Of a stretch of 64,000 nucleotides of DNA, positions 1-64,000 are shown piece after piece. Source of the stretch: Crocinitomicaceae bacterium TMED114 (GTDB lineage: Bacteria; Bacteroidota; Bacteroidia; Flavobacteriales_D; Sanyastnellaceae); contig NHFP02000003.1 in assembly GCA_002172485.2 (NCBI GenBank), positions 25,318 to 89,317 on the forward strand. The letters are read 5' to 3'. Each line of letters starts with the position of its first letter. Within the stretch, counting starts at the first letter, position 1. Made by a program: the position numbers and the translations under genes. The notes beneath the pieces were generated by a model. That model saw nothing but the letters and a program-made list of their open reading frames with translations. It searched no databases and was not told the DNA's origin.

Positions 1-2564
1 ATGGTGTTCATGCCCAGTGAGAGCGGCTGCGGATTGGCTTGGAACCAATTGCCGTTGGCCACGGTCTTCACCACGCGGTAGTTCGCACCACCATCCGGGA
101 GGGAGGTGACGTTGATCTCCAGCGTCTGCTGGCTGCCACTCGTCGGATCGGCGTTGGTGGTGAGCGTCACCACGTGCGGCCAGGTTCCGTTCGGACCGGC
201 ATCAATCAAGCTGCTGGCACTGAGGGCCAAGGAAGTAACAACGGGGTCACTGCACACGTCAGTGGCCTCGCCGGCTCCACCATTGGAGGCCAACCATGCA
301 GCAAGCTCGGCTTCATTGCCGGATCCATCGCACTCGACCGTCATGTCCATCGCCGCGCTGGCAATGGTCGGAGCCGTCGTGTCCTCAATGGTGAAGGTCG
401 CCGTGGTGGACGTGGCGTTGCCGCAATCGTCCGTTGCGGTGAAGATCACCGTGGCCGACCCCGTGGCACCGCAGAGGTCGCTCAGTCCGTCAAAATCGTT
501 GGTCCAGGTCAACTCGGCCGTACAGTTGTCGCTGGCCTCGGCACCACCGTTGTCGGCGAGCCATGCGTTGAGGGCAGCCGTGTTGCCGGCACCGTCGCAC
601 TCGACCGTCTGGTTGGCCGCAGCCACATCGATGGTCGGGTTGGTCTCGTCGCTCACCGTGATGATCTGATCGCAGCTCGTGCTGGAGGTCAGATTACAGT
701 GGTCGGTGGCCGTGATGGTCCACGTCCGGGTGATGGTGTAGCTGCCTTCGCAACCGTCGACTTGGACGTCGCTGTGCGTCAGGTCGGTGTCCAGCTCATC
801 GTCACAGTTGTCCGTGGCGGTGAACGTGGCCATGCCCAAAGCAGTGGTGCTGACGTCCGCAGCGCAGTTCTCGTCTGCGATCAGGTCGGCATCGGCCGGG
901 CAGGAAATCGTGACGGCCGGGGCCTCGCTGTCGATCAGGTTCACCACCTGGTCGTAGGTAGCAGACTCATTGTTGCAGTCGTCCACAGCCTTGTATGTGT
1001 GGATGAAGGAACCTGCACAGCTGCTGCTCACTTCGCTCACAGAGACGAGCACCACCTCAGCATCTCCGCAGAGGTCGGTAGCAGAAGCACCGTAGACAGC
1101 CGTGGCGTCATACAACGCGCAATCCACTTCCACCATGGCGTCAGCGGTGAGCGTCGGGGCTCCCGTATCCTCAATGGTGAAGGTCAGTTCAATCGTGCTT
1201 TGGTTGCCGCAGTCATCCGAAGCCGTAAAGATGACGTCGACCGTTCCGGTTTCACCGCAGCCATCGCTGAGGTCACCGTCTTCGTAGTCGTGGCTCCAGG
1301 ACACCGTTCCACAGTCGTCCATGGCTGTCGCACCACCTTGGGTAGCGAGGAAGTTGGCCAACTCGGTAGCGTTGCCTTGGCCGTCGCACTCCGCAGTGTA
1401 GTCCTCACCACCGGAAATGGTCGGGGCGACCAAGTCCACAACCGTAATGGTCTGGGTGTGGGCGATCATGTTGCCGGAGCAGTCCTCAGCGGTCCAAGTG
1501 CGGTCCACCTTGTAGCTGCCCGTGCAAGCCACATCGTACTGTTCACTCTGGCCCTGGTAGGTCACCACAGGCTCACCGTCGTCCGCTTCGCAGTTGTCGC
1601 TGGCCGTCACCGTGGCCACGGCAGGCTCGCCGTCGGCACAAGCCACGGTCACATCAGCCGGGGCATTGTCAAACGTGGGGTCCGTGGTGTCGTCGCGGGA
1701 GATGACCTGCTCCACGGTCAAGGCGTCGCCACAAGCGACATCGATGGACGTGTAGATGAGCGTCACGCTCGGTCCGTCCTCAGCACAGGGATCGACAGAA
1801 CCTGAGTTGCAGTCGATGTCGAGGAGAACGTCACCCTGGGCACCCTGAATGGCCTGCCCGTTGATCTGACCCTCGTAGCTGAACCAACCACCTGCACCGT
1901 CATTGCAGTTGCGGTCATTGGCCATTTCACCCACCTGGAAACCGAAGTATTCGCTGGAGGGGGCGTGGTTGAGGGTCAAGAGTGTACCGTCGAGGTCGCC
2001 CTCACCGGTCAAGTAGCTCAATCCGGGATTGAGGATGTAAATGGTCCAGCTGTCCGTGATGTCCGTCGTGACGGCGCAATTCTGGGCGTGCTTGAAACCG
2101 CCGTCCCAATCCGCACCGCCGACGCCTTGGTCGTACACGATGTTGACGTTGAGGATGGCATTCTCGTTGCCCGTCTGGTGGACTTGACCCGTGACTTGGG
2201 CCACGCCGTTTTCAAACTGGGTCAACGTGATGCCCTCGTCCGTTGGGACGAAGTAGCGGTCATCGTTCGGGTCGCCATCCACGTCAAAGAGGACAATGGC
2301 GCCGTCTTCACCCGTTCCTTCAGCGGTAGTGCCGTTGCAGCTGTTGAACGCGCTGCGCTGCTCACCGAGAATACAGGCGGTTGCGCCGCGGTTGGCCGTG
2401 ACAGTCACGTCACATTCCGTGGGCAAGTCACTCACGCATTGGACAGTGGAATTGCTGAGATTCGCATTGAATTCAATGGGATCTTCACATTGTGCACTTA
2501 CCCCCCAGCAGAAAAGGAGTGTGGCCAGACAGGTCAAGGGGACCCGGAGTAGATGTTGAAGCAT
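1..2564 (-). CDS. Secreted HYR-like repeat protein, 3' end outside the window
   Basis: The frame is open on the minus strand from an ATG at 2564 to the window edge (854 codons visible), so the C-terminus is missing. It starts with a signal peptide (MLQHLLRVPLTCLATLLFCW, cleavage likely after VSA). A beta-rich N-terminal region to about residue 230 is followed by HYR/Ig-like repeats with recurring TVECDGxGN, DNGGAxA and ATDDCGN elements and paired cysteines. Such repeats are known in large T9SS-exported adhesin-like proteins of Bacteroidota. The last visible 75 residues switch to another module (LTTNADPTSGSQQTLEINVT) that also occurs twice in the protein at 32924-35632. The surface or adhesive role is inferred from family and architecture; no catalytic domain is visible. 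Confidence 0.85.
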   Translation of the reverse strand, partial: MLQHLLRVPLTCLATLLFCWGVSAQCEDPIEFNANLSNSTVQCVSDLPTECDVTVTANRGATACILGEQRSAFNSCNGTTAEGTGEDGAIVLFDVDGDPNDDRYFVPTDEGITLTQFENGVAQVTGQVHQTGNENAILNVNIVYDQGVGGADWDGGFKHAQNCAVTTDITDSWTIYILNPGLSYLTGEGDLDGTLLTLNHAPSSEYFGFQVGEMANDRNCNDGAGGWFSYEGQINGQAIQGAQGDVLLDIDCNSGSVDPCAEDGPSVTLIYTSIDVACGDALTVEQVISRDDTTDPTFDNAPADVTVACADGEPAVATVTASDNCEADDGEPVVTYQGQSEQYDVACTGSYKVDRTWTAEDCSGNMIAHTQTITVVDLVAPTISGGEDYTAECDGQGNATELANFLATQGGATAMDDCGTVSWSHDYEDGDLSDGCGETGTVDVIFTASDDCGNQSTIELTFTIEDTGAPTLTADAMVEVDCALYDATAVYGASATDLCGDAEVVLVSVSEVSSSCAGSFIHTYKAVDDCNNESATYDQVVNLIDSEAPAVTISCPADADLIADENCAADVSTTALGMATFTATDNCDDELDTDLTHSDVQVDGCEGSYTITRTWTITATDHCNLTSSTSCDQIITVSDETNPTIDVAAANQTVECDGAGNTAALNAWLADNGGAEASDNCTAELTWTNDFDGLSDLCGATGSATVIFTATDDCGNATSTTATFTIEDTTAPTIASAAMDMTVECDGSGNEAELAAWLASNGGAGEATDVCSDPVVTSLALSASSLIDAGPNGTWPHVVTLTTNADPTSGSQQTLEINVTSLPDGGANYRVVKTVANGNWFQANPQPLSLGMNT

Positions 2565-2792
2565 GATAATATGAATTGGCTTTCGAGGATAAAATTAGAC
2601 GAGTCTTACACGGGTTATACACTCTTTTACAAACCCTTAGCGTCTACTTCGACGAACCTGCATTTTGCTCCGACAAGCCTCTAATCCAACCCCTTCAGCA
2701 GCGCCATAATTCGTAAACGTCGACCCTATAAGCCCATCTGTCCTTTTCTTGTATAACGCGGTGATGTCGCCACCGTCCCACGGTGTGGGCGC

Positions 2793-2800
2793 TACCTTTA
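2793..2800 (+). promoter_or_regulatory. -7 box (TACCTTTA) four bases before the E1 start
   Basis: TACCTTTA fits the Bacteroidota TAnnTTTG -7 element and ends four bases before the ATG at 2805. Transcription would start at or within a few bases of the start codon. No convincing -33 TTG was found. Confidence 0.45.
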
Positions 2801-2804
2801 CACC

Positions 2805-4883
2805 ATGGGTAAGAACTCTGGCAAGCGTTCCGAACAAGTCGATTCCTTGCTGAAGGATTGGGAACGCATGTGCACTGCGCGGGCCATGGCGGACCTTTAT
2901 GAGAGACACGCCAAACTGACCTCGAAGTATGTCCACGCTTGCGCCAATGGACACGAGGCCATTCAGATCGCCGCCGGAACCCGCCTTGGGCCCCAAGACT
3001 ATCTCTACGCGTACTACAGGGACGACGCCATCCTGCTCTCGCTGGGCATGACCCCGGAAGAGCTCATGCTCCAACTGTTCGCCAAAAAGACCGACCCCTT
3101 CAGCGGAGGACGCACCTATTATGGTCACCCTGCGCTCAAGCGGAACGGCTTCCCTCGAATTCCGCATAACAGTTCCGCCACGGGCATGCAAGCCATTCCG
3201 GCAGCTGGCGCTGCCATGGGGCTTCAATACCGCGAGAATCACGGGCTGGGACAAGAAGTGGAGGGCGACCACCCTCCGATGGTGCTCTGCTCGATCGGTG
3301 ATGCGGCCATGACCGAAGGCGAGGTGTCCGAGGCCCTGCACATGGCCACGCTGCGCCAACTGCCCATCCTGTTCCTCGTGCAGGACAATGAGTGGGACAT
3401 TTCAGCCCACAGCTCTGAAATCCGATTCGGAGATGCCACCGACTTCGCCAAAGGGTACCCGGGTCTCGAAACCCACTCTGTCGCTGGGCACGACCTGGCC
3501 GAAGCGCACGACGCAATGGACTGGGCCTTTCGTACCGTCCGGACCGAACGTCGACCGGTGCTGGTCCACGCCAAGGTCCCTTTGCTGGGGCACCACACCA
3601 GTGGCGTGCGGCGCGAGTGGTACCGAGACGACCTCGACGAGGCCAAACAACGGGACCCCCTCTCCCACTTGCGCGCGGCGTTGCTCCAAGCCGGGGTCAA
3701 GAAATCCGGCTTGAATGCCATTCAGGACGAATGCAGGGATCAGGTTGAAGCCGCTTTCCAACGGGCCCAAGCCGCTCCGGAACCCGACCCCGCCGACCTC
3801 CTTCCCACGGCGTTGGCACCGACTCCGGTGACCACTGAAACTGGACGAAGGGAAGGAGACGACACCGAGCCTCAAATCATGGTGGACCAAGCCTTGCACG
3901 CCATGTCCGAGGTGCTCGCGGCGGATGACCTCGCACTGTTGTACGGTCAAGACGTGGGCGGCCGACTCGGCGGCGTGTTCCGTGAGGCGGCCACCCTCGC
4001 CCAAAAGTTCGGCGACCACCGGGTCTTCAATACGCCCATCATGGAGGCCTTTATCGTCGGCAGCACAGTGGGTATGAGCGCTGTGGGGCTGAAGCCCATT
4101 GTCGAAATTCAATTCGCAGACTACCTCTGGCCTGGTCTGAACCAACTGTTCACCGAGCTGTCTCGCAGCCATTACCTCACCCACGGCCAATGGCCTGTAC
4201 ACAGCGTGATCCGGGTGCCCATCGGGGCGTATGGCTCTGGTGGTCCGTATCACAGCTCCAGCATCGAGAGCGTGTTGACTGCCATTCGCGGCATCAAGGT
4301 CGCCTACCCCAGTTGCGGTGCTGACTTAAAAGGGCTGCTCAAATCCGCCGTGGACGACCCCAATCCGGTGGTCGTTCTGGAGCACAAAGGCCTGTACTGG
4401 TCCAAAGTCCCCGGTACGGACGCCGCCAAGACGATCGAACCAGCAGAAGACTACCGTTTGCCTTTTGGAATGGCGAGGACAGTCCAGCCCTTGGGGGACG
4501 ACATCGGCACGGATTCCACGCTGGCCATCATCACCTACGGCCGCGGAGTCCATTGGGCACTGGAGGCCTCCAAGGCATGGCCCGGACGCGTGGAGATCTT
4601 GGACCTGCGAAGCTTGTCCCCTGTGGACGAGGCCGCCATCCTCGATAGCGCGGCCCGCTGTCACCGTTGTCTCGTGTTGACGGAAGAGCCCCCATTGGGC
4701 AGCTTCGCCCAGGCCCTCGCGGGCTTGATTTCGGACCGGGCCTTCGAACACCTCGACGCCCCAGTGCGCACGTTGGGCTCGATGGAGGTTCCCGCCATTC
4801 CGCTCAACGAGACCTTGGAAGCCGCCGTGTTGCCCAACGCTGAGAAGGTGGTTGCGGCGTGCCAGGAGCTCCTCGATTACTGA
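2805..4883 (+). CDS. 2-oxoacid dehydrogenase E1 component, fused alpha and beta subunits
   Basis: This is a 692-residue thiamine-diphosphate enzyme that decarboxylates a 2-oxoacid (pyruvate or branched-chain) and passes the acyl group to a lipoyl E2. Residues 1 to about 330 are the E1-alpha half, with the ThDP/Mg motif GDAAMTEGE near 165 and QDNEW near 194. Residues 350-692 are the E1-beta half, with TPIMEAFIVG, EIQFADY and the C-terminal transketolase domain (VLTEEPPLGSFAQAL). Most organisms encode the halves separately; single-chain fusions of this length are common in Bacteroidota. No E2 or E3 gene is adjacent, so the substrate cannot be told from context. The start agrees with the -7 box four bases upstream. 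Confidence 0.93.
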   Translation: MGKNSGKRSEQVDSLLKDWERMCTARAMADLYERHAKLTSKYVHACANGHEAIQIAAGTRLGPQDYLYAYYRDDAILLSLGMTPEELMLQLFAKKTDPFSGGRTYYGHPALKRNGFPRIPHNSSATGMQAIPAAGAAMGLQYRENHGLGQEVEGDHPPMVLCSIGDAAMTEGEVSEALHMATLRQLPILFLVQDNEWDISAHSSEIRFGDATDFAKGYPGLETHSVAGHDLAEAHDAMDWAFRTVRTERRPVLVHAKVPLLGHHTSGVRREWYRDDLDEAKQRDPLSHLRAALLQAGVKKSGLNAIQDECRDQVEAAFQRAQAAPEPDPADLLPTALAPTPVTTETGRREGDDTEPQIMVDQALHAMSEVLAADDLALLYGQDVGGRLGGVFREAATLAQKFGDHRVFNTPIMEAFIVGSTVGMSAVGLKPIVEIQFADYLWPGLNQLFTELSRSHYLTHGQWPVHSVIRVPIGAYGSGGPYHSSSIESVLTAIRGIKVAYPSCGADLKGLLKSAVDDPNPVVVLEHKGLYWSKVPGTDAAKTIEPAEDYRLPFGMARTVQPLGDDIGTDSTLAIITYGRGVHWALEASKAWPGRVEILDLRSLSPVDEAAILDSAARCHRCLVLTEEPPLGSFAQALAGLISDRAFEHLDAPVRTLGSMEVPAIPLNETLEAAVLPNAEKVVAACQELLDY

Positions 4884-4976
4884 GCCCATCCCGCCCCAGA
4901 GGACCTCAGGACCCGAAGCGGGCACGGAGGCGAGTTTCCGATGAACCTTCAAGGGACCTCGGATGTTTTTCTCTAG

Positions 4977-6050
4977 ATGCCGCAAACCCCCTCGGACTCA
5001 ACTGCTGCTTCAGCTCCGCTGAAAACCCACCCTTGCCACGTGCAACAGGTGCGGCGCCTGACGTCCGAAAGCGTCCTGGTCACTTTGGACCCAGGTGACG
5101 CCCTTCCTGCTTTCAGGCACGAACCTGGGCAACAGGTGACCTTCTGCTTGACCCTGTCGGAGCGCACCTGCTACCGCAGCTACAACTTGGTGAATTCACC
5201 TGAAGGCTTGCCCCAAGTCGCAGTCAAGCAAGTCGCCCGTGGTGGGGCCTCGCAGTTCTTTACGCGCGAACTCAAGCCAGGCGATGTGCTGCAGGTAGCG
5301 CCGCCAGAAGGCGACCTCTACCCTGCCCGTCTGGACGACGCACCGCACCACATGCTGCTGTTTGCTGCGGGCAGTGGGATTACCCCGCTGTACTCTGTGG
5401 CCCGACACGCCCTGCGCGCCCGACCCGATCACCGAGTAACCCTCTTTTACGCCAACCGCTCCACGCGCCATATCATGTTCCGCCGAGAACTCGATCAACT
5501 GGCGGTTTCACCCCGCTTGGAGGTCTTTCACATCCTCGGGGATGGGGGCACAGGCGATGCCAACAGCTCAGGCCGCCTCGATGCCGACCGCGTGGCCGGG
5601 CTCCTGGCCCAATTCGGCCACCCCAATATGGACGAATGCGCCTTTGTGAGCGGCCCTGAAGGATTCAAGGAAGCGGTCTTTGCCGGACTGCGCGACGCGG
5701 CTCCAATGCTGGAAGTCCGCGACTTCTGCTTCGGCCGGCAGCCCCACCGCCACCCGGAGGACCCCACGGACCACCGCCACGGCGTCAACATCCACATCGT
5801 CAAGGACGGGACGACACGACACATCCAAGGCGTACCGCGACACCTGACCCTGCTCGAAGCCGCGGACCGCGCTGGAGTGGAGGTACCGGCCGAGTGTCGT
5901 GGTGGCATTTGCCACCGTTGCAAAGCCAAACTGCTCGACGGGCGGACGGTCTCCGGGCCACGCGAATTGCAGCGCACCCCGCCGGCAGGGTACATCCTGT
6001 GCTGCCAGGAGCGCCCAGCGAGCGACGAAATCACCTTGGACCTCGGCTGA
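4977..6050 (+). CDS. Ferredoxin-NADP reductase-type flavoprotein with C-terminal 2Fe-2S domain
   Basis: The 357-residue protein has the PaaE/phenol-hydroxylase reductase order. An FAD-binding barrel (RSYNLVNSP near 62) is followed by an NAD(P)-binding domain (AAGSGITPLYS near 130) and a plant-type [2Fe-2S] domain near 300-345 with ligands in CRGGICHRC and a distal Cys in ILCCQ. It would move electrons from NAD(P)H through FAD to the cluster and on to an oxygenase or desaturase. No oxygenase lies nearby, so the partner is unknown. It begins 93 bases after the E1 gene. Its stop abuts the lolA stop exactly (TGA|TCA). Confidence 0.88.
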   Translation: MPQTPSDSTAASAPLKTHPCHVQQVRRLTSESVLVTLDPGDALPAFRHEPGQQVTFCLTLSERTCYRSYNLVNSPEGLPQVAVKQVARGGASQFFTRELKPGDVLQVAPPEGDLYPARLDDAPHHMLLFAAGSGITPLYSVARHALRARPDHRVTLFYANRSTRHIMFRRELDQLAVSPRLEVFHILGDGGTGDANSSGRLDADRVAGLLAQFGHPNMDECAFVSGPEGFKEAVFAGLRDAAPMLEVRDFCFGRQPHRHPEDPTDHRHGVNIHIVKDGTTRHIQGVPRHLTLLEAADRAGVEVPAECRGGICHRCKAKLLDGRTVSGPRELQRTPPAGYILCCQERPASDEITLDLG

Positions 6051-6731
6051 TCAGAACCGGTTGTCAATGACGGTCGTGCCGGGGTACTTGGCGGCGTCAA
6101 ACGTGAACGCCCCTTCGGGCACCAGCCCATTGCCTTCAAAGGACGCAATCCGGTACACCACATCGGTGCCCTCGCGCCCTTTGACAATCAGCTGAACCAC
6201 CTCCAGCTCCTCCGCATCGATGAAACACTGGATGGTGTGGAAACCTTTGTCCTCTGCGCCTTCTGGATGAAGGTCAATGCGGGTGAACGTCTCTCCGTCC
6301 AACGTGGCATCCCCTTTGAAGACCTTCTTGAATCCGTCCTCCCAGATGGTGAACATCTTGGCCGGGTCGATGCCGTCTTCGGCGATGACCTCCGCGTCAT
6401 CGATGTAGCATTCGCCCATCTCCGGCTCGTAGGTCCACACCGTCATGCCATCGCTGATGATGGTGTATTCCCCAAGCTGCAAATGGTAGCGCTCCCCTGC
6501 GACCCAGACCTCGCCCGCCTGCTCCATTTCGAAGTCGCTCTGGCGGTCGATCATCGTCGACACGTATTCCGCGTGGACCGTAGAATAGCCCTTCATGGCC
6601 GCACTGACCTCGGCCAATAGCGCATCAGCTGCCGGGTCAGACTGTGCCAAACTGCTCCAGGACAACGCACTGATGGACAGGACAAAAACCAAAGAAAGGC
6701 ACGCGGATGGCGTCGAAGTCAGACGGGTCAT
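6051..6731 (-). CDS. lolA: Outer-membrane lipoprotein carrier protein LolA-like
   Basis: A 226-residue periplasmic protein with a signal peptide (cleavage near SLAQ-SDP). The mature part follows the LolA fold: AEYVSTMIDRQ, GEVWVAGERYHLQLG, ISDGMTVWTYEPEMGE and a C-terminal DVVYRIASFEGN. LolA carries lipoproteins from the inner to the outer membrane. It lies 12 bases downstream of ftsK, an arrangement common in Bacteroidota, so it is probably cotranscribed. A TAATTTCG box spans the ftsK stop seven bases before this ATG and could also give a separate short transcript. Confidence 0.85.
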   Translation of the reverse strand: MTRLTSTPSACLSLVFVLSISALSWSSLAQSDPAADALLAEVSAAMKGYSTVHAEYVSTMIDRQSDFEMEQAGEVWVAGERYHLQLGEYTIISDGMTVWTYEPEMGECYIDDAEVIAEDGIDPAKMFTIWEDGFKKVFKGDATLDGETFTRIDLHPEGAEDKGFHTIQCFIDAEELEVVQLIVKGREGTDVVYRIASFEGNGLVPEGAFTFDAAKYPGTTVIDNRF

Positions 6732-6743
6732 GTGGGGGCGAAA

Positions 6744-9485
6744 TTACGCGGTGGGTTCTTCTTCAGAACCACTCCCACGCAACAACTGTTCCAAAGCCGC
6801 TTCATCCGGCACCAACACCTTGCGGGCCTTGGAGCCTTCGAAGGGGCCGATGATCCCCGCGGCCTCCAATTGGTCCACCAGGCGACCCGCCCGGTTGTAG
6901 CCCAACTTGAGCTTGCGCTGGAGCAACGAAGTCGAGCCTTGTTGGTGCAGGACCAGGATGCGGGCCGCCTCCTCGAACATGCTGTCCCGCTCCTCCTTGG
7001 AGATGTCCGCCATCTGTTCGCTGTGTTCGTCGGGGACCTCAGGCAGCATCAGCGCCTCGGGGTAGCCCCGCTGCGAGCCGATGAAGTCGGTGATGGCCTC
7101 CACCTCCGGGGTGTCGACAAAGCCGCATTGCAGGCGAATCAGGTCGTTGCCCGTAGACAGCAACATGTCACCCCGGCCGATGAGTTGGTCAGCGCCGCCG
7201 GCGTCGAGGATGGTTCGGCTGTCGACCTTGGAGGTCACGCGGAAGGCCACGCGGCCCGGGAAGTTGGCCTTGATCGTACCGGTGATGATGTTGACCGACG
7301 GACGCTGGGTGGCGATGATTAAGTGAATGCCAATGGCCCGCGCCAACTGTGCCAGGCGGGCGATGGGCATCTCCACCTCCTTGCCCGCGGTCATGATCAG
7401 GTCGGCGAACTCATCGATGACCAGCACGATGTAAGGCAGGTAGCGGTGGCCGTTCTCCGGGTTCAGCTTGCGCCGGACGAACTTGGCATTGTATTCCTTG
7501 AGGTTGCGGCACTGGGCGTTCTTGAGCAGCTCGTACCGCTGGTCCATCTCGAGGCAGAGTGACTTGATGGTGCGGACCACCTGGCTGTTGTCGGTGATGA
7601 TGGCTTCCTCAGTATCGGGCAGCTTGGCGAGGTAGTGGCGTTCGATGTGGTTGAAGAGGGTCAATTCCACCTTCTTCGGGTCGACCAGGACGAGCTTCAG
7701 CTGGCTCGGGTGCTTCTTGTAGAGCAGGGAGACCAGCATCGCATTGAGGCCAACCGACTTGCCCTGACCGGTCGCACCGGCCATGAGCATGTGCGGCATC
7801 TTGGCCAGATCGAAAACGTAAGTCTCGTTCGAAATCGTCTTGCCGATGGCAATGGGCAAGGCCGCATCGCTGTTCTGGAACTTGTCGCTGGCAATGAGCG
7901 AGCGCATGCTGACGATGTCCGGGTTGGAATTCGGCACTTCGATGCCGATGGTGCCGCGGCCCGGAATCGGCGCGATGATGCGGATTCCGAGGGCAGCAAG
8001 GCTGAGTGCGATGTCGTCCTCGAGGTTCTTGATCTTGGAAATGCGGACGCCGGGTGCCGGCACCAGCTCGTAGAGGGTCACTGTCGGCCCGATGGACGCC
8101 TTGATGCTCGCGATGTTGATGCCGTAGTTCTCGAGGGTGTCCTCGATGCGCTTCTTGTTGGCTTCGAGCTCCTCGGGACTCACCTCCGTCTTGCCCGAAC
8201 CGTGGGCAGCGAGGAGGTCAATGTTGGGCAATTCAAAGCGGCTGAGGTCCAGCGTCGGATCGTATTCCCCAAAAGCCTGCACCTTGGCGTCGATTTCATC
8301 CTCCGTGAGGGTGGCCTCCTCTTCGGCCACTTCCACCTCCATGGTGGTCGTGCTCTCCTCGGGTGCGGACACCGGGTCAGGCTCCTTCGCCACGACCGGC
8401 TCCGGCGCAGGTTCCGGCTCTGGAACAGGTTCTTGCTCGGGGAGCACTTCAGGTTCAGGCGTCACGGGCTCTGCCTCAGATTCTGGGGCAACATGCAGTG
8501 GCGTCTCGGCATCCGAACGGGGTTCGCCGTCCGGCGTCCCTTCCGAGGGATCGCCTTCCCAGCCGGTTTCTTCCTCTTTGGCCAACTCCCGGGCCGTCTT
8601 GTTGCGGGGACGCTCTGCCACTGCGGATCCCTCTTCTTCCCAAGCTTCTTCCCGGGCAAAGAAATCGCCAAGGAAAGTCGCGACGCCCGGCTGCAAAACG
8701 GCCCAGATGGTGTACCCGACCGTCAAGGCCAAAACGGATCCGAGCACGCCCAGGGTAAACCGGCTCCACTGCGTCAACCAGAGCCCCACGGCGCCCACGA
8801 CATGGTCGTCGCCCCACCCCGTGACCAGTCCGGTCTCCATGTCAAAGCTGAGCGTGAGCAGGCCCGCAGTCCAAGGAAGCAGAATGGCGGCCGCCAACAC
8901 GCTTCGGAAAGCGCGGCCCAGGGCGAGCGAACGCTGGGTGGCAAACTGTTGGGTACCGGCTGCCACGAGCCACACTCCGAACAAGGGTGCGGCGATGCCG
9001 AAGCCACCCCGCATGAAGGTGAAGGCCCAACGTGCCCCCAAGGCACCCAGCCAGTTGTGGTAGCTCCCTGCGCCCGGTGCGGTTTCCGTCAACAAGAGGC
9101 GGATGTCACCGCCGCCCACCACCAATGCGCTGACGCCTGCGAGGGCCATGAACCCTCCCAGGGCCATGGCCAGAATTCCAGAGATTTGCTTGAATCGCGG
9201 GTCTTGCAGCCACATCAGGCGGGCCTGCCAACGGGATTGGCGCTCTTCCCGCGCCTGCAACCGCTCAGCTCGGCGTGCCTCGCGTTGTCGTTGACGCTCC
9301 TCTTTGCGGTCTGAAGCCGTCACTTTGGACTTCCCCTTGCCCGATCCTTTCGGCTTCTTCGCCTTGGATGCCACTTTTTCCGCCACCATCACATCGTCAG
9401 CATTGAGCCTGCGGTTCCGGGGACGCGGCGCGGGCTTTGCCTTGGATCGCTTGGATCGGCGGGGCTTGGAGGAACTTTGCGACAT
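6744..9485 (-). CDS. ftsK: DNA translocase FtsK
   Basis: The 913-residue protein pumps DNA at the division septum and helps resolve chromosome dimers. A very basic N-terminal tail (about 100 residues, [12 protein letters not shown]) precedes four or five membrane segments (100-290). An acidic Glu/Pro-rich linker follows (290-400), then the motor. Walker A is GATGQGKS near 570, Walker [12 protein letters not shown] near 690, and a gamma winged-helix DNA-binding domain closes the chain ([20 protein letters not shown]). The start follows a TACTTTCG -7 box by five bases, with a TTG 22 bases upstream of the box, and no ribosome-binding site is visible. Confidence 0.96.
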
Positions 9486-9490
9486 TGCAT

Positions 9491-9498
9491 CGAAAGTA
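9491..9498 (-). promoter_or_regulatory. -7 box (TACTTTCG) five bases before ftsK
   Basis: On the minus strand TACTTTCG ends five bases before the ftsK ATG, with a TTG (possible -33) 22 bases upstream of it. The predicted transcript is essentially leaderless. Several other genes in the window share the geometry. Confidence 0.5.
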
Positions 9499-9579
9499 GG
9501 TGGACACCCTTCGCCGACGGCAAGTCCGACCTTTGCTTTTCCACAAGGAAGATTGGACGCCGGATTGGAAAGGAATCCC

Positions 9580-9587
9580 TATCTTTG
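9580..9587 (+). promoter_or_regulatory. -7 promoter box TATCTTTG of the rpmG operon
   Basis: TATCTTTG is an exact match to the Bacteroidota -7 consensus and lies 19 bases before the rpmG ATG. A TTG at 9553-9555 is a possible -33 element, although the 24-base spacing is long. It would drive rpmG, the DUF4295 gene, ftsY, rimO and queE. Confidence 0.55.
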
Positions 9588-9606
9588 CCCTCCATTTTCC
9601 CGGACC

Positions 9607-9789
9607 ATGGCGAAGAAAGGCAACCGCGTACAAGTCATCCTCGAGTGCACCGAGCACAAAGAATCGGGCATGCCCGGCACGTCCCGTTACGTCACGACGA
9701 AGAACCGCAAAAACACGCCAGAGCGCATCGAGTTGAAGAAGTACAACCCGATCCTCCGCAAGATGACGGTCCACAAGGAGATCAAGTAA
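9607..9789 (+). CDS. rpmG: 50S ribosomal protein bL33
   Basis: The 60-residue protein has the bL33 pattern: [18 protein letters not shown], then [20 protein letters not shown] and a basic C-terminus. It binds 23S rRNA near the E site. The first strand reads VILECTEH and the later zinc-type CxxC is absent, so this is the zinc-free form. The start is the ATG directly before AKKGNR; upstream in-frame codons belong to non-coding sequence. In many Bacteroidota rpmB precedes rpmG; here ftsK lies divergently upstream instead. Confidence 0.97.
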
Positions 9790-9806
9790 TCCCGAACTGA
9801 TACACC

Positions 9807-9959
9807 ATGGCTAAGAAGACCGTCGCATCGCTCCAAAAAGGAGGAGGTAAGCAGCACACCATGTGCATCAAGATGTACAAGAGCCCCAAGACGGGCGCCT
9901 ACGCCTTCCGCCAGGAAGTCGTTCACAACGACGAAGTCAAGGCTTGGTTCGCGAACTGA
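9807..9959 (+). CDS. DUF4295 family small basic protein
   Basis: This 50-codon protein (MAKKTVASLQKGGGKQHTMC, ending AYAFRQEVVHNDEVKAWFAN) matches the short DUF4295 family found between rpmG and ftsY in Bacteroidota. It begins 17 bases after rpmG. The constant position beside a ribosomal protein gene and the basic composition suggest a ribosome-associated role, but no function is established. It is easily missed because of its length. Confidence 0.9.
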   Translation: MAKKTVASLQKGGGKQHTMCIKMYKSPKTGAYAFRQEVVHNDEVKAWFAN

Positions 9960-10038
9960 ACCTTTTGACCTGATGCCCACAGGGCGCACGAGGGCCGTCT
10001 TCCACACCCGGAGGCCGGCCCTCGTTGCGTCCGCCCCT

Positions 10039-10046
10039 TATCTTCC
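10039..10046 (+). promoter_or_regulatory. Possible -7 box (TATCTTCC) five bases before ftsY
   Basis: TATCTTCC partly fits TAnnTTTG and ends five bases before the ftsY ATG. It may give an internal leaderless promoter within the ribosomal-protein/ftsY operon. Confidence 0.3.
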
Positions 10047-10051
10047 ACCAC

Positions 10052-11035
10052 ATGTCGTTCTTCAAGCGCCTGTTCAGCTCTGACAAAAAGCAGTCTCTCG
10101 ACGAGGGCCTCGCCCGGTCCAAGCGGGGCGTGCTCGAAAAAATCACGCGGGCCGTCAGCGGAAAGAAGGACATCGACGCCGACGTCCTCGAAGAACTCGA
10201 GGAAGCGCTGATCACCAGCGACATGGGGGTGCGCACCACCACCGAGATCATTCGCCGCATCGAGGACCGCACTTCCCGCGACGCCGCGGCCTCCGTGGAC
10301 AAGCTCCTCCCCATGCTGCGGGAGGAAATCGTTCAGATGCTCGAAACCCACCGCGGCGACCAGCCGACCGACCTGGCCCTTCCGGAGACCGAAGGCCCCT
10401 ACGTCTTCCTCATCGTGGGCGTCAATGGCGTGGGCAAGACCACGACCATCGGCAAGCTGTGCCACCAATTCGCGGGACGCGGCCTCAAAGTGACCGTGGG
10501 CGCCGCAGACACCTTCCGCGCTGCCGCCGTCGACCAACTTCGGGTGTGGGCCGACCGCACCGGCGCCAGTTTTGTCGCCCAGGGGCAAGACGCCGACCCG
10601 GCCGCTGTGGCCTTTGATGCCGTGCAAAGCGCAGTGGCCAAAAACCACGATGTGGTCCTGGTCGACACGGCTGGACGGCTGCACAACAAGAAGCACTTGA
10701 TGGACGAACTGTCCAAGATCAAGCGCGTCATGCAGAAGGTCGCACCGGGTGTGCCGCACGAAGTGCTCCTCGTGCTGGACGGTTCCACCGGCCAGAACGC
10801 CATCGAGCAAGCGCGCCAATTCACCGCCGCCACCGAAGTTTCCGGACTGGTCCTCACCAAACTGGACGGCACCGCTCGCGGTGGTGTGGTCATCGGCATT
10901 GCCGAAGAGTTCAGCATTCCCGTCCGCTTCGTCGGGGTCGGCGAACAACCCGAAGACCTCCAGGTCTTCAACGCCATGGAATTCGTGGACTCCCTCCTCC
11001 CCACTTCGTTTGGTGAAGACACCCCTACCGCATGA
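10052..11035 (+). CDS. ftsY: Signal recognition particle receptor FtsY
   Basis: The 327-residue SRP GTPase receptor delivers nascent membrane proteins to the translocon. A short N-terminal segment (MSFFKRLFSSDKK) precedes the four-helix N domain. The G domain has G1 GVNGVGKTTTIGKL near 137, DTAGRLHNKKHLMDEL (G3) and TKLDGTARGG (G4). It lacks the long acidic A domain of E. coli FtsY, as is usual in this phylum. The ATG at 10052 is preferred over an in-frame TTG at 10025. It overlaps rimO by four bases (ATGA). Confidence 0.96.
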   Translation: MSFFKRLFSSDKKQSLDEGLARSKRGVLEKITRAVSGKKDIDADVLEELEEALITSDMGVRTTTEIIRRIEDRTSRDAAASVDKLLPMLREEIVQMLETHRGDQPTDLALPETEGPYVFLIVGVNGVGKTTTIGKLCHQFAGRGLKVTVGAADTFRAAAVDQLRVWADRTGASFVAQGQDADPAAVAFDAVQSAVAKNHDVVLVDTAGRLHNKKHLMDELSKIKRVMQKVAPGVPHEVLLVLDGSTGQNAIEQARQFTAATEVSGLVLTKLDGTARGGVVIGIAEEFSIPVRFVGVGEQPEDLQVFNAMEFVDSLLPTSFGEDTPTA

Positions 11036-12345
11036 GAGCCCGCACCGCCTCCCGCCGCCGCGCACACGTGGTCACCCTCGGCTGCGCCAAGAACACCTTC
11101 GACTCGGAGGTGCTCATGAACCAGCTTCGGGCCAACGACTTCGACGTTTCCCACGACACGCCCATCGATGCAGCACCCGTGGTCATCATCAACACGTGCG
11201 GCTTCATCGAGAGCGCCAAGCAGCAGAGCATTGAGACCATCCTCCAATTCACCGGCGCGAAGCAGGACGGCCGGGTCGAGCGCGTCTACGTGACGGGCTG
11301 CCTGAGCGAACGCTACCGCGACGAGTTGTCCGAAGAGATTCCCGAGGTCGATGCGTATTTCGGGACCCGTGAGCTGCCCAAGCTCCTCAAGACCCTCAAC
11401 GCGGACTACCGCAAGGAGCTGGTCGGCGAACGCCTCCTGACCACGCCCCAGCATTACGCCTACTTGAAGATTGCAGAGGGTTGCGACCGCCCCTGCGCGT
11501 TTTGCGCCATCCCGTTGATGCGGGGCAAGCATCGCTCCACCCCCATCGAGGAATTGGTGAAGCAGGCCGAAGGTCTGGTCGAACAAGGTGTCAAGGAACT
11601 GATCCTCATCGCGCAAGACCTCACCTATTACGGCCTCGATCTGTACAAGGAGCGCCGCCTGGCAGAGCTGGTGCGTCGCCTGAGCGATGTGGATGGCATC
11701 GAGTGGATTCGCCTGCACTATGCCTTCCCGAGCGGCTTCCCCATGGACGTGCTCGACGTGATGGCCGAGCGGGACAACGTCTGCAATTACCTCGATATGC
11801 CGCTACAGCACGGCGCTGACGAGGTGCTGAAGAACATGCGCCGCGGCATCACCCGCGAGAAGACCGCCAAGCTCCTGGCCGACATCCGGTCCCGTGTGCC
11901 CAACATCGCCATCCGAACCACCCTGATCTGTGGCTTCCCCGGCGAATCCGAGGACGACCACAAGGAAATGATGGACTGGGTGGCCGAGAGCCGCTTCGAC
12001 CGCCTGGGGTGCTTCACATACAGCCACGAAGAGGACACCCACGCTTACACCATGGAGGACGACGTCCCGGAGGAGGTCAAGCGCCAGCGTGTGGAGGACG
12101 TGATGGGCCTGCAGGCCGGCATCAGCGCCGAGCTCAATGCGGCCAAGGTGGGCCAGACCTTCAAGGTGCTCTTTGACCGCAACGACGCCGGCATTTTCGT
12201 CGGCCGTACGCAGTTTGACAGCCCCGACGTGGACTGCGAGGTCCGAGTCGAAGGCGGCGCCGACACCTATGTCCGCCTCGGTGACTTTGCCGACGTGACC
12301 ATCGAGTCCGCCACCGAATTCGACCTCTTCGGCCGCTTGGCATGA
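11032..12345 (+). CDS. rimO: Ribosomal protein uS12 methylthiotransferase RimO
   Basis: A 437-residue radical-SAM methylthiotransferase that modifies the conserved Asp of ribosomal protein S12. An N-terminal UPF0004 domain (TLGCAKNTFDSEVL, NTCGFIESAKQQ, VTGCLSERY) carries three cysteines for one cluster. The radical-SAM motif CDRPCAFC near 153 holds the second. A C-terminal TRAM-like domain runs from about 375 (VLFDRNDAGIFVGRTQFDSP). ATGA overlaps at both ends link it translationally to ftsY and queE. Confidence 0.95.
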   Translation: MRARTASRRRAHVVTLGCAKNTFDSEVLMNQLRANDFDVSHDTPIDAAPVVIINTCGFIESAKQQSIETILQFTGAKQDGRVERVYVTGCLSERYRDELSEEIPEVDAYFGTRELPKLLKTLNADYRKELVGERLLTTPQHYAYLKIAEGCDRPCAFCAIPLMRGKHRSTPIEELVKQAEGLVEQGVKELILIAQDLTYYGLDLYKERRLAELVRRLSDVDGIEWIRLHYAFPSGFPMDVLDVMAERDNVCNYLDMPLQHGADEVLKNMRRGITREKTAKLLADIRSRVPNIAIRTTLICGFPGESEDDHKEMMDWVAESRFDRLGCFTYSHEEDTHAYTMEDDVPEEVKRQRVEDVMGLQAGISAELNAAKVGQTFKVLFDRNDAGIFVGRTQFDSPDVDCEVRVEGGADTYVRLGDFADVTIESATEFDLFGRLA

Positions 12346-12950
12346 GTACACCGACCACCTACCCCGTGATGGAATCCTTCGCCACGGTGCAGGGAGAAGG
12401 CGCCCACACAGGCACGCCCAGCTGGTTCATTCGACTGGGAGGGTGTGATGTGGGGTGCGTCTGGTGTGATGTCAAGGAAAGCTGGGACCCGAACGCCCAC
12501 CCCCGACAGACCGTCGAGGACATGGTGGCCGACGCCCTCGACAGTGGCCGACATGTCGTTGTGGTGACGGGCGGCGAACCGGCCATGTACGACCTCTCGC
12601 CGCTCACTGCAGCCTTGAAGGCGGCTGGGCTCCGCACCCACATCGAAACCAGCGGCGCCCACCCCTTGACCGGGGATTGGGACTGGGTCACGCTGTCTCC
12701 GAAGAAATTCAAGGCCTGCCTGCCCGAAGTGTACCCGCTCGCTCACGAACTCAAGGTGGTCGTCTTTCACCGAAGCGACCTCGAGTGGGCCGCTGGACAT
12801 GCCGAGCACGTGGCCGCCGAATGCGAGCGGTTTCTTCAGCCCGAATGGGACAAACGCGAGGAGAACACCCCCCTGATCCTCGGATGGATTGGACAGCGTC
12901 CGGGCTGGCGCATCAGCCTGCAGACCCACAAGTACATCGGCATTCCCTGA
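12342..12950 (+). CDS. queE: 7-carboxy-7-deazaguanine synthase
   Basis: QueE is a radical-SAM enzyme that converts 6-carboxytetrahydropterin to 7-carboxy-7-deazaguanine in queuosine synthesis. The 202-residue chain shows the family start (SFATVQGEGAHTGTPSWFIR) and a cluster motif CDVGCVWC with C-x3-C-x2-C spacing near 35. Further family blocks are VVVTGGEPAMYDL and ETSGAHPL. Other queuosine genes are not in the window. It overlaps rimO by four bases and its TGA abuts the hemF stop with no gap. Confidence 0.93.
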   Translation: MSTPTTYPVMESFATVQGEGAHTGTPSWFIRLGGCDVGCVWCDVKESWDPNAHPRQTVEDMVADALDSGRHVVVVTGGEPAMYDLSPLTAALKAAGLRTHIETSGAHPLTGDWDWVTLSPKKFKACLPEVYPLAHELKVVVFHRSDLEWAAGHAEHVAAECERFLQPEWDKREENTPLILGWIGQRPGWRISLQTHKYIGIP

Positions 12951-13871
12951 TCAAGCGTTGAGACCGAGCCAATCCGTACCCGCTTCTCCGCGGCGCAGGA
13001 TCTCCAGCGTATCGGCCTCTGGACTCCCGGTTTCGGGCTGGTGGTCGTAGGCCCATTCCGCACGGGCCGGCAAGCTCATCAGAATGCTTTCGGTCCGCCC
13101 ACCCGACACGAGCCCAAAACGGGTGCCCCGGTCGTGGACCAGGTTGAATTCCACATACCGCCCTCGGCGAAGCCCCTGCCAGCGGCGCTGCTGCTCCGTC
13201 ACGTCCGCTTCGGCATACGCTGCGGCCCGGCGCCCATAGATGGCAGCGTATTGTCCTGCGAGATCGAGACAGAAAGCCAATGCCGCGTCCCGATCCACTT
13301 CGCCGTCCCGACCGAGGTGGTCGAAGAAAATGCCGCCCACACCGCGGGACTCCCCCCGATGCGGGCTGTAGAAATAGCGGTCGGCCCCCGCCTTGAAGGC
13401 GGGGTAATCCGCCACGGCATGTCGGTCGCACACCGCCCGAAGATCGGCGTGGAACGCGCGGGCCTCCGCCTCCACCACATAGTGCGGCGTCAAATCGATG
13501 CCCCCACCGAACCACCACGTCCCGTCATCGAGCGAGAAGTAGCGCACGTTCATGTGGATGATGGGCACATGCGGATTGTGCGGGTGCAAAACACTGCTCA
13601 CTCCTGTGGCGGCGAAACGGCTGGCCTCGGTGTGGAGTTGCTGCTTCAGCCCCGGGCTGACAGGGCCCTCGACGGCGGAGAAATTGAGCCCCCCTTTTTC
13701 AATCAGGCGACCCTTCTGCAAGATGCGGGTGTCTCCACCCCCACCGCCTGGCCGGTCCCAAGTGTCGCGCACCTGTTCCAGCGCACCGTCCAATTCGGAC
13801 AGGGCCGCCACCTGTTCATCCTGTACCTGTCGAAATGCGGACTGGACGCGCTGAAGGAAAGACTCACTCAT
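12951..13871 (-). CDS. hemF: Oxygen-dependent coproporphyrinogen III oxidase
   Basis: HemF decarboxylates coproporphyrinogen III to protoporphyrinogen IX using oxygen, which marks an aerobic haem pathway. The 306-residue frame has the conserved family blocks VLHPHNPHVPIIHMNVRYF, WWFGGGIDLTPHY, RGVGGIFFD, the GRRAAAYAEADVTEQQRRWQ region and FNLVHDRGTRFGL. The start at 13871 ([10 protein letters not shown]) overlaps the upstream LysM gene by eight bases, so the two are probably translationally coupled. The longer in-frame extension to 14030 is a shadow inside that gene. Confidence 0.94.
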   Translation of the reverse strand: MSESFLQRVQSAFRQVQDEQVAALSELDGALEQVRDTWDRPGGGGGDTRILQKGRLIEKGGLNFSAVEGPVSPGLKQQLHTEASRFAATGVSSVLHPHNPHVPIIHMNVRYFSLDDGTWWFGGGIDLTPHYVVEAEARAFHADLRAVCDRHAVADYPAFKAGADRYFYSPHRGESRGVGGIFFDHLGRDGEVDRDAALAFCLDLAGQYAAIYGRRAAAYAEADVTEQQRRWQGLRRGRYVEFNLVHDRGTRFGLVSGGRTESILMSLPARAEWAYDHQPETGSPEADTLEILRRGEAGTDWLGLNA

Positions 13872-15387
13872 CGTCTGGGAATGCAAGCTCCAAAGGGGTG
13901 GACATGGGACGGCCACCCTCAACCCATCGGAGGTCATCGAGGTGCAACAACCGTGCGTGTGAATTGACCACTCCAGAATCGGGCCCGGCGTTGGGCGCCC
14001 AGGAGAAAGTGTGCGAGAGCCCTGTCTCACCCTTGGGCCGGATCAATTCCTCCCCGGACGCCAACCGCTGCGGCCAAAGCCGACCATGTCCTGCCGTCCA
14101 GAGCAAGGCCTCATGAAGGAGGTCGTGTGCGAGCACCCCGTATTGGCCCACCGGACCACCCCGCAGGATGGCCAGCCGGCGGAGACGCGCCGCGCGCAGG
14201 GAATCCGAAGCGACCACGCCCGCCACACTGTCAGCCAACGCGCCACCGCCATCGGCCACCGTCAGGCCCACGTGGTCCATCAGCCCAGCATCGAGAAACT
14301 CGAAGTCCCGCCAACTGCCGTCGGAGTACAGAACGAATTCCATGGTGTCACCGAGCTGGATTTCCGTTTGAAGCACCCCGGCGAAAGACCGACTGGCCTT
14401 GCCTCCGGGTACGACCAGCACATTGCGCCGCACATCGGTCAAGCTGTCCCGAAGCGACCCCAAGCCGCGCGAACTCACCTCAACCTCCACGAGCGTGGTC
14501 GTGGAGTCCACTTCAGCTTCCGCCCAACCTGCCCGAAAGGCGTCCTCGTTGCGCAGGTTGCGGATGTCGCCGGATGCCAACATCATCACCCGCTCGCCAA
14601 CATGCTCCTCAGCCACGCGTTGGGCGAGCAAGGCCATGCGGGGCCCCGACTGTGTGTATGGAAACAGGAGGCCAGGCGCACCCTCCGCCACGGCGGCACC
14701 GAGGTCGGTCAGCACCAGGTGGACCGCTCCTTGCATTCTCGGCCAGGAGCGCACCGCTTTCAATGCCGGGCGGCGAAGTGGGCCCACCGCAATGTCCACG
14801 TCAAATTCCAACGTATCCAGTGACGCCGCGCTGCACTTCATCACCCCAGCGGTATCCAATCCGGAGTCGAAGAACCGCACATCCACGTGGGCCCCGAGCC
14901 AACGACCTGAGTCCAGTGCGAGCCGCACTCCTGCCGCCGCGTCCTTGGCGATTTCACGCAACCGCAGTGCTTGTCGACCAATACTGTCCTCCCCTGCCGA
15001 AAACGGCAAGAACACCGCCACGTTCAGCGTGTCTCCCGGCCAGACCGGCGGAACGGGACGGCCCCGAAGCACCGCGACGCCTGTCCCACCTTCCCCGCCT
15101 TCGCCTGCAGGCAGGCTGTCCAACGCGACTGCGGCCGGGGCATCCGACACTTCCGTGGCTTCCACGACAGGGGACGGAATGCGCAGGACATCGCCTTTGC
15201 GGATGCCAGATTCCGCCCACGGGTTGAGGTCAAACAAGGCGTTCAGGTCGACGCCGTATTCCTTGGCAATGCCGTAAGGCGTCTCCTTGCGCTGAACCGA
15301 GTGGGTACGCTCCGCCGGCTGGGCCCATGCAAGGGCTGACCAGAGTCCAAGGAGGCAGTACCCCCCGCGAAGGAGCGCGCGCATCAT
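13864..15387 (-). CDS. LysM protein with periplasmic-binding-like domain
   Basis: The 507-residue exported protein has a signal peptide (cleavage after ALAWA). A LysM peptidoglycan-binding repeat follows at about 28-75 ([31 protein letters not shown]). From about 125 it resembles a type 1 periplasmic-binding fold ([39 protein letters not shown]). LysM/binding-fold proteins next to guaA are a recurring arrangement in Flavobacteriia. The ligand is unknown, and a role in sensing or organising the wall is inference. The start at 15387 overlaps the guaA stop as ATGA; an ATG at 15393 is an alternative. Confidence 0.85.
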
Positions 15388-16946
15388 TCCCATTCGATGG
15401 TGGCCGGAGGCTTGGATGAAATGTCGTAGACCACGCGGTTGATGCCGCGGACCTTGTTGATGATGGCGTTGGACACTTCTGCAAGGAAGGCGTGGGGAAA
15501 ATCGACCCAGTCGGCCGTCATGCCGTCCGTTGAGCTCACAGCACGCAGGGCCACGGCTTGCTCATACGTGCGCTCATCGCCCATGACCCCCACGCTTTGG
15601 ACGGGCAGGAGAATGGTCCCCGCCTGCCAGACCCGGTCGTAGTGGCCATGTTCGCGCAGTTTGTCAATCCAGATGCGGTCAGCGTCCTGCAACAACTTCA
15701 CGTTGTCGGCATTCACTTCACCGAGGATGCGGATGCCGAGGCCCGGCCCCGGGAATGGGTGGCGGCCCAGCAACTGTGGATCGAGTCCCATCTCGCGGCC
15801 CACCCGGCGCACTTCGTCCTTGAAGAGCATGCGAAGGGGCTCCACTACTTGGAGCTTCATGTAGTCCGGAAGTCCTCCCACATTGTGGTGACTCTTGATC
15901 GTGGCACTCGGGCCGCCGGTGGCCGATACACTTTCGATCACATCTGGGTAAATGGTGCCCTGGCCGAGCCACTTCACCCCGTCCAACAGGCCACTCTCGT
16001 GGTCGAAGACGTCGATGAAGGTGGCCCCGATGGCCTTTCGCTTGCCTTCCGGATCGGAGACACCGGCAAGGGCAGTGTAGAACCGGTCGGCTGCGCGTAC
16101 TCCTTTGACATTCAGCCCCATACCCTCGTAGCCTTCGAGCACTTCTTCAAACTCGTTCTTCCGGAGCAATCCGTTGTCGACGAAGATGCAGTGCAGGCGA
16201 TCTCCGATGGCCCGGTGAAGCAGCATGGCCGCCACGCTGGAATCCACGCCACCGCTCAAACCGAGCACGACACGGTCATCCCCGAGTTTGTCCTTCAGCT
16301 CTGCCACCGTCGTGTCCACGAAATGGGCCGGGGTCCAATCCGCCGAGCATCCGCAGATGTCGTGAACGAAGTTGCGAAGCAGGGTCAACCCTTCCTCGCT
16401 GTGGTACACTTCCGGATGGAATTGGATGCCCCAAGTCGGCTCATCGTCAAAGGCAAAACCGGCGAACTGGACATCGTGCGTGCTGCAGGTGATGCGCGTG
16501 CGGTCGCCTGCACTTTGGATGGTGTCACCGTGGCTCATCCAGACGGGCTTGCCTTCGGTCATGCCGGCAAACAAGCGGTCTGAGGTGTCGATGTGGGACA
16601 AGTGGGCCCGGCCATATTCCCGGCTGTCGCTCGCCTCCACACTGCCGCCGCCATTCTGCGCGAGCCATTGGGCGCCGAAACAGACCCCGAGAACCGGCCA
16701 TTGACCGCGCACCCCATCGAGGTCAGGCGCTGGGGCGGCGGCATCCCGGACGCTGTGCGGGCTGCCCGACAGGATCACCCCTCGCCACTGACGGCCTTTC
16801 GGATCGTCTTCTGGTGCCGTTTCAAGTAGGGAAAGCCAGTCCCCGTTCCACGGCTTGATTTCAGCAAAGGTGTTCAACTCCCGCACGCGGCGTGCGATGA
16901 GCTGGGTGTACTGGGAACCGAAATCGAGAATGAGAATGCTGTCCAT
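15384..16946 (-). CDS. guaA: GMP synthase (glutamine-hydrolysing)
   Basis: GuaA aminates XMP to GMP using glutamine. The 520-residue chain starts at [20 protein letters not shown]. The class I glutaminase domain has its Cys in GVCFGAQW and a catalytic His/Glu in [10 protein letters not shown]. The ATP-pyrophosphatase domain has the P-loop [13 protein letters not shown] near 230, and the C-terminal dimerisation domain ends PPATIEWE. Upstream in-frame codons to 17033 are rejected because the family begins at this Met. It heads the guaA-LysM-hemF unit and is divergent from maf. Confidence 0.96.
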
Positions 16947-17032
16947 GCTGCGCGGTTGAACCGGTGAAATTACAGGCCCCGGACCGCCCCTCCACCTGAA
17001 CGTACAACCGGTTGAGGTGTTGTTTTGCACCA

Positions 17033-17674
17033 ATGACGAACCACGCTATGCACATTGTCCCCGACTCGCCTTCCGCCCTTCCTCTGCTCCCCGGTCTGGC
17101 AGGACGCCGCCTGATTCTGGCCAGCGCTTCTCCGCGGCGCAAACAACTGCTGTCCATGCTGGGCATCCCTTTTGATGTGCGCCCCATCGGAGTGGAGGAA
17201 GTGTACCCCGACACCCTCACTGGCCCGGAGATTCCGCGGTTTCTCAGCGAACTCAAGGCCAGGGCAGCATTGGGTGACCTTGAGCCGAACGACATCCTCA
17301 TCACGAGCGACACTGTCGTCCAGCTCCAAGGGCGGACGCTGGAAAAGCCGGCTGAGCCCAAAGATGCCCACGAAATGCTCATGGCCCTGTCGGGCAATAC
17401 GCACCAAGTCGTGACGGCTTTTTGTGTGGTGGATGGCCGACACCCGGACGACCTCCAAACGGACCACGATGTCGTCGACGTGTCGTTCGAAAACATTACG
17501 CCGGACTTTGCATCTCATTACATCGAACACCACCATCCGTTCGACAAAGCTGGAGGGTACGGCGCTCAGGATTTGATCGGCGCATGCGCCATTCACACCT
17601 TGAAAGGGAGCTATTACACCGTCATGGGGCTTCCAATGCACAAAATTTTTTCTCGCTTGCAACGCATTGATTGA
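17033..17674 (+). CDS. maf: Maf-like nucleotide pyrophosphatase
   Basis: Maf proteins hydrolyse non-canonical or modified nucleoside triphosphates (dTTP, UTP or m7GTP, by subfamily). The protein is about 213 residues and contains the substrate-binding [14 protein letters not shown], the catalytic-site [10 protein letters not shown], a conserved KP ([10 protein letters not shown]), and [11 protein letters not shown] near the C-terminus. The start is uncertain: ATG 17033 or ATG 17048. The gene diverges from guaA and precedes the rhodopsin gene by 120 bases. Confidence 0.9.
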
Positions 17675-17758
17675 CAGCGAACACGACAGCAAAATAGGTT
17701 CTCACGTTCACCTTTTTTGCAAATTCATTGAACAACCCCTCGCTCCTTCGGTTTTGGA

Positions 17759-17773
17759 GTGTACGTTGTACAC
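17759..17773 (+). promoter_or_regulatory. Palindrome GTGTAC-N3-GTACAC overlapping the rhodopsin -7 region
   Basis: GTGTACGTTGTACAC is a perfect inverted repeat with a three-base spacer, 21 bases before the rhodopsin ATG. It contains TACGTTG, a plausible -7 element. An almost identical site (one arm changed) lies at the same distance before the gene at 32924. It could be an operator or an extended promoter motif; the binding protein is unknown. Confidence 0.45.
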
Positions 17774-17794
17774 GTTCAAAACCATACAATACAA

Positions 17795-18568
17795 ATGAAC
17801 CTCGCACTTTTCGCAGCCGACATGGTCGGCGTCGTGGATCTCAGCAATCCTGCTGACATTACTACGATCACCAGCTTCACGTTCTTCGTGGGCTGTATGG
17901 CCATGATGGCCGCCTCTGTTTTCTTCTTCTTCGAGATGTGGAACGTCGACAAGAAGTGGCGTACCTCGCTCCTCGTGAGTGGATTGATCACGTTCATCGC
18001 GTTCGTCCACTACTACTACATGCGGAGCTACCACTTTGCGACGGGTGACAGCCCGACGTTCTTCCGCTATGTGGACTGGACCTTGACGGTTCCGCTCATG
18101 TGTGTGGAATTCTACCTCATCACGAAAAAGGCAGGTGGAACCATGGGTCTGATGTGGAAGCTCATCGTGGCTTCTGTCATCATGCTCGTCACCGGTTACC
18201 TCGGTGAGACCATCTACAACACGCCGAGCGGAAGCTGGGTCTGGGGTCTGATCTCCGGCATCGCCTACTTCTACATCGCCTACCTCGTGTGGATGGGTGA
18301 GGTTCGCCAGCTGGCCGATAACGCCGGTGGCGCCGTTGCTCAAGCCAACAAGGTGCTCGCGTGGTTCGTCCTCGTGGGTTGGGCAATCTACCCGCTGGGC
18401 TACATCCTCGGTACCGAGGGCGGTCTGTTCGGCATGAAGATGGTGGCTGACGCCGAAGCCGCTCAGGCTTCCATGGATGTTGTCTATAACATCGGTGACG
18501 CCATCAACAAGATTGGATTCGGTCTGGTGATCTACGCTCTCGCTGTCAAGGACGGCGCCAAAGGCTAA
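17795..18568 (+). CDS. Proteorhodopsin, light-driven outward proton pump
   Basis: A 257-residue, seven-helix microbial rhodopsin. Helix C reads RYVDWTLTVPLMCVEFYLI: Asp94 is the proton acceptor, Thr98 the middle residue, and Glu105 the proton donor, giving the DTE pattern of proton-pumping proteorhodopsins. Met102 aligns with position 105 of green-absorbing proteorhodopsin, where Leu or Met gives green and Gln gives blue tuning. His72 sits 22 residues before Asp94, as in the His75-Asp97 pair. Retinal would attach to Lys239 in DAINKIGFGL. The start is the ATG giving MNLALFAAD. The blh gene for retinal synthesis follows directly. Confidence 0.97.
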   Translation: MNLALFAADMVGVVDLSNPADITTITSFTFFVGCMAMMAASVFFFFEMWNVDKKWRTSLLVSGLITFIAFVHYYYMRSYHFATGDSPTFFRYVDWTLTVPLMCVEFYLITKKAGGTMGLMWKLIVASVIMLVTGYLGETIYNTPSGSWVWGLISGIAYFYIAYLVWMGEVRQLADNAGGAVAQANKVLAWFVLVGWAIYPLGYILGTEGGLFGMKMVADAEAAQASMDVVYNIGDAINKIGFGLVIYALAVKDGAKG

Positions 18569-18595
18569 TTCCTCCGAATACTGCTAAAGAAATGC

Positions 18596-18630
18596 GGCCC
18601 ACTCCCTTCTCGGGGGTGGGCCTTTCCTTT
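18596..18630 (+). terminator. Hairpin between rhodopsin and blh
   Basis: An 11-bp stem (GGCCCACTCCC with GGGGGTGGGCC, one G-T wobble) with a five-base loop is followed by TTTCCTTT and then, after five bases, the blh ATG. It looks like a leaky intrinsic terminator or mRNA-stabilising end that lowers blh expression relative to rhodopsin. It could also mask the blh start. Confidence 0.7.
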
Positions 18631-18635
18631 GCCGC

Positions 18636-19535
18636 ATGTTTGGCAGCAGCACATTTCAACACGCCGGGCGCGTTCGCCTCTGGACCCTCGGGCTCCTTGG
18701 GGTGGGCACCCTGGTTGGACACGCCCTCGGGCTTTGGGCCCCCGACGCGCAACTGCCCTTGGCCGTCCTGCTCATTGCCGGCGTCGGCATCCAACACGGC
18801 GCGCTCGACCACATCCTCCACGCCCACATGCACGGCGATCCGGAAGGTCCTTTGCGCCAATCCTTTGCCCTCCCCTACATCGCCGGCATCGGCGTGGCCT
18901 GGGCCGCCTTTGAGACGGTGCCCGGCATCATGCTCGGGATATTTCTTCTGGTCAGTGCATACCACTTCGGCATGTCCCACCTCCGTGTGGACGCCATGCG
19001 CCGAAACACCCCCCGCCCCGCCGCCTTGTCCGGACTCCTTCTCGGTTTGGCCCTCATCGCCCCGCTCGTCACGCGGCCCGACGCATTGATGGTGCTGGCC
19101 GACTTCGGTTGGGCCATCCGTCCTGGGTTTGGAGGAAATACCCTGCCCTTGCAGCTGGCGTCAGGGGCAGCCTTGCTGTTTGGCTTGCTGCTCCACCGCA
19201 CTTGGCGCAATGGCCTGCTCGTCCTTGGCGGCGTGCTCATCGCCTGGCTGGTGCACGACCTTCTGCTGGCGTTCGCCTTGTATTTCGCGCTGGGCCACTC
19301 GCGGGAAGCCTTTTTTGAGGAATTCCAAGAACGCCAGAGCGTGGCCCACGACTTTCGGATGCTGTACCTGAAAAGCCTGCCGCTGAGCGTGGCGTTCGCC
19401 GCCATGGCCGGCGTCATCCTTTGGCTGGCGTCCGGTGGCCTGTTGCGCGAACGGGCCGCCCTGAGCTTCCTCCTCGCCGGGACCCTGCCCCACATTGCCG
19501 TGCTCGAAGGTTGGGTCACCGCACGGGCCCGCTGA
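18636..19535 (+). CDS. blh: Beta-carotene 15,15'-dioxygenase, Brp/Blh family
   Basis: Blh cleaves beta-carotene into two retinals, the chromophore of the adjacent rhodopsin. The 299-residue integral membrane protein has about seven hydrophobic segments and the conserved His motifs of the family that bind iron: GIQHGALDH near 53, YHFGMSH near 109, a further His in FALGHSREAFF near 220, and PHIAVLE near the C-terminus. It begins 68 bases after the rhodopsin stop, just past a hairpin. The carotenoid pathway genes (crt) are not in this window. Confidence 0.95.
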   Translation: MFGSSTFQHAGRVRLWTLGLLGVGTLVGHALGLWAPDAQLPLAVLLIAGVGIQHGALDHILHAHMHGDPEGPLRQSFALPYIAGIGVAWAAFETVPGIMLGIFLLVSAYHFGMSHLRVDAMRRNTPRPAALSGLLLGLALIAPLVTRPDALMVLADFGWAIRPGFGGNTLPLQLASGAALLFGLLLHRTWRNGLLVLGGVLIAWLVHDLLLAFALYFALGHSREAFFEEFQERQSVAHDFRMLYLKSLPLSVAFAAMAGVILWLASGGLLRERAALSFLLAGTLPHIAVLEGWVTARAR

Positions 19536-19539
19536 CACT

Positions 19540-20589
19540 TCAGCGCAAGCGAAGTCGGCCGGACGCTCCGGTCACCACTTCTCCAATGGATTGGGCATGC
19601 AACCCCTCTCCGCGCAGCGCGTCTTCCACTTCCCCTGTCGACGCTGGCGCAACGGCCAACAACAGTCCCCCACTCGTCTGGGGGTCGCAGACCAGGTCGC
19701 GAACAAAGTCCGTCGTGTCGTCGAGGATCAAATCTTCACCGTAGCTCGCCCAATTTCGGCGCGTGCCCCCCGGAACGCAGCCGGCTGCATGGTAGCCTTT
19801 GAGGGCCACCCGGTCGAGGGTCGGCAGGGCCGTCCCGTCCACCACGAGTTCGACATTCGTCGCGCGGGCCATCTCCAGCCCGTGGCCGGCCAACCCGAAT
19901 CCCGTCACATCCGTCATGGCGTGAACGCCCGCAATGTCACCGAGGACTGCACCGGCCTTGTTGAGGCGCATCATGTTGTCAGCAGCGGCTTGCAGGTGCT
20001 CCGCCGAGACCACGCCCTTCTTCTGGGCGGTGGTCACCATGCCCACACCGAGGGGCTTGGTCAAATACAGCTTGTCTCCCACCTGAGCACCGCCGTTGCG
20101 CTTGAGCCGATCGATGGAGACGCGCCCGGTGACGGCCAGCCCAAAAATGGGTTCGGGGGAGTCGATGCTGTGGCCGCCAGCCAAGGGAATGCCCGCCTCC
20201 GCGCAAATGGACCGACCGCCTTCGAGCACCTGACCCGCCACTTCGGGGTCCAGCTTGTCCACGGGCCAGCCGAGGATGGCGATGGCCATCAAAGGCCGCC
20301 CGCCCATGGCATAGATGTCGCTGATCGCATTGGCTGCGGCGATGCGTCCAAAGTTGCGGGGATCGTCCACGATGGGCATGAAGAAGTCGGTGGTGGACAC
20401 CGCTGCTGTGCCGTCTCCGAGATCGTAGACCGCCGCGTCATCGCGGGCCCCGTGCCCCACGAGCAGACGGGGGTCGTCGGCCTGGGCGCCGAGCTGTCCG
20501 AGGATGCGGTCGAGCACGCCGGGGGCAATCTTGCAGCCACAACCGGCGCCGTGACTGAATTGCGTCAGCCGAATGGGTTCCTTCTCCAT
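19540..20589 (-). CDS. selD: Selenide, water dikinase (selenophosphate synthetase)
   Basis: SelD makes selenophosphate from selenide and ATP. The 349-residue chain starts [20 protein letters not shown], with the active-site pair as Cys (GCGCK) rather than selenocysteine. AIR-synthase-type N- and C-terminal domains follow ([49 protein letters not shown]). The ATG at 20589 is preferred because a longer frame needs a TTG start. It lies 75 bases downstream of mnmH, which uses selenophosphate. No selA or selB is present here, so selenium use in this locus points to tRNA modification. Confidence 0.95.
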
Positions 20590-20664
20590 GGGCGCAAGTT
20601 CGCCCACGGTGCTCAAGCCATGGCTTCGGGCAGGGGGAAATCGAACAGTTCGCTGCGGAACGGC

Positions 20665-21723
20665 TCAAAGGGACAGGCGGTCGGCTTCGGCCATGAGGCG
20701 CTGCGCGCACTCATCGAGGGACACCCCTTCGCAACCCACAGGGTAACGGTTGTCCGCAGCCCGCTTCTGCAATCCGTGCTCGTAGGTCCGGTCGTAGTAC
20801 GCCAAAGCGATGCGGGCGGCGCTTGCCAAGTCCTCCCGATCCAGTGCGTCCAGTGCCTCCCGGGTCTCTGGACCGCCCACTTCAGCGCGGATGGCGTCGA
20901 AGCCTTCCCGCAGCAGATCGAGGTCAAAACTGCCGTACATCTCCACGAGGTGGGCCACCCGGTCTTCGGTGCTGCGCAACATCTCGAGGGCCGGACAGGC
21001 GATCATCCGCTGGTAGAACGGTTCCGGAATGTGCACCCGACCGATGCGCCGGCTTTCATTTTCCACCCAGATCCTGCGCTGCGAATCCAAGTCGGTCAGC
21101 GCCTCGGCCAACAGGTTGCGGAAGTGTTCCGAACTCGGCTGGGGATGGCGCCGCAAGTTGCCAAAGGCCGAACCGAAATGGCAAGCCAACCCTTCCAGAT
21201 CGACCACCTGCTCGCCTGCGTCCCGAAGGGACTGAAGCACCGCGGTTTTGGCGGACCCAGTGTAGCCGCCGACCCGGATCAACGGCCATCCCCGACCCAT
21301 GAACTCGGGCAACGTCTGTTTGTACGCTTTGTAGCCGCCGTCCAGCAACACCACCGGCAATCCAGCGGTGCGCAGCAACCAACTCAACGACCCGCTGCGC
21401 ATGCCACCCCGCCAACAGTACAGGTGAATGGGGCGGCGATGGGGTGTCGCATCGAACAGCACCTTGGCCTCTCGAACCATGTGCGCCATGCGCGGCCCGA
21501 TGATCTCCAGCCCCCGCTCAATGGCGGCCTCGCGGCCGACCTGCTTGTACAAGGTGCCCACCTCCGCGCGTTCGGCGTCATCAAACAGCGGAAAGCACTG
21601 GGCGCCAGGAATGTGGGCTTCGGCGAATTCTCCAGGACTGCGGGCATCAAGGATCAGCGCCCCTTCTTCCCTGGACCCCGCCAGAAAGGCCTCTGCTCCC
21701 ACTTTTCGCTCCGGCACTGCCAT
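20665..21723 (-). CDS. mnmH: tRNA 2-selenouridine synthase
   Basis: MnmH (SelU/YbbB) replaces sulfur by selenium in 2-thiouridine at the wobble position of Lys, Glu and Gln tRNAs via a geranylated intermediate. The 352-residue protein has an N-terminal rhodanese domain with the catalytic Cys in YCWRGGMRSGSL near 100. A P-loop domain follows (GGYTGSAKTAVLQSL), then a C-terminal family-specific region (RRIGRVHIPEPFYQRM). The start MAVPERK follows a TACCTTCG -7 box by five bases. The selD gene just downstream supplies selenophosphate. Confidence 0.93.
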   Translation of the reverse strand: MAVPERKVGAEAFLAGSREEGALILDARSPGEFAEAHIPGAQCFPLFDDAERAEVGTLYKQVGREAAIERGLEIIGPRMAHMVREAKVLFDATPHRRPIHLYCWRGGMRSGSLSWLLRTAGLPVVLLDGGYKAYKQTLPEFMGRGWPLIRVGGYTGSAKTAVLQSLRDAGEQVVDLEGLACHFGSAFGNLRRHPQPSSEHFRNLLAEALTDLDSQRRIWVENESRRIGRVHIPEPFYQRMIACPALEMLRSTEDRVAHLVEMYGSFDLDLLREGFDAIRAEVGGPETREALDALDREDLASAARIALAYYDRTYEHGLQKRAADNRYPVGCEGVSLDECAQRLMAEADRLSL

Positions 21724-21728
21724 GGCAA

Positions 21729-21736
21729 CGAAGGTA
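21729..21736 (-). promoter_or_regulatory. -7 box (TACCTTCG) five bases before mnmH
   Basis: TACCTTCG on the minus strand ends five bases before the mnmH ATG, the same geometry as at ftsK. This predicts a leaderless mnmH-selD transcript. Confidence 0.45.
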
Positions 21737-21820
21737 GCCTGTCGCCGCCCACCGGCCGCTTGCGGCGCTACCTCAAATGGGGAGACCACTTACCACGACT
21801 GCCAGCTCGGCTGGTGCAGT

Positions 21821-22321
21821 TCAGTAGCAGTCCTCTCCGAACACGCTGAGCATGAGGAGCACATCCGACACCCCGACGTATGCATCGCCATTGACATCTC
21901 CCAAGCAATCGGGACACGGATCCTCGATGCAAGACCCATCGTCAATGGTGGCATTCTCGTCGTAGTTGATGGCATCCAAGTACGTGCACCCCGCCGCCCA
22001 TGTGTCCGGCCAGAAGCATGACTCCGGCGGCCACGTGCAGGAGCCGTCATCAAAGGCGGCATTGGGATTGTAGTTGCACGCCCGGTCGTAGGTGCAGCCT
22101 CCATATTCCACCACCACACAGGGCCCATCCGTCCAGCTCGTGACGCCGCCCGTCACTTGCGCTTGACAAGCGTTGGAATACGTCACCATGTCACACCCGC
22201 ACACGGGGGCATACTCCTCCGTGCAAAAGGCTTCCGGATCGATCAGGGCGGGGTCCATGCAATCTTGAGCCGTGGCGAAAACCCCGGCAAACCAAGCGAG
22301 CAGGCAGAGTAGAGAGCGCAT
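21821..22321 (-). CDS. Secreted Kazal-domain protein with Cys-motif repeats and dockerin-like tail
   Basis: A 166-residue exported protein. After a signal peptide (cleavage near FATAQ) comes a Kazal-type serine protease inhibitor domain (CTEEYAPVCGCDMVTYSNAC, closing at DGPC). Two copies of the window's 21-residue motif follow (G-C-x4-A-x-N-Y-x3-A-x3-D-G-S-C), and the chain ends in GDVNGDAYVGVSDVLLMLSV, a dockerin/EF-hand-like half repeat, then FGEDCY. Kazal domains inhibit proteases, so defence against external proteases is plausible but inferred. A TACATTGA box ends three bases before the ATG. It lies 97 bases upstream of mnmH on the same strand. Confidence 0.8.
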   Translation of the reverse strand: MRSLLCLLAWFAGVFATAQDCMDPALIDPEAFCTEEYAPVCGCDMVTYSNACQAQVTGGVTSWTDGPCVVVEYGGCTYDRACNYNPNAAFDDGSCTWPPESCFWPDTWAAGCTYLDAINYDENATIDDGSCIEDPCPDCLGDVNGDAYVGVSDVLLMLSVFGEDCY

Positions 22322-22354
22322 GCCTCAATGTACCCTTTTTGCCTGAAAATCAAA

Positions 22355-25300
22355 TCACTCCACGATGAGCCGCGCCGTCTGGACGCCGCTCGGTCCGAGC
22401 AAGCGGACGATGTACATCCCGGCCGGCCAATCGGACACGTCGAGCTGCACCCCTGCACCTGGAAAGGCTTGCTCGAGCCGCAATCGGCCTTGGGCATCCC
22501 GAACTTCCAGATGGTCTCCCTCTCCCTGGACCGACACCACATCGCGGGCCGGATTGGGCTGCAGCATGGCGGAGGGCCGGGCCTCGTCCATGGACGGCAC
22601 GACATGGGTCACGGTGCCGTTGCCCCATCTATCGGACAGGACCGTGCATTCTCCATTCGAGGCGGTGGCCACGAGGCCCTCCACCGGCGTGCCGGACCAC
22701 ACCGCGCCTTCCTGGACCATCTGGCCGTCGAGCCACCACTGGAGGGTCAACGGTAGGGCACTGCCCTCCACCATGGCCTCCAGGCCGTTGTCCACCTCGA
22801 CGATGGACACGGTCACCCCCGACAGACAGGGTCCGAACAGGGCCTTGAAGGTGTCGGTGCCGTACAGTCCCACCTCGGCAAACGGTACCGTGGGGTCCAA
22901 CAGACCGAGCAACGTGTGTCCATTTTCCTCCCACCCGAGGAAGGCGAACCCCTCGGCCGGAATGGCGGCCAACTGAATGGGGCACTCTCCAAAGTAGGCG
23001 CCCTCCCAGCCCTGGCCGAGCCCGGACATCCCATTGATGCGCACCTCACCCCCGATGGGATTGGCCCATTCGATGGTCATCGTGTGGGGCTGGCTGAACC
23101 CGAAGTGATCGCGGAGCTGCTCGCGACCGGCAAAGACCCGGTCGACGTTGTGGTCCATGATGAGCTGCAGACGGGACTGCCAGTAATCGATGCTCGCCGG
23201 GGAGTCCCACAAGTCGATGTGCCGCTCCATGACCGGGCCGATCCACGCGGCCGCCTGATCGAGCTTGGCGTTGAACCGGTTGGGCTCGAAACTCGTGGCG
23301 AGCAGGTCACAGTACCGGGTGGCGAACCCACAGCCGAGCTCTCCGTTCTCGAGCACCTTGCCAAACAGGTTGCTGTACGAAGTCGGGTACGGCGGGCTGA
23401 CGGACAGCTGGAGGTAGTTCTCCCAGACGCTGGTGCCCCAAGCCCCGAAACAGGCGTCGGTGTCGAAAAGGATCGCGCGCCATTTGCCATCGCCTTCGAG
23501 GCTGCGGAAGTACTTGAAGTTTTTCGGGCCCCAGGGCGCCGTCATCCAGTCGACGTTTTGGCCGTGGATCTCGAAGATGTGGTAGTCGAAATAGGACGGC
23601 ACATCGAAGTTGTCCTCGAACCCCTGCCGGAAGGCGTCTGAGTTGGAGGGCATCGCGAGCAGCGGATTGACCGACGCCTCCCAGGCAGAAGGGGAGCCGT
23701 TTTGCGACACCCATTGGTTGAAGAGGTCGACGCTGTTGTCGTTCCAACCGAAGTTGTCCTCGACGAAGTTCTCGTCGCTCTTCTCGCGGGCCCCGTAGAG
23801 GCCCCAATAGACTCCGTTGAGGTAGACCTCCACCGGACGCCAGGCCGTGGCCACGCACTGGGTCTCCAGGGCGAGCTCACTGTAGAAAGCGTCTTGGATC
23901 TTGTTCTCCCAACTCGCCTGCCCCCCATTGCGGAGGTTGAGGTTGCCGAATTCCGTGATGTTCGGCTTGGAAGGAAACACGGCGTGCTCCAGGGGGCCTG
24001 TCCACTTGGGCTTGAAGTCGAGGCGGAAAGAACGCTGGGGCTCCGCCCGGGACCATCCGCCGTGAATCTCCAGATCAAACCGCGATTCCGTGATGGAATT
24101 CCCGTCTTCTCCGAACCACTCGAGCCGGCTCTCCTTGGACCAGGGCTGCCAGAAGTTGGCCCCCATGTGGGGATAGTCGTCTGCGGCGTTCGGACCCAAC
24201 ACGTAGATGCCGGCCTCCCAATCCCACAGGTGGTCGGGGTGGGTGATGATGCTGACCCGTTCCAAAGGACTGGGCGGCTCGGCGATGAAATATGTCCGGT
24301 CCACCGTCGCGCTGGGGACCCAGCCCTCGGCGAATGCCCGAACGGACAAGATGAGCGTCTCCCCTGGGTTCCACTGCCCCGTGAACACGGCCGAACTCGG
24401 CGTCGGCTCGCTGCCATCCGTCGTGTAGCGGAAGGTCATGGTGGGCGACGGTTGCCCCGGAGGACCAGAAGGCGTCCCCGTGGTGGCGGTCACGGCGGGT
24501 GGTCCGGGGAAATGGCCGGACCCCGGAACGACATTGGGCGTAGGCAGGATGCCAGAGAGGCAATCCGGACCGTTGTCCGCACCGGGGGTGGGCGTGGTGT
24601 ACCAACACCAGTCCTCGGCCCCACTGCCGCCGCGGCCGTAGGTTAGGCCCGCGCGATACTCGGCGGGCAGGGTGGCGAGGTCCAGCAAGGTGCCGGCCGC
24701 ATCGCTTAAGATGACCGGCTCACCGGGCTTGAGGCGGAAGTTGGTGTGCAGGCCCGGATCATCGGTCTCCATCCAATTCGGGATGGCGTTGAAGGGGGCT
24801 GGGTTGGGCGAGTGATGACCCAGCGCAAGGAAAGGCCGGATGGTCAGGTCGGAGGACGTGGCGGATTCATTGTGGACCTGCACGGCGAAGACGTTCTCCC
24901 CTTCTACCAGCCACTCCCGGGGATCGAATGGGACGTGCTCCGGCACACCGCCCTGGTACAATTCGGCCTCGTGGAGCCCATTGGTCCACGCGTTGAACGC
25001 AATGGAATGTCCGGACACCGTCTCGGAACCCGGTGCGGTTTCAGAGCCGGACATGGTCTGCGAGCGAAACACCTCGTGGCCGTTGATGAAGGCCACGCAG
25101 CCGTCATCGTAGTCGAAGGCGAGCAGGCCGTGCATGATGGAGGGCAGGTCCTCCACCGTGAACGTGCGGCGGAGGAAGACCACGTTGGCGATCCCCACAT
25201 TGGTGATGTCGTCGCCATCGCCGTAGCCGAACCCGCCTGGCGCCACAGGCCACCCGGCATCGTTGAATTCGGGCCTGCGCCAGTCGCTGGTGAGCGAAGC

Positions 25301-25651
25301 CTCCGGGATGCGGTAGCGCCAGAGGTCCAAGTCGCGGATGGTGCCCTCCCAGTGGTCCAGCGGGCGGACGTCTCGGCCGGAGGCGAAGACGATGAGTCGC
25401 TCATCCGGTGCGAGGGTCATGGCGGGCAGGGGCCATTTGCTCCAATCGCTGCCATCATCAGACAGAAAGAGGCCCTGCAATGAGGCAGGCTGATCGCCGG
25501 CATTCCACAGCTCGATCCAGTCCTCCTCCTCGCCGATGGCGTCGGTCAGCGTGCCGAAGGCGTCGACTTCCCCAATCAGGATCTGTGCGGTCGCGTTGAA
25601 GCCGACTCCCCCCATGGCGAGCGCCAAGACAACCGGTTTGATCCACTGCAT
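22355..25651 (-). CDS. Secreted CotH-kinase/lamin-tail protein with T9SS sorting domain
   Basis: The 1098-residue exported protein opens with a signal peptide and a lamin-tail domain (QILIGEVDAFGTLTDAIGEE, then DWIELWNAGDQPASLQGLFL). A sandwich domain follows (SDWRRPEFNDAGWPVAPGGF), then a chitobiase/Fn3-like segment (YTTDGSEPTPSSAVF). The CotH-like kinase core spans about 480-860, with FKYFRSLEGDGKWRAILFDT carrying the DTD-type catalytic segment. The C-terminal 70 residues are a type A T9SS sorting domain (LQPNPARDVVSVQGEGDHLE, DWPAGMYIVRLLG). CotH proteins phosphorylate proteins at the surface in Bacillus; the substrate here is unknown. A perfect TATCTTTG box ends four bases before the ATG. 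Confidence 0.88.
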   Translation of the reverse strand: MQWIKPVVLALAMGGVGFNATAQILIGEVDAFGTLTDAIGEEEDWIELWNAGDQPASLQGLFLSDDGSDWSKWPLPAMTLAPDERLIVFASGRDVRPLDHWEGTIRDLDLWRYRIPEASLTSDWRRPEFNDAGWPVAPGGFGYGDGDDITNVGIANVVFLRRTFTVEDLPSIMHGLLAFDYDDGCVAFINGHEVFRSQTMSGSETAPGSETVSGHSIAFNAWTNGLHEAELYQGGVPEHVPFDPREWLVEGENVFAVQVHNESATSSDLTIRPFLALGHHSPNPAPFNAIPNWMETDDPGLHTNFRLKPGEPVILSDAAGTLLDLATLPAEYRAGLTYGRGGSGAEDWCWYTTPTPGADNGPDCLSGILPTPNVVPGSGHFPGPPAVTATTGTPSGPPGQPSPTMTFRYTTDGSEPTPSSAVFTGQWNPGETLILSVRAFAEGWVPSATVDRTYFIAEPPSPLERVSIITHPDHLWDWEAGIYVLGPNAADDYPHMGANFWQPWSKESRLEWFGEDGNSITESRFDLEIHGGWSRAEPQRSFRLDFKPKWTGPLEHAVFPSKPNITEFGNLNLRNGGQASWENKIQDAFYSELALETQCVATAWRPVEVYLNGVYWGLYGAREKSDENFVEDNFGWNDNSVDLFNQWVSQNGSPSAWEASVNPLLAMPSNSDAFRQGFEDNFDVPSYFDYHIFEIHGQNVDWMTAPWGPKNFKYFRSLEGDGKWRAILFDTDACFGAWGTSVWENYLQLSVSPPYPTSYSNLFGKVLENGELGCGFATRYCDLLATSFEPNRFNAKLDQAAAWIGPVMERHIDLWDSPASIDYWQSRLQLIMDHNVDRVFAGREQLRDHFGFSQPHTMTIEWANPIGGEVRINGMSGLGQGWEGAYFGECPIQLAAIPAEGFAFLGWEENGHTLLGLLDPTVPFAEVGLYGTDTFKALFGPCLSGVTVSIVEVDNGLEAMVEGSALPLTLQWWLDGQMVQEGAVWSGTPVEGLVATASNGECTVLSDRWGNGTVTHVVPSMDEARPSAMLQPNPARDVVSVQGEGDHLEVRDAQGRLRLEQAFPGAGVQLDVSDWPAGMYIVRLLGPSGVQTARLIVE

Positions 25652-25655
25652 CGTT

Positions 25656-25663
25656 CAAAGATA
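25656..25663 (-). promoter_or_regulatory. -7 box (TATCTTTG) four bases before the CotH-protein start
   Basis: This exact TAnnTTTG match on the minus strand ends four bases before the ATG at 25651. It is one of the clearest leaderless-type promoters in the window. Confidence 0.55.
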
Positions 25664-25751
25664 GCCGGCAACGCACCCCGACATCCGGGCGGGGGGCATG
25701 GCTTTTGTTCCTGCCGCCCGGGATTCCGTCCATGCGGCACGAGATGGCCGT

Positions 25752-26282
25752 TCACATGTCGTTCAAGGCCTGCATGGCGGCCGTCTCGTCGCCGAAAATC
25801 TGGGTCAGCCAAATCTTGCCGTCGGCGTCGAAGTCCCAGCTTTCGTAGTAGGTGATGGTGACCGCCTTGCGCTCAGTGGAGTCGGTGGCCGGAATGGCGG
25901 CCTCCCAATCGAAATAGACCCGCACCGACCCGTCGGGCTCCCCGGATTCCGCGTTGACACCGGGCAACAGCCGCAGGTCTTCGGTGACCAGATCGAAATC
26001 GTACTTGGCGAAGGCCTTCGTCCAGCCGTTGACTTTGTCTTCGAGGGACGCGGGTTCCGTCTTGCCGAAGGTGGTGGCCCGCCAGCGGGCGCTGTCGGCA
26101 AAATGGGCGCGGATGGCCGGGATGTCCTCGTTGTCGAAGTCGCGGATGAGGGCGCGGGCGGTTTCGCAGTTCTGCTCAAACAGGGCGTTAGCAGAGGTCA
26201 CTGTGGCTGCGTCACCGCCTTCGGCGGGCGGCGTGCAGGCGGCGAGGAATGCCAGAGGCAAAAGGAACAGCAGTCGGGTCAT
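25752..26282 (-). CDS. NTF2/SnoaL-like lipoprotein
   Basis: A 176-residue lipoprotein with lipobox LAAC at Cys16. The mature part is a single NTF2-like domain: a helical start (ARALIRDFDNEDIPAIRAHF), ADSARWRATTFGK, and a sheet ending VTITYYESWDFDADGKIWLT. Such domains are small ligand pockets with very varied roles, so no activity can be assigned. Two other NTF2-like lipoproteins occur at 49629-50150 and 51107-51598, suggesting a local paralogous set. It lies 100 bases upstream of the CotH gene on the same strand. Confidence 0.8.
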   Translation of the reverse strand: MTRLLFLLPLAFLAACTPPAEGGDAATVTSANALFEQNCETARALIRDFDNEDIPAIRAHFADSARWRATTFGKTEPASLEDKVNGWTKAFAKYDFDLVTEDLRLLPGVNAESGEPDGSVRVYFDWEAAIPATDSTERKAVTITYYESWDFDADGKIWLTQIFGDETAAMQALNDM

Positions 26283-26397
26283 GGTGTGGCGTTTGATTCG
26301 CCTTTAAATTAGCTCCTTTCATCACGCCCTGAGCGCGGCCCTTGAGCATCCTTCAACATCCCGTGCTGCGTTGTCCAGCAGGACGTGTACCTGAAGC

Positions 26398-27834
26398 TCA
26401 GTGCAACAACCGAATCTGCCGGCCGTTGACGTGCAGAAACAAGACGCCGGACGGTGTGCCGGCCCAGTGTGGAATTCGGCCCGACTTTGGGACCCGGCCT
26501 TCCCGGACGGTGCGCCCCGAAGGATCGGTGACCTGAAACGGGGTGCCGGGCTCCACCCCCTCCACCGTGAAGGCGCCTGAGAATGGGTTGGGATACACCC
26601 GGAGGCCCACCTCCGCCTGTGCCGACAATCCAGATACCTGAGGCTCGGAGATGCGCATGACGCCCACCTCGGTGTCGCCGCCGGCATCGGTGTCATTGAA
26701 CACCACATACCCGCCGTCGATCAGGCAGCCGTACTCGGTGGCGGTGTTGACCCCGCCCTGACAAAAGACGGCGCTGTTCAGGATGTCCCCGTCTCCATTG
26801 ACCTTGAGCATCCAGCCGTTCCAGACGTCGGAGGATTCGAAGGGGGCCATCTGCTCGCTGTACCCGCTCTCGTCGCCGGTCCCGCCGAAGAGGTAAACGC
26901 CCGAGCCGTCGGCCTTCACGCCGTAGAGCTCGTTGCGGATGTGGGACAGGCTGTACCCGCGGGGGTTGGCGTAGTGCTCGACCCATTGGAGCTGGCCGGT
27001 GAGGTCCACCTGGATGCAGCTGAAATCGAAAGGGTCCCCCGCCCCGGACCGGCCCCGGTGGCCGCCGTAGTAGAGGTGCTCGCCATCGGTGGCGAGGTCG
27101 TAGGGAATGATGTCGGCGGTGCCGGCCAGCGGCGCCTGCCACAGTGTGGACCCGGTGGCGGTGAGGGCCGTGATGCCGAGATCGGCGTCCCATTCGGCCG
27201 TGGCGCAGTAGAGCGTTTCGTCCACCTCGGCCACGGCGAGCACGTATTCCGAACCGGCGATGTCCTGCGACCAGATCTGGGCGCCGTCGTCCGGGTGAAC
27301 CTTGACCACATTGCCCGCTCCGGCATACACGACGAAAATGGTGCCCGCCTCATCTCCGCCGGTGAAGCCCGCGCCGTAGAGCATCCCATCCGACCCCACC
27401 GTGGCCATGCGGATTCCGTCATAGCCGCCGCTGGACGCGGGGTACGTCTTGGACCAGACGGTGCTCCCGTCGGCCCCATCGAGCCGGGCCATCCACCGCT
27501 CCTGGCTGTCTCCGATGCCGCCGGTCACGATGTAGTCGGGGCCATCGGCCGCCTCATATACGGCGATCCCGAAGCCCACCGTGCCCTCGATGCTGCGGGA
27601 CCAGAGCAGCGCACCCGTTTCCCCGTCGATGCGGTGCACCCGCGTCATGTCTTCCGGCATGAACACGAGGCCGATGTGGCCTTCACTGTCGGCCACGCCG
27701 CGGTTGACCTTACCGGCAGGTCCTTGCGTGTACACACTCTCCCACACGATGTCGGCGTTGTAGGTCGACGATTCCGGCACCACCTGCGCGTGGACCAGCA
27801 GGGGAAAACACGCGAACAGCAATAGGCTTCTCAT
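26398..27834 (-). CDS. Secreted PQQ-like beta-propeller protein with T9SS sorting domain
   Basis: The 478-residue protein starts at MRSLLLFACFPLLVHAQ (signal peptide). It contains repeated propeller-like blades (GETGALLWSRSIEGTVGFGI, GADGSTVWSKTYPASSGGYD, HPDDGAQIWSQDIAGSEYVL), as in PQQ-binding-like repeat proteins. The C-terminus is a type A T9SS domain (LRVYPNPFSGAFTVEGVEPG, then SGVLFLHVNGRQIRLLH). The blades look structural; no cofactor-binding set is evident. The start at 27834 follows a TACCTTGT box by four bases; the longer frame to 27912 is rejected. Confidence 0.85.
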   Translation of the reverse strand: MRSLLLFACFPLLVHAQVVPESSTYNADIVWESVYTQGPAGKVNRGVADSEGHIGLVFMPEDMTRVHRIDGETGALLWSRSIEGTVGFGIAVYEAADGPDYIVTGGIGDSQERWMARLDGADGSTVWSKTYPASSGGYDGIRMATVGSDGMLYGAGFTGGDEAGTIFVVYAGAGNVVKVHPDDGAQIWSQDIAGSEYVLAVAEVDETLYCATAEWDADLGITALTATGSTLWQAPLAGTADIIPYDLATDGEHLYYGGHRGRSGAGDPFDFSCIQVDLTGQLQWVEHYANPRGYSLSHIRNELYGVKADGSGVYLFGGTGDESGYSEQMAPFESSDVWNGWMLKVNGDGDILNSAVFCQGGVNTATEYGCLIDGGYVVFNDTDAGGDTEVGVMRISEPQVSGLSAQAEVGLRVYPNPFSGAFTVEGVEPGTPFQVTDPSGRTVREGRVPKSGRIPHWAGTPSGVLFLHVNGRQIRLLH

Positions 27835-27838
27835 GGGC

Positions 27839-27846
27839 ACAAGGTA
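27839..27846 (-). promoter_or_regulatory. -7 box (TACCTTGT) four bases before the propeller gene
   Basis: TACCTTGT on the minus strand ends four bases before the ATG at 27834, fitting the leaderless pattern. Confidence 0.4.
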
Positions 27847-27958
27847 GCCGCCCACACGAACGGCAGGAAAAGTTGGACCGACCGGCCTCCACGGCGTTGT
27901 GAAAAACAGCACCTTGGGGTCAAATCAAACGCAGGCACCCTGTGCCGCACACACCATC

Positions 27959-28417
27959 ATGGAAAATGAAATGCTGATCCCCATGGCCTTGGCCGGGATC
28001 TTCACGGCGCTGGCCGTGTTCGGCGTCGTCCGACGCAACCCCCTGTTTGTCCGCCTGGGATACTTCCTCTTTGGCGGCATGATTGTCACCTTCAATGCCC
28101 TCGGCCTCCTGGCCGGTGAGGTCATGTACGAAGGCGGTGTCATGGAAATCATGTCCATTGGCATCTTCCTGTGCCAGACCATCATCGCCTACCCGGTGGT
28201 GCCGGACGATGTGGACTTCAACCACCCGGCCATCAAGACGATGGGGCTGCGCATCACGCTCACCCTCTTCATCATCAACGCCACAGCGGTCTGGATGATT
28301 CTGGCCATGCCGGAATTCCCGCAGATTGCAGGCCTCTTCCACGGCATCCTCGCCCTCATCATGGGCATGCGGCTGGTGATGATCGCCACGGGCCAGAACC
28401 CGCCGGTCCACAAGTGA
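27959..28417 (+). CDS. Small four-helix membrane protein, unknown function
   Basis: The 152-residue protein is almost entirely membrane-embedded, with four hydrophobic segments (MLIPMALAGIFTALAVFGVV, YFLFGGMIVTFNALGLLAG, GIFLCQTIIAYPVV, and a fourth near ITLTLFIINATAVWMILAM). It is not recognised as a known family. The start ATG at 27959 gives MENEML; an internal Met five residues on is possible. A strong terminator follows the gene. Both neighbours point away from or towards it on the other strand, so it is monocistronic. Confidence 0.8.
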   Translation: MENEMLIPMALAGIFTALAVFGVVRRNPLFVRLGYFLFGGMIVTFNALGLLAGEVMYEGGVMEIMSIGIFLCQTIIAYPVVPDDVDFNHPAIKTMGLRITLTLFIINATAVWMILAMPEFPQIAGLFHGILALIMGMRLVMIATGQNPPVHK

Positions 28418-28440
28418 TCCACCGCAACATTCGACCACAA

Positions 28441-28469
28441 AAAAGGGGCAGCCACGGCTGCCCCTTTTT
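28441..28469. terminator. Bidirectional intrinsic terminator
   Basis: GGGGCAGC-CACG-GCTGCCCC is flanked by A4 and T5. It can end the membrane-protein gene on the plus strand and the esterase gene on the minus strand. Confidence 0.85.
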
Positions 28470-28487
28470 CATGCTTGCTGACCGCGG

Positions 28488-29666
28488 TCACTTGACAACC
28501 CGGAACCGCTGGGAACCGGCCTCGAGGACGTACATCCCGGCCGGCAAGCCGTCGATGCCGTCGATGCGGCCTTGGCCATCCGTCATCCCGCTGCGCACCA
28601 CCTGGCCGGACAGGGTCATCATCGTGTATGGCGCAGGCTGACCGCCCAGTCCCTCGAGGACCAGCCGGTGCTGAAAGGGGTTGGGCGACACCTGGATCAA
28701 CGCTCCATCGCGGTCCGTCACCGCGCTGACCGCGCTGCATCCGTCATGGAAGAACTCCCAGAGGATGCGGCTGGGCGAGACGCCGTCCATGTCCTGGCTG
28801 AACCAGACGTGGTTGCCGGGCGCACCGAATTCCTCCTCGACGGTGTAGAGGGACAGGCACGTGCCGTCGTTGCCACCGGAATAGGCATCGTGGACAACGT
28901 CGCCGCCATTGAGCGACGCAGTGGTCTGGCTGGCCGCGGGAATGCCATTGTGGTCGAGCCAGAGGTCTGCAATTTCAGCGACAGAGGCATACCATTCATT
29001 TCCGTTGTAGGGCAAATCGAAGTCCCCGACCCCGTGAAATATGATCACAGGAACTGGGTTGGACGGGTCACAGGTGTCAAACCCATCGAGCATCGCCCCG
29101 GACATCACGCCGACACCGGCCACCATGTCCCCGCGGGTGCACCCGACGCTGTAGGCCATCATGCCGCCGTTGCTGTAGCCCGCCACGTAGACTTCCCCGG
29201 CAGCCACATTGTGGTCCGCAGAGACGTCCGCGATGAGCTCTTGAGTGAAGTAGACGTCGTTGTTATACAGGTGATCCCCGGTTCCGTTGCCCGGCTCCCA
29301 ATACGTGGACTCCTTGGACGGCCGGTAGGCGCCCTGCGGGTAAGCCACGAGGAAACCCTCTTCATCGGCCAGCGCATTGAACCCCAAATATTGCCCGAGG
29401 TACTCCTCCCAGTCTGAGGCACAGTCTCCGAACGCGTGGTAGACGATGACGAGCGGCACGGCCTCCGCGGGATCATACCCGGCAGGCACATGCAGGATGT
29501 ACTCCCGCGACACTGTTTCCCCGTCTCCTCCCGTGGTGGGATAGGTCTCGGAAAACGACCGGTAACCCGGATGCTCGCAATTGAGGGTGCACACGGTGTC
29601 TGGGGTGGCCTGGGCCATCGCGCCAAGGGACAGGGCCAGCGCCATCAAGCTAAGGAGATGCTTCAT
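28488..29666 (-). CDS. Secreted PHB-depolymerase/feruloyl-esterase-like hydrolase with T9SS domain
   Basis: The 392-residue exported alpha/beta hydrolase belongs to the LpqC/CE1-like esterase group. After the signal peptide (MKHLLSLMALALSLGAMAQ) the core shows REYILHVPAGYDPAEAVPLV, the oxyanion-region YHAFGDCASDWEEYLG, and the nucleophile Ser in GYSNGGM near 183. PVIIFHGVGDFDLPYNGN contains the likely acid. The last 70 residues are a type A T9SS domain (IQVSPNPFQHRLVLEGLGGQ, DGLPAGMYVLEAG). It probably cleaves ester bonds in polymers outside the cell; the substrate is not determined. A TAATTTTTG box ends four bases before the ATG. Confidence 0.87.
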   Translation of the reverse strand: MKHLLSLMALALSLGAMAQATPDTVCTLNCEHPGYRSFSETYPTTGGDGETVSREYILHVPAGYDPAEAVPLVIVYHAFGDCASDWEEYLGQYLGFNALADEEGFLVAYPQGAYRPSKESTYWEPGNGTGDHLYNNDVYFTQELIADVSADHNVAAGEVYVAGYSNGGMMAYSVGCTRGDMVAGVGVMSGAMLDGFDTCDPSNPVPVIIFHGVGDFDLPYNGNEWYASVAEIADLWLDHNGIPAASQTTASLNGGDVVHDAYSGGNDGTCLSLYTVEEEFGAPGNHVWFSQDMDGVSPSRILWEFFHDGCSAVSAVTDRDGALIQVSPNPFQHRLVLEGLGGQPAPYTMMTLSGQVVRSGMTDGQGRIDGIDGLPAGMYVLEAGSQRFRVVK

Positions 29667-29765
29667 GGGGCAAAAATTAGAATGATTCCAACCAACTTCC
29701 AACCCTTGGCGGCGATCATCCTGATTGGCACTCAGGCGCCTGCATTCAAAAGGCGCAGGGGAGAA

Positions 29766-29796
29766 CGAAAAACGACCCCCGTGAGGAGGTCGTTTC
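29766..29796 (-). terminator. Terminator after tRNA-Pro
   Basis: Read on the minus strand, AACGACCTCC-TCAC-GGGGGTCGTT (one wobble) is followed by a T-run directly downstream of the tRNA. Confidence 0.8.
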
Positions 29797-29800
29797 GATG

Positions 29801-29873
29801 TCGGGACAGCAGGACTCGAACCTGCGATCTCCTGCTCCCAAAGCAGGCGCCTTACCAACTGGGCCATGTCCCG
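29801..29873 (-). tRNA. tRNA-Pro (TGG)
   Basis: The 73-nt gene folds into a full cloverleaf. Acceptor CGGGACA pairs with TGTCCCG, the anticodon stem is CCTGC/GCAGG with loop TTTGGGA (anticodon TGG), and the T arm is GCAGG-TTCGAGT-CCTGC. The discriminator base is A and no CCA is encoded. Confidence 0.97.
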
Positions 29874-29968
29874 AGCGGGCGGCGAAGATACAACACTTCT
29901 TCGCCCGCCCGGACCATGAATCCACCCGGTTGTGTGCCAGGTCAAAGAGCACCCAAGAGCCGGATGCG

Positions 29969-31246
29969 TTACGCTTTGCTGTTGGCGGGAAGCACGCGGT
30001 TCAGGATCAAGGCCACCACGAGGCCGATGCCGAGTCCCTTGAGCAGGTCGATGAAGACAATGGCCAGAATCGTCACCACGAACGGGATGAACACCGCCAT
30101 GCCGCTGTTGAACATCTTCTTGAAGGTGGCCGGCTTGGCGAGTTTATACCCCACCACAAAGAGCACAGCTGCGAGGCTGCCCAACGGGATGTAGGTCAGG
30201 AGAGTGGGGGCCAGCAAGAAGAACACCAAGAGCCAGGCCCCGTGGAAGATGGCGCTCATTTTGGTGGCGTTGCCGGTCTGGATGTTGGCAGAGGAACGCA
30301 CGATCACCTGGGTAATGGGGAGTCCGCCAATCAATCCGCTGACCGTGTTGCCGACCCCTTGGGCCAACAGCTCGCGGTTGGTGGGCGTGATGCGCTTCGC
30401 GGGGTCCAACTTGTCTGTGGCCTCGACGCACAGCAGCGTCTCCAAGCTCGCCACGATGGCGATGGTGGCCCCCAAAATCCAGATGGCGCTGTCGCCGATG
30501 GCCGAGAAATCGGGGAAGGTGAGCAGGGAACCCCACGCCGAGGGGTCAATGCCACTGGCGGCGTGATCGGTCGGGACGTCCACCAATTGCTTGGCGGTCA
30601 AAGCAGCCCCTCCGCTCTGGGTCACAAGGTTGACCACCACACCTGCCATCACGGCCACCAGGGAGCCCGACAGCACCTTCGTGAAGGCTTGGGCCTTCAT
30701 GAAAGGGGTCTCCCACAACACCAGAATGGCGAGGCACACGCCTGTGACGGTGATCGCCGTGGGCGCCGCGTAAGCCAGGTTGTCCCCGAGAAGCAACAGG
30801 ACGTCGAACACCTTGTCGGCCTTGGTTGTGCCTTCTGCCCCAGCGTAGCCGAGACCGTGGGGGATTTGCTTGATGAAAATGATGATGCCGATGGCAGCCA
30901 GCATGCCCTGGATGACGCTGGAGGGGAAATACTTGCCAATGATGCCGGCGCGGGCAATGCCCAGAACGAGTTGTGCCAGACCGCCGATGACGACCGCCAC
31001 CAAGAAGGCTTCAAAGCCGACGTCTTGAATGCCATCGTACACGATCACCGCCAATCCGGCGGCTGGACCGGACACGCCCACATGGCTTCCGGAAATGGGG
31101 GCGACGATGAGGCCGCCGATGATGCCGGCAATCAAGCCAGCGATGGGTGCCGCGCCTGAAGCCAAGGCAATGCCGAGGCAGAGGGGAAGGGCGACGAGAA
31201 AGACAACGAGAGAGGCAGGAAGGTCCTGCTTGAGGTGGTTGAACAT
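29969..31246 (-). CDS. SulP-family anion transporter lacking a STAS domain
   Basis: A 425-residue polytopic membrane protein with the SulP/SLC26 core: SLVVFLVALPLCLGIALASG, the conserved APISGSHVGVSGPAAGLAV, GLAQLVLGIARAG and a GLPITQVIVRSSANIQTG segment. It ends right after the last helix (GLGIGLVVALILNRVLPANS), so the cytoplasmic STAS domain of typical 550-residue SulP proteins is missing. Such forms are common in Bacteroidota and may carry bicarbonate or sulfate, but the substrate cannot be read from the sequence. The ATG at 31246 (MFNHLKQD) is preferred over a TTG two codons upstream. Confidence 0.9.
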   Translation of the reverse strand: MFNHLKQDLPASLVVFLVALPLCLGIALASGAAPIAGLIAGIIGGLIVAPISGSHVGVSGPAAGLAVIVYDGIQDVGFEAFLVAVVIGGLAQLVLGIARAGIIGKYFPSSVIQGMLAAIGIIIFIKQIPHGLGYAGAEGTTKADKVFDVLLLLGDNLAYAAPTAITVTGVCLAILVLWETPFMKAQAFTKVLSGSLVAVMAGVVVNLVTQSGGAALTAKQLVDVPTDHAASGIDPSAWGSLLTFPDFSAIGDSAIWILGATIAIVASLETLLCVEATDKLDPAKRITPTNRELLAQGVGNTVSGLIGGLPITQVIVRSSANIQTGNATKMSAIFHGAWLLVFFLLAPTLLTYIPLGSLAAVLFVVGYKLAKPATFKKMFNSGMAVFIPFVVTILAIVFIDLLKGLGIGLVVALILNRVLPANSKA

Positions 31247-31324
31247 GTTCAAGGGGTTGGGAAAGGAAATGGGGGCAGATGGTGAAGCGATTTCACCGCG
31301 AGACGGGGGCCTGACGGCCCGGTG

Positions 31325-31648
31325 TCAGCCCCATTCCGGAGGTTCCCAAATGCGCGCCATCACCAGCGCTTGGAAGGCTCCGGGTGGCGCGATGTCATGT
31401 CGGTGCTGTGCCTCGAATGCGGCGTGTCGGTGGCGGGCGGCGAGCAAGGCCTCGAGCTCCTTCTGGCCCTCCTTTTCTTTTTGAGCCTCTCGCTCCTCTT
31501 CAGATTCCTCGGACTCCTCGCCTTCAAAATCGACGCAGACGATGGCCTGTCCATCGAGGGCCCCGGCGCTCTGCGCCACCTCCATGGCGACACATCCGGC
31601 CAACAACAGGCCGAACAACATCATGGCGGGGAATCGCAGTGCGCTCAT
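31325..31648 (-). CDS. Small lipoprotein with Glu/Lys-rich segment
   Basis: The 107-residue frame begins MSALRFPAMMLFGLLLAGC with lipobox LLAGC. It is followed by a strongly charged coiled-coil-like stretch (SEESEEEREAQKEKEGQKEL) and a His-rich C-terminal part. No family is recognised. A TTTCTTTG box six bases before the ATG and the good lipoprotein signal support it as real. It sits between sulP and the divergent pirin gene. Confidence 0.6.
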   Translation of the reverse strand: MSALRFPAMMLFGLLLAGCVAMEVAQSAGALDGQAIVCVDFEGEESEESEEEREAQKEKEGQKELEALLAARHRHAAFEAQHRHDIAPPGAFQALVMARIWEPPEWG

Positions 31649-31738
31649 CGGGTACAAAGAAACTTCACCTTGCCCTTCCTGTTGAACCCACGGGCACCAG
31701 TTTCACCCCCTTTTGCAAACACAGCTCAACTTCGCACC

Positions 31739-32602
31739 ATGGCCTCTCCCACCCTGCTCCGGCTCGTACCGGCCCACGACGAACCCATCGGCGGACTTCT
31801 GACCCAACGCGCCTTCCCCACCGGCGCCTTGCCCGACCTGAATCCGTTCCTGTTCCTGAACCACCATGGGCCGCAGACCTACGGACCGAACAACCCAGGC
31901 TTGCCTTTTGGGCCGCACCCGCACAAAGGCTTTGAGACCCTGACCTTCATCGAGGAGGGCCAGCTCGCCCACCGCGACTCCACGGGCGGATCGCACGTCA
32001 GCGGCCCGGGCGGCGTCCAATGGATGACCGCCGGCAGCGGCATCGTCCACACGGAAGTGTCGCCCGAAGGCTTCAAACGGGACGGCGGCCCGTGCCACCT
32101 GCTGCAACTCTGGATGAACCTGCCCGCTGCTCAAAAAGGCGTCTCGCCGAGCTACCGCAGCCTGGAAGCTGGGGAGCTGGCCGTGAAGGAGGGCGACGGC
32201 TGGCGCCTCGAGGTCATCTCCGGCATCACCGAAATCGAGGGCACCACCGTGCAAGGCCCCATCGACGCTTTGACCGGGCTCTTCACCTCCCGCGTGAAGC
32301 TGACCGCTGGGGCCTCGCTCACCTTGCGCGTACCGCCTGGCCGCACGCTGCTCGCCTACCCCGTCTCGGGATCCGTGCGCTGTGGCGATGCGACCTTGAA
32401 GCCCTTCGCCACGCCAGTGTTTGATCGGGATGGCGGCGACTTGGTGCTCGAAGGACTGGAAGACAGCACGTTGCTGCTCTGCCACGGTGACCCCATCGCC
32501 GAGCCAGTGGTGGCCTACGGGCCTTTCGTCATGAACACGGAAGAGGAGATCCACACCGCATTTGCCGAGTTCCGGGCCGGGAAATACGGCCACGTGGACT
32601 GA
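31739..32602 (+). CDS. Pirin family protein
   Basis: The 287-residue double-cupin protein has metal-ligand motifs typical of pirins: GPHPHKGFETLTFIEEG (two His) and SGIVHTEVSPEGF (His/Glu). The block GGVQWMTAGSG and the late ALTGLFTSRVKLTAGASLTL cupin are also family features. Some pirins act as quercetin 2,3-dioxygenases and others as redox-sensing cofactors; this sequence alone does not decide. The gene stands alone and ends at an intrinsic terminator. Confidence 0.92.
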   Translation: MASPTLLRLVPAHDEPIGGLLTQRAFPTGALPDLNPFLFLNHHGPQTYGPNNPGLPFGPHPHKGFETLTFIEEGQLAHRDSTGGSHVSGPGGVQWMTAGSGIVHTEVSPEGFKRDGGPCHLLQLWMNLPAAQKGVSPSYRSLEAGELAVKEGDGWRLEVISGITEIEGTTVQGPIDALTGLFTSRVKLTAGASLTLRVPPGRTLLAYPVSGSVRCGDATLKPFATPVFDRDGGDLVLEGLEDSTLLLCHGDPIAEPVVAYGPFVMNTEEEIHTAFAEFRAGKYGHVD

Positions 32603-32610
32603 AGCGCAGC

Positions 32611-32639
32611 AAAAAGCCCGACCTGTGGGGCCGGGCTTT
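32611..32639 (+). terminator. Terminator after the pirin gene
   Basis: AGCCCG and CGGGCT pair around an ACCTGTGGGGC loop, with A5 before and TTTC after. It lies just past the pirin stop and before the opposite-strand tRNA-Ser. Confidence 0.7.
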
Positions 32640-32644
32640 CGTTG

Positions 32645-32729
32645 CGGAGAGACCGAGATTCGAACTCGGGGACCAAAAATATCGGTCACAGCTTAGCAGG
32701 CTGCTGCATTACCACTCTGCCACCTCTCC
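32645..32729 (-). tRNA. tRNA-Ser (GCT)
   Basis: The 85-nt class II tRNA has acceptor GGAGAGG/TCTCTCC and anticodon stem CAGC/GCTG with loop CTGCTAA (anticodon GCT). It has a long variable arm (GACCGATATTTTTGGTC) and T arm CCGAG-TTCGAAT-CTCGG. Discriminator G, as usual for serine. Confidence 0.97.
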
Positions 32730-32889
32730 ATTTTCGCATTCCCTTCGGAAAGTGGACCGCGAATTTACGGAAAACCTGTCGGTGATGGGCAATGGACTTC
32801 TCAGAAAGCACTTCCGTACCGGCGATGAGCGAACTGTGGACCACGCACACAAACTCCCGACCAAAAAGCCATAAACTGTCGTTTCCTCA

Positions 32890-32904
32890 GTGTATTTTGT
32901 ACAC
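32890..32904 (+). promoter_or_regulatory. GTGTAT-N3-GTACAC site before the 32924 gene
   Basis: GTGTATTTTGTACAC differs from the rhodopsin upstream palindrome only in one arm base and the spacer, and lies 19 bases before the ATG (21 at the rhodopsin). It includes TATTTTG, a -7-like element. Both sites are also preceded by AGTG and followed by an AACCnTAC block. Confidence 0.4.
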
Positions 32905-32923
32905 TTCTAGAACCTTACTTACC

Positions 32924-35632
32924 ATGTTTCTTCAGTTTCACCGGGCCGTTTGCTTGCTTTTTGCCGCTGCGGCCTTCCTCTGGTCCAGCGCGGCTGCCCA
33001 GTCCACCATCGCCGAATGCAGCCTCTTTGCTGACGGTCCCAATGCCAATTGGACCCGTGTCCTGACTTTGACCACGGCCAGCGACGCCGGGAGTGCCGAC
33101 GCCCAGTCCTTTTCCATCAACATCACCTCCCTTCCTGCGGAGGGTGCCAACTACCGTGTCTTCAAGACCACAGCCAATGGCAGCAGCTTCTTCGGCAACC
33201 CCCAAGCCCTCTCCATCGGTGAGAATGGAGCCACCATTGCCGCGGTTGCCTTCGACCGCGCGGTGAAAATTCAGTTCTCCAGCGGAGACATCGGGTTTGA
33301 TGCCCTCAGCATCAATGATGAAGCCCAGAACGACTGCTTCCCGGATTCCGATGCCGGGACGGCCATCAGCGCCTGTCCCGCCCAATTCGGAGCGGGCGCC
33401 AACGCCAACTGGGCCCACGTTCTGACACTGACCACGGCCAGCGATGCCGGCAGCTCTGCCGCCCAGTCGTTCTCCATGAATGTCACCTCCCTCCCGACCG
33501 GTGGTGCCAACTACCGGGTCTACAAGACGACCGCCAACGGAAGCGACTTCTTCGGCAACCCTCAAGCCCTCTCGATCGGTGACAACAGCGCCACCATCGC
33601 CGGAGTCGCGTTCGACCGGACAGTGAGGATTCAATTCTCCAGCGGAGACGTTCAATTCGACGCCCTCACCGTGAATGGCGAAGCCGCCCTCTGTGAGGAG
33701 GCCCCCGCTCCCGCCACGGCACCTTCAAACAGCCCTGCGGACCCCACGGCAGACGCTGCCGATGTGGCGTCTGTATACAGCGGCAGCTACACCAGCATCG
33801 CGACCAACTTGAACCCTTGGTGGTGGCAGTCTGGGGATGTCGACACCGAATTTGACCCTGGCACCGGCAACCTCGCGCTTCACTATTCCAACTTCAACTA
33901 TCAGGGAACGGATTTGACCGCATCCAACCTCTCCGGCATGACCCACGTTCACATAGACGTCTGGGTGGCCGAAGCCAATTCGGACCGCATGCTCAAGTTC
34001 TCCCCGATCAACAATGGCACCGGAACAGGTGAGTGGCTTGTCGAAGTCCCCACCACGCCGGGCGCCTGGAACAGCGTGGACCTTCCAAAGTCCGCCTTTG
34101 AGGGCATGACGTGGGACAACATCTACCAGATGAAGTTCGATGGTCAGTTCAATTCCGACGGCTCTGCCAATGGCGACGGATGGGACATCTACTTGGACAA
34201 CGTCTACTTCTACAACGACGGAAGCGGCACGGAAGTGGAAGTGCCCTACGTGGATGTGACGTTCTCTGTCAATACGGACAACATCACCGTGGGCCCGAAC
34301 GGCATGTACGTCGGCGGTGGATTCCTCGGCGGATCCGACGCCTACGCCCTGACCGACAACGGTGACAACAACTGGTCCACCACGATCCCCATCGTGTCCG
34401 GCACCTCCGGCCACTGGGTCTTCTTCAACAGCCCGACCCACGGCGGCGACTGGGGCACCAAAGAGGACCTCGGCGGCCTCGACTGCGGTGACCCGAACGC
34501 CTTCAACGACCGTTTCCTGCCGACCGTGACCGAACCGACGACGGAGGAGTACTGCTTCGGCACGTGTGACGCCAGCTGCCCGCCGCCGCCCAGCGTCTTC
34601 CACGACGTGACCTTCTCCGTCAACACCGACAACATCACCGTGGGCCCGAACGGCATGTACGTCGGCGGTGGATTCCTCGGCGGATCCGACGCTTATGCCC
34701 TGACCGACAACGGCGACAACAATTGGTCCACGACCATCTCCCTGGCAGAAGGCACCTCTGGCCACTGGGTCTTCTTCAACAGCCCGACCCACGGCGGCGA
34801 CTGGGGCACCAAAGAGGAACTCGGCGGTCTCGACTGCGGTGACCCGAACGCCTTCAACGACCGTTTCCTGCCGGCCGTGACCGCACCGACGACGGAGGAG
34901 TACTGCTTCGGCACGTGTGACGTGGCCTGCGCTCCTCCGCCCCCGCCAGCGGAAATCTTCAACGTGACGTTCCGTGTGGACATGAACAACTTCGACGGAG
35001 ATTTCGGCGTGGTCAACGTCAACGGCACCTTCAACGGCTGGTGTGGTGGCTGCAACCCGATGTCCGACGACGATGCCGACGGTGTCTACGAGGTGACCCT
35101 GCCCATCGAGGAAGGCACCATCGAGTACAAATTCACCCTCGACGGATGGAGCCAGCAAGAAGTTTTCGAGCCTGGCGGATCGTGCACGACGACGATTGAC
35201 GGGTTCACCAACCGCAGCCTGACCATCGACGCCGACACCGACCTGGCCGTCGTCTGCTACAACAGCTGCGACGCCTGCCCGCCGGTGGCCGGATGCATGG
35301 ACATCAGCGCTTGCAATTACAACGCCGATGCAGAGGTCGACGACGCTTCCTGTACCTACCCCGCTCACGCCAACTTCGACTGCGACGGCAACTGCTACAA
35401 TGACGCGGACGGCGACGGCATCTGTGACGAACTCGAAGGGCTGGTTCCAGAACTCGAGACCGCTTGCGGCCACGGCACGGTATGGGATGACAGTCTCGGC
35501 CAGTGCGTCATGGACGTGCAGTGCCAGGGTGACATCAACCTCGACGGCGCCATCACCGCCGGTGACGTCCTCCTGATGCTCACCAACTTCGGCACCTGGT
35601 GCCCGGGCCACGGCCCCGACGCCGGCGAATGA
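32924..35632 (+). CDS. Large secreted multidomain carbohydrate-binding-like protein with dockerin-like tail
   Basis: The 902-residue exported protein (signal peptide ending SSAAAQS) is a string of modules. Two copies of a domain (about 28-135 and 149-258; LTTASDAGSADAQSFSINIT) also occur in the protein at 1-2564. A galactose-binding-like region follows at 285-435 (NLNPWWWQSGDVDTEFDPGT). Two near-identical 117-residue units (443-677) resemble starch-binding E-set domains. A CBM48-like domain comes next (VNVNGTFNGWCGGCNPM). One 21-residue Cys motif and a tail GDINLDGAITAGDVLLMLTN complete it. No catalytic domain is seen, so binding of polysaccharide at the cell surface is the best guess. The start at 32924 is chosen for its signal peptide. 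Confidence 0.85.
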   Translation: MFLQFHRAVCLLFAAAAFLWSSAAAQSTIAECSLFADGPNANWTRVLTLTTASDAGSADAQSFSINITSLPAEGANYRVFKTTANGSSFFGNPQALSIGENGATIAAVAFDRAVKIQFSSGDIGFDALSINDEAQNDCFPDSDAGTAISACPAQFGAGANANWAHVLTLTTASDAGSSAAQSFSMNVTSLPTGGANYRVYKTTANGSDFFGNPQALSIGDNSATIAGVAFDRTVRIQFSSGDVQFDALTVNGEAALCEEAPAPATAPSNSPADPTADAADVASVYSGSYTSIATNLNPWWWQSGDVDTEFDPGTGNLALHYSNFNYQGTDLTASNLSGMTHVHIDVWVAEANSDRMLKFSPINNGTGTGEWLVEVPTTPGAWNSVDLPKSAFEGMTWDNIYQMKFDGQFNSDGSANGDGWDIYLDNVYFYNDGSGTEVEVPYVDVTFSVNTDNITVGPNGMYVGGGFLGGSDAYALTDNGDNNWSTTIPIVSGTSGHWVFFNSPTHGGDWGTKEDLGGLDCGDPNAFNDRFLPTVTEPTTEEYCFGTCDASCPPPPSVFHDVTFSVNTDNITVGPNGMYVGGGFLGGSDAYALTDNGDNNWSTTISLAEGTSGHWVFFNSPTHGGDWGTKEELGGLDCGDPNAFNDRFLPAVTAPTTEEYCFGTCDVACAPPPPPAEIFNVTFRVDMNNFDGDFGVVNVNGTFNGWCGGCNPMSDDDADGVYEVTLPIEEGTIEYKFTLDGWSQQEVFEPGGSCTTTIDGFTNRSLTIDADTDLAVVCYNSCDACPPVAGCMDISACNYNADAEVDDASCTYPAHANFDCDGNCYNDADGDGICDELEGLVPELETACGHGTVWDDSLGQCVMDVQCQGDINLDGAITAGDVLLMLTNFGTWCPGHGPDAGE
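34253..34954 (+). repeat. Tandem duplication, two 351-bp units
   Basis: Two adjacent in-frame copies (34253-34603 and 34604-34954) encode almost the same 117 residues, starting VTFSVNTDNITVGPNGMYVG. Long DNA stretches are base-identical, which points to a recent internal duplication or ongoing gene conversion. A third, diverged unit begins at about 34961. Confidence 0.9.
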
Positions 35633-35651
35633 TCTCCATCCAATTGCCAAG

Positions 35652-35685
35652 AAAAAAGGGGGCTGCACGTGCAGCCCCCTTTTTT
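35652..35685. terminator. Perfect 17-bp palindromic terminator
   Basis: A6-G5-CTGCAC is followed immediately by its exact complement GTGCAG-C5-T6. It is symmetrical, so it can work in both directions, but only the large secreted-protein gene ends here. Confidence 0.85.
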
Positions 35686-35738
35686 GTGTCCGACGCTGAC
35701 CCCGACGGCCGGTCCATTCGACGCATCTTCGCTAGACG

Positions 35739-36635
35739 ATGAAGCTTTACAACCCCCGGGCGTGGTTCGCCCTCATTTTCGAGTTCCACCGGAGCGACAC
35801 GTTCCGCAAGATGATCTGGGTGCTCGTCGTGTTTGCACTCTACGCCTTCGGCTTGACGTGGGCGGAGATTCAATTCCGCGACCACTTCCCTTTCCACAGC
35901 ACGATTGCCGTGCATTCGCTGCTCGGCTTCATCATGGGTCTGCTGCTGGTGTTCCGGACCAACACGGCCTACGACCGCTGGTGGGAAGGCCGGAAGCAAT
36001 GGGGTGCCCTGGTCAATTCGACCCGGCATTTCGCCTACCAACTCGCCGCGCTCCTGCCGGGCCCGGAATACGCTGAGGACCGCGCCGCCCTGACCCGGCT
36101 GATCGCCGCCTATCCCTCCGCCCTGCGGCATCACCTGCGCCGCCAGGCCCCGGCCGAAACGCTGCGGAACCTGGCCGCCGACGCACCCCACGGCCTGCAA
36201 CCGGGCGACCTGGCGGTCGACGCTCCCCAGCACGTTCCCAACGCCATTGCAGCCGAGCTCTACCGCCGCATCGCCGGATGGAACCGAAGCGGCGCGATCA
36301 CCGGTGAAATGCTCATCAACCTCAACAAGGAGCTCGCCCGGTTCACCGACATCACGGGGGCCTGCGAGCGCATCCTCAAAACGCCGATTCCGTTTGGCTA
36401 CAACCTCTTCATCAAGAAGTTCATCTTCGCCTATACGGTCACGCTGCCGCTTGGCCTCGTCGATTCGTTCGGCTGGTGGTCCGCCCCGCTCAGCGTGTTT
36501 GTGCTGTACGTCTTCGGATCGCTGGAATTGCTGGCGGAGGAAATCGAGGAGCCGTTCGGGCTGGACGCCAACGACCTGCCCACCGACCCGCTGGCGGATA
36601 CCATGCGGACCAATGTGGCAGAACTCCTGAAATGA
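35739..36635 (+). CDS. Bestrophin-family membrane protein
   Basis: The 298-residue protein matches prokaryotic bestrophins (UPF0187), which form pentameric ion channels. It shows the signature start (MKLYNPRAWFALIFEFHRSD), HSLLGFIMGLLLVFRTNTAY, DRWWEGRKQWGALVNSTRH and, late, the ELLAEEIEEPFGLDANDLP loop. Bacterial members conduct cations, eukaryotic ones anions. It is monocistronic, ending seven bases from the convergent gapN stop. Confidence 0.92.
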   Translation: MKLYNPRAWFALIFEFHRSDTFRKMIWVLVVFALYAFGLTWAEIQFRDHFPFHSTIAVHSLLGFIMGLLLVFRTNTAYDRWWEGRKQWGALVNSTRHFAYQLAALLPGPEYAEDRAALTRLIAAYPSALRHHLRRQAPAETLRNLAADAPHGLQPGDLAVDAPQHVPNAIAAELYRRIAGWNRSGAITGEMLINLNKELARFTDITGACERILKTPIPFGYNLFIKKFIFAYTVTLPLGLVDSFGWWSAPLSVFVLYVFGSLELLAEEIEEPFGLDANDLPTDPLADTMRTNVAELLK

Positions 36636-36642
36636 CCTCCGG

Positions 36643-38244
36643 TCAGAGGAGGTAATCCATGCTGGAGAACGTGGAGTGGCGGCCGGCCACAACGCCCTCG
36701 AGCGTGTTTTTGCGGCCCTCGCCACAGGCGACCAACGTCCGAATGCTGAACGACCGCAGTGCGGCCCGCACACTCAGTGTGGCCACTGCGCTGTCCTTTC
36801 GGCCGGTGAACGGCAAGGCGTCCGGACCGCGCTGGCAGCTGGCGTTGAGATTGACGCGGCAGACCTGATTGACCAGCTGGTCGATGACCGGGCCCATCGC
36901 GGCAGGGTCCTGCGCGAAAACGCTGGCCTGCTGGCCGTAGTCGCTCTCGGCGATGTCCGCCATCACCTCCTCGAGGTCTTCGAATTCGATGACCGGGCAC
37001 ACCGGGCCGAATTGCTCCTCACGGAAAATCGCGGTGTCGCGGCTCGTCGGGAACAGGATGGCTGGGAAGAAAATGGCACCAGCGGTCTCGCCGCCCTTGG
37101 AATTGACCACCTCGGCCCCCTTCTCCACGGCTTCCGTCACGTAGGCCTGCATCGCTTCGACCTTGCCGCGCTCCGGCAGCGGGGTGATCATGGCGTCACG
37201 GAAGGGCAATCCAACGCTCAACGCATCGGTGGCGGCGGCAAACTTCTCGAGGAATTCGCGCCGGACGTACTTGTGCACGTAGATGACCTTCAGGGCCGTA
37301 CACCGCTGGCCGTTGTAGCTCCAAGCGCCCTTGACGCACTCCTTCACCGCGAGGTCGAGGTCGGCGTCCGGGAGGATGATGGCGGGGTTCTTGGCTTCGA
37401 GGCCGAGCACCTGCCGCACGCGGTTGGGCTTGGGGTGCTGGGAGATGAGGGCATTGCTGGACTTGCTATTGCCAATGAGGGCGAGCACGTCCACCTGACC
37501 GGTTTGCATGATCGGCGCGGCCAGTTCCCGGCCCCGTCCGAAGACGATGTTGACCACCCCGGGAGGGAAGCAGTCGCGGAAGGCCTCGAGGAGCGGCGTG
37601 ATCAGCAGCACACCATACTTCGCGGGCTTGAAGACGGCGGTGTTGCCCATCATGATGGCAGGCAGCAGCACGCAGAAGGTCTCGTTGAGCGGGTAGTTGT
37701 AAGGGCCGAGGCAGAGCACCACGCCGAGCGGGCCGCGGCGAATCTGTGCCAGCGTGCCCTCCACGTTCTGGATGGAGCTTCCCTCGCGGTGCAGCTCCTT
37801 GTATTCAACGATGGTGTCGCGCAGGTATTGGACCGTGCGGGTGAATTCCTTCACGGCATCCTTCTTCCGCTTGCAAATCTCCCACATCAGCAACTTGACC
37901 ACCAGCTCCCGCTGTTCCACCATGCGATCGATGAACTTCTCCATCGCGGCAATGCGGTCCGCAGCCGGTATCGTCGGCCAATCTCCGCGGCCGAAGTCGT
38001 ACGCCTTGCGGGCGGCAGCCAAGGCCTCCAAGCCCTGCTCCTTCTTCAGGTCTGGTGCCGACCCGAGGTACACAGGCTGCTCCCCGCCATCGACGAGGGT
38101 GCGGATCGGGCTGTACACGTCTGCCCGGTCTCCTTTCCATTCGTGGAGCTTGCCGTCAATGAGGTACTTCGTGTAGTGAAGCGGTTCGGTGATGGCATCC
38201 TTGGGGTCGAGCAAAGCGTCTTGTGTAGGAATGGCAGGAGTCAT
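36643..38244 (-). CDS. gapN: NADP-dependent non-phosphorylating glyceraldehyde-3-phosphate dehydrogenase (ALDH11/GapN type)
   Basis: The 533-residue aldehyde dehydrogenase has the ALDH core: cofactor segment [20 protein letters not shown], Glu in [18 protein letters not shown], and the catalytic Cys in [13 protein letters not shown] near 312. Its C-terminal block [20 protein letters not shown] followed by [14 protein letters not shown] is characteristic of plant-like ALDH11 enzymes. These oxidise glyceraldehyde-3-phosphate straight to 3-phosphoglycerate, yielding NADPH without ATP. The ATG at 38244 (MTPAIPTQD) is used; the longer frame starts in non-conserved sequence. Confidence 0.9.
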
Positions 38245-38370
38245 GCCTTGGAAACACAGGAGCACTGAAATGGTTCACCGTCAGCTCCCACCGGGGCATG
38301 GACAGCATTTTCGCCGTCATGTCGTGCGCGTCCCCTCGACCCCTACCTTGCACATCTTATTTCAGTACAC

Positions 38371-38562
38371 ATGCCCCAAGGAACGGTCAAGTTTTTCAAC
38401 GACGACAAAGGCTACGGCTTTATCACTCCCGACGAGGGAGGCAAGGACATCTTCGTCCACGTCAAATCCTGCAACGGCGACATCGCCGAAAACGACGTAG
38501 TCAGCTACGAAGTGGAGGAAACCCCGAAAGGCCTCAGCGCCACGAACGTCTCGGTCGTCTGA
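38371..38562 (+). CDS. Cold-shock domain protein
   Basis: A 63-residue single cold-shock domain with the RNA-binding motifs KGYGFIT (RNP1) and DIFVHV (RNP2). It binds single-stranded nucleic acid and acts as an RNA chaperone. A possible -7 box (TACCTTGC, 38343-38350) lies about 20 bases upstream, and a strong terminator follows, so it is a single-gene unit. Confidence 0.95.
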   Translation: MPQGTVKFFNDDKGYGFITPDEGGKDIFVHVKSCNGDIAENDVVSYEVEETPKGLSATNVSVV

Positions 38563-38582
38563 TCGTCACCTTCAACGAATTC

Positions 38583-38610
38583 AAAAAGGCCGGGGTGACC
38601 CGGCCTTTTT
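38583..38610 (+). terminator. Terminator after the cold-shock gene
   Basis: AAAAAGGCCGGG-GTGA-CCCGGCCTTTTT forms a perfect stem ending in a T-run. Confidence 0.85.
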
Positions 38611-38738
38611 CATACCCAGAAGTTGGGGAGCACGCTTCGGACCCAACCGCTCACAGACGGCCCTGAATAGAATCTCAAGCCACAAGCAGGAGCAACGCCA
38701 TCTCCTTCCGAACTTCACGTTGCGGAAACGTCCGTTCA

Positions 38739-38812
38739 GGTCCCGTAGCTCAACTGGATAGAGCATCTGCCTTCTAAGCAGACGGTTTCGGGTTCGAGTC
38801 CCGACGGGACTG
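38739..38812 (+). tRNA. tRNA-Arg (TCT)
   Basis: The 74-nt cloverleaf has acceptor GGTCCCG/CGGGACT (G-T at the end pair) and anticodon stem TCTGC/GCAGA with loop CTTCTAA (anticodon TCT). The T arm is TCGGG-TTCGAGT-CCCGA and the discriminator is G. Confidence 0.96.
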
Positions 38813-38998
38813 CAATTGCACTGCCGAAAGCGCAGTCATTGCTGGCAATTCAGCTTGCCCAAGCAATGATCAGCCACCAAAATCTCCTTCCACTTCATGT
38901 CCCCATTGGCGCCCTCCAACTGAATGGATGTCCACCACTCGCATTTGGATATCCGTACCGTTTGTGAGATTTTTCCTACGCAAATCAAACCACACCCT

Positions 38999-39772
38999 AT
39001 GATTCGTTCTACCCTTACCCTCCTCGCACTCGGCATGGCCTTTGCCGCCAGTGCCCAGCTCCCGTTCCGCTATGTAACCGTCTCCGAAGCGGAGATCAAC
39101 AACTTGGAAGGCAGCTTGGACCTGATTGACACCTACAAGTCTTACCTGCTCGCCGAGCATCCGCAACACGGCACCGACTGGAATTTCTACACCAGCAATG
39201 AAGGCCACGGGTACTTCGTCTTCAGCTACTCGGACCTCGCCGCGCTCGAAGCCGCCCGGGACGCGCAAAGGGCCGCCGACGAGGCCTTCTGGCAAGGCAT
39301 GATGGCCGACTCCGTGCGCGCCTCGAAATTCATGAATGCCGACCGTCTCTGGGATTGGACGAGGGCCGAACTCTACGAGCTCAAGCCCGAAAGCAGCATG
39401 CTCCCCACGGACATGGCCCAGCTCGCAGACAAGCCGTTCCGCCGCAACGTGGGCTGGCACATGAACGCCCCGGCCGATCAGGTCATGGCCATTTGGAACC
39501 AGATGCTCGCCCTCGACAAGGCCATGGGCAACGACCACATCTTCTTCCTTCTGGAAACTGTCTTTGGAGAAGACGCCAACTCCTTCTTCATCTCTGTTGC
39601 CGACACGGATGCTGCCGCTTACCAGGCACACCTGGCCGAGCGCGACGCCAAGCGGGAGGCCAATGCCGAATACCAAGCCCTGGCCACCCAATTCGCCAGC
39701 ATGGTCCGGACCACGGATGACGTTTACCTCCGCTTCCACCCGGAGCAGAGCCTCTCCCGCGCCTCCAACTGA
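38999..39772 (+). CDS. Secreted protein of unknown function
   Basis: The 257-residue protein has a clear signal peptide (MIRSTLTLLALGMAFAASAQ). The rest is soluble and rich in Ala, Asp and Glu, with helical stretches (LAALEAARDAQRAADEAFWQ) and a YLLAEHPQHGTDWNFY block. The internal similarity of two halves (DWNFYTSNEGHGYFVFSYSD versus DHIFFLLETVFGEDANSFFI) hints at a duplicated dimeric alpha-beta barrel-like fold, but no family was recognised. The start is chosen for the signal peptide; an upstream ATG at 38924 is in frame but extends poorly. A terminator follows. Confidence 0.75.
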   Translation: MIRSTLTLLALGMAFAASAQLPFRYVTVSEAEINNLEGSLDLIDTYKSYLLAEHPQHGTDWNFYTSNEGHGYFVFSYSDLAALEAARDAQRAADEAFWQGMMADSVRASKFMNADRLWDWTRAELYELKPESSMLPTDMAQLADKPFRRNVGWHMNAPADQVMAIWNQMLALDKAMGNDHIFFLLETVFGEDANSFFISVADTDAAAYQAHLAERDAKREANAEYQALATQFASMVRTTDDVYLRFHPEQSLSRASN

Positions 39773-39796
39773 GTCCGTCTCATCCGCATGGAAAGA

Positions 39797-39816
39797 GGGG
39801 CTTCGGCCCCTTTTTT
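39797..39816 (+). terminator. Terminator GGGGC-TTCG-GCCCC-T6
   Basis: A UUCG-tetraloop hairpin with T6 follows the secreted-protein stop. The same 26-base core including CATGCC after the T-run recurs at 40517-40542. Confidence 0.85.
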
Positions 39817-39975
39817 CATGCCCCAAGCAGCGCCGAAACTCGAGGAGACCCACACAAAACCGTCCTTCCTGCCGGCGACAAATCGTGTCCTTTGAACACG
39901 TCATTCGTGACAACCTGTTGAGATTGAGCCACATCCCCTCCCTTTCATGGTGCAGATTGCTCGAAATTTTTCATC

Positions 39976-40491
39976 ATGAAAAGAATCATTACCCTTTTCC
40001 TCGCAACGGGGCTTTTCGCCTCTGCTTTTGCCCAGGACGCCATGCAGCCGCAGGGATCCTGGTACCTCGGTACGGCTGACGCCACCGACATTTTCCGTGT
40101 GTTCTCCTCTGAAGGGATGAACATGAACGCCACCATCGGCTACGCTGTGGCCGACGACATCGTCGTCAACCTTGGTGTGACCACTGCTTCCTCGACGCTC
40201 ACCGTCGACGGAGGGGAGGACATCACCTCCAGCGCCAGCAGCATCAACGTGGGCGGCCAGTACTTCTTCGGCGACAACTTCTACGGTGGTCTCGGAGTGT
40301 CCGTGGCCTCCTCCGAAGCCACTGGCGAGGATGAGACGAGCTCCTCTGCGTTCAGCCTGGGACTCGGCAAGTACATCCCGGTGAAGGACATGTGGTACGT
40401 GTCGCCTTCGATCAACTACAACTCCTCCACCCTGGACGAACTCACGCAGTCCGGTGTCAACATGGGCATCAGCTTCGGTGCGCGCTTCTGA
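39976..40491 (+). CDS. Outer-membrane beta-barrel protein
   Basis: The 171-residue protein has a signal peptide (MKRIITLFLATGLFASAFAQ) and alternating strands typical of a small eight-strand barrel (MNATIGYAVADDIVVNLGVT, SINVGGQYFFGDNFYGGLGV, FSLGLGKYIPVKDMWYVSPS). It ends in the aromatic residue of NMGISFGARF, as barrel proteins usually do. It resembles OmpW/OmpA-type small barrels of Bacteroidota; no specific function is visible. Confidence 0.85.
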   Translation: MKRIITLFLATGLFASAFAQDAMQPQGSWYLGTADATDIFRVFSSEGMNMNATIGYAVADDIVVNLGVTTASSTLTVDGGEDITSSASSINVGGQYFFGDNFYGGLGVSVASSEATGEDETSSSAFSLGLGKYIPVKDMWYVSPSINYNSSTLDELTQSGVNMGISFGARF

Positions 40492-40512
40492 GCGACGCCA
40501 ATACAACTCGAG

Positions 40513-40536
40513 AAAAGGGGCTTCGGCCCCTTTTTT
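40513..40536 (+). terminator. Terminator GGGGC-TTCG-GCCCC-T6 (second copy)
   Basis: This has the same hairpin and flank as the terminator at 39797. The T-run touches the stop codon of the convergent HAD-like gene. Confidence 0.85.
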
Positions 40537-41273
40537 CATGCCTTCGAGGAGACCGACGGGGAGCGGAGGAGGTCGGCGAGGTCGGTCATCGAGTGGAAGG
40601 ACTCGAAGGCGGGTTCACCAAGTAGCTCCTCGGATTCGGCGTCGCCGGCATCGCGGATGAGGATGCGGTCGCAACCGAACAGCGCCGCCGGCAGTGCATC
40701 GACCGGTTGCGCGCCCACAAACACCCGCTGCTGGCCCGATTGGAACTCGAAGCGTCCGAGCAGATCCGACAGGATGTCGTCCTTGGTGGCTGCGTGCTGG
40801 CCGGTCACCACCTCATCGAAGAGCGCATTGGCGTCCCACCCCATGCGCTGCATCAGCAGTCCATACGTGGTGTCGTCCAATTCGGAAAACAGGCCCACGG
40901 GGTGCCCGGCGCGCCTCAGCCCAGTGATTACATTGGCTGTGCGGGGGGAGGGAAACAAGCTCGAGCTGAATTGCACGAAACGCCCCACCACTTTTTCGAC
41001 CATCTGACACAATTGCGTCATGCGGTCTTCGTCCGCTTCGGGGAGGCCCAATTCATCGCAGTATACCGTTCGGACCGCTTCGGGATACGGCTGTCCGACA
41101 GCGCGGGCCGCCACGTCTTCTTCGAGGTGAAAATCCATGGTCCTGAACGCAGCCGATACCCCTTCGTGAAGCGCCCCCTGCATGTTGAGGACGAGGGCAT
41201 TCAAATCAAATAGAATCACGGATGGCGCGCTCACGGAAGTCGATAGATAGAGAACTTCAAAGCTGGACGCCAT
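40536..41273 (-). CDS. HAD-like hydrolase with altered catalytic motif
   Basis: The protein has the length and order of a HAD phosphatase: FDLNALVLNMQG at motif I, a cap domain, LFSELDDTTYGLLMQRMGWD near motif II, GQHAATKDD and VFVGAQPVDALPAALFGCDR near motif IV. Motif I is normally DxDGT; here the second Asp, which acts as general acid, is Asn (DLN) and GT is missing. Phosphatase activity is therefore doubtful. The start may be ATG 41273 (245 residues) or GTG 41234, which places the strand I-L-F-D-L-N near the N-terminus as in most HADs. Confidence 0.72.
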   Translation of the reverse strand: MASSFEVLYLSTSVSAPSVILFDLNALVLNMQGALHEGVSAAFRTMDFHLEEDVAARAVGQPYPEAVRTVYCDELGLPEADEDRMTQLCQMVEKVVGRFVQFSSSLFPSPRTANVITGLRRAGHPVGLFSELDDTTYGLLMQRMGWDANALFDEVVTGQHAATKDDILSDLLGRFEFQSGQQRVFVGAQPVDALPAALFGCDRILIRDAGDAESEELLGEPAFESFHSMTDLADLLRSPSVSSKA

Positions 41274-41347
41274 GCCGAAATCCGGCGTGGTCTCAGGTTT
41301 AAGATTATATCACCCGAACCTCTTGTTTGCGTTGCCGCCAACCGGCG

Positions 41348-42511
41348 TCAAAAGGCCTCGCCGATGAAGAAGTAGACGCCGCGCCCTTCGCGGGTATAGG
41401 CGACGTCGAGGCGCGTGTAGATGTCCTTGTCCGGGAAGATGAGAAAGCGGAGGCCCGCCCCGCCCGTGGGCAGGAACTGCTGCCAAGAAAACGGGTGGTC
41501 GTCGCCATACACCTGGCCAGCGGCGAGAAAGGCGCTGGCACCGATGCGCTTGGAAAAGGAAAACGGCAGGATCCGGTACTCGACCTGGGCGGCGAGCAGG
41601 TTCTGATCGCGGTAGCGACCGAGGTAGTAACCGCGCATGAGGCTCTCCCCGCCCATCTGGCTCAGCATGTTGAACGGCGCCTCGCCCGACGTGAACTGGC
41701 CGTAGACCTGCGCGGCGAGGACGGTGTTCTCTTGGATCGGACGGTAAATGCGGTTGTCGATGATGTAGCTCGTGAAGTCGAAGTCGTTGCCCGCCCCGTA
41801 GCGGAGGAAGGCCCACTCGCTGTAGAGGCCCTCGCGGGGGTTCATTGCGTTGTGGATGTCGTCGTACAGCACACCCAAGCCGATGCCGAGGTTGCGCGAC
41901 CCCTCGGTGCCCACGGCCGGCCGCGTGAAGCCCGGCGCGGAGTCGACGTAGTCGATGCGGTTGAGCGCCTGGTAATCGAGCTCAAGGCCGACGTACAGCG
42001 AAGGCCACGTTTGGCGCAGCAGCCGCTCGCGGAGCAGGATGTACTCGCCGTCGATCACCGTCTGGACCTCCGACGGGGCGTCGCGGCCAATGCCGTAGTA
42101 GTACAACGGGAAGCTCTGGTAGCGGGCCCTGCCGTAGATGAACCACTCGTTCTGGTCAGTGTAGACCGTGTGGTCGAGCCACAGGCCGTATTGGTTCTCG
42201 AGGGTGTAGAAGGTGAACGCTTTGAGCTCGCTCAGACGGTTGCTCAGGTCGCGGTTGGCAGAGTACACCAGCAGGCTCGACACGCCGATTTCCCAGCTCG
42301 TTTCGGGCGAATAAGCGACCACAGGGTAATGGATCAGCTTCGGCGCCGCCGAATCCTGCCCGTCGCCGAGCATGCTCTCCAGGTAGCGCCGGATGAAGTT
42401 CTTGCGCTCGCCGTCCTCCTGCGCGGTGGCCTCATACCCAGCCGCGCAGACCAGGGTCAGGACCACAGTGAGGCGGGCTACGTGGGAGAAGAAGGGCATG
42501 GACAGGCTCAT
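41348..42511 (-). CDS. BamA/TamA-family outer-membrane barrel protein
   Basis: The 387-residue exported protein (signal peptide ending YEATAQ) is a 16-strand-type surface-antigen barrel without POTRA domains. Typical segments are GLGVLYDDIHNAMNPREGLY, VLAAQVYGQFTSGEAPFNML, a GESLMRGYYLGRYRDQNLL block (the conserved substrate-loop RGY), and the terminal strand GRGVYFFIGEAF. With no POTRA it is unlikely to be the assembly factor itself. The ATG at 42511 overlaps the upstream SRPBCC stop as ATGA. Confidence 0.85.
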   Translation of the reverse strand: MSLSMPFFSHVARLTVVLTLVCAAGYEATAQEDGERKNFIRRYLESMLGDGQDSAAPKLIHYPVVAYSPETSWEIGVSSLLVYSANRDLSNRLSELKAFTFYTLENQYGLWLDHTVYTDQNEWFIYGRARYQSFPLYYYGIGRDAPSEVQTVIDGEYILLRERLLRQTWPSLYVGLELDYQALNRIDYVDSAPGFTRPAVGTEGSRNLGIGLGVLYDDIHNAMNPREGLYSEWAFLRYGAGNDFDFTSYIIDNRIYRPIQENTVLAAQVYGQFTSGEAPFNMLSQMGGESLMRGYYLGRYRDQNLLAAQVEYRILPFSFSKRIGASAFLAAGQVYGDDHPFSWQQFLPTGGAGLRFLIFPDKDIYTRLDVAYTREGRGVYFFIGEAF

Positions 42512-43020
42512 CGGGACGAAGGGTCGCGGGGGTTGCCGAACCAGGGATGGTCGGGATGGTCCGTGCGGCGGACTGGTGTTCCGGTTTCGAGCCAATGGGC
42601 GATGCCCCCGGTGACCGCATCGAGATAGGCCTTCAATGGGGGCTTGACCTTCCATTGGAAAGCCACCCATCGCAACCAACCCGGCATGCGATGCAACAGG
42701 TCGGGGTGGACTGTGATGGAGAGGGACGATTGGGTGGGGCCGAGGGGTTCGATGTGCCATTCGACGCGGCTGCGGGAACGGCCCTCGGGACGACCAATCA
42801 ACAAGGTGTACCCTTCGCCTTCACGCCAGGCGGTGAAGTGGCGGTCGAAGGTCAAGCCATTGAGATAGACAATGCGGTCCTTCGCCCCAAGTCCCATCGG
42901 CCCTTCATGGGTGTGGGCCTCCACGTACGGGTGCGCCACGGCCAGATGCCCGTTCGCCGTCACTCCCTCCCACACAGTGGACGCAGGGACGTTGATGACC
43001 TTGGTAGAATTGACCCTCAT
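42508..43020 (-). CDS. SRPBCC/polyketide-cyclase-like protein
   Basis: The 170-residue protein begins MRVNSTKVINVPASTVWEGV, the first strand and helix of the SRPBCC (Bet v 1-like) fold. It continues with RSRVEWHIEPLGPTQSSLSI and ends in a helix. These domains bind hydrophobic ligands in a deep pocket. It overlaps genes on both sides (TGATG with the thioesterase, ATGA with the barrel). No specific ligand can be named. Confidence 0.8.
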   Translation of the reverse strand: MRVNSTKVINVPASTVWEGVTANGHLAVAHPYVEAHTHEGPMGLGAKDRIVYLNGLTFDRHFTAWREGEGYTLLIGRPEGRSRSRVEWHIEPLGPTQSSLSITVHPDLLHRMPGWLRWVAFQWKVKPPLKAYLDAVTGGIAHWLETGTPVRRTDHPDHPWFGNPRDPSSR

Positions 43021-43505
43021 CAGCGGTATCCGAAATCCGGTTCCAGCGGCTTGCCACTGGGCATGAACGTGCCCCGCCCTGTGGCCAGCAGGTGACCGCC
43101 CGCATCGAGCAGTTCCGCCTCGGCGACCAACATCCGTCGACCGCGGTGAACGATTTGACCGCGGCACTCTATGCGCCCCCCGGTCACGGGGCGGGTGAAG
43201 TTGAGGTTCATGGAGGCCGTCAGCAAGTAACTGTCTTCCACATGGACCTGCGCGGCGAAATAGGCCGCATCGTCCATCAACTTGAAGTAAATGCTGCCGT
43301 GGGCCGCACCCATGGCGTGGAATTGATTTCCGTCCACCTCGAGTGAAATGGTCACGGCCTCTTCCGTGAATTCTGCCCAAGTCGATGGATACATGGCCCG
43401 GTTGATCGGACACCCCAAATACATCCGCTCGAGTTTGCGGCAATGCTCCTCTGAAATGGCATGCTGATCCACCTCTTGAAGGTCTGACCGAGGAGGCGGT
43501 TGCAC
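43020..43505 (-). CDS. PaaI-type hotdog-fold thioesterase
   Basis: The 161-residue protein has the hotdog-fold signature HGSIYFKLMDDAAYFAAQ, with Gly/Ser of the HGG-type turn and a catalytic Asp region. LTASMNLNFTRPVTGGRIEC and AEAELLDAGGHLLATGRGTF follow. PaaI-like enzymes cleave acyl-CoA thioesters. It starts 24 bases after the DAHP synthase gene and overlaps the SRPBCC gene. A later ATG is possible because the first 17 residues look non-conserved. Confidence 0.85.
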   Translation of the reverse strand: MQPPPRSDLQEVDQHAISEEHCRKLERMYLGCPINRAMYPSTWAEFTEEAVTISLEVDGNQFHAMGAAHGSIYFKLMDDAAYFAAQVHVEDSYLLTASMNLNFTRPVTGGRIECRGQIVHRGRRMLVAEAELLDAGGHLLATGRGTFMPSGKPLEPDFGYR

Positions 43506-43529
43506 AAGGAAAAAAGCGGATCCGCGCCG

Positions 43530-44558
43530 TCACTTCTTCATGACGGCGTTCTGGATGCGGATGGACGCCTGGTGGACGGCCCGATAGACGTCGGCCAGAA
43601 AGCCTTCGTCGACGCCGTGCTCTCGCCCCTTCGCGAGGTTTTTCTCGAGCACGTCGCGCCACCGCTTGTTTTGCAAAATGGTCATGCCTCGCTGGTGCTT
43701 TTCCTCACCGATGCGGGCGCTGATGCCCATCCGGCGGGCGAAGAGCTCGATGATGGCGTCGTCGACCATGTTGATCTCCTGGCGCAGAGAATCGAGGGCG
43801 TCGTAATCGGCCCCTTCCTCCCGCATCACCAGCCCGTCCAGCAGGGCGTGGAGGGCGTCCGGCGTGAGCTGCTGCGCGGCATCCGTCCACGCGTTGTCCG
43901 GGTCGGGATGGGTCTCGATCATGAGCCCGTCGAAGGCGAGATCCATCGCCATCTGGGCGACGTCGGCGAGGATGTCACGCCGGCCGCAGATGTGGCTCGG
44001 GTCGTTGATGAGCGGGATCTCGGGGTGGGCGTTCCGGAAGTCGATGGGGATCTGCCACAACGGGGCGTTGCGGTAATAGTCCTGGCCATAGACGGCGAAA
44101 CCGCGGTGGATGGCGAGGAGATTGTTGATGCCGCTGCGGGACAGCCGCTCAATGGCACCGGACCACAGCGCGAGGTCGGGGTTCATGGGGTTCTTCACCG
44201 CCACCAGGATGTCGGTGCCGGCGAGGCAGTCTGCTAGGCGCTGCACCTGGAAGGGATTGGACGACGTGCGCGCGCCGATCCACAGCATGTCGATGCCGGC
44301 TTTCAGCGCCTCCACCACGTGCACCTCATCGGCCACCTCGATGCAGGTCTTCAGGCCGTATTTCTCCTTGACTTCCTTCAACCACGGCAGGCCGGTGCGG
44401 CCAACGCCCTCAAATGAGCCCGGTTGGGTGCGGGGCTTCCAGATGCCGGCGCGGAAGTAGTCCACCTTTCGGCCGGACAGGCCTTCGGCGGTGGCGAGGA
44501 CTTGCTCTCTGGACTCGGCGCTGCAGGGGCCGGCGATGAGGAGGGTGTCGTCTTTCAT
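43530..44558 (-). CDS. Bifunctional DAHP synthase / chorismate mutase type II
   Basis: The 342-residue protein joins two steps of aromatic amino acid synthesis. Residues 1-255 are a KDPS/DAHP-synthase beta-type barrel (LLIAGPCSAESREQVLATAE, FRAGIWKPRTQPGSFEGVG, VAVKNPMNP, PLINDPSHICGRRD). Residues about 260-342 are an AroQ chorismate mutase (LDSLRQEINMVDDAIIELFA, RRMGISARIGEEKHQRG). The fusion is common in Bacteroidota and allows feedback through the mutase. It overlaps the aminotransferase by four bases (ATGA). Confidence 0.94.
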   Translation of the reverse strand: MKDDTLLIAGPCSAESREQVLATAEGLSGRKVDYFRAGIWKPRTQPGSFEGVGRTGLPWLKEVKEKYGLKTCIEVADEVHVVEALKAGIDMLWIGARTSSNPFQVQRLADCLAGTDILVAVKNPMNPDLALWSGAIERLSRSGINNLLAIHRGFAVYGQDYYRNAPLWQIPIDFRNAHPEIPLINDPSHICGRRDILADVAQMAMDLAFDGLMIETHPDPDNAWTDAAQQLTPDALHALLDGLVMREEGADYDALDSLRQEINMVDDAIIELFARRMGISARIGEEKHQRGMTILQNKRWRDVLEKNLAKGREHGVDEGFLADVYRAVHQASIRIQNAVMKK

Positions 44559-45742
44559 GACGGGGACAATGCTATGGATTCAATGCGTTGGTGCGCCTCC
44601 CGAATGCGGTCGAGGGGCGTGCACAGGGACAGGCGGAGGTGCAGGTCGCCCTGGCGGCCGAAGACTTGGCCGGGCGTGATGAAGACGTGCGCCCGGTCGA
44701 GCAGGGCGTCGGAGAGGGTGTCGCCAGTCCATCCATCCGGCACGCGGGCCCAGAGGAACAGCCCGACCTGACCGGGGCGAACCGTACAGCCGAGGGCCTC
44801 GAGGAGAGCGCGGCCAGCGGCCTGGCGCACCGCGTATTCGGCGTTGGCCGGGTCAATGCCGTCGCTGCGCGTGAGCGCCTCGACAGCGGCGTCTTGGAGC
44901 GGGCGCCACATGCCCGAGGCGAACTGGCTCGCGATGCGGAACATCGGCGCGACGGCCTCAGGGGCGCCCACAGCGAAGCCAATCCGCGCGCCGGACATGC
45001 GGTGGCCCTTGCTGAGCGTATGCAGCTCGACCGCCCTTTCCGCGCCGGGGAGGGAGAGCAGGCTGAAGGGCTTGCCCGGATTGAGAATGCGGGCGTACGG
45101 GTTGTCGTGGACGATGAGGACGCCGCGCGCATTCGCCCACGCGATGACGGCGGTGAGGCGGTCGGGGTCCGGCGCCTCGCCTGTAGGCATGTGGGGATAG
45201 TTAAGCCACAGCAGCCGAACCGGTTGGCCCTGCGCTTCCGATGCGGCGGCGAGGGCCTCGAGCGCGGCGGGCTCGGGATGGTGGCCGTTGTCTTCGGTCA
45301 GGGCGTAGGGCACAGGGTGGCCGCCGGCGAGGCGCGTGGCCGCGGTGTAGGTCGGGTACCCGGGGTCGGGCACAAGGGCCGCATCGCCCGGATCGAGGTG
45401 GGCGAGAGAGAGGAAGCCGCAGGCCTCCTTGCTACCGAGCAGCGGGACGATGCCTTCCACGGGCACCTCCACACCGAAGTCGCGGCACAGGTGCTCGGCC
45501 ATGGCAGCAGTCAGCGCGGGGATGCCGCGGTAGGGCTGGTAACGGAAGGCGCCCTCCTCCCCTGCTCCGCGGCGCACGGCGTCGACCACGGCGTCAGCGG
45601 GCGACAGGTCGGGGATGCCCACGCCGAGGTTGATGATGTCCTGCCCCTCGGCGACGCGCCGGCGGATCTCCGCCAACTTGCCCGCGAAGTAGTACGCCGT
45701 CAGTCCGGCGGCCCGCTCCGAGATGTGGACGTCTCGGCTCAT
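44555..45742 (-). CDS. PLP-dependent class I/II aminotransferase, probably for aromatic amino acids
   Basis: The 395-residue fold-type I enzyme has IINLGVGIPDLSPADAVVDA, PYRGIPALTAAMAEHL, NYPHMPTGEAPDPD (the conserved NPxNPTG region, here NYPHMPTG) and the PLP lysine in TLSKGHRMSGARIGFAVG. GLFLWARVP is the late substrate-contact strand. Between pheA and the DAHP synthase it most likely aminates phenylpyruvate or prephenate, but LL-diaminopimelate or aspartate aminotransferase activity cannot be excluded. The start MSRDVHISERAA overlaps the pheA stop as ATGA. Confidence 0.9.
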   Translation of the reverse strand: MSRDVHISERAAGLTAYYFAGKLAEIRRRVAEGQDIINLGVGIPDLSPADAVVDAVRRGAGEEGAFRYQPYRGIPALTAAMAEHLCRDFGVEVPVEGIVPLLGSKEACGFLSLAHLDPGDAALVPDPGYPTYTAATRLAGGHPVPYALTEDNGHHPEPAALEALAAASEAQGQPVRLLWLNYPHMPTGEAPDPDRLTAVIAWANARGVLIVHDNPYARILNPGKPFSLLSLPGAERAVELHTLSKGHRMSGARIGFAVGAPEAVAPMFRIASQFASGMWRPLQDAAVEALTRSDGIDPANAEYAVRQAAGRALLEALGCTVRPGQVGLFLWARVPDGWTGDTLSDALLDRAHVFITPGQVFGRQGDLHLRLSLCTPLDRIREAHQRIESIALSPS

Positions 45743-46569
45743 GCGTCGCAGGTTCGGTCCCGGCCATAGAGGCCGAGGGTGACGAGCCGGTCGGCGTGCT
45801 CGCGCAGGGCCGCGATACCGGCGTGCAAGCGCTCCGTCTCCGGCGCCTCGAGATCCATCACGAACTCGTATTCGTAAGGGCGTCCCGGGATGACCATCGA
45901 CTCCACCTTGGACAGGGAAATGCCGTGGTCCATGAGGCAGGACAGCGCCCCATTCAAACTTCCCCACTTGTGCGGCAAGATGAGCGTGATCGTCGCCAGG
46001 TCGCCCGTCTCGGGCAGGACCTCGCTGCGGTGGGGCGTCAGGACCATGAACCGCGTGAGGTTGGACGGGTCGTCCGCGATGTCCTCCGCGAGGCATTCGA
46101 GCCCGTAGAGCTCCATCGCCCGCATGCTGGCCACGCACCCGATGTGGTTCCAGCGATGGTCGGCGATTTGCTGGGCCACCAGCGCGGTGTCGGTCTCGTT
46201 GACGAGCCGGATGCCGGGATGCCTGCGGAAATAGCCGCGGCATTGGTTCAACGCCATGTAGTGGGAGCGCACCTCCTCGAGGTCGTCGAGGCGCACGCCT
46301 GGCAGGGCGCCCAAGTTCTGCTTAACCGGCATGCGCACCTCCCCGATGATGAAAATGTCGCGCTCGGCCAGCAGCCGGAAATTGGGCAGGATGGTGCCGG
46401 ACAATGTGTTCTCCACCGCCATCACGGCCCGGTCAAAGGTGCCCTCAGCGAGCCCGCGGACGAGATCGGGAAAATCGTGGGCAGGACAGGGCTCCACGCC
46501 TTCTCCGAACCACCGCAGGGCGGCCTCCTCATGGAATGCCCCCCGGACACCCTGAATTCCAACTTTCAT
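45739..46569 (-). CDS. pheA: Prephenate dehydratase
   Basis: PheA converts prephenate to phenylpyruvate. The 276-residue protein has the catalytic domain (MKVGIQGVRGAFHEEAALRW, VMAVENTLSGTILPNFRLLA, the catalytic Thr region SNLTRFMVL). It ends in a regulatory ACT domain (GALSCLMDHGISLSKVESMV, IPGRPYEYEFVMD). The classical ESRP of the ACT domain reads ESMV, a Bacteroidota-type variant. The ATG at 46569 is the usual family start, but the frame is open upstream, with another ATG at 46614. A terminator-like hairpin ends 11 bases before the ATG. It heads an overlapping operon through to the barrel gene. Confidence 0.93.
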   Translation of the reverse strand: MKVGIQGVRGAFHEEAALRWFGEGVEPCPAHDFPDLVRGLAEGTFDRAVMAVENTLSGTILPNFRLLAERDIFIIGEVRMPVKQNLGALPGVRLDDLEEVRSHYMALNQCRGYFRRHPGIRLVNETDTALVAQQIADHRWNHIGCVASMRAMELYGLECLAEDIADDPSNLTRFMVLTPHRSEVLPETGDLATITLILPHKWGSLNGALSCLMDHGISLSKVESMVIPGRPYEYEFVMDLEAPETERLHAGIAALREHADRLVTLGLYGRDRTCDA

Positions 46570-46580
46570 TGCTTTCGCAC

Positions 46581-46606
46581 AAAAAAAAGGCCCGTCGTGG
46601 ACGGGC
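46581..46606 (-). promoter_or_regulatory. Terminator hairpin in the pheA leader, candidate attenuator
   Basis: On the minus strand GCCCGTC-CAC-GACGGGC is followed by C and T8, then 11 bases to the pheA ATG. No minus-strand gene ends here and the plus direction lacks a T-run, so the hairpin can only stop transcription entering pheA. The T-run would also read Phe-Phe if translation began at the upstream in-frame ATG. Confidence 0.65.
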
Positions 46607-46649
46607 TCATTCATCAATATGGTGTTGCCTGTCCCGGGATCAGCAAGGA

Positions 46650-46709
46650 TCATAATAAAAGAAGCCGAATCCCGGATAGAGCATACCGTAAGATACAACA
46701 CATGCGCAT
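46650..46709 (-). CDS. Possible leader peptide before pheA (Leu-rich end)
   Basis: A 19-codon ORF encodes MRMCCILRYALSGIRLLLL, ending in four Leu codons about 44 bases before the hairpin. Stretches CCGGGAT and ATCCCGG on either side of the Leu codons can pair. It has leader-peptide form, but the Leu run does not fit a phenylalanine operon and a promoter-like TATCTTAC lies inside it, so it may be chance. Confidence 0.2.
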   Translation of the reverse strand: MRMCCILRYALSGIRLLLL

Positions 46710-46859
46710 CATTTCTGGTACGCTGTTTCAGTCCTGCAATCACGCCATCTAGCCCACTCCTGACTGGAACAGGGGGACGGAATCACTTGATGAAAACGGG
46801 CTACCTTGATTGGAGCCTCACGAAAATCTCTGGATCCAGCGTTTCATTCCCATTGCCCC

Positions 46860-49565
46860 ATGATGCGACTCGCCTTTTTGCCTCTTGCCCTGTTTGTTTT
46901 CTGCTTGATTTTGCCCCACCGTTTCCTCGGACAGGGGGCCATGGGCCTCGTCGCCCTTGGGGACGTGACGCACACCGCCCAACAGGACGGACCGTGGAGC
47001 GATGCCGCCACGTGGGGCGGTGAATTGCCCGGCACCGGAGCCCGCGTGCACATCCCCCTTGGGGTGGCCGTCGAGGTCGACGGCGAGCTGACGGCCGACC
47101 TCAAAACCCTGCGGCTGAACGGGACCCTGTCGTTTCGAACGGATGTGGACACCGAGCTCCGCGTCGAAACCGTGGTCGGTCTGATGGGCAGCCACCTGAT
47201 CCTGGGCAGTCCCGGCGACCCGGTTGCAGCGGATGTCACCGCCCGCCTGACCTTTGTCGACGACGGCCCCCTCGACCTCAGTGCCGACCCCGGCCAACTG
47301 GGGAAGGGCGCCATCCTCATGGGGCAGGTCACGGCGCGGGGTGCTTCCAAATCCCCCTTCCACGCCCTCGCGTCAGGCGTGCCGGCCGGCAGCGCGGAGG
47401 TGATCCTGTCGGAAGCGCCCACCGGCTGGCAACCCGGCGATGTCGTGGTCCTCACGGGCACGGACCGGGAAGACCCCACCTCCGACGAAGTCCGGACCAT
47501 CATGGCCCTGAGCGGGGCCACCGTCACCCTGGACGCTCCCCTGTCGGCCAGTCACATCGCCCCGCGGTCGGGTTTGGCCGTCCACATGGCCAACCTCTCC
47601 CGCAACGTCATCCTCGCCTCGGACAACCCCGAGATCGACCGCCGCGGTCACGTGATGTTCATGCACACGCACGCCGTGGATGTGCGCCACGTCCGGTTCC
47701 ACCAGCTCGGAAGGACCAACAAACGGGTCCAGCTCGACGATTGGATCTTCCCCAACCTCATCGCCGACGAATACGAAGCGGGTGACAACACCAACATCCG
47801 CGGACGCTACTCTTGCCACTTCCACCGGGGCGGCGTCGACCCCACGGCCGGTGCGCCGGCCCGCATCGAGGGCTGCATCGCCGAAGACGATCCGGGCTGG
47901 GCCTTTGTGAACCACAGCTCCTTCGTCGACTTCGTCGACAACGTCAGCTACAACGTGGTCGGGGGCGCCTTCCAAACCGAATCGGGCGACGAGATCGGCA
48001 GCTTCGTCGGCAACCTCGCGGTGCGCACGGTGAACCCGGATTTCCCCATCCTCGACCCCGAAACCGAACCGGTGGACATCCGGGAAATCACGCAGGACTT
48101 TGCCTTCCAGGGCGACGGATTCTGGTTCCACGGCGGTGGTGTGGCGGTGCGGGACAACATCGCCAGCGGATGTTCCGGCCACGGCTTCATCTATTGGACC
48201 GAAGGCTTGCGCGAAGTGGGCACCGAATTCGACCTGCAGAACATGTTCAAGGTGGCCAACATCCCCAACGGCGACCTGCTGCCCGGCCTGGACAACATCC
48301 AGAGCTGGTGGATTCCCCTGGCAGAATTCAAGGGCAACACAGCCTACTCGGTGAGCAAGGGTCTGGCGGCCTATTACGTCCACGCCACGCTGTTTGAGGA
48401 CATCACGCAGCTGACGGACGATTACCTCGCCACCGTCCACTCCACCTTCGAGAACCTGACCCTGTGGAACGTGCGGAAATACGGCATCGAGCTGCAGAAC
48501 TGCGAGCGGTTCACCTTCCGCAACCTCGACCTGTGGAACGACGGCGGGGCAGACGCGGTCGGCATCCTCAACACCATCACGGTCGCGCGGGAAAGCCGAT
48601 GGGAACAATGCGACGTCGCCGGGTTCAACATCGGCATGGTGCCCCCGACCCAAGGCGACATCACGGTCTGTGGTGGGACCTTCAGCAACCTCACCGACTT
48701 CGCGCTGATTCCGCCCCAGCGCGACTCGCGGGCGCCCGGCTGGGACCGCGACCTCCATTTCGACGGCGTCGCCTTTGCCCCCTCGCCCCTGTTTCCCGCC
48801 AATGAGGTTGTCCATTATGACCTCCTCGGGGGCGCGACGCTGGCCGGCGAGGTGCCCCTGGCCGAAGCCGAATTCCAAGTCAAGCTGTTTCCCATCCCGG
48901 ACCGCATCCGCGTGACGTCCGATGCCCTCCCCGGCATGCGGCTCTTCTACGCCGAACAGGACGCCGACTTCGTGCCCATCACCGCCGCCAACCTCGGCGA
49001 GGCTTACGGCCCGTACGCCGCGGCCGTGGAGGACCAGAGCAATGCGGACCTCATGTCGGCCCACGGCATCGCCTTTGCCGGCGCCCTCCTTCCCGACGAT
49101 GCCACCGAACACCCCCACGTGGCGGGCGGACTCGTCAGCGCGTCAGACCCCGTGATGAACCTGCCGGCCTGCCACTTCCTTCGCGAACCGCTGCTCGAAG
49201 CGGATGCGTACGATGGATTTGACTTCTATGCTTGCTGGGACGCGGACGTCCCCACATCCGGTGTCACCGTTCCCACCGAACACGACTGTGCGCAGACCCC
49301 GGTGCCCATTCCCGGCTGCACGGACCCTTCGGCCTGCAACTACGCCCCCCTCGCGACCACCAACGATGGCACGTGCGAATACAGCAGCTGCGCGTGCCCT
49401 GCGGACCTCGATGCAGACGGTTTGATTGCCGTGAGCGATGTGCTCATCGTGCTCGGCGACTTCGGCTGTGCCTCGGCCTGCTTTGCCGACACCGATGGCG
49501 ATGGCCTCGTCGGGGTGTCGGACATCCTGGTCGTGCTGGCGGAGTTCGGGCTGATCTGTTCCTGA
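46860..49565 (+). CDS. Secreted G8-domain/parallel beta-helix protein with dockerin-like tail
   Basis: The 901-residue exported protein starts MMRLAFLPLALFVFCLILPH. A G8 domain covers roughly 35-150 (GPWSDAATWGGELPGTGARV, HIPLGVAVEVDGELTADLKT), the domain known from CEMIP, TMEM2 and PKHD1. A long right-handed beta-helix follows (HTHAVDVRHVRFHQLGRTNK, RGRYSCHFHRGG, GCIAEDDPGWAFVNHSSFVD). One 21-residue Cys motif and a double dockerin-like tail (DLDADGLIAVSDVLIVLGDF and DTDGDGLVGVSDILVVLAEF) close it. Eukaryotic relatives bind or degrade hyaluronan; activity on an extracellular polysaccharide is only a hypothesis here. An upstream in-frame ATG at 46806 is rejected for lack of a signal peptide. 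Confidence 0.87.
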   Translation: MMRLAFLPLALFVFCLILPHRFLGQGAMGLVALGDVTHTAQQDGPWSDAATWGGELPGTGARVHIPLGVAVEVDGELTADLKTLRLNGTLSFRTDVDTELRVETVVGLMGSHLILGSPGDPVAADVTARLTFVDDGPLDLSADPGQLGKGAILMGQVTARGASKSPFHALASGVPAGSAEVILSEAPTGWQPGDVVVLTGTDREDPTSDEVRTIMALSGATVTLDAPLSASHIAPRSGLAVHMANLSRNVILASDNPEIDRRGHVMFMHTHAVDVRHVRFHQLGRTNKRVQLDDWIFPNLIADEYEAGDNTNIRGRYSCHFHRGGVDPTAGAPARIEGCIAEDDPGWAFVNHSSFVDFVDNVSYNVVGGAFQTESGDEIGSFVGNLAVRTVNPDFPILDPETEPVDIREITQDFAFQGDGFWFHGGGVAVRDNIASGCSGHGFIYWTEGLREVGTEFDLQNMFKVANIPNGDLLPGLDNIQSWWIPLAEFKGNTAYSVSKGLAAYYVHATLFEDITQLTDDYLATVHSTFENLTLWNVRKYGIELQNCERFTFRNLDLWNDGGADAVGILNTITVARESRWEQCDVAGFNIGMVPPTQGDITVCGGTFSNLTDFALIPPQRDSRAPGWDRDLHFDGVAFAPSPLFPANEVVHYDLLGGATLAGEVPLAEAEFQVKLFPIPDRIRVTSDALPGMRLFYAEQDADFVPITAANLGEAYGPYAAAVEDQSNADLMSAHGIAFAGALLPDDATEHPHVAGGLVSASDPVMNLPACHFLREPLLEADAYDGFDFYACWDADVPTSGVTVPTEHDCAQTPVPIPGCTDPSACNYAPLATTNDGTCEYSSCACPADLDADGLIAVSDVLIVLGDFGCASACFADTDGDGLVGVSDILVVLAEFGLICS

Positions 49566-49574
49566 CGCGCCACG

Positions 49575-49604
49575 AAAAAAGCCGGCCCTCGCGGACCGGC
49601 TTTT
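49575..49604. terminator. Terminator between the G8 protein and the NTF2-like lipoprotein
   Basis: AAAAGCCGG-CCCTCGCGGA-CCGGCTTTT has T- or A-runs on both sides and can serve both convergent genes. Confidence 0.8.
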
Positions 49605-49628
49605 CTTCTTGAGCATCCCCCGATGGAT

Positions 49629-50150
49629 TCACTCTGCCGGAGTGGTCGCAGGATCTGGGGTTTCAGCGGGCATCATGGAGGCGACCAGATTGGAGAAGCC
49701 CCCGGCATCGTAGAACGTGCCGGCCTGGTGGACTTTGCCTTCTTCGAAGTTCCAGTAATGGTAGGCCTTGAGCACGCCCGGGAAGGGCTCTCCGGTCGGC
49801 TTGAATTTGGAGTCCCACTGGATGTAGGCGCGAACGCTGCCGTCGGGCTGCATCTGGAGGGTGTCCACGCCGGGCAAAAAGATGCCATCGTAGGTGATGT
49901 CCTCAGAAATGGCGTGGAGGCCAGCATAGAACTCGGCGGCCTCGTCCACGCCGAGGGGATCCGATCCGTGCTCGGCGGCGTGGATCACGGCATCCTCAGC
50001 GAAGTAGGACTTCCAAGCATCGTAGTCGCCGTCGCAGTGGGCCTGGCAAATGGCCTTGGCGGACTTCAGGTTGGCGGCATACTCCGGATTGGGTGCGGAG
50101 GTGGCGCAGGCCGTCAGCAGAACGACCGGCAGGAAATACAGGAATTTCAT
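49629..50150 (-). CDS. NTF2-like lipoprotein
   Basis: A 173-residue lipoprotein (MKFLYFLPVVLLTAC lipobox) with an NTF2-like domain: AICQAHCDGDYDAWKSYFAE, VIHAAEHGSDPLGVDEAAEF and VLKAYHYWNFEEGKVHQAGT. It resembles the lipoprotein at 25752-26282 in length and topology. No catalytic residues can be assigned. The C-terminus is a Pro/Ala/Thr tail. Confidence 0.8.
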   Translation of the reverse strand: MKFLYFLPVVLLTACATSAPNPEYAANLKSAKAICQAHCDGDYDAWKSYFAEDAVIHAAEHGSDPLGVDEAAEFYAGLHAISEDITYDGIFLPGVDTLQMQPDGSVRAYIQWDSKFKPTGEPFPGVLKAYHYWNFEEGKVHQAGTFYDAGGFSNLVASMMPAETPDPATTPAE

Positions 50151-50186
50151 GGTGCAAGGTGTTGGTTGGGTTGGGGATGCTGTCGA

Positions 50187-50984
50187 TCAGTCTTTCACGC
50201 AGCGGATGCTGTGGCCGGACACGGGCCAATAGGCTTGACGGCTCATTTGGTCTCCGTCATATCCGAGGACCCGCAGATACATCGCCGAGTAATTGTTGTT
50301 CCAGCTCGAGCTGGAATAATGGGCGATATTGTTGATGTTGTAGTAGTTGCCGTCCGGCCAGCAAATGCCCGCTGGCGTAGCGTTGAAGCCGTAGAGGTCG
50401 GTTCCGTTGCCGTTGGCATTCCAGCCTGAAGTCGACTTGAGGACGTCGGCCATCGTAGCCGCATGGCCTTCCCCCACGAGGAAGACCTCGAGATTCATCC
50501 AGTCGACCTCCGATGGCACGTGCCATCCGCTCGGGCAAATGCCCCCGTGCTCTTCGTCCACGGTGGCATACCCGTTGTACAGATACCCTCGTGTGTCGAC
50601 GTAAGCAGAGTTGTTGTTGTATTGGGTGCGCGCCGCGGAGATGAGGTCCGGGAAGGCGCTTCCGGACTCGAGGGGAATCTCGGTGCTGTCCTGGAAAACC
50701 GTCGTCCGCAGGTTCTCGGCGAACCAGCACTGGGAGCCAATGGCCACAACAGCATAGTCGTACCCGTCCATGGAAACGAAGTCCTCACATTCGGCGGTGA
50801 CGATGCCTCCACCACCCTCTCCGGAACCGGAGGTGTCGTAGGTGCAACTCCCGTCATCGGTGGTCGCGTCCGCGTCGTAGTTCAAAGCGGTGGGATCAGT
50901 GCAGCCTTGTTCGTCGCGGTTGCAGGCGGTGACCATCAGGCATGCGCAAAGCATGGCCGTGGCTCGGGTCAAGTTGATTTGCAT
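50187..50984 (-). CDS. FISUMP-domain lipoprotein
   Basis: The 265-residue lipoprotein has lipobox VTAC followed at once by one copy of the 21-residue Cys motif (GCTDPTALNYDADATTDDGS, then C) and a Gly/Ser linker. The main part is a FISUMP domain (Fibrobacter succinogenes major paralogous domain): YAVVAIGSQCWFAENLRTTV, GGICPSGWHVPSEVDWMNLE, STSGWNANGNGTDLYGFNAT and SGHSIRCVKD. FISUMP proteins are surface lipoproteins of unknown exact role, with a C-type-lectin-like fold suspected. It lies 36 bases upstream of the NTF2-like lipoprotein gene. Confidence 0.87.
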   Translation of the reverse strand: MQINLTRATAMLCACLMVTACNRDEQGCTDPTALNYDADATTDDGSCTYDTSGSGEGGGGIVTAECEDFVSMDGYDYAVVAIGSQCWFAENLRTTVFQDSTEIPLESGSAFPDLISAARTQYNNNSAYVDTRGYLYNGYATVDEEHGGICPSGWHVPSEVDWMNLEVFLVGEGHAATMADVLKSTSGWNANGNGTDLYGFNATPAGICWPDGNYYNINNIAHYSSSSWNNNYSAMYLRVLGYDGDQMSRQAYWPVSGHSIRCVKD

Positions 50985-51106
50985 GCCCTGAATGTAAGAA
51001 ACCTCCTACTCTTCTCATCCGGCAATCTGATAAGTCCAACCATTAATCCGTTGAAAATCAGAAGGCATTCTGTAAATCAGGGCTTTCCTGTGAATACATT
51101 GCTCGC

Positions 51107-51598
51107 ATGAGACTTCTTGCCATTGCCTGCCTCGCCGCCACCCTGCTCGGCGCCTGCACCCCCGCCCCCGTTTCCGAACCTGTCGTTTGTGCCAACGGCT
51201 TCGCGCCCACCGGCAAGCCGGTGACCATGGGCAGCGAATCCTCCATCGACCTGGTCAAGGCCATTGATGTCGAGTGGGCCAAGCTCGACATGGAGGCCAT
51301 GCGCCGGTTCTACTCCGACACGTGTCGCTTCGAGTGGAACGACGGCGATCAATTCCAGGGCTTCGACGCCTTCGCCGCCAAATTGGCGCAGGACACCCTC
51401 GACTATTCCTGGACCATGATGTGGGCTTTTGCCGTAGACGACGATCAGGACGAGCCGGGTGATTGGGTCCATGCCGGGTTCGACGAGGTCGGCACCCTCA
51501 ACGGGGATACTGTCGAGACCGCCTTCATCGAAGAGTGGTATTTCGTCCTCGAGGGACAAGTCCACGCCTATTCCAATTCAAAACGCCTGCTGCCCTGA
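51107..51598 (+). CDS. NTF2/SnoaL-like lipoprotein
   Basis: The 163-residue lipoprotein (lipobox LLGAC) holds an NTF2-like domain: KAIDVEWAKLDMEAMRRFYS, TCRFEWNDGDQFQGFDAFAA and a final strand pair EEWYFVLEGQVHAYSNSKRL. It is the third such lipoprotein in the window. A tonB fragment follows its stop without a start codon. No specific function can be given. Confidence 0.8.
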   Translation: MRLLAIACLAATLLGACTPAPVSEPVVCANGFAPTGKPVTMGSESSIDLVKAIDVEWAKLDMEAMRRFYSDTCRFEWNDGDQFQGFDAFAAKLAQDTLDYSWTMMWAFAVDDDQDEPGDWVHAGFDEVGTLNGDTVETAFIEEWYFVLEGQVHAYSNSKRLLP

Positions 51599-51876
51599 GC
51601 CTGAAGGTGCCCAGTTGGCCCGGATGTGAAAGCGAATCGGAGACCGCGGCGCAGGCCTGCACCGACAAGGGTGTGATGCGCCATGTGGTGAAGGAGACCA
51701 AGTACCCTGGCAAAGCCCGACGCTAGGGCATCCAAGGGCAGGTCATCGTCCGGTTCGTGGTCGAGCGCGACGGCTCGGTGGGCGACATCAAGTTGGTCCG
51801 CCCGGTGCATCCCCTGCTCGATTCGAAAGCGGTGCGGGTGAGCTACAAACTGCCGCTCAACTTCGCACTGAACTGA
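51599..51876 (+). pseudogene. Broken TonB C-terminal domain fragment
   Basis: In one frame the sequence reads VPSWPGCESE, then CTDKGVMRHVVKETKYPGKA, then an in-frame TAG at 51724-51726. It continues GIQGQVIVRFVVERDGSVGD, IKLVRPVHPL and LDSKAVRVSYKLPLNFALN. This is a Bacteroidota TonB C-terminal domain, which energises outer-membrane receptors when intact. Three defects show: no N-terminal membrane anchor or Pro-rich linker, an internal stop, and loss of roughly 20-25 residues between the usual AVRV and PVRV segments. It ends with TGA directly against the helicase stop. Confidence 0.8.
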
Positions 51877-53574
51877 TCACCACTTCTTCTTGTAGCCGCC
51901 CTTCTTCGGGCCACCGGGGCCTTTCTTGAATCCGCCGGGCTTGCCCTTTTTGTAGCCGCTCTTCTTGGCGCCACCGCTGAAGCTTTTGCGGTATCCGCCG
52001 CTGCCTTCGCGCGGCTTGAACTCGCCGTCACCGGTGTTGAAGCCGTCGTCGTCCCAGGTGGGCTTCTTCTTATAGCCTCCGGACTTGTACCCCCCGGATT
52101 TGTAGCCGCCCTTCTTGTAGCCCCCTTGGCCGTAACCGTCCTTCTTGTAGCCCCCTTTCTTGTACGGCTTCTTGAATCCGCCGGCTGACGTGCCGCCTTT
52201 GAAGTTCTTTCCGGCGCCGTCCTTCTTGAAGCCCTTCATGCCCTTGGGACCCCGATCGTTGAGGTCGGCACGCTGGCCGAGGTTGAGGCGGCTGAGTTCA
52301 CGGGCCACGAGGCGGGCCACCATCTCCTCCTTGGTCAGGGGACCGAGCAGCAGGTCAATCTGCTCCAACAATTCTGGAGGCGGTGCCGCCACATCCTCCT
52401 GAGCCACGAGGCCCATGGCCCAGCCGCGCAGGCGGGTCTCGACGATGGCGTCTGCCAACGGAATGTCGACGCGGGCAAACTCCACGCCCAACCCCTTCTC
52501 GAAGTTGTGAATCTTGTACTTCTCCTTGAACGAGATCAACGACAGGGAGATGCCCTTCTTTCCGGCGCGGGCCGTGCGGCCGGAGCGGTGCGTGTAATAC
52601 GCTTGATCGTTGGGAAGGGCGTAATGGAAGACGTGGGTCAGGTCGTTGACGTCGATGCCCCGGGCCGCCACGTCGGTCGCGATCAACACCTGCAGTTCGC
52701 GGCGCTTGAAGCGCATCATGACCCGATCGCGGGCAGCCTGGCTGAGGTCGCCGTGGATGGCATCCGCCCGGTGGCCGCCCTTGATGAGGAACTCAGCGAG
52801 CTTCTGGGTGTCCATTTTGGTGCGGCAGAAAACGACGCCGTACAACTCGGGGTCGAGGTCAAGGAAGCGGGTCAGCGCCTCGGCTTTGTCTTTGTAATGA
52901 AGGACCGCATACTGGTGCTCGATGTTGGTGTTGACCGTCGTCTTGGGGTCAATGCGAACCTCGAACGGATCGGACATGTAGTCCTTGACCATGCGCCGGA
53001 TTTCCTTGGGCATGGTGGCGGAGAACAGCCAGGTTTGCTTCTCCTCAGGCGTGAAGCTCAAGATGGTGTCGAGCTCCTCCTTGAAGCCCATGTTGAGCAT
53101 CTCGTCCGCCTCGTCGAGTACGACGTAGCCGACTTGAGCGAGGTCGATGGCCTTGCGGTTGACCAGGTCAATCAGGCGACCCGGCGTGGCGATGACCACG
53201 TGGCGCGTCTTTTTGAGCGCCTTGATCTGCGTCACAATGTTGGCACCCCCGTAGACCGCCAGGGTCCGGATGCCCTTTTGCTTCTTGGAGAACAAGGCCA
53301 GCTGCTCGGCAATCTGCTGTCCGAGCTCGCGGGTCGGCGCCAGGACAATCGCCTGGGTGCAGTCCGTCTGAGGGTCGAGCAGGTCCAAGAGCGGCAAGCC
53401 GAAGGCCGCCGTCTTGCCGGTGCCGGTCTGGGCGAGGCCAATGAAGTCCGCGTCCCCACCGAGCAGGTGCGGGATGGCCTTCTCCTGGATTTCAGTGGGC
53501 GTCTCGAAGCCAAGAGAAGCGATGGCGTCGAGGATGGGGGCCGAGAGGCCGAGGTCGGAAAAGGTGGACAACAC
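51877..53574 (-). CDS. DEAD-box RNA helicase with Gly/Lys/Tyr-rich tail
   Basis: The 565-residue helicase has all core motifs: Q motif (GFETPTEIQEKAIPHL), AQTGTGKT, PTRELGQ, ATPGRLIDL, DEAD, SATMP, TDVAARGIDV and HRSGRTARAG. A DbpA/CsdA-like region follows to about 440. The tail from about 450 is a low-complexity repeat of GGYKK/SGGYK units likely to bind RNA. It belongs to the CshA/DeaD group that unwinds structured RNA in ribosome assembly and cold adaptation. Confidence 0.95.
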   Translation of the reverse strand: MLSTFSDLGLSAPILDAIASLGFETPTEIQEKAIPHLLGGDADFIGLAQTGTGKTAAFGLPLLDLLDPQTDCTQAIVLAPTRELGQQIAEQLALFSKKQKGIRTLAVYGGANIVTQIKALKKTRHVVIATPGRLIDLVNRKAIDLAQVGYVVLDEADEMLNMGFKEELDTILSFTPEEKQTWLFSATMPKEIRRMVKDYMSDPFEVRIDPKTTVNTNIEHQYAVLHYKDKAEALTRFLDLDPELYGVVFCRTKMDTQKLAEFLIKGGHRADAIHGDLSQAARDRVMMRFKRRELQVLIATDVAARGIDVNDLTHVFHYALPNDQAYYTHRSGRTARAGKKGISLSLISFKEKYKIHNFEKGLGVEFARVDIPLADAIVETRLRGWAMGLVAQEDVAAPPPELLEQIDLLLGPLTKEEMVARLVARELSRLNLGQRADLNDRGPKGMKGFKKDGAGKNFKGGTSAGGFKKPYKKGGYKKDGYGQGGYKKGGYKSGGYKSGGYKKKPTWDDDGFNTGDGEFKPREGSGGYRKSFSGGAKKSGYKKGKPGGFKKGPGGPKKGGYKKKW

Positions 53575-53640
53575 GCGGGAATTGGCCGCAAAGGTCCGAC
53601 CGGAAGCGGGGATTTCACCCCGGCATCCCGAAAGTTCCCA

Positions 53641-54093
53641 TCACAGGGCCGGGGCCGGCGTGGAACCCGCGCAGACCGTGAGGTAGTCACGGTGGAGCAA
53701 ATCGCCTTCCAGACAAGCCAAGGCAGCATTCCACTCGAGGGTCACGGTTCCGGCGTCGAGGAACATCGTCACGGTTTGGCTGGTCGGATTGTAGACGTAG
53801 CGGATCGACTGGGCCGTCTGGACCTCGTCGTACATCGGGTCACTGACCTGATGCCCCACACTTTCCGGGGATGGCAAATCGAGGCGCATCCGGGTGCCAT
53901 CAAGCCATTGGACCGAACCGCAGTAGACCGCGCTGTGGTCGTCGGAATCGAGGCAGGACTCGACCGCTTCGTTCCAGGCGAAACCGAGCTCGAGAACAGT
54001 GCCTGTGGCAGGCTCCGTGAAGAAGGCTTCCTTGGTGCAGCTGGTCAAGGCCACAGTAGAAAGGAAGAGGGCAGCGAAGGAGAAATTGCGCAT
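53641..54093 (-). CDS. Lipoprotein of unknown function
   Basis: The 150-residue protein has a signal with lipobox LTSC (MRNFSFAALFLSTVALTSCT). The mature part is soluble, has several Cys residues (VESCLDSDDHSAVYCG, ALACLEGDLLHRDYLTVCAG) and is rich in beta-forming residues. No family was recognised. The ATG at 54093 is chosen for the lipobox rather than an upstream ATG at 54117. Confidence 0.7.
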   Translation of the reverse strand: MRNFSFAALFLSTVALTSCTKEAFFTEPATGTVLELGFAWNEAVESCLDSDDHSAVYCGSVQWLDGTRMRLDLPSPESVGHQVSDPMYDEVQTAQSIRYVYNPTSQTVTMFLDAGTVTLEWNAALACLEGDLLHRDYLTVCAGSTPAPAL

Positions 54094-54142
54094 CGTGATG
54101 GAGGTTGATTGACACATTATACCCCCTTCTCCAACGCAGGGT

Positions 54143-54150
54143 TACATTGC
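54143..54150 (+). promoter_or_regulatory. -7 box (TACATTGC) three bases before the DUF1028 gene
   Basis: TACATTGC ends three bases before the ATG at 54154, again predicting a leaderless transcript. Confidence 0.4.
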
Positions 54151-54153
54151 CGC

Positions 54154-55170
54154 ATGCGCTTTTTTCTGACCGTCCTTATTACAGCCTTCATCGGGTCGGC
54201 ATCGGCCCAGGACACCTTCAGCATCGTCGCCGTCGACCTCGCCACCGGCCAAGTCGGCAGCGCGGGTGCCACCTGCCTCGACGACAACCAGATCGCGGGA
54301 GGGGCCGTCATCATCAGCGATGTGATCCCCGACGTCGGGGCCATCCACACCCAGAGCTACTGGATTCCCGCCAACCAGAATGCCGCCCACGATCAGGTGG
54401 TCGACAATGGGCTGTCCCCGGAGGAGCTCATGGCGTGGCTCGAAGAGAACGACGCCGAGAACAATCCCGCCGTGCGCCAATACGGCATGGCCGACCTCGT
54501 GTCCGGGGTGGCGCGCGCCGCGGCTTTCACCGGTGACAACTGCATTGATTTCAAAGGCCACATCGTCGGGGAGAACTACGCCATTCAAGGCAACATCCTG
54601 CTCGGTGAGGAGATTCTGACGCAAATGGAAGCCGGCTTTCTGGAGACCGAAGGGGCGTTGGCGGAAAAGCTCATGGCCGCGCTACAAGGCGCGAATGTGG
54701 CCGGGGCCGACAACCGCTGTCTCGAGGAAGGGGTCAGCAGCCGAAGCGCCTTCCTCCGCGTGGCCTACCCCGGTGATGGCGCCGAAGATTTGACCCTGGA
54801 CCTCGTCGTGTCATTGACACCCTTCGGCGTGGAGCCCATCGACGTGTTGCAGGCCGAATTCAATGCGTGGAACGGCATCAGCTCCACCGTGGAGCTGTAT
54901 GGAAATGCGCCCCTGCTCATCACGCGGCTGGAAGGTCCTGAGGTGTTGCTCAAGTGGAGTGGAGACACCCCTGCCGAAATGATCGCCTTCGACGCTGCTG
55001 GCGCACGCGTCGGTGCTGTGGACCTCGATGGTCCATGGACCCGATGGGCCTTGCCCGCCACGGGCACGCTGTTCTTACGCATCGTGAATGCGGAAGGCCA
55101 ACTCCTCACCACCCTCCAATATGCAGGCGACGTCGCGCCCCCCAACACCCAGCGCGGAGACCGGGAATGA
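54154..55170 (+). CDS. Secreted DUF1028 protein
   Basis: The 338-residue protein has a signal peptide (cleavage after ASAQ). A DUF1028 domain then spans about 20-240: DTFSIVAVDLATGQVGSAGA, IPDVGAIHTQSYWIPANQ, YAIQGNILLGEEIL and GADNRCLEEGVSSRSAFLRV. DUF1028 resembles Ntn-hydrolases; some intracellular members act in pyrimidine catabolism, but this one is exported. A C-terminal beta domain of about 90 residues follows (LLITRLEGPEVLLKWSGDTP) that resembles, but does not clearly match, a sorting domain. Confidence 0.85.
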   Translation: MRFFLTVLITAFIGSASAQDTFSIVAVDLATGQVGSAGATCLDDNQIAGGAVIISDVIPDVGAIHTQSYWIPANQNAAHDQVVDNGLSPEELMAWLEENDAENNPAVRQYGMADLVSGVARAAAFTGDNCIDFKGHIVGENYAIQGNILLGEEILTQMEAGFLETEGALAEKLMAALQGANVAGADNRCLEEGVSSRSAFLRVAYPGDGAEDLTLDLVVSLTPFGVEPIDVLQAEFNAWNGISSTVELYGNAPLLITRLEGPEVLLKWSGDTPAEMIAFDAAGARVGAVDLDGPWTRWALPATGTLFLRIVNAEGQLLTTLQYAGDVAPPNTQRGDRE

Positions 55171-55234
55171 CCCTGAATGCGCGGGAGCTGAACCAACCCG
55201 CCCAAAAAGGGGTAATTTTAATGAAGCTGTTTCC

Positions 55235-57289
55235 ATGATCCGTACCCACCTCCTGCTCCTGACCACGTGTCTGCTGTTGACCAGCGCTTTGCTCCAATCC
55301 CAGACTCCCTGCGTGGACGGTTTTGCCGGTATCTACCCGTGTGATCAGGTCGACCTGATGTCCCAGTTGGGTCCCGATGAAGTGGGAGGCGGAGAAATGA
55401 ACGACATCTGGGGCTGGACCGATCCGCTGGACGGCAAAGAATACGCCCTCTTGGGACGCACCAACGGCACGGCATTCATCGATGTGTCCGACCCGGTCAA
55501 TCCGGTCTACCTCGGTGACCTGCCCACCCACACCGTGTCGTCCTTCTGGCGAGACATCAAAGTCTTCGACAACCACGCCTTCATCGTCTCCGAAGCGTCC
55601 AGCCATGGCATGCAGGTGTTTGACCTGACCCAACTCCGCGATGTGGCCAACCCACCCCAAACTTTTGTTTCCGACGCCCACTATGCCGGATTCGGTGGCG
55701 CGCACAACATCGCCATCAACGAGGAAACCGGCCGGGGATATGTCATCGGGGCCAACACCTTCTCGGGTGGCCTGAACATTCTCGACCTCAACAATCCGCT
55801 CAACCCGACCCTGATCGGCAGCTTCGCAGAAGACGGATACTCCCACGATGTCCAAGTCGTCAACTACATCGGCCCAGATGCCGAATACGGGGGAAAGGAA
55901 ATTGCCTTCTGCTTCAACCTGAATGCCGTCACCATCGTGGATGTGACGAATGCGGATGATCCCAACCTCATCAGCTCGCAAGGCTATTCCACTTCCGCCT
56001 ATACCCACCAGGGATGGCTGACCGAGGACCACAAGTTCCTCCTCGTGGGGGACGAACTCGATGAAGGGTCGGTCAATACCCGCACCTACATTTTCGATGT
56101 ACAGGACCTCGACAATCCGACGCTCATTGGCACCCACGTCGGCACCACACCGGCCATTGACCACAACCTCTACACCCACGACGGGTACGTCTACCAGTCC
56201 AACTACCGCGCAGGACTTCAAATCCTGGATCTGGCCAATGTGGCACAGGGGCAGTTGGAGCAGGCCGCCTATTTCGACGTCTATCCCGCTTCGAATTCCG
56301 CCCAGGACAATGGATCGTGGAGCAACTACCCCTACTTCGCGTCGGGCATTGTCATTGTCAGCCACATCGAAGACGGCCTGTTCGTGGTCCAGCCCAATAT
56401 CGCGCCGCCTTGCCTCGAGGACTGCGGCTGTACCGACGAAACGGCCTGCAACTACGATGCCGCTGCCATCAACGATGACGGCACCTGTGACTTCAGCTGC
56501 TACGGTTGTACCGACCAGAACGCCTGCAACTACGACCCTGGCGCCACCATCGACGACGGCTCTTGCGAAGCCCCCAATCCGCAGTTTGGCTGCGAATGCT
56601 CCATCTCAGGCAGCTTCGTGGCGACCTTGGAAGGCTCAGAAACCAGCGCACCCAGCGAAGTGGATGGCATTGCCAATCCCGCTGCATCCACCATCGATCT
56701 CTCCGTCAACTTCACCGGATCAGGTGGCAGTTGGGTAGGCGACATGGTCATGACGGTCACGGATGGCTCTGGCAACTGCATCGCATTCGGCGGATACAAC
56801 GACACGCCCCCAGGCTGCCCATCGCTGGGCTACTACCAGACGATATGGCCCTCCAACTGGGCCACTGCTGGCGACGGCGTCTACACTGCCACAGTGAACT
56901 TGTCTGACGAGGGCCTGGACGGAAGCGGCACATGGAGTGTGGCCGTGTTCAATGGGTGGAACAACGCCAGTGCGGTCACCTACGATGTGTCGTGGACCCT
57001 CAGCGATGTCTGTGCCGACTTGAGCGAGCCCGACATTTCGGGTTGCACCGATCCGGAAGCGACCAACTACAATCCCGCAGCCACGTTGGACGATGGATCG
57101 TGCCAGTTTCCGGCCCCCTGTCCCGGCGACTTTGATGGCAATGGCGTCATCGCGGTCAACGACGTTCTGGTCGCACTGGGCGACTTCGGATGCGCCGGCG
57201 TCTGCACGGCCGACTTGGATGGCGACGGGGTGGTCGGGGTCACTGACATCCTGAACATGCTGGCCCAGTTCGGACAGCCATGTGACTGA
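55235..57289 (+). CDS. Choice-of-anchor-B/LVIVD propeller protein with dockerin-like tail
   Basis: The 684-residue exported protein (signal MIRTHLLLLTTCLLLTSALL) starts with an LVIVD-type propeller of the choice-of-anchor-B family (EMNDIWGWTDPLDGKEYALL, TAFIDVSDPVNPVYLGDLPT, GGLNILDLNNPLNPTLIGSF). Two 21-residue Cys motifs follow near 395-440. Then comes a beta-sandwich like a proprotein-convertase P domain (WVGDMVMTVTDGSG, ATVNLSDEGLDGSGTWSVAV), a third Cys motif, and a double dockerin-like tail (GDFDGNGVIAVNDVLVALGD, DLDGDGVVGVTDILNMLAQF). The family is known for varied C-terminal anchors. The ATG at 55235 is used. Confidence 0.88.
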   Translation: MIRTHLLLLTTCLLLTSALLQSQTPCVDGFAGIYPCDQVDLMSQLGPDEVGGGEMNDIWGWTDPLDGKEYALLGRTNGTAFIDVSDPVNPVYLGDLPTHTVSSFWRDIKVFDNHAFIVSEASSHGMQVFDLTQLRDVANPPQTFVSDAHYAGFGGAHNIAINEETGRGYVIGANTFSGGLNILDLNNPLNPTLIGSFAEDGYSHDVQVVNYIGPDAEYGGKEIAFCFNLNAVTIVDVTNADDPNLISSQGYSTSAYTHQGWLTEDHKFLLVGDELDEGSVNTRTYIFDVQDLDNPTLIGTHVGTTPAIDHNLYTHDGYVYQSNYRAGLQILDLANVAQGQLEQAAYFDVYPASNSAQDNGSWSNYPYFASGIVIVSHIEDGLFVVQPNIAPPCLEDCGCTDETACNYDAAAINDDGTCDFSCYGCTDQNACNYDPGATIDDGSCEAPNPQFGCECSISGSFVATLEGSETSAPSEVDGIANPAASTIDLSVNFTGSGGSWVGDMVMTVTDGSGNCIAFGGYNDTPPGCPSLGYYQTIWPSNWATAGDGVYTATVNLSDEGLDGSGTWSVAVFNGWNNASAVTYDVSWTLSDVCADLSEPDISGCTDPEATNYNPAATLDDGSCQFPAPCPGDFDGNGVIAVNDVLVALGDFGCAGVCTADLDGDGVVGVTDILNMLAQFGQPCD

Positions 57290-57310
57290 GCCTCTTGTAG
57301 ACCGGGCAGC

Positions 57311-58063
57311 TTACAGAATGCCCAGAACCAGCACGACCAGCAGGACAATCCCCACGTACAGCGCGATGGGGGCCAAGGGCGCAAAAGAAAGGATGCGGCC
57401 TGCCTTGGACAACCGGTAGCGCGGGTACAAATCTGGGTGTTCCAAGGATGCGCGATAGGCTTTTCGGGAGAGGATAAACCCGGCGATGGACGCAATCAAA
57501 CCGGCCACGATGGGCACTCCGCTCAGGGGCATCTGCAGGTAACCCACCGCCGCCTCACCGATCAGGCCGAACAGCCACCCCAAGGACAGGACGAACCCTG
57601 GTACTGAAGCAGGATGCCGCCCCTCAATGGGTTCGGGCAATACCTCCGTGACCCGCAAGGCACTGGGTGCGACGACAGGGCCCACCAAGGTGCACGCCTG
57701 CCGCGGCGTCAATCTGGCTGGCGGCTGCCGTTTGTGCTGCGGTTGAGGCTGTGTTGCGGAGGTTTCGACAAGAGCGATCAGCGCCTTCGAGGCTTCGAGG
57801 CTTGTCTTCATGGCATTTGGCTTGCCCAGTCCCACTGTGAAGTCGGCTTCCGACACATGGACACTGGCACTCAACTCTCCGTCTCGGGGAGCCAGGCTGG
57901 ACTGCACTTCGCGTGGTTGTTGCCGGGGTGCATCGTGGCGCGCCTGGACATGCCAGCCGTGCCGGTAGCGACGCGACTCGATGAAGGATTCGCCCAGCCG
58001 CTTTTCCTGGGCACAGCCCGTCCACATCACAACGGACAAAAGAAGCAACCACCGAAAGTTCAT
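57311..58063 (-). CDS. Lipoprotein with C-terminal membrane segments, unknown function
   Basis: The 250-residue protein begins MNFRWLLLLSVVMWTGC, a short lipoprotein signal. A hydrophilic region of about 140 residues rich in Arg, Pro and Gln follows, then three hydrophobic helices (PGFVLSLGWLFGLIGEAAVG, GVPIVAGLIASIAGFILSRK, LAPIALYVGIVLLVVLVLGI). DUF4190-like or similar small helix bundles are possible, but no family is secure. It converges on the choice-of-anchor-B gene with a 21-base gap. Confidence 0.72.
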   Translation of the reverse strand: MNFRWLLLLSVVMWTGCAQEKRLGESFIESRRYRHGWHVQARHDAPRQQPREVQSSLAPRDGELSASVHVSEADFTVGLGKPNAMKTSLEASKALIALVETSATQPQPQHKRQPPARLTPRQACTLVGPVVAPSALRVTEVLPEPIEGRHPASVPGFVLSLGWLFGLIGEAAVGYLQMPLSGVPIVAGLIASIAGFILSRKAYRASLEHPDLYPRYRLSKAGRILSFAPLAPIALYVGIVLLVVLVLGIL

Positions 58064-58076
58064 GGAACCAAGCTAG

Positions 58077-58223
58077 CCGAATTCAGCGGATCAATTGGAC
58101 CACTCCGGTCCTGACATCTCGGACATTGCACTTTCCCTGGGCTTCCAACCGCCAAGCGATGGAGACGTCGATGTCGCAGATGGCCTTCAAATCCTGGGCG
58201 CCTTCGCCAACGTCTGCAACTGA
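58077..58223 (+). pseudogene. Orphan dockerin-like tail remnant
   Basis: The plus-strand frame after a TAG at 58074-58076 has 48 codons without an ATG. It reads DHSGPDISDIALSLGFQPPS, then DGDVDVADGLQILGAFANVC and N-stop. This matches the double dockerin-like tails at the ends of secreted proteins in this window (DGDGVVxVxDILxxLxxFGxxC). The rest of any parent gene is absent and neighbouring genes run on the opposite strand, so it is best read as a gene fragment left by deletion. Confidence 0.55.
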
Positions 58224-58224
58224 A

Positions 58225-60804
58225 TCACATCGACGGGCCGAGAAAGACGGCGTTGTCGAAGAAGCGGTGGCCGGACTTCCAGAAGGCTCGGAAGAGCGGG
58301 TTGTCGACGAGATAGACGACGCTGCCCCGGCCCATGGAATGGACGCCCGCGACCAGCGACCCCGTTTGGGCGGGAATGACCATCTCACCGGCATGGCCGC
58401 TGAACGGCCGGCCCTGTTCGCCGGGCGGCAGCACGGCCACGTTGCCCTCCTCGAGGGCGGCATAACGGCGGCCTGAGGTGCGCAAGGTCATGTATTCGCT
58501 GCCATAGCCGTCGGCCAACGGGTGACTCTCGTCCACGGCCGCGCGGAAGATGGCGCCCGGCAGGTCATAGCGAAGGCCATCGCGCGCCAAATCGGTGAAC
58601 GGAATCGGGTCGAGTCCCTGAGCGGCCCGGTCATGGGCGTTGCGCTCATCGGCCGCCTCCTGGACGGCGTCTTCGGCCGCCTCGATGGCGGCCCGTTCTC
58701 CCTCCGCGTAGCGTTGGAGGCCCCAGCCGTCCTGACCGACAAAGGCACTGCAGGCACCGCCGACGGCCACAAGCTGGCCGCCACCGCGCACCCAAGTGGC
58801 GAGTTCGGACCGTTCGTCCTCGTCCATTCGGTACCAGCCGCTCGGCAAAACGACCACGTCGAGGTTGTCGAGGTCGAGGTCCTCTAGCGCCCCCATCCGA
58901 TTCAGCGGATAGCCCAACTTCGTCTCGAAGTGATGCCAGATCTCTCCGGCGCTCAAGGAACTCACTCCGGGCCCAACGATTGTGGCAACCCGCGGCGCCT
59001 GAATGGCGTCGTAATGGCTGCTGCCGAAATCGTAGCCGCTCGTCACCCGGCCCGAGCTCACGGCTTGCACCGCTGCGCCCGCAGCTTGGGTGGCCCGCTC
59101 CAAGGCGCCCGTCATGTCGGCCACCCCTTCGTTGTTGCGGCGGGTGATCACGAAATCTCCGGCCGCAAACACGAGGCCATCGACCGTGAACCCGGTGTCG
59201 GCACGGCGCACGGTCACCCCATCTTGGAGCAAGGATGCCAAGCCGCGCGCGGCATTGGCCCCGCTGCCCGGCAGCACCCAGGCGTAAGGCTGTGCCCGGT
59301 CGTCAGGGAGCCGCGACACCGTGGCGACACCCCATTCGCCGTCGGTCTCCAGCGGCGACGTCAAGGCATAGGCCTCGAGGCCCATGGCATGTGGCAGGGC
59401 CCACGCGGTGATGTCGTAGGTCATGCTGTCCGACAGCACGGGGTCCGGATCCATCAGCACCTGCAGGATACCGCTGTGCGGCTGCCGGGCATCGATGAGC
59501 AGGTCGCCGGCCCGCACGGTGCGCTTGGTGATCCGTCCTTTGGCGTAATCGAGGCAGCGCACCCCCGAGGCGGCCGAAGCGGCGCCGTATTCGATGCCGT
59601 TCGCGTCAAGGAGGCGCAACAGCTCGGTGAACTTGGCGTCGTCTTGGCCCGCCGGGAAGACATAGCCGACGTAATCTCCGAACGGTTCCTCGATGTTGCG
59701 GCGATGGTAGTCCGCAAACTCGCGCACGAGCTGATCGGCTTTGGCCACACTTTCCTCGACCGCACTCAGGCCCGACTCGTGGTGGTTCTGGATGCGGTAG
59801 GACAAGGTCAAAACGTCACCGAGGCGCGTCGTCGCCGCCCGGCCCGCCCGGCCGCTGCCGCCTTGCTCGTAGGTCATGCCGATGGCGCCGTTGTACAGCG
59901 GCCAGGTGTCGCCATAGGCAGGGTAGAACAGATCGAACACCTCGCGGGTGAAGTACAAGGCACCGCGGGCATCAAACCACCGGGCGTTGTTGGCCCCGAT
60001 GTGCTCCTGGCATTTGCGCTGCCATGGGCTGATGATCTTGTGGAACGGTTCTGCAGCGGGTGCGAAGTAGTAAGGTGAATTGATCCCCTGTTCGTGGAAG
60101 TCGACGTGGACCTGTGGCATCCAGTTGCGGTACGCCGTCACCCGGCCCTGGGTCTCCACTTGCGTTTGCCATGCCCAGTCGCGGTTCATGTCGAACATGA
60201 AGTGGTTGCTTCGCCCGCCTGGCCATGGCTCATCGTGTTCTACCGTGCTCAGATCTTCATTGGGAATCAAACCGGACGTGCGGTCCTGGAAGGCCACATA
60301 GCGGTCGCGTCCATCGGGGTTCACGCAGGGGTCAATGAGGACCACCGCCCGATCGAGCCATGTGGTCACATCGCGTCCGCCGGCATCGGTCCCGGACACC
60401 AACGCGTGCATCGTACGCAACGCCGCCTCGGTGCAAACCGCCTCGTTGCCGTGAACATTGTAGCTGAGGTAGACGAAGACCACCCCAGGGTCATCCCCTG
60501 CCAGTCCTGTTCCTTCGGTGCGCGCCAGGTTGGCTGCCCGCAGCGCCTCCAAATTGGCATGGTTGTCCGGCGAAGTCACCACGAGCAACCCCAGATCCCG
60601 GTATTCCGAGGTCCGTCCGTATGGCGTCCACACCGCCCGGTCCGACCCCTCAGCCAGCAGTTGGGCGTAATCGACCACCTTGTGGTGGCGGGGGAAACGG
60701 TCGCCCAGCTCGTATCCGAGAAACTCTGCGGGAGTGGGCACTTGGGCCGTGGCCACGGCGATGGCGGCGACCAGAAGGGCCGCTGCGGACAGGATGGATT
60801 TCAT
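58225..60804 (-). CDS. Secreted M14-family zinc carboxypeptidase
   Basis: The 859-residue exported peptidase (MKSILSAAALLVAAIAVATA) has the M14 zinc ligands: His and Glu in NVHGNEA near 117 and His in VHVDFHEQG near 232. DPCVNPDGRDRY supplies the conserved substrate-binding segment. After the catalytic domain (to about 350) comes a long region with a glutamine-amidotransferase-like domain (VVVLPSGWYRMDEDERSELA, VRGGGQLVAVGGACSAFVG). M14 proteins with this extension are common in Bacteroidota. It starts 13 bases after the endonuclease stop and is probably cotranscribed. Confidence 0.92.
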   Translation of the reverse strand: MKSILSAAALLVAAIAVATAQVPTPAEFLGYELGDRFPRHHKVVDYAQLLAEGSDRAVWTPYGRTSEYRDLGLLVVTSPDNHANLEALRAANLARTEGTGLAGDDPGVVFVYLSYNVHGNEAVCTEAALRTMHALVSGTDAGGRDVTTWLDRAVVLIDPCVNPDGRDRYVAFQDRTSGLIPNEDLSTVEHDEPWPGGRSNHFMFDMNRDWAWQTQVETQGRVTAYRNWMPQVHVDFHEQGINSPYYFAPAAEPFHKIISPWQRKCQEHIGANNARWFDARGALYFTREVFDLFYPAYGDTWPLYNGAIGMTYEQGGSGRAGRAATTRLGDVLTLSYRIQNHHESGLSAVEESVAKADQLVREFADYHRRNIEEPFGDYVGYVFPAGQDDAKFTELLRLLDANGIEYGAASAASGVRCLDYAKGRITKRTVRAGDLLIDARQPHSGILQVLMDPDPVLSDSMTYDITAWALPHAMGLEAYALTSPLETDGEWGVATVSRLPDDRAQPYAWVLPGSGANAARGLASLLQDGVTVRRADTGFTVDGLVFAAGDFVITRRNNEGVADMTGALERATQAAGAAVQAVSSGRVTSGYDFGSSHYDAIQAPRVATIVGPGVSSLSAGEIWHHFETKLGYPLNRMGALEDLDLDNLDVVVLPSGWYRMDEDERSELATWVRGGGQLVAVGGACSAFVGQDGWGLQRYAEGERAAIEAAEDAVQEAADERNAHDRAAQGLDPIPFTDLARDGLRYDLPGAIFRAAVDESHPLADGYGSEYMTLRTSGRRYAALEEGNVAVLPPGEQGRPFSGHAGEMVIPAQTGSLVAGVHSMGRGSVVYLVDNPLFRAFWKSGHRFFDNAVFLGPSM

Positions 60805-60817
60805 GATGCGATCAGTT

Positions 60818-62275
60818 TCAGAGACAGGCAGTCCCGAACACCCCCAAGATAGCGAGCATGTCTGCTGCGGTCACGAGTCCGTCCCCGTTGATGTCGGCAA
60901 CGCAATCCGACAAACAGCCGAAGTTTCCAAGGAGGTACAACACATCGCTCACTGCCACCACACCATCCCCATCGAAGTCGGCGGGGCAGACGTCTTCATC
61001 CACAACACCTTCGCAAGTGTCGCAATCTTCGAAAACGTCGCCGACGGTGAGGGGATCTCCATCGTCGCAAGGGTCGCCCACGAAGATGCAAGAGCCGTCG
61101 TTCATGTTGGCGGTAGGGTCGTAGTTGCAGGCTGAACTGGAGGTGCACCCCTCCACAGGGATGGGCGTGCCGACGCACCCGAAGTCCACATCGCTGCAGT
61201 CGGTCAATGCGTCATTGAAAGTGGTCGCGTCCCCGTCATCGCAAGGGTCACCCTCGAAGACGCAACTGCCATCATTCTGCGTGGCGGCCGGGTTGAAGTT
61301 GCAGGCAGAGCCCGCAGTACAGCCGGGAACGACCACAGGCTGACCTTGACAACCGTAGCCCGGGGCATCACAATCCGTGTAGTAGTCGTTCATGGTGGCG
61401 GGATTCCCATCGTTGCAAGGGTCCCCTTCGAAGACACAACTGCCATCGCTAACCGTGGCCTCCAGGTCATAATTGCAGGCCAATCCCGATAGGCAACCCG
61501 GGACGTCCGTGGGCGGCTCCCAAAACCAGGCATCGTACACCCACTCAGGATGGTCGATGTAGGGATTGCGGTTGCCTTGCGCCACCTCCGTGCGGTTGTT
61601 GCGGACCACCTCTTCCGGGCTCACCGGATCATCGAGGTGCCATTGGTACAAGATGTCGGGATCGCCGACATCCGCCAGTACCCCCGCCTGCGTCGGGTAC
61701 ATGGTGTAGAAGTAAAAGACGCTCCGGGCCACATCGCCCTTGACCGACTCTCGGGGCTCCCAAGAACCGCTCGACCCTTCACTGAAATTGGCCGCGTTGG
61801 ACGGTATCGAACCGGTGCTGAAATAACTTCCTGAGGTTGTCACGCCGTACCACTGTGCGCTGCCGTCCGGTACTTCCGCATAGGGCTTGTTGCTCCGGGC
61901 GGAATTGGCCGATCCATGGCACGGGCGAATGGACCAGATGTCCGACTTCATCGGCGAAGCAGACTCGTAAAAGGATTGGGGAACGAGGTGTTCCGCATTG
62001 ATGGGATTGGGGTAGGTCACAAACCCGCTGCCCTGTTGGAACCCCGTGTAGATGCACTCGATTTCTCCGCCATCCGCGTCCACATACCCGTACATCTGGA
62101 TGCGCGCCTGGTTGTACCCCAAGTCGTCGAAATACCCGTCGTACCAGTTCGCCTTGATCCACGTCCGAAGCGGCGAAAGGGTCAATCCACCGGCATCGTC
62201 GGGCTGGGCCACTGCCGTGGGAATGAAGGCCAAAGCCAGCCCCAGGACGAGAAAAAAAGAACGCATTGGATGCAT
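60818..62275 (-). CDS. Secreted endonuclease I with Cys-motif repeats and dockerin-like tail
   Basis: The 485-residue exported protein has an EndA-type nuclease domain at about 30-230: LRTWIKANWYDGYFDDLGYN, YTGFQQGSG, the catalytic AEHLVPQSFY (His), DIWSIRPCHGSANSARSNKP (metal-binding Asn) and SVKGDVARSVFYFYTMYP. It would cut extracellular DNA or RNA. Three tandem units of about 65 residues follow, each with the 21-residue Cys motif and a GDPCDDGD segment. A double dockerin-like tail closes it (DFDGDGVVAVSDVLYLLGNF, DINGDGLVTAADMLAILGVF). A TAGCTTCA box ends four bases before the ATG at 62275. Confidence 0.92.
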   Translation of the reverse strand: MHPMRSFFLVLGLALAFIPTAVAQPDDAGGLTLSPLRTWIKANWYDGYFDDLGYNQARIQMYGYVDADGGEIECIYTGFQQGSGFVTYPNPINAEHLVPQSFYESASPMKSDIWSIRPCHGSANSARSNKPYAEVPDGSAQWYGVTTSGSYFSTGSIPSNAANFSEGSSGSWEPRESVKGDVARSVFYFYTMYPTQAGVLADVGDPDILYQWHLDDPVSPEEVVRNNRTEVAQGNRNPYIDHPEWVYDAWFWEPPTDVPGCLSGLACNYDLEATVSDGSCVFEGDPCNDGNPATMNDYYTDCDAPGYGCQGQPVVVPGCTAGSACNFNPAATQNDGSCVFEGDPCDDGDATTFNDALTDCSDVDFGCVGTPIPVEGCTSSSACNYDPTANMNDGSCIFVGDPCDDGDPLTVGDVFEDCDTCEGVVDEDVCPADFDGDGVVAVSDVLYLLGNFGCLSDCVADINGDGLVTAADMLAILGVFGTACL

Positions 62276-62279
62276 CTAA

Positions 62280-62287
62280 TGAAGCTA
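62280..62287 (-). promoter_or_regulatory. -7 box (TAGCTTCA) four bases before the endonuclease start
   Basis: TAGCTTCA on the minus strand lies in the 17-base gap after the peroxidase gene and ends four bases before the ATG at 62275. Confidence 0.35.
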
Positions 62288-62292
62288 CGACA

Positions 62293-63315
62293 TCACGGCC
62301 TCCAACGCGCATCGCCGACGAAAGCGGTGTCATTGAGCGCTGCCAGAAAGGCCAACAAATCTGCCCTTTGGACGTCGGTCAAGGAGAAAGGCGTCAGCAA
62401 GGTGTCCTGGTGCGCATGTCCAGCTCCTCCCGTGGCGTAGTGATCGATCACATCGCCGAGGCTGTCGAACCGGCCGTCGTGCATGTAAGGTGCAGTGAAC
62501 CCGATGTTGCGCAACGTCGGAATCTTGAAGGCCCCACTGTCTGCAGGCTCGCCCGTCAGCCGCCAGCGTCCCGGATCGATGGAGACCGCGTCCAATCCAT
62601 TGTTGGCGAACCCATGGCTGGTGAACATGGGGGGCGTGTGGCAACGGGCACAGTCCAGCCCACCTTCACCGAACAGGTCCGCCCCGCGCAGGACCGCCTC
62701 GGGCGCGGTGGCCAGGCCACGCTGCCAATGATCCCACAGGGCGTTGCCGCTGAGTAGGCTGCGCTGAAACGTGGCCAGAGCGCGGGTCATGACGAATGGA
62801 TCGAGTCCACGGCCATACGCGGCTTGGGCTTGCACGTCGTAGTCCGCCGCCAATTCCTCACAGGCGGTCACAATGTTGTGCGCCATCTCGGACGGCTCCT
62901 GGAGGGGCACCAACACTTGCATCTCCAAGGTTGGCACGCCCCCTTCCGACATGAAATGCGGTTGGTAAGCCGCATTGGTGAGGGTGGCCGCATTGCGCGC
63001 TCCCATGGCGCCGAAAGCGCCAGGTGTCACGGGCTCAGGCGCACTAAACGCTCTCTCTGGCAAGTGGCATGTGGCGCAACTCACCTCGCCGTCTGCCGAA
63101 AGTCTGGGGTCAAAAAACAGCGCCCGCCCCAGGGCCCAACGGAGGTCATCTGGCGCATTGTCCTCCGGAAAATCGGGAGTTGACCAACCTTCGGGGACCT
63201 GCAAGAAATCCGCGAATTCAGGGACAGGCGGACTTGGGGGCGTTTTCAAACACCCTACCAAGGCCACCACGCAGCCAATCATGGCTACCCATGTCCTCAT
63301 GTCCCTGACCTTCAT
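62293..63315 (-). CDS. Dihaem cytochrome c peroxidase (CcpA/MauG family)
   Basis: The 340-residue exported protein has two c-haem sites, CATCH near 80 and CARCH near 220. It shows the family blocks ALGRALFFDPRLSADGEVSC, RNAATLTNAAYQPHFMSEGG, FKIPTLRNIGFTAPYMHDGR (the second-haem Met region) and VIDHYATGG. It reduces hydrogen peroxide in the periplasm or belongs to the wider MauG group. A CVVALVGC segment gives a possible lipobox. ATG 63315 is used because a CATATTTG box ends five bases upstream; ATG 63300 would give a tighter lipoprotein signal. Confidence 0.92.
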   Translation of the reverse strand: MKVRDMRTWVAMIGCVVALVGCLKTPPSPPVPEFADFLQVPEGWSTPDFPEDNAPDDLRWALGRALFFDPRLSADGEVSCATCHLPERAFSAPEPVTPGAFGAMGARNAATLTNAAYQPHFMSEGGVPTLEMQVLVPLQEPSEMAHNIVTACEELAADYDVQAQAAYGRGLDPFVMTRALATFQRSLLSGNALWDHWQRGLATAPEAVLRGADLFGEGGLDCARCHTPPMFTSHGFANNGLDAVSIDPGRWRLTGEPADSGAFKIPTLRNIGFTAPYMHDGRFDSLGDVIDHYATGGAGHAHQDTLLTPFSLTDVQRADLLAFLAALNDTAFVGDARWRP

Positions 63316-63357
63316 TGGCACAAATATGGAACCTGCTGAGGGGATGGAAAGTTGCGC

Positions 63358-64000
63358 TCAGGGCGCGCCGTGGAACGTCACGGAGTAATCCAGCACAGTC
63401 CAGGTGTCATTGCCATAGCCCGAATAGCGTGGCGAGAGGAACCACTTATCGCCGTGGGGCGCCAAAATGCTGGGCGCATGCGGAAACAGCTCCTCAAACA
63501 CGTAGATGTTTTGGAACCACCCGTCATCCTGAAGCTCGCCCAAGCGGTTGTTTTCTGGATTCAGGACGGTGCTCTCATTGAATTCCATGTACCACAAATA
63601 GCTGTCGGTATCGGGATGATAGCTGATCTGCCCCGTAACAAAAGGCGTCGGGCCGAAGAAGCGGATGTGGTTGAATTCGACCGGAATGTTCGTGATCACC
63701 CATTGCTGATCGACCCAAGCGGTGTCCAACACCTCCTCTCCTTGTTCATTTTCCCGCAATTGGATGTCCATCGCGGCCAAGGTGTAAGTCACGCTGTCGA
63801 GTGGCACCAAGCCTTGCATGGCCCGATCACAGTGGATCTCCCAAGCAGACACATGAACGCTTTCCACCGGCATTTCCCAAGCCGTGAGGAACCTCGTCAA
63901 GTCCGCTGCAGAAATGAGGCCGTCCTGATTGTAGTCGGGGCTCCAACCCGATTGGGCGGAAGCCGCCGGTCCGAAGAACAGCAAGAAGGATGCCGCGACG
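63358..64000 (-). CDS. Exported protein with N-terminal EF-hand/dockerin-like repeat, 5' end outside the window
   Basis: The frame is open to the window edge. The visible N-terminal part VAASFLLFFGPAASAQSG is the end of a signal peptide, so only a few codons are missing. An EF-hand-like repeat (DYNQDGLISAADLTRFLTAW) directly follows, here at the N-terminus instead of the C-terminus. The remaining 175 residues (IPVEFNHIRFFGPTPFVTGQ, PDTDSYLWYMEFNESTVLNP) are beta-rich and unrecognised. The gene lies 42 bases upstream of the peroxidase start, on the same strand. Confidence 0.75.
   Translation of the reverse strand, partial: VAASFLLFFGPAASAQSGWSPDYNQDGLISAADLTRFLTAWEMPVESVHVSAWEIHCDRAMQGLVPLDSVTYTLAAMDIQLRENEQGEEVLDTAWVDQQWVITNIPVEFNHIRFFGPTPFVTGQISYHPDTDSYLWYMEFNESTVLNPENNRLGELQDDGWFQNIYVFEELFPHAPSILAPHGDKWFLSPRYSGYGNDTWTVLDYSVTFHGAP

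Follow-up and report, generated by a model that had tools for sequence, protein, structure and literature searches.

Bacteroidota are a phylum without Shine–Dalgarno (SD) signals, and how its members choose their start codons is still debated. σABfr promoters carry a TAnnTTTG element and transcription starts 4–5 nt past this box (PMC7366714, PMC9723704, PMC6847099), a −33 motif being much less evident in F. johnsoniae (PMC6847099). The mRNAs are leadered in the species studied, with mean leaders of 52 nt in B. thetaiotaomicron, where about 3.7% of 5′ UTRs are shorter than 10 nt (PMC7366714), 65 nt in F. psychrophilum, where 5.5% are leaderless (PMC9723704), and 33 nt in F. johnsoniae, where leaders exceed 10 nt in 87% (PMC6847099). 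Leaderless genes of the TA-led kind have been described in Actinobacteria and Deinococcus-Thermus (Zheng et al. 2011, PMC3160421). There the promoter element lies about 12 bp ahead of the start codon and the 5′ UTR is predicted to be missing in a large share of the genes; its authors note that their own method could miss Bacteroidetes, yet think high percentages unlikely. The clade described here resembles the TA-led genes in both respects but has the Bacteroidota −7 box in place of their sigma-70 TANNNT box. It shares the TAnnTTTG element and its spacing with the σABfr promoters, whereas its predicted mRNAs differ from the leadered ones of the three species above. Leaderless-type promoters at as many genes as predicted here would be unusual for Bacteroidota, and we found no predominantly leaderless group of the phylum reported in titles and abstract openings that cover few subscription papers.

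The window, a 64,000-nucleotide stretch with 60–66% GC along its length, comes from contig C2 in a metagenome-assembled genome (MAG) of 10 contigs, 1.73 Mb and 67.6% completeness. The closest named relatives by FtsY are MAGs labelled Flavobacteriales bacterium, with 85–90% identity. An earlier note on this DNA had listed eleven TAnnTTTG-like octamers, and each indeed ends 3–7 bases ahead of the ATG of a long reading frame. On the plus strand these are TACCTTTA (2793–2800, 4 nt to the ATG at 2805 of a dehydrogenase E1/transketolase-like protein), TATCTTCC (10039–10046, 5 nt to 10052, FtsY) and TACATTGC (54143–54150, 3 nt to 54154, DUF1028). On the minus strand they are TAATTTCG (6739–6746, 7 nt to 6731, LolA-like), TACTTTCG (9491–9498, 5 nt to 9485, FtsK), TACCTTCG (21729–21736, 5 nt to 21723, rhodanese domain), TACATTGA (22325–22332, 3 nt to 22321, Kazal domain protein), TATCTTTG (25656–25663, 4 nt to 25651, CotH domain and Por secretion tail), TACCTTGT (27839–27846, 4 nt to 27834, PQQ-repeat protein), TAGCTTCA (62280–62287, 4 nt to 62275, endonuclease I) and the weaker CATATTTG (63321–63328, 5 nt to 63315, di-haem cytochrome c peroxidase). 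Ten of the eleven fit TANNTT; CATATTTG lacks the first T. The note's list misses four further reading frames, in which TANNTT stands six or seven bases ahead of ATG: TAATTTTT (29672–29679, minus, 5 nt to the ATG at 29666 of an esterase), TACATTCA (50989–50996, minus, 4 nt to 50984, Fib_succ_major domain), a second copy of TACATTGC (51095–51102, plus, 4 nt to 51107, 163 aa without a Pfam match) and TAGCTTGG (58068–58075, minus, 4 nt to 58063). The first three belong to called genes, and the last to a 250-aa frame without a Pfam match that the first gene calling had missed. Pfam supports the assignments of FtsK, E1 dehydrogenase/transketolase, LolA, rhodanese, Kazal, CotH, PQQ, DUF1028, endonuclease I and di-haem peroxidase among the boxed genes, and an SRP-type GTPase is taken as FtsY.

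The profile of box distances against shuffled upstream regions that the note had proposed, run on 434 kb, roughly one quarter of the genome, gave a clear excess at 3–7 bases. A TANNTT box ends at this distance ahead of 13 of the 48 called ATG genes of the window (shuffle mean 0.52, maximum 3) and of 52 of the 320 in the genome sample (mean 2.66, maximum 9), and although the upstream 60-mers were dinucleotide-shuffled 1000 times, no shuffle equalled the observed counts. Over the whole genome the contrast with the reversed pattern is more modest (112 against 70 for TANNTT-N6-ATG and 66 against 50 for TANNTT-N7-ATG). TANNTT-N6-GTG fell below its reversed control in 24 of 24 genomes (32 against 154 in the window's own), a control that probably does not compare well within coding DNA. 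A de novo search without a position prior in the 45 bases ahead of 274 starts, themselves called by codon usage alone, yielded TAncTTng, concentrated at −12/−13, with a log-likelihood of 148.7, compared with 18.2–25.4 in ten mononucleotide-shuffled sets that were given fewer restarts. The box–ATG module is in frame at 59 of 189 first genes; the two wrong frames gave only 4 and 2. With a box at −12 or −13, exactly 4 or 5 nt remain ahead of the ATG and, since the F. psychrophilum box spans −12 to −5 (PMC9723704), the transcription start would fall on the A of the AUG. Very probably, then, these octamers are −7 elements 4–5 nt ahead of the start codon, with transcription starting at or near the A of the AUG. 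Gene starts came from a home-made caller, and gene totals vary between analyses because minimum gene scores differed: 25 for the first gene calling, the de novo search and the comparison of C at −1; 18 for the frame test, the tRNA-box matrix, the TAnnTTGY counts and the divergent pairs; and 12 for the position profile of first and internal genes, the dinucleotide shuffles and the Weeksellaceae counts.

The octamer looks like the promoter element of this lineage, with a strong match at 23 of the 32 tRNA genes examined (34 are listed in the genome), where it scores at least 9.4 bits with the matrix derived from the ATG genes. Most of these octamers are TATCTTTG, TATCTTCG, TAAATTCG or TATATTTG; they read TA(T/A)(C/A)TT(C/T)G, in agreement with the TAnnTTTG −7 element, and positions 7–8 are looser at ATG genes. 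In the window, TATCTTCG (29883–29890, minus) precedes a tRNA-Pro gene (29800–29873) as the same element without a start codon, and TAAATTCG (32760–32767, minus) a tRNA-Ser gene (32644–32729). tRNA genes, having no start codon, argue against reading the motif as a context for translation initiation (Kozak-like or S1-binding, AT-rich) within leadered mRNA. Position within transcription units bears on the same question. With a matrix of 25 tRNA octamers, chosen with the ATG-derived matrix and hence not fully independent, 51 of 163 transcription-unit-first genes have a box at −14 to −11 (control 8.0), compared with 14 of 117 operon-internal genes (control 3.8), so that in this genome the box is about 2.6 times commoner at first genes (Fisher p 1.6e-4); the far controls average 4-wide windows placed between −110 and −63. 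In four other samples of the clade delimited below, the first-gene counts are 22/85 (26%), 29/119 (24%, G018), 5/23 (22%, G025) and 10/38 (26%, G028), the internal counts 6/53, 11/68, 4/34 and 5/41, and the pooled difference 66/265 versus 26/196 (p 0.002); the difference in G018 alone is not significant (p 0.20). What speaks for a translational context is that operon-internal starts are in excess too, most in G018 (11/68 against a control of 1.3), that C at −1 is preferred at first (67%) and internal (63%) starts alike, and that no −33 TTTG element was found ahead of 59 strong near boxes. It sits poorly with the two divergent copies of the box between start codons only 30 bp apart, and we consider it unlikely. 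C at −1 was dropped as specific evidence for a transcription initiator, and TAnnTTGY (SM5 of F. psychrophilum) gave too few counts to be treated as a class of its own. At 27 tRNA promoters there is only a trace of a −33 element (T14, T9 and G13 at −22 to −20 from the box start); because no −33 element was found, we do not file the boxes as σABfr promoters.

A second, broad group of boxes at −34 to −15 in the same genome is leadered, and could be taken to suggest that the near boxes are real but secondary promoters, with the main starts further upstream and the leaderless forms minor. The leadered box at rpsU in the clade loci examined points the same way. However, −14 to −11 is the fullest window among first genes in all five clade samples, if narrowly in G025 (5) and G028 (10 versus 8). 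After background subtraction, the sequence-predicted leaderless share is 54% of placeable first genes and 26% of all first genes. The same procedure at loci of named Flavobacteriaceae and Weeksellaceae, which all surround ftsY so that orthologues recur, gave 35/587 against a control of 26.6, which makes the share 5.5%, with the main mode at −46 to −23; a relative outside the clade, G027, has 8 of 56 first genes at −14 to −11. Tight divergent gene pairs leave little room for upstream starts. At six places, picked from the whole-genome TANNTT-N6-ATG matches because both strands match, divergent start codons 30–77 bp apart each have their own box, and at three of these the distance is 30–39 bp. 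Of the 48 divergent pairs without overlap in the genome sample, 8 are closer than 60 bp (10 of 48 when overlaps are included, as in the count used for the named loci, which gave 3 of 96). Near boxes are not confined to such pairs: they occur at 8 of 16 starts with gaps below 60 bp and at 14/42, 2/16 and 8/22 at wider gaps.

Conservation likewise tells against secondary promoters, since members of the genus retain the boxes of ftsK, ftsY and the lolA-like gene. At ftsK, TACTTTCG, TAATTTCG or TATTTTCG stands at a constant distance in all 14 rows shown, from nine genomes of the genus. For ftsY the near box is found in 11 of 11 (at −15 in G005) and also in genera g5 and g10, and is missing in g3, g13 and g14. 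The lolA-like gene keeps its box at varying distance from the ATG in five of five loci of the genus and lacks it in three loci outside. The comparison covered five of the eleven claimed genes, the other six being without relatives among the loci compared; in the remaining two, a near box precedes the ATG of the E1 gene in two of five loci of the genus, and the single endonuclease I relative, from outside the clade, has none. Taking both sides together, we judge secondary promoters to be quite an improbable account. Longer transcripts from further upstream are possible for single genes.

By sequence counts, most of the near-box excess falls within a single clade of an uncultured Flavobacteriales family. 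The ratio of TANNTT-N6-ATG to its reversed pattern, a conservative measure because its phylum median is 0.89, is 1.73 in genus g1 (17 genomes), 2.30 in g3 (4), 2.47 in g10 (2), 3.05 in g13 (1), 1.38 in g5 (3) and 1.14 in g14 (3). It exceeds 1.1 in all 30 clade genomes and is at least 1.2 in 26, compared with 14 and 3 (G099, G019 and G047) of the other 70 relatives; among 295 phylum genomes, two of them also counted as relatives, seven exceed 1.2 and two, G210 and G233, exceed 1.5. At the −13 spacing, the ratio is above 1.1 in 18 of 24 clade genomes and below 1 in two. In an FtsY tree, g1, g3, g5, g10, g13, g14 and f12, which has a long branch, group together (support 0.993); this is a tree of one gene in which long branches could help the grouping and f2, f3 and f7 fall among the family's genera, and the clade was delimited after both tree and ratios were known. 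In Weeksellaceae-type loci, where the anti-SD is altered, 25 of the 269 first genes have near boxes (far control 11.5), and in Flavobacteriaceae-type loci 9 of 314 (12.6). We rejected the idea that Weeksellaceae form another leaderless group, because the 26 near boxes listed from 26 loci come from about seven distinct genes, 12 of them from one.

It is scarcely credible that all this arose artificially, from the base composition of a high-GC genome or from the calling of starts: the first examples were chosen by eye in a MAG with home-made start calls, and TANNTT is conspicuous at 62% GC, but no shuffle reached the observed counts, the wrong frames stayed at 4 and 2 against 59, the 44 genomes of the phylum whose control counts are as low have a median ratio of 0.78 with only G210 and G233 above 1.5, and 37 of 40 genomes agree on the residue at which FtsY starts.

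Other bacteria use the 3′ end of 16S rRNA to locate start codons. Eleven of 114 family genomes matched our 16S-end pattern, which larger changes would escape. The anti-SD core is altered in all three from the clade (ACUCC in G012 of g1 and G080 of g14, UCUCC in G062 of g5) and is intact CCUCC in all eight from elsewhere in the family (Fisher p 0.006); the alteration may be a single evolutionary event. The altered cores are from other species than the window's, in whose 67.6% complete assembly no 16S gene was found. The order 16S–tRNA-Ile–tRNA-Ala is normal in three loci; one flank piece of the G012 16S contig is 23S-like and uninformative for placement. The Pfam score of bS21 is 51.3–57.9 bits in 18 clade genomes versus 60.6–68.8 in 10 outside, and clade genome G070 gave no match. 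By eye, 18 clade rpsU loci have no SD, and the ten outside mostly none, with an evident GGAGG only in G024. The three clade genomes resemble Chryseobacterium and its relatives (Flavobacteriia), which lack the CCUCC anti-SD (PMC6107228, PMC10783764, PMC9976891), in having an altered 16S 3′ end within Flavobacteriales; that group, however, has a UCUCA core with a matching SD at rpsU, whereas the clade combines ACUCC or UCUCC with a near-box excess.

The earlier note's prediction of widespread leaderless mRNAs is supported at the level of sequence by an excess that is sharp, genome-sample-wide, first-gene-biased and clade-concentrated, and by boxes retained in genus orthologues of three genes; the leadered group shows that not all genes are included. 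Very probably the octamers act as −7 elements of Bacteroidota-type promoters, and transcription would begin at the A of the AUG or a few bases off. About a quarter of transcription-unit-first genes in the clade, or about half of placeable promoters, would then yield leaderless mRNAs, the remaining genes would keep short leaders, and a ribosome with initiator tRNA would presumably initiate on the 5′-terminal AUG. The exact start nucleotide, and any causal link to the anti-SD change, we infer. More tentatively, and with roughly even chances of being right, we propose that one Flavobacteriales clade moved from leadered, SD-blind initiation to predominantly leaderless mRNAs, that the anti-SD core and the constraint on bS21 decayed with this move, and that the family holds a leadered-to-leaderless series. 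If promoters in this clade do abut the AUG, it would offer a natural experiment on whether leaderless initiation follows from the loss of SD use. Gene starts and promoter models of many MAGs would then be corrected, and within one family a change in rRNA would be connected with a change in mRNA architecture across the genome.

An excess of start-adjoining boxes, scored per genome as the count of TANNTT-N6-ATG over that of the reversed pattern, also appears in another Bacteroidota lineage, family f35, where the ratio is 1.60 in G210 and 1.56 in G233; in their genus mate G241 it is 0.94. Near boxes, taken as matches to the tRNA-derived matrix at -14 to -11, precede 9 of the 57 first genes of transcription units in G210, against 3.2 in far-upstream control windows, and this lineage is possibly an independent case of the excess. 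G047, of family f12, groups with the clade in the FtsY tree, where its branch is long, and its ratio is 1.20. In 12 Chryseobacterium loci (L089, L106, L109, L111, L114, L116-L118, L122, L124, L125 and L127) a TATCTTTG-N4-ATG module precedes one gene, which we read as fmt, whose product begins MKSLKVVFLGTPEFA.

tRNA promoters, both in the window (29874-29890 and 32752-32767, minus strand) and at loci L170-L199, share a GC-rich stretch, approximately CSSYCC, 3' of the box, which recalls stringently controlled stable-RNA promoters. Many of the clade rpsU loci L247-L264 carry a CCAATTTT-like stretch 3' of the promoter box, with no Shine-Dalgarno sequence evident at these loci; similar CCATTT-like stretches lie upstream of rpsU outside the clade too.

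In the own-genome sample (the window and L001-L019), the base at -1 before ATG is C in 67% of the starts of first genes and in 63% of those inside operons; the corresponding values at named Flavobacteriaceae and Weeksellaceae loci are 18% and 8%. C at -1 is a start context of the window's lineage, with a GC origin perhaps part of its cause.
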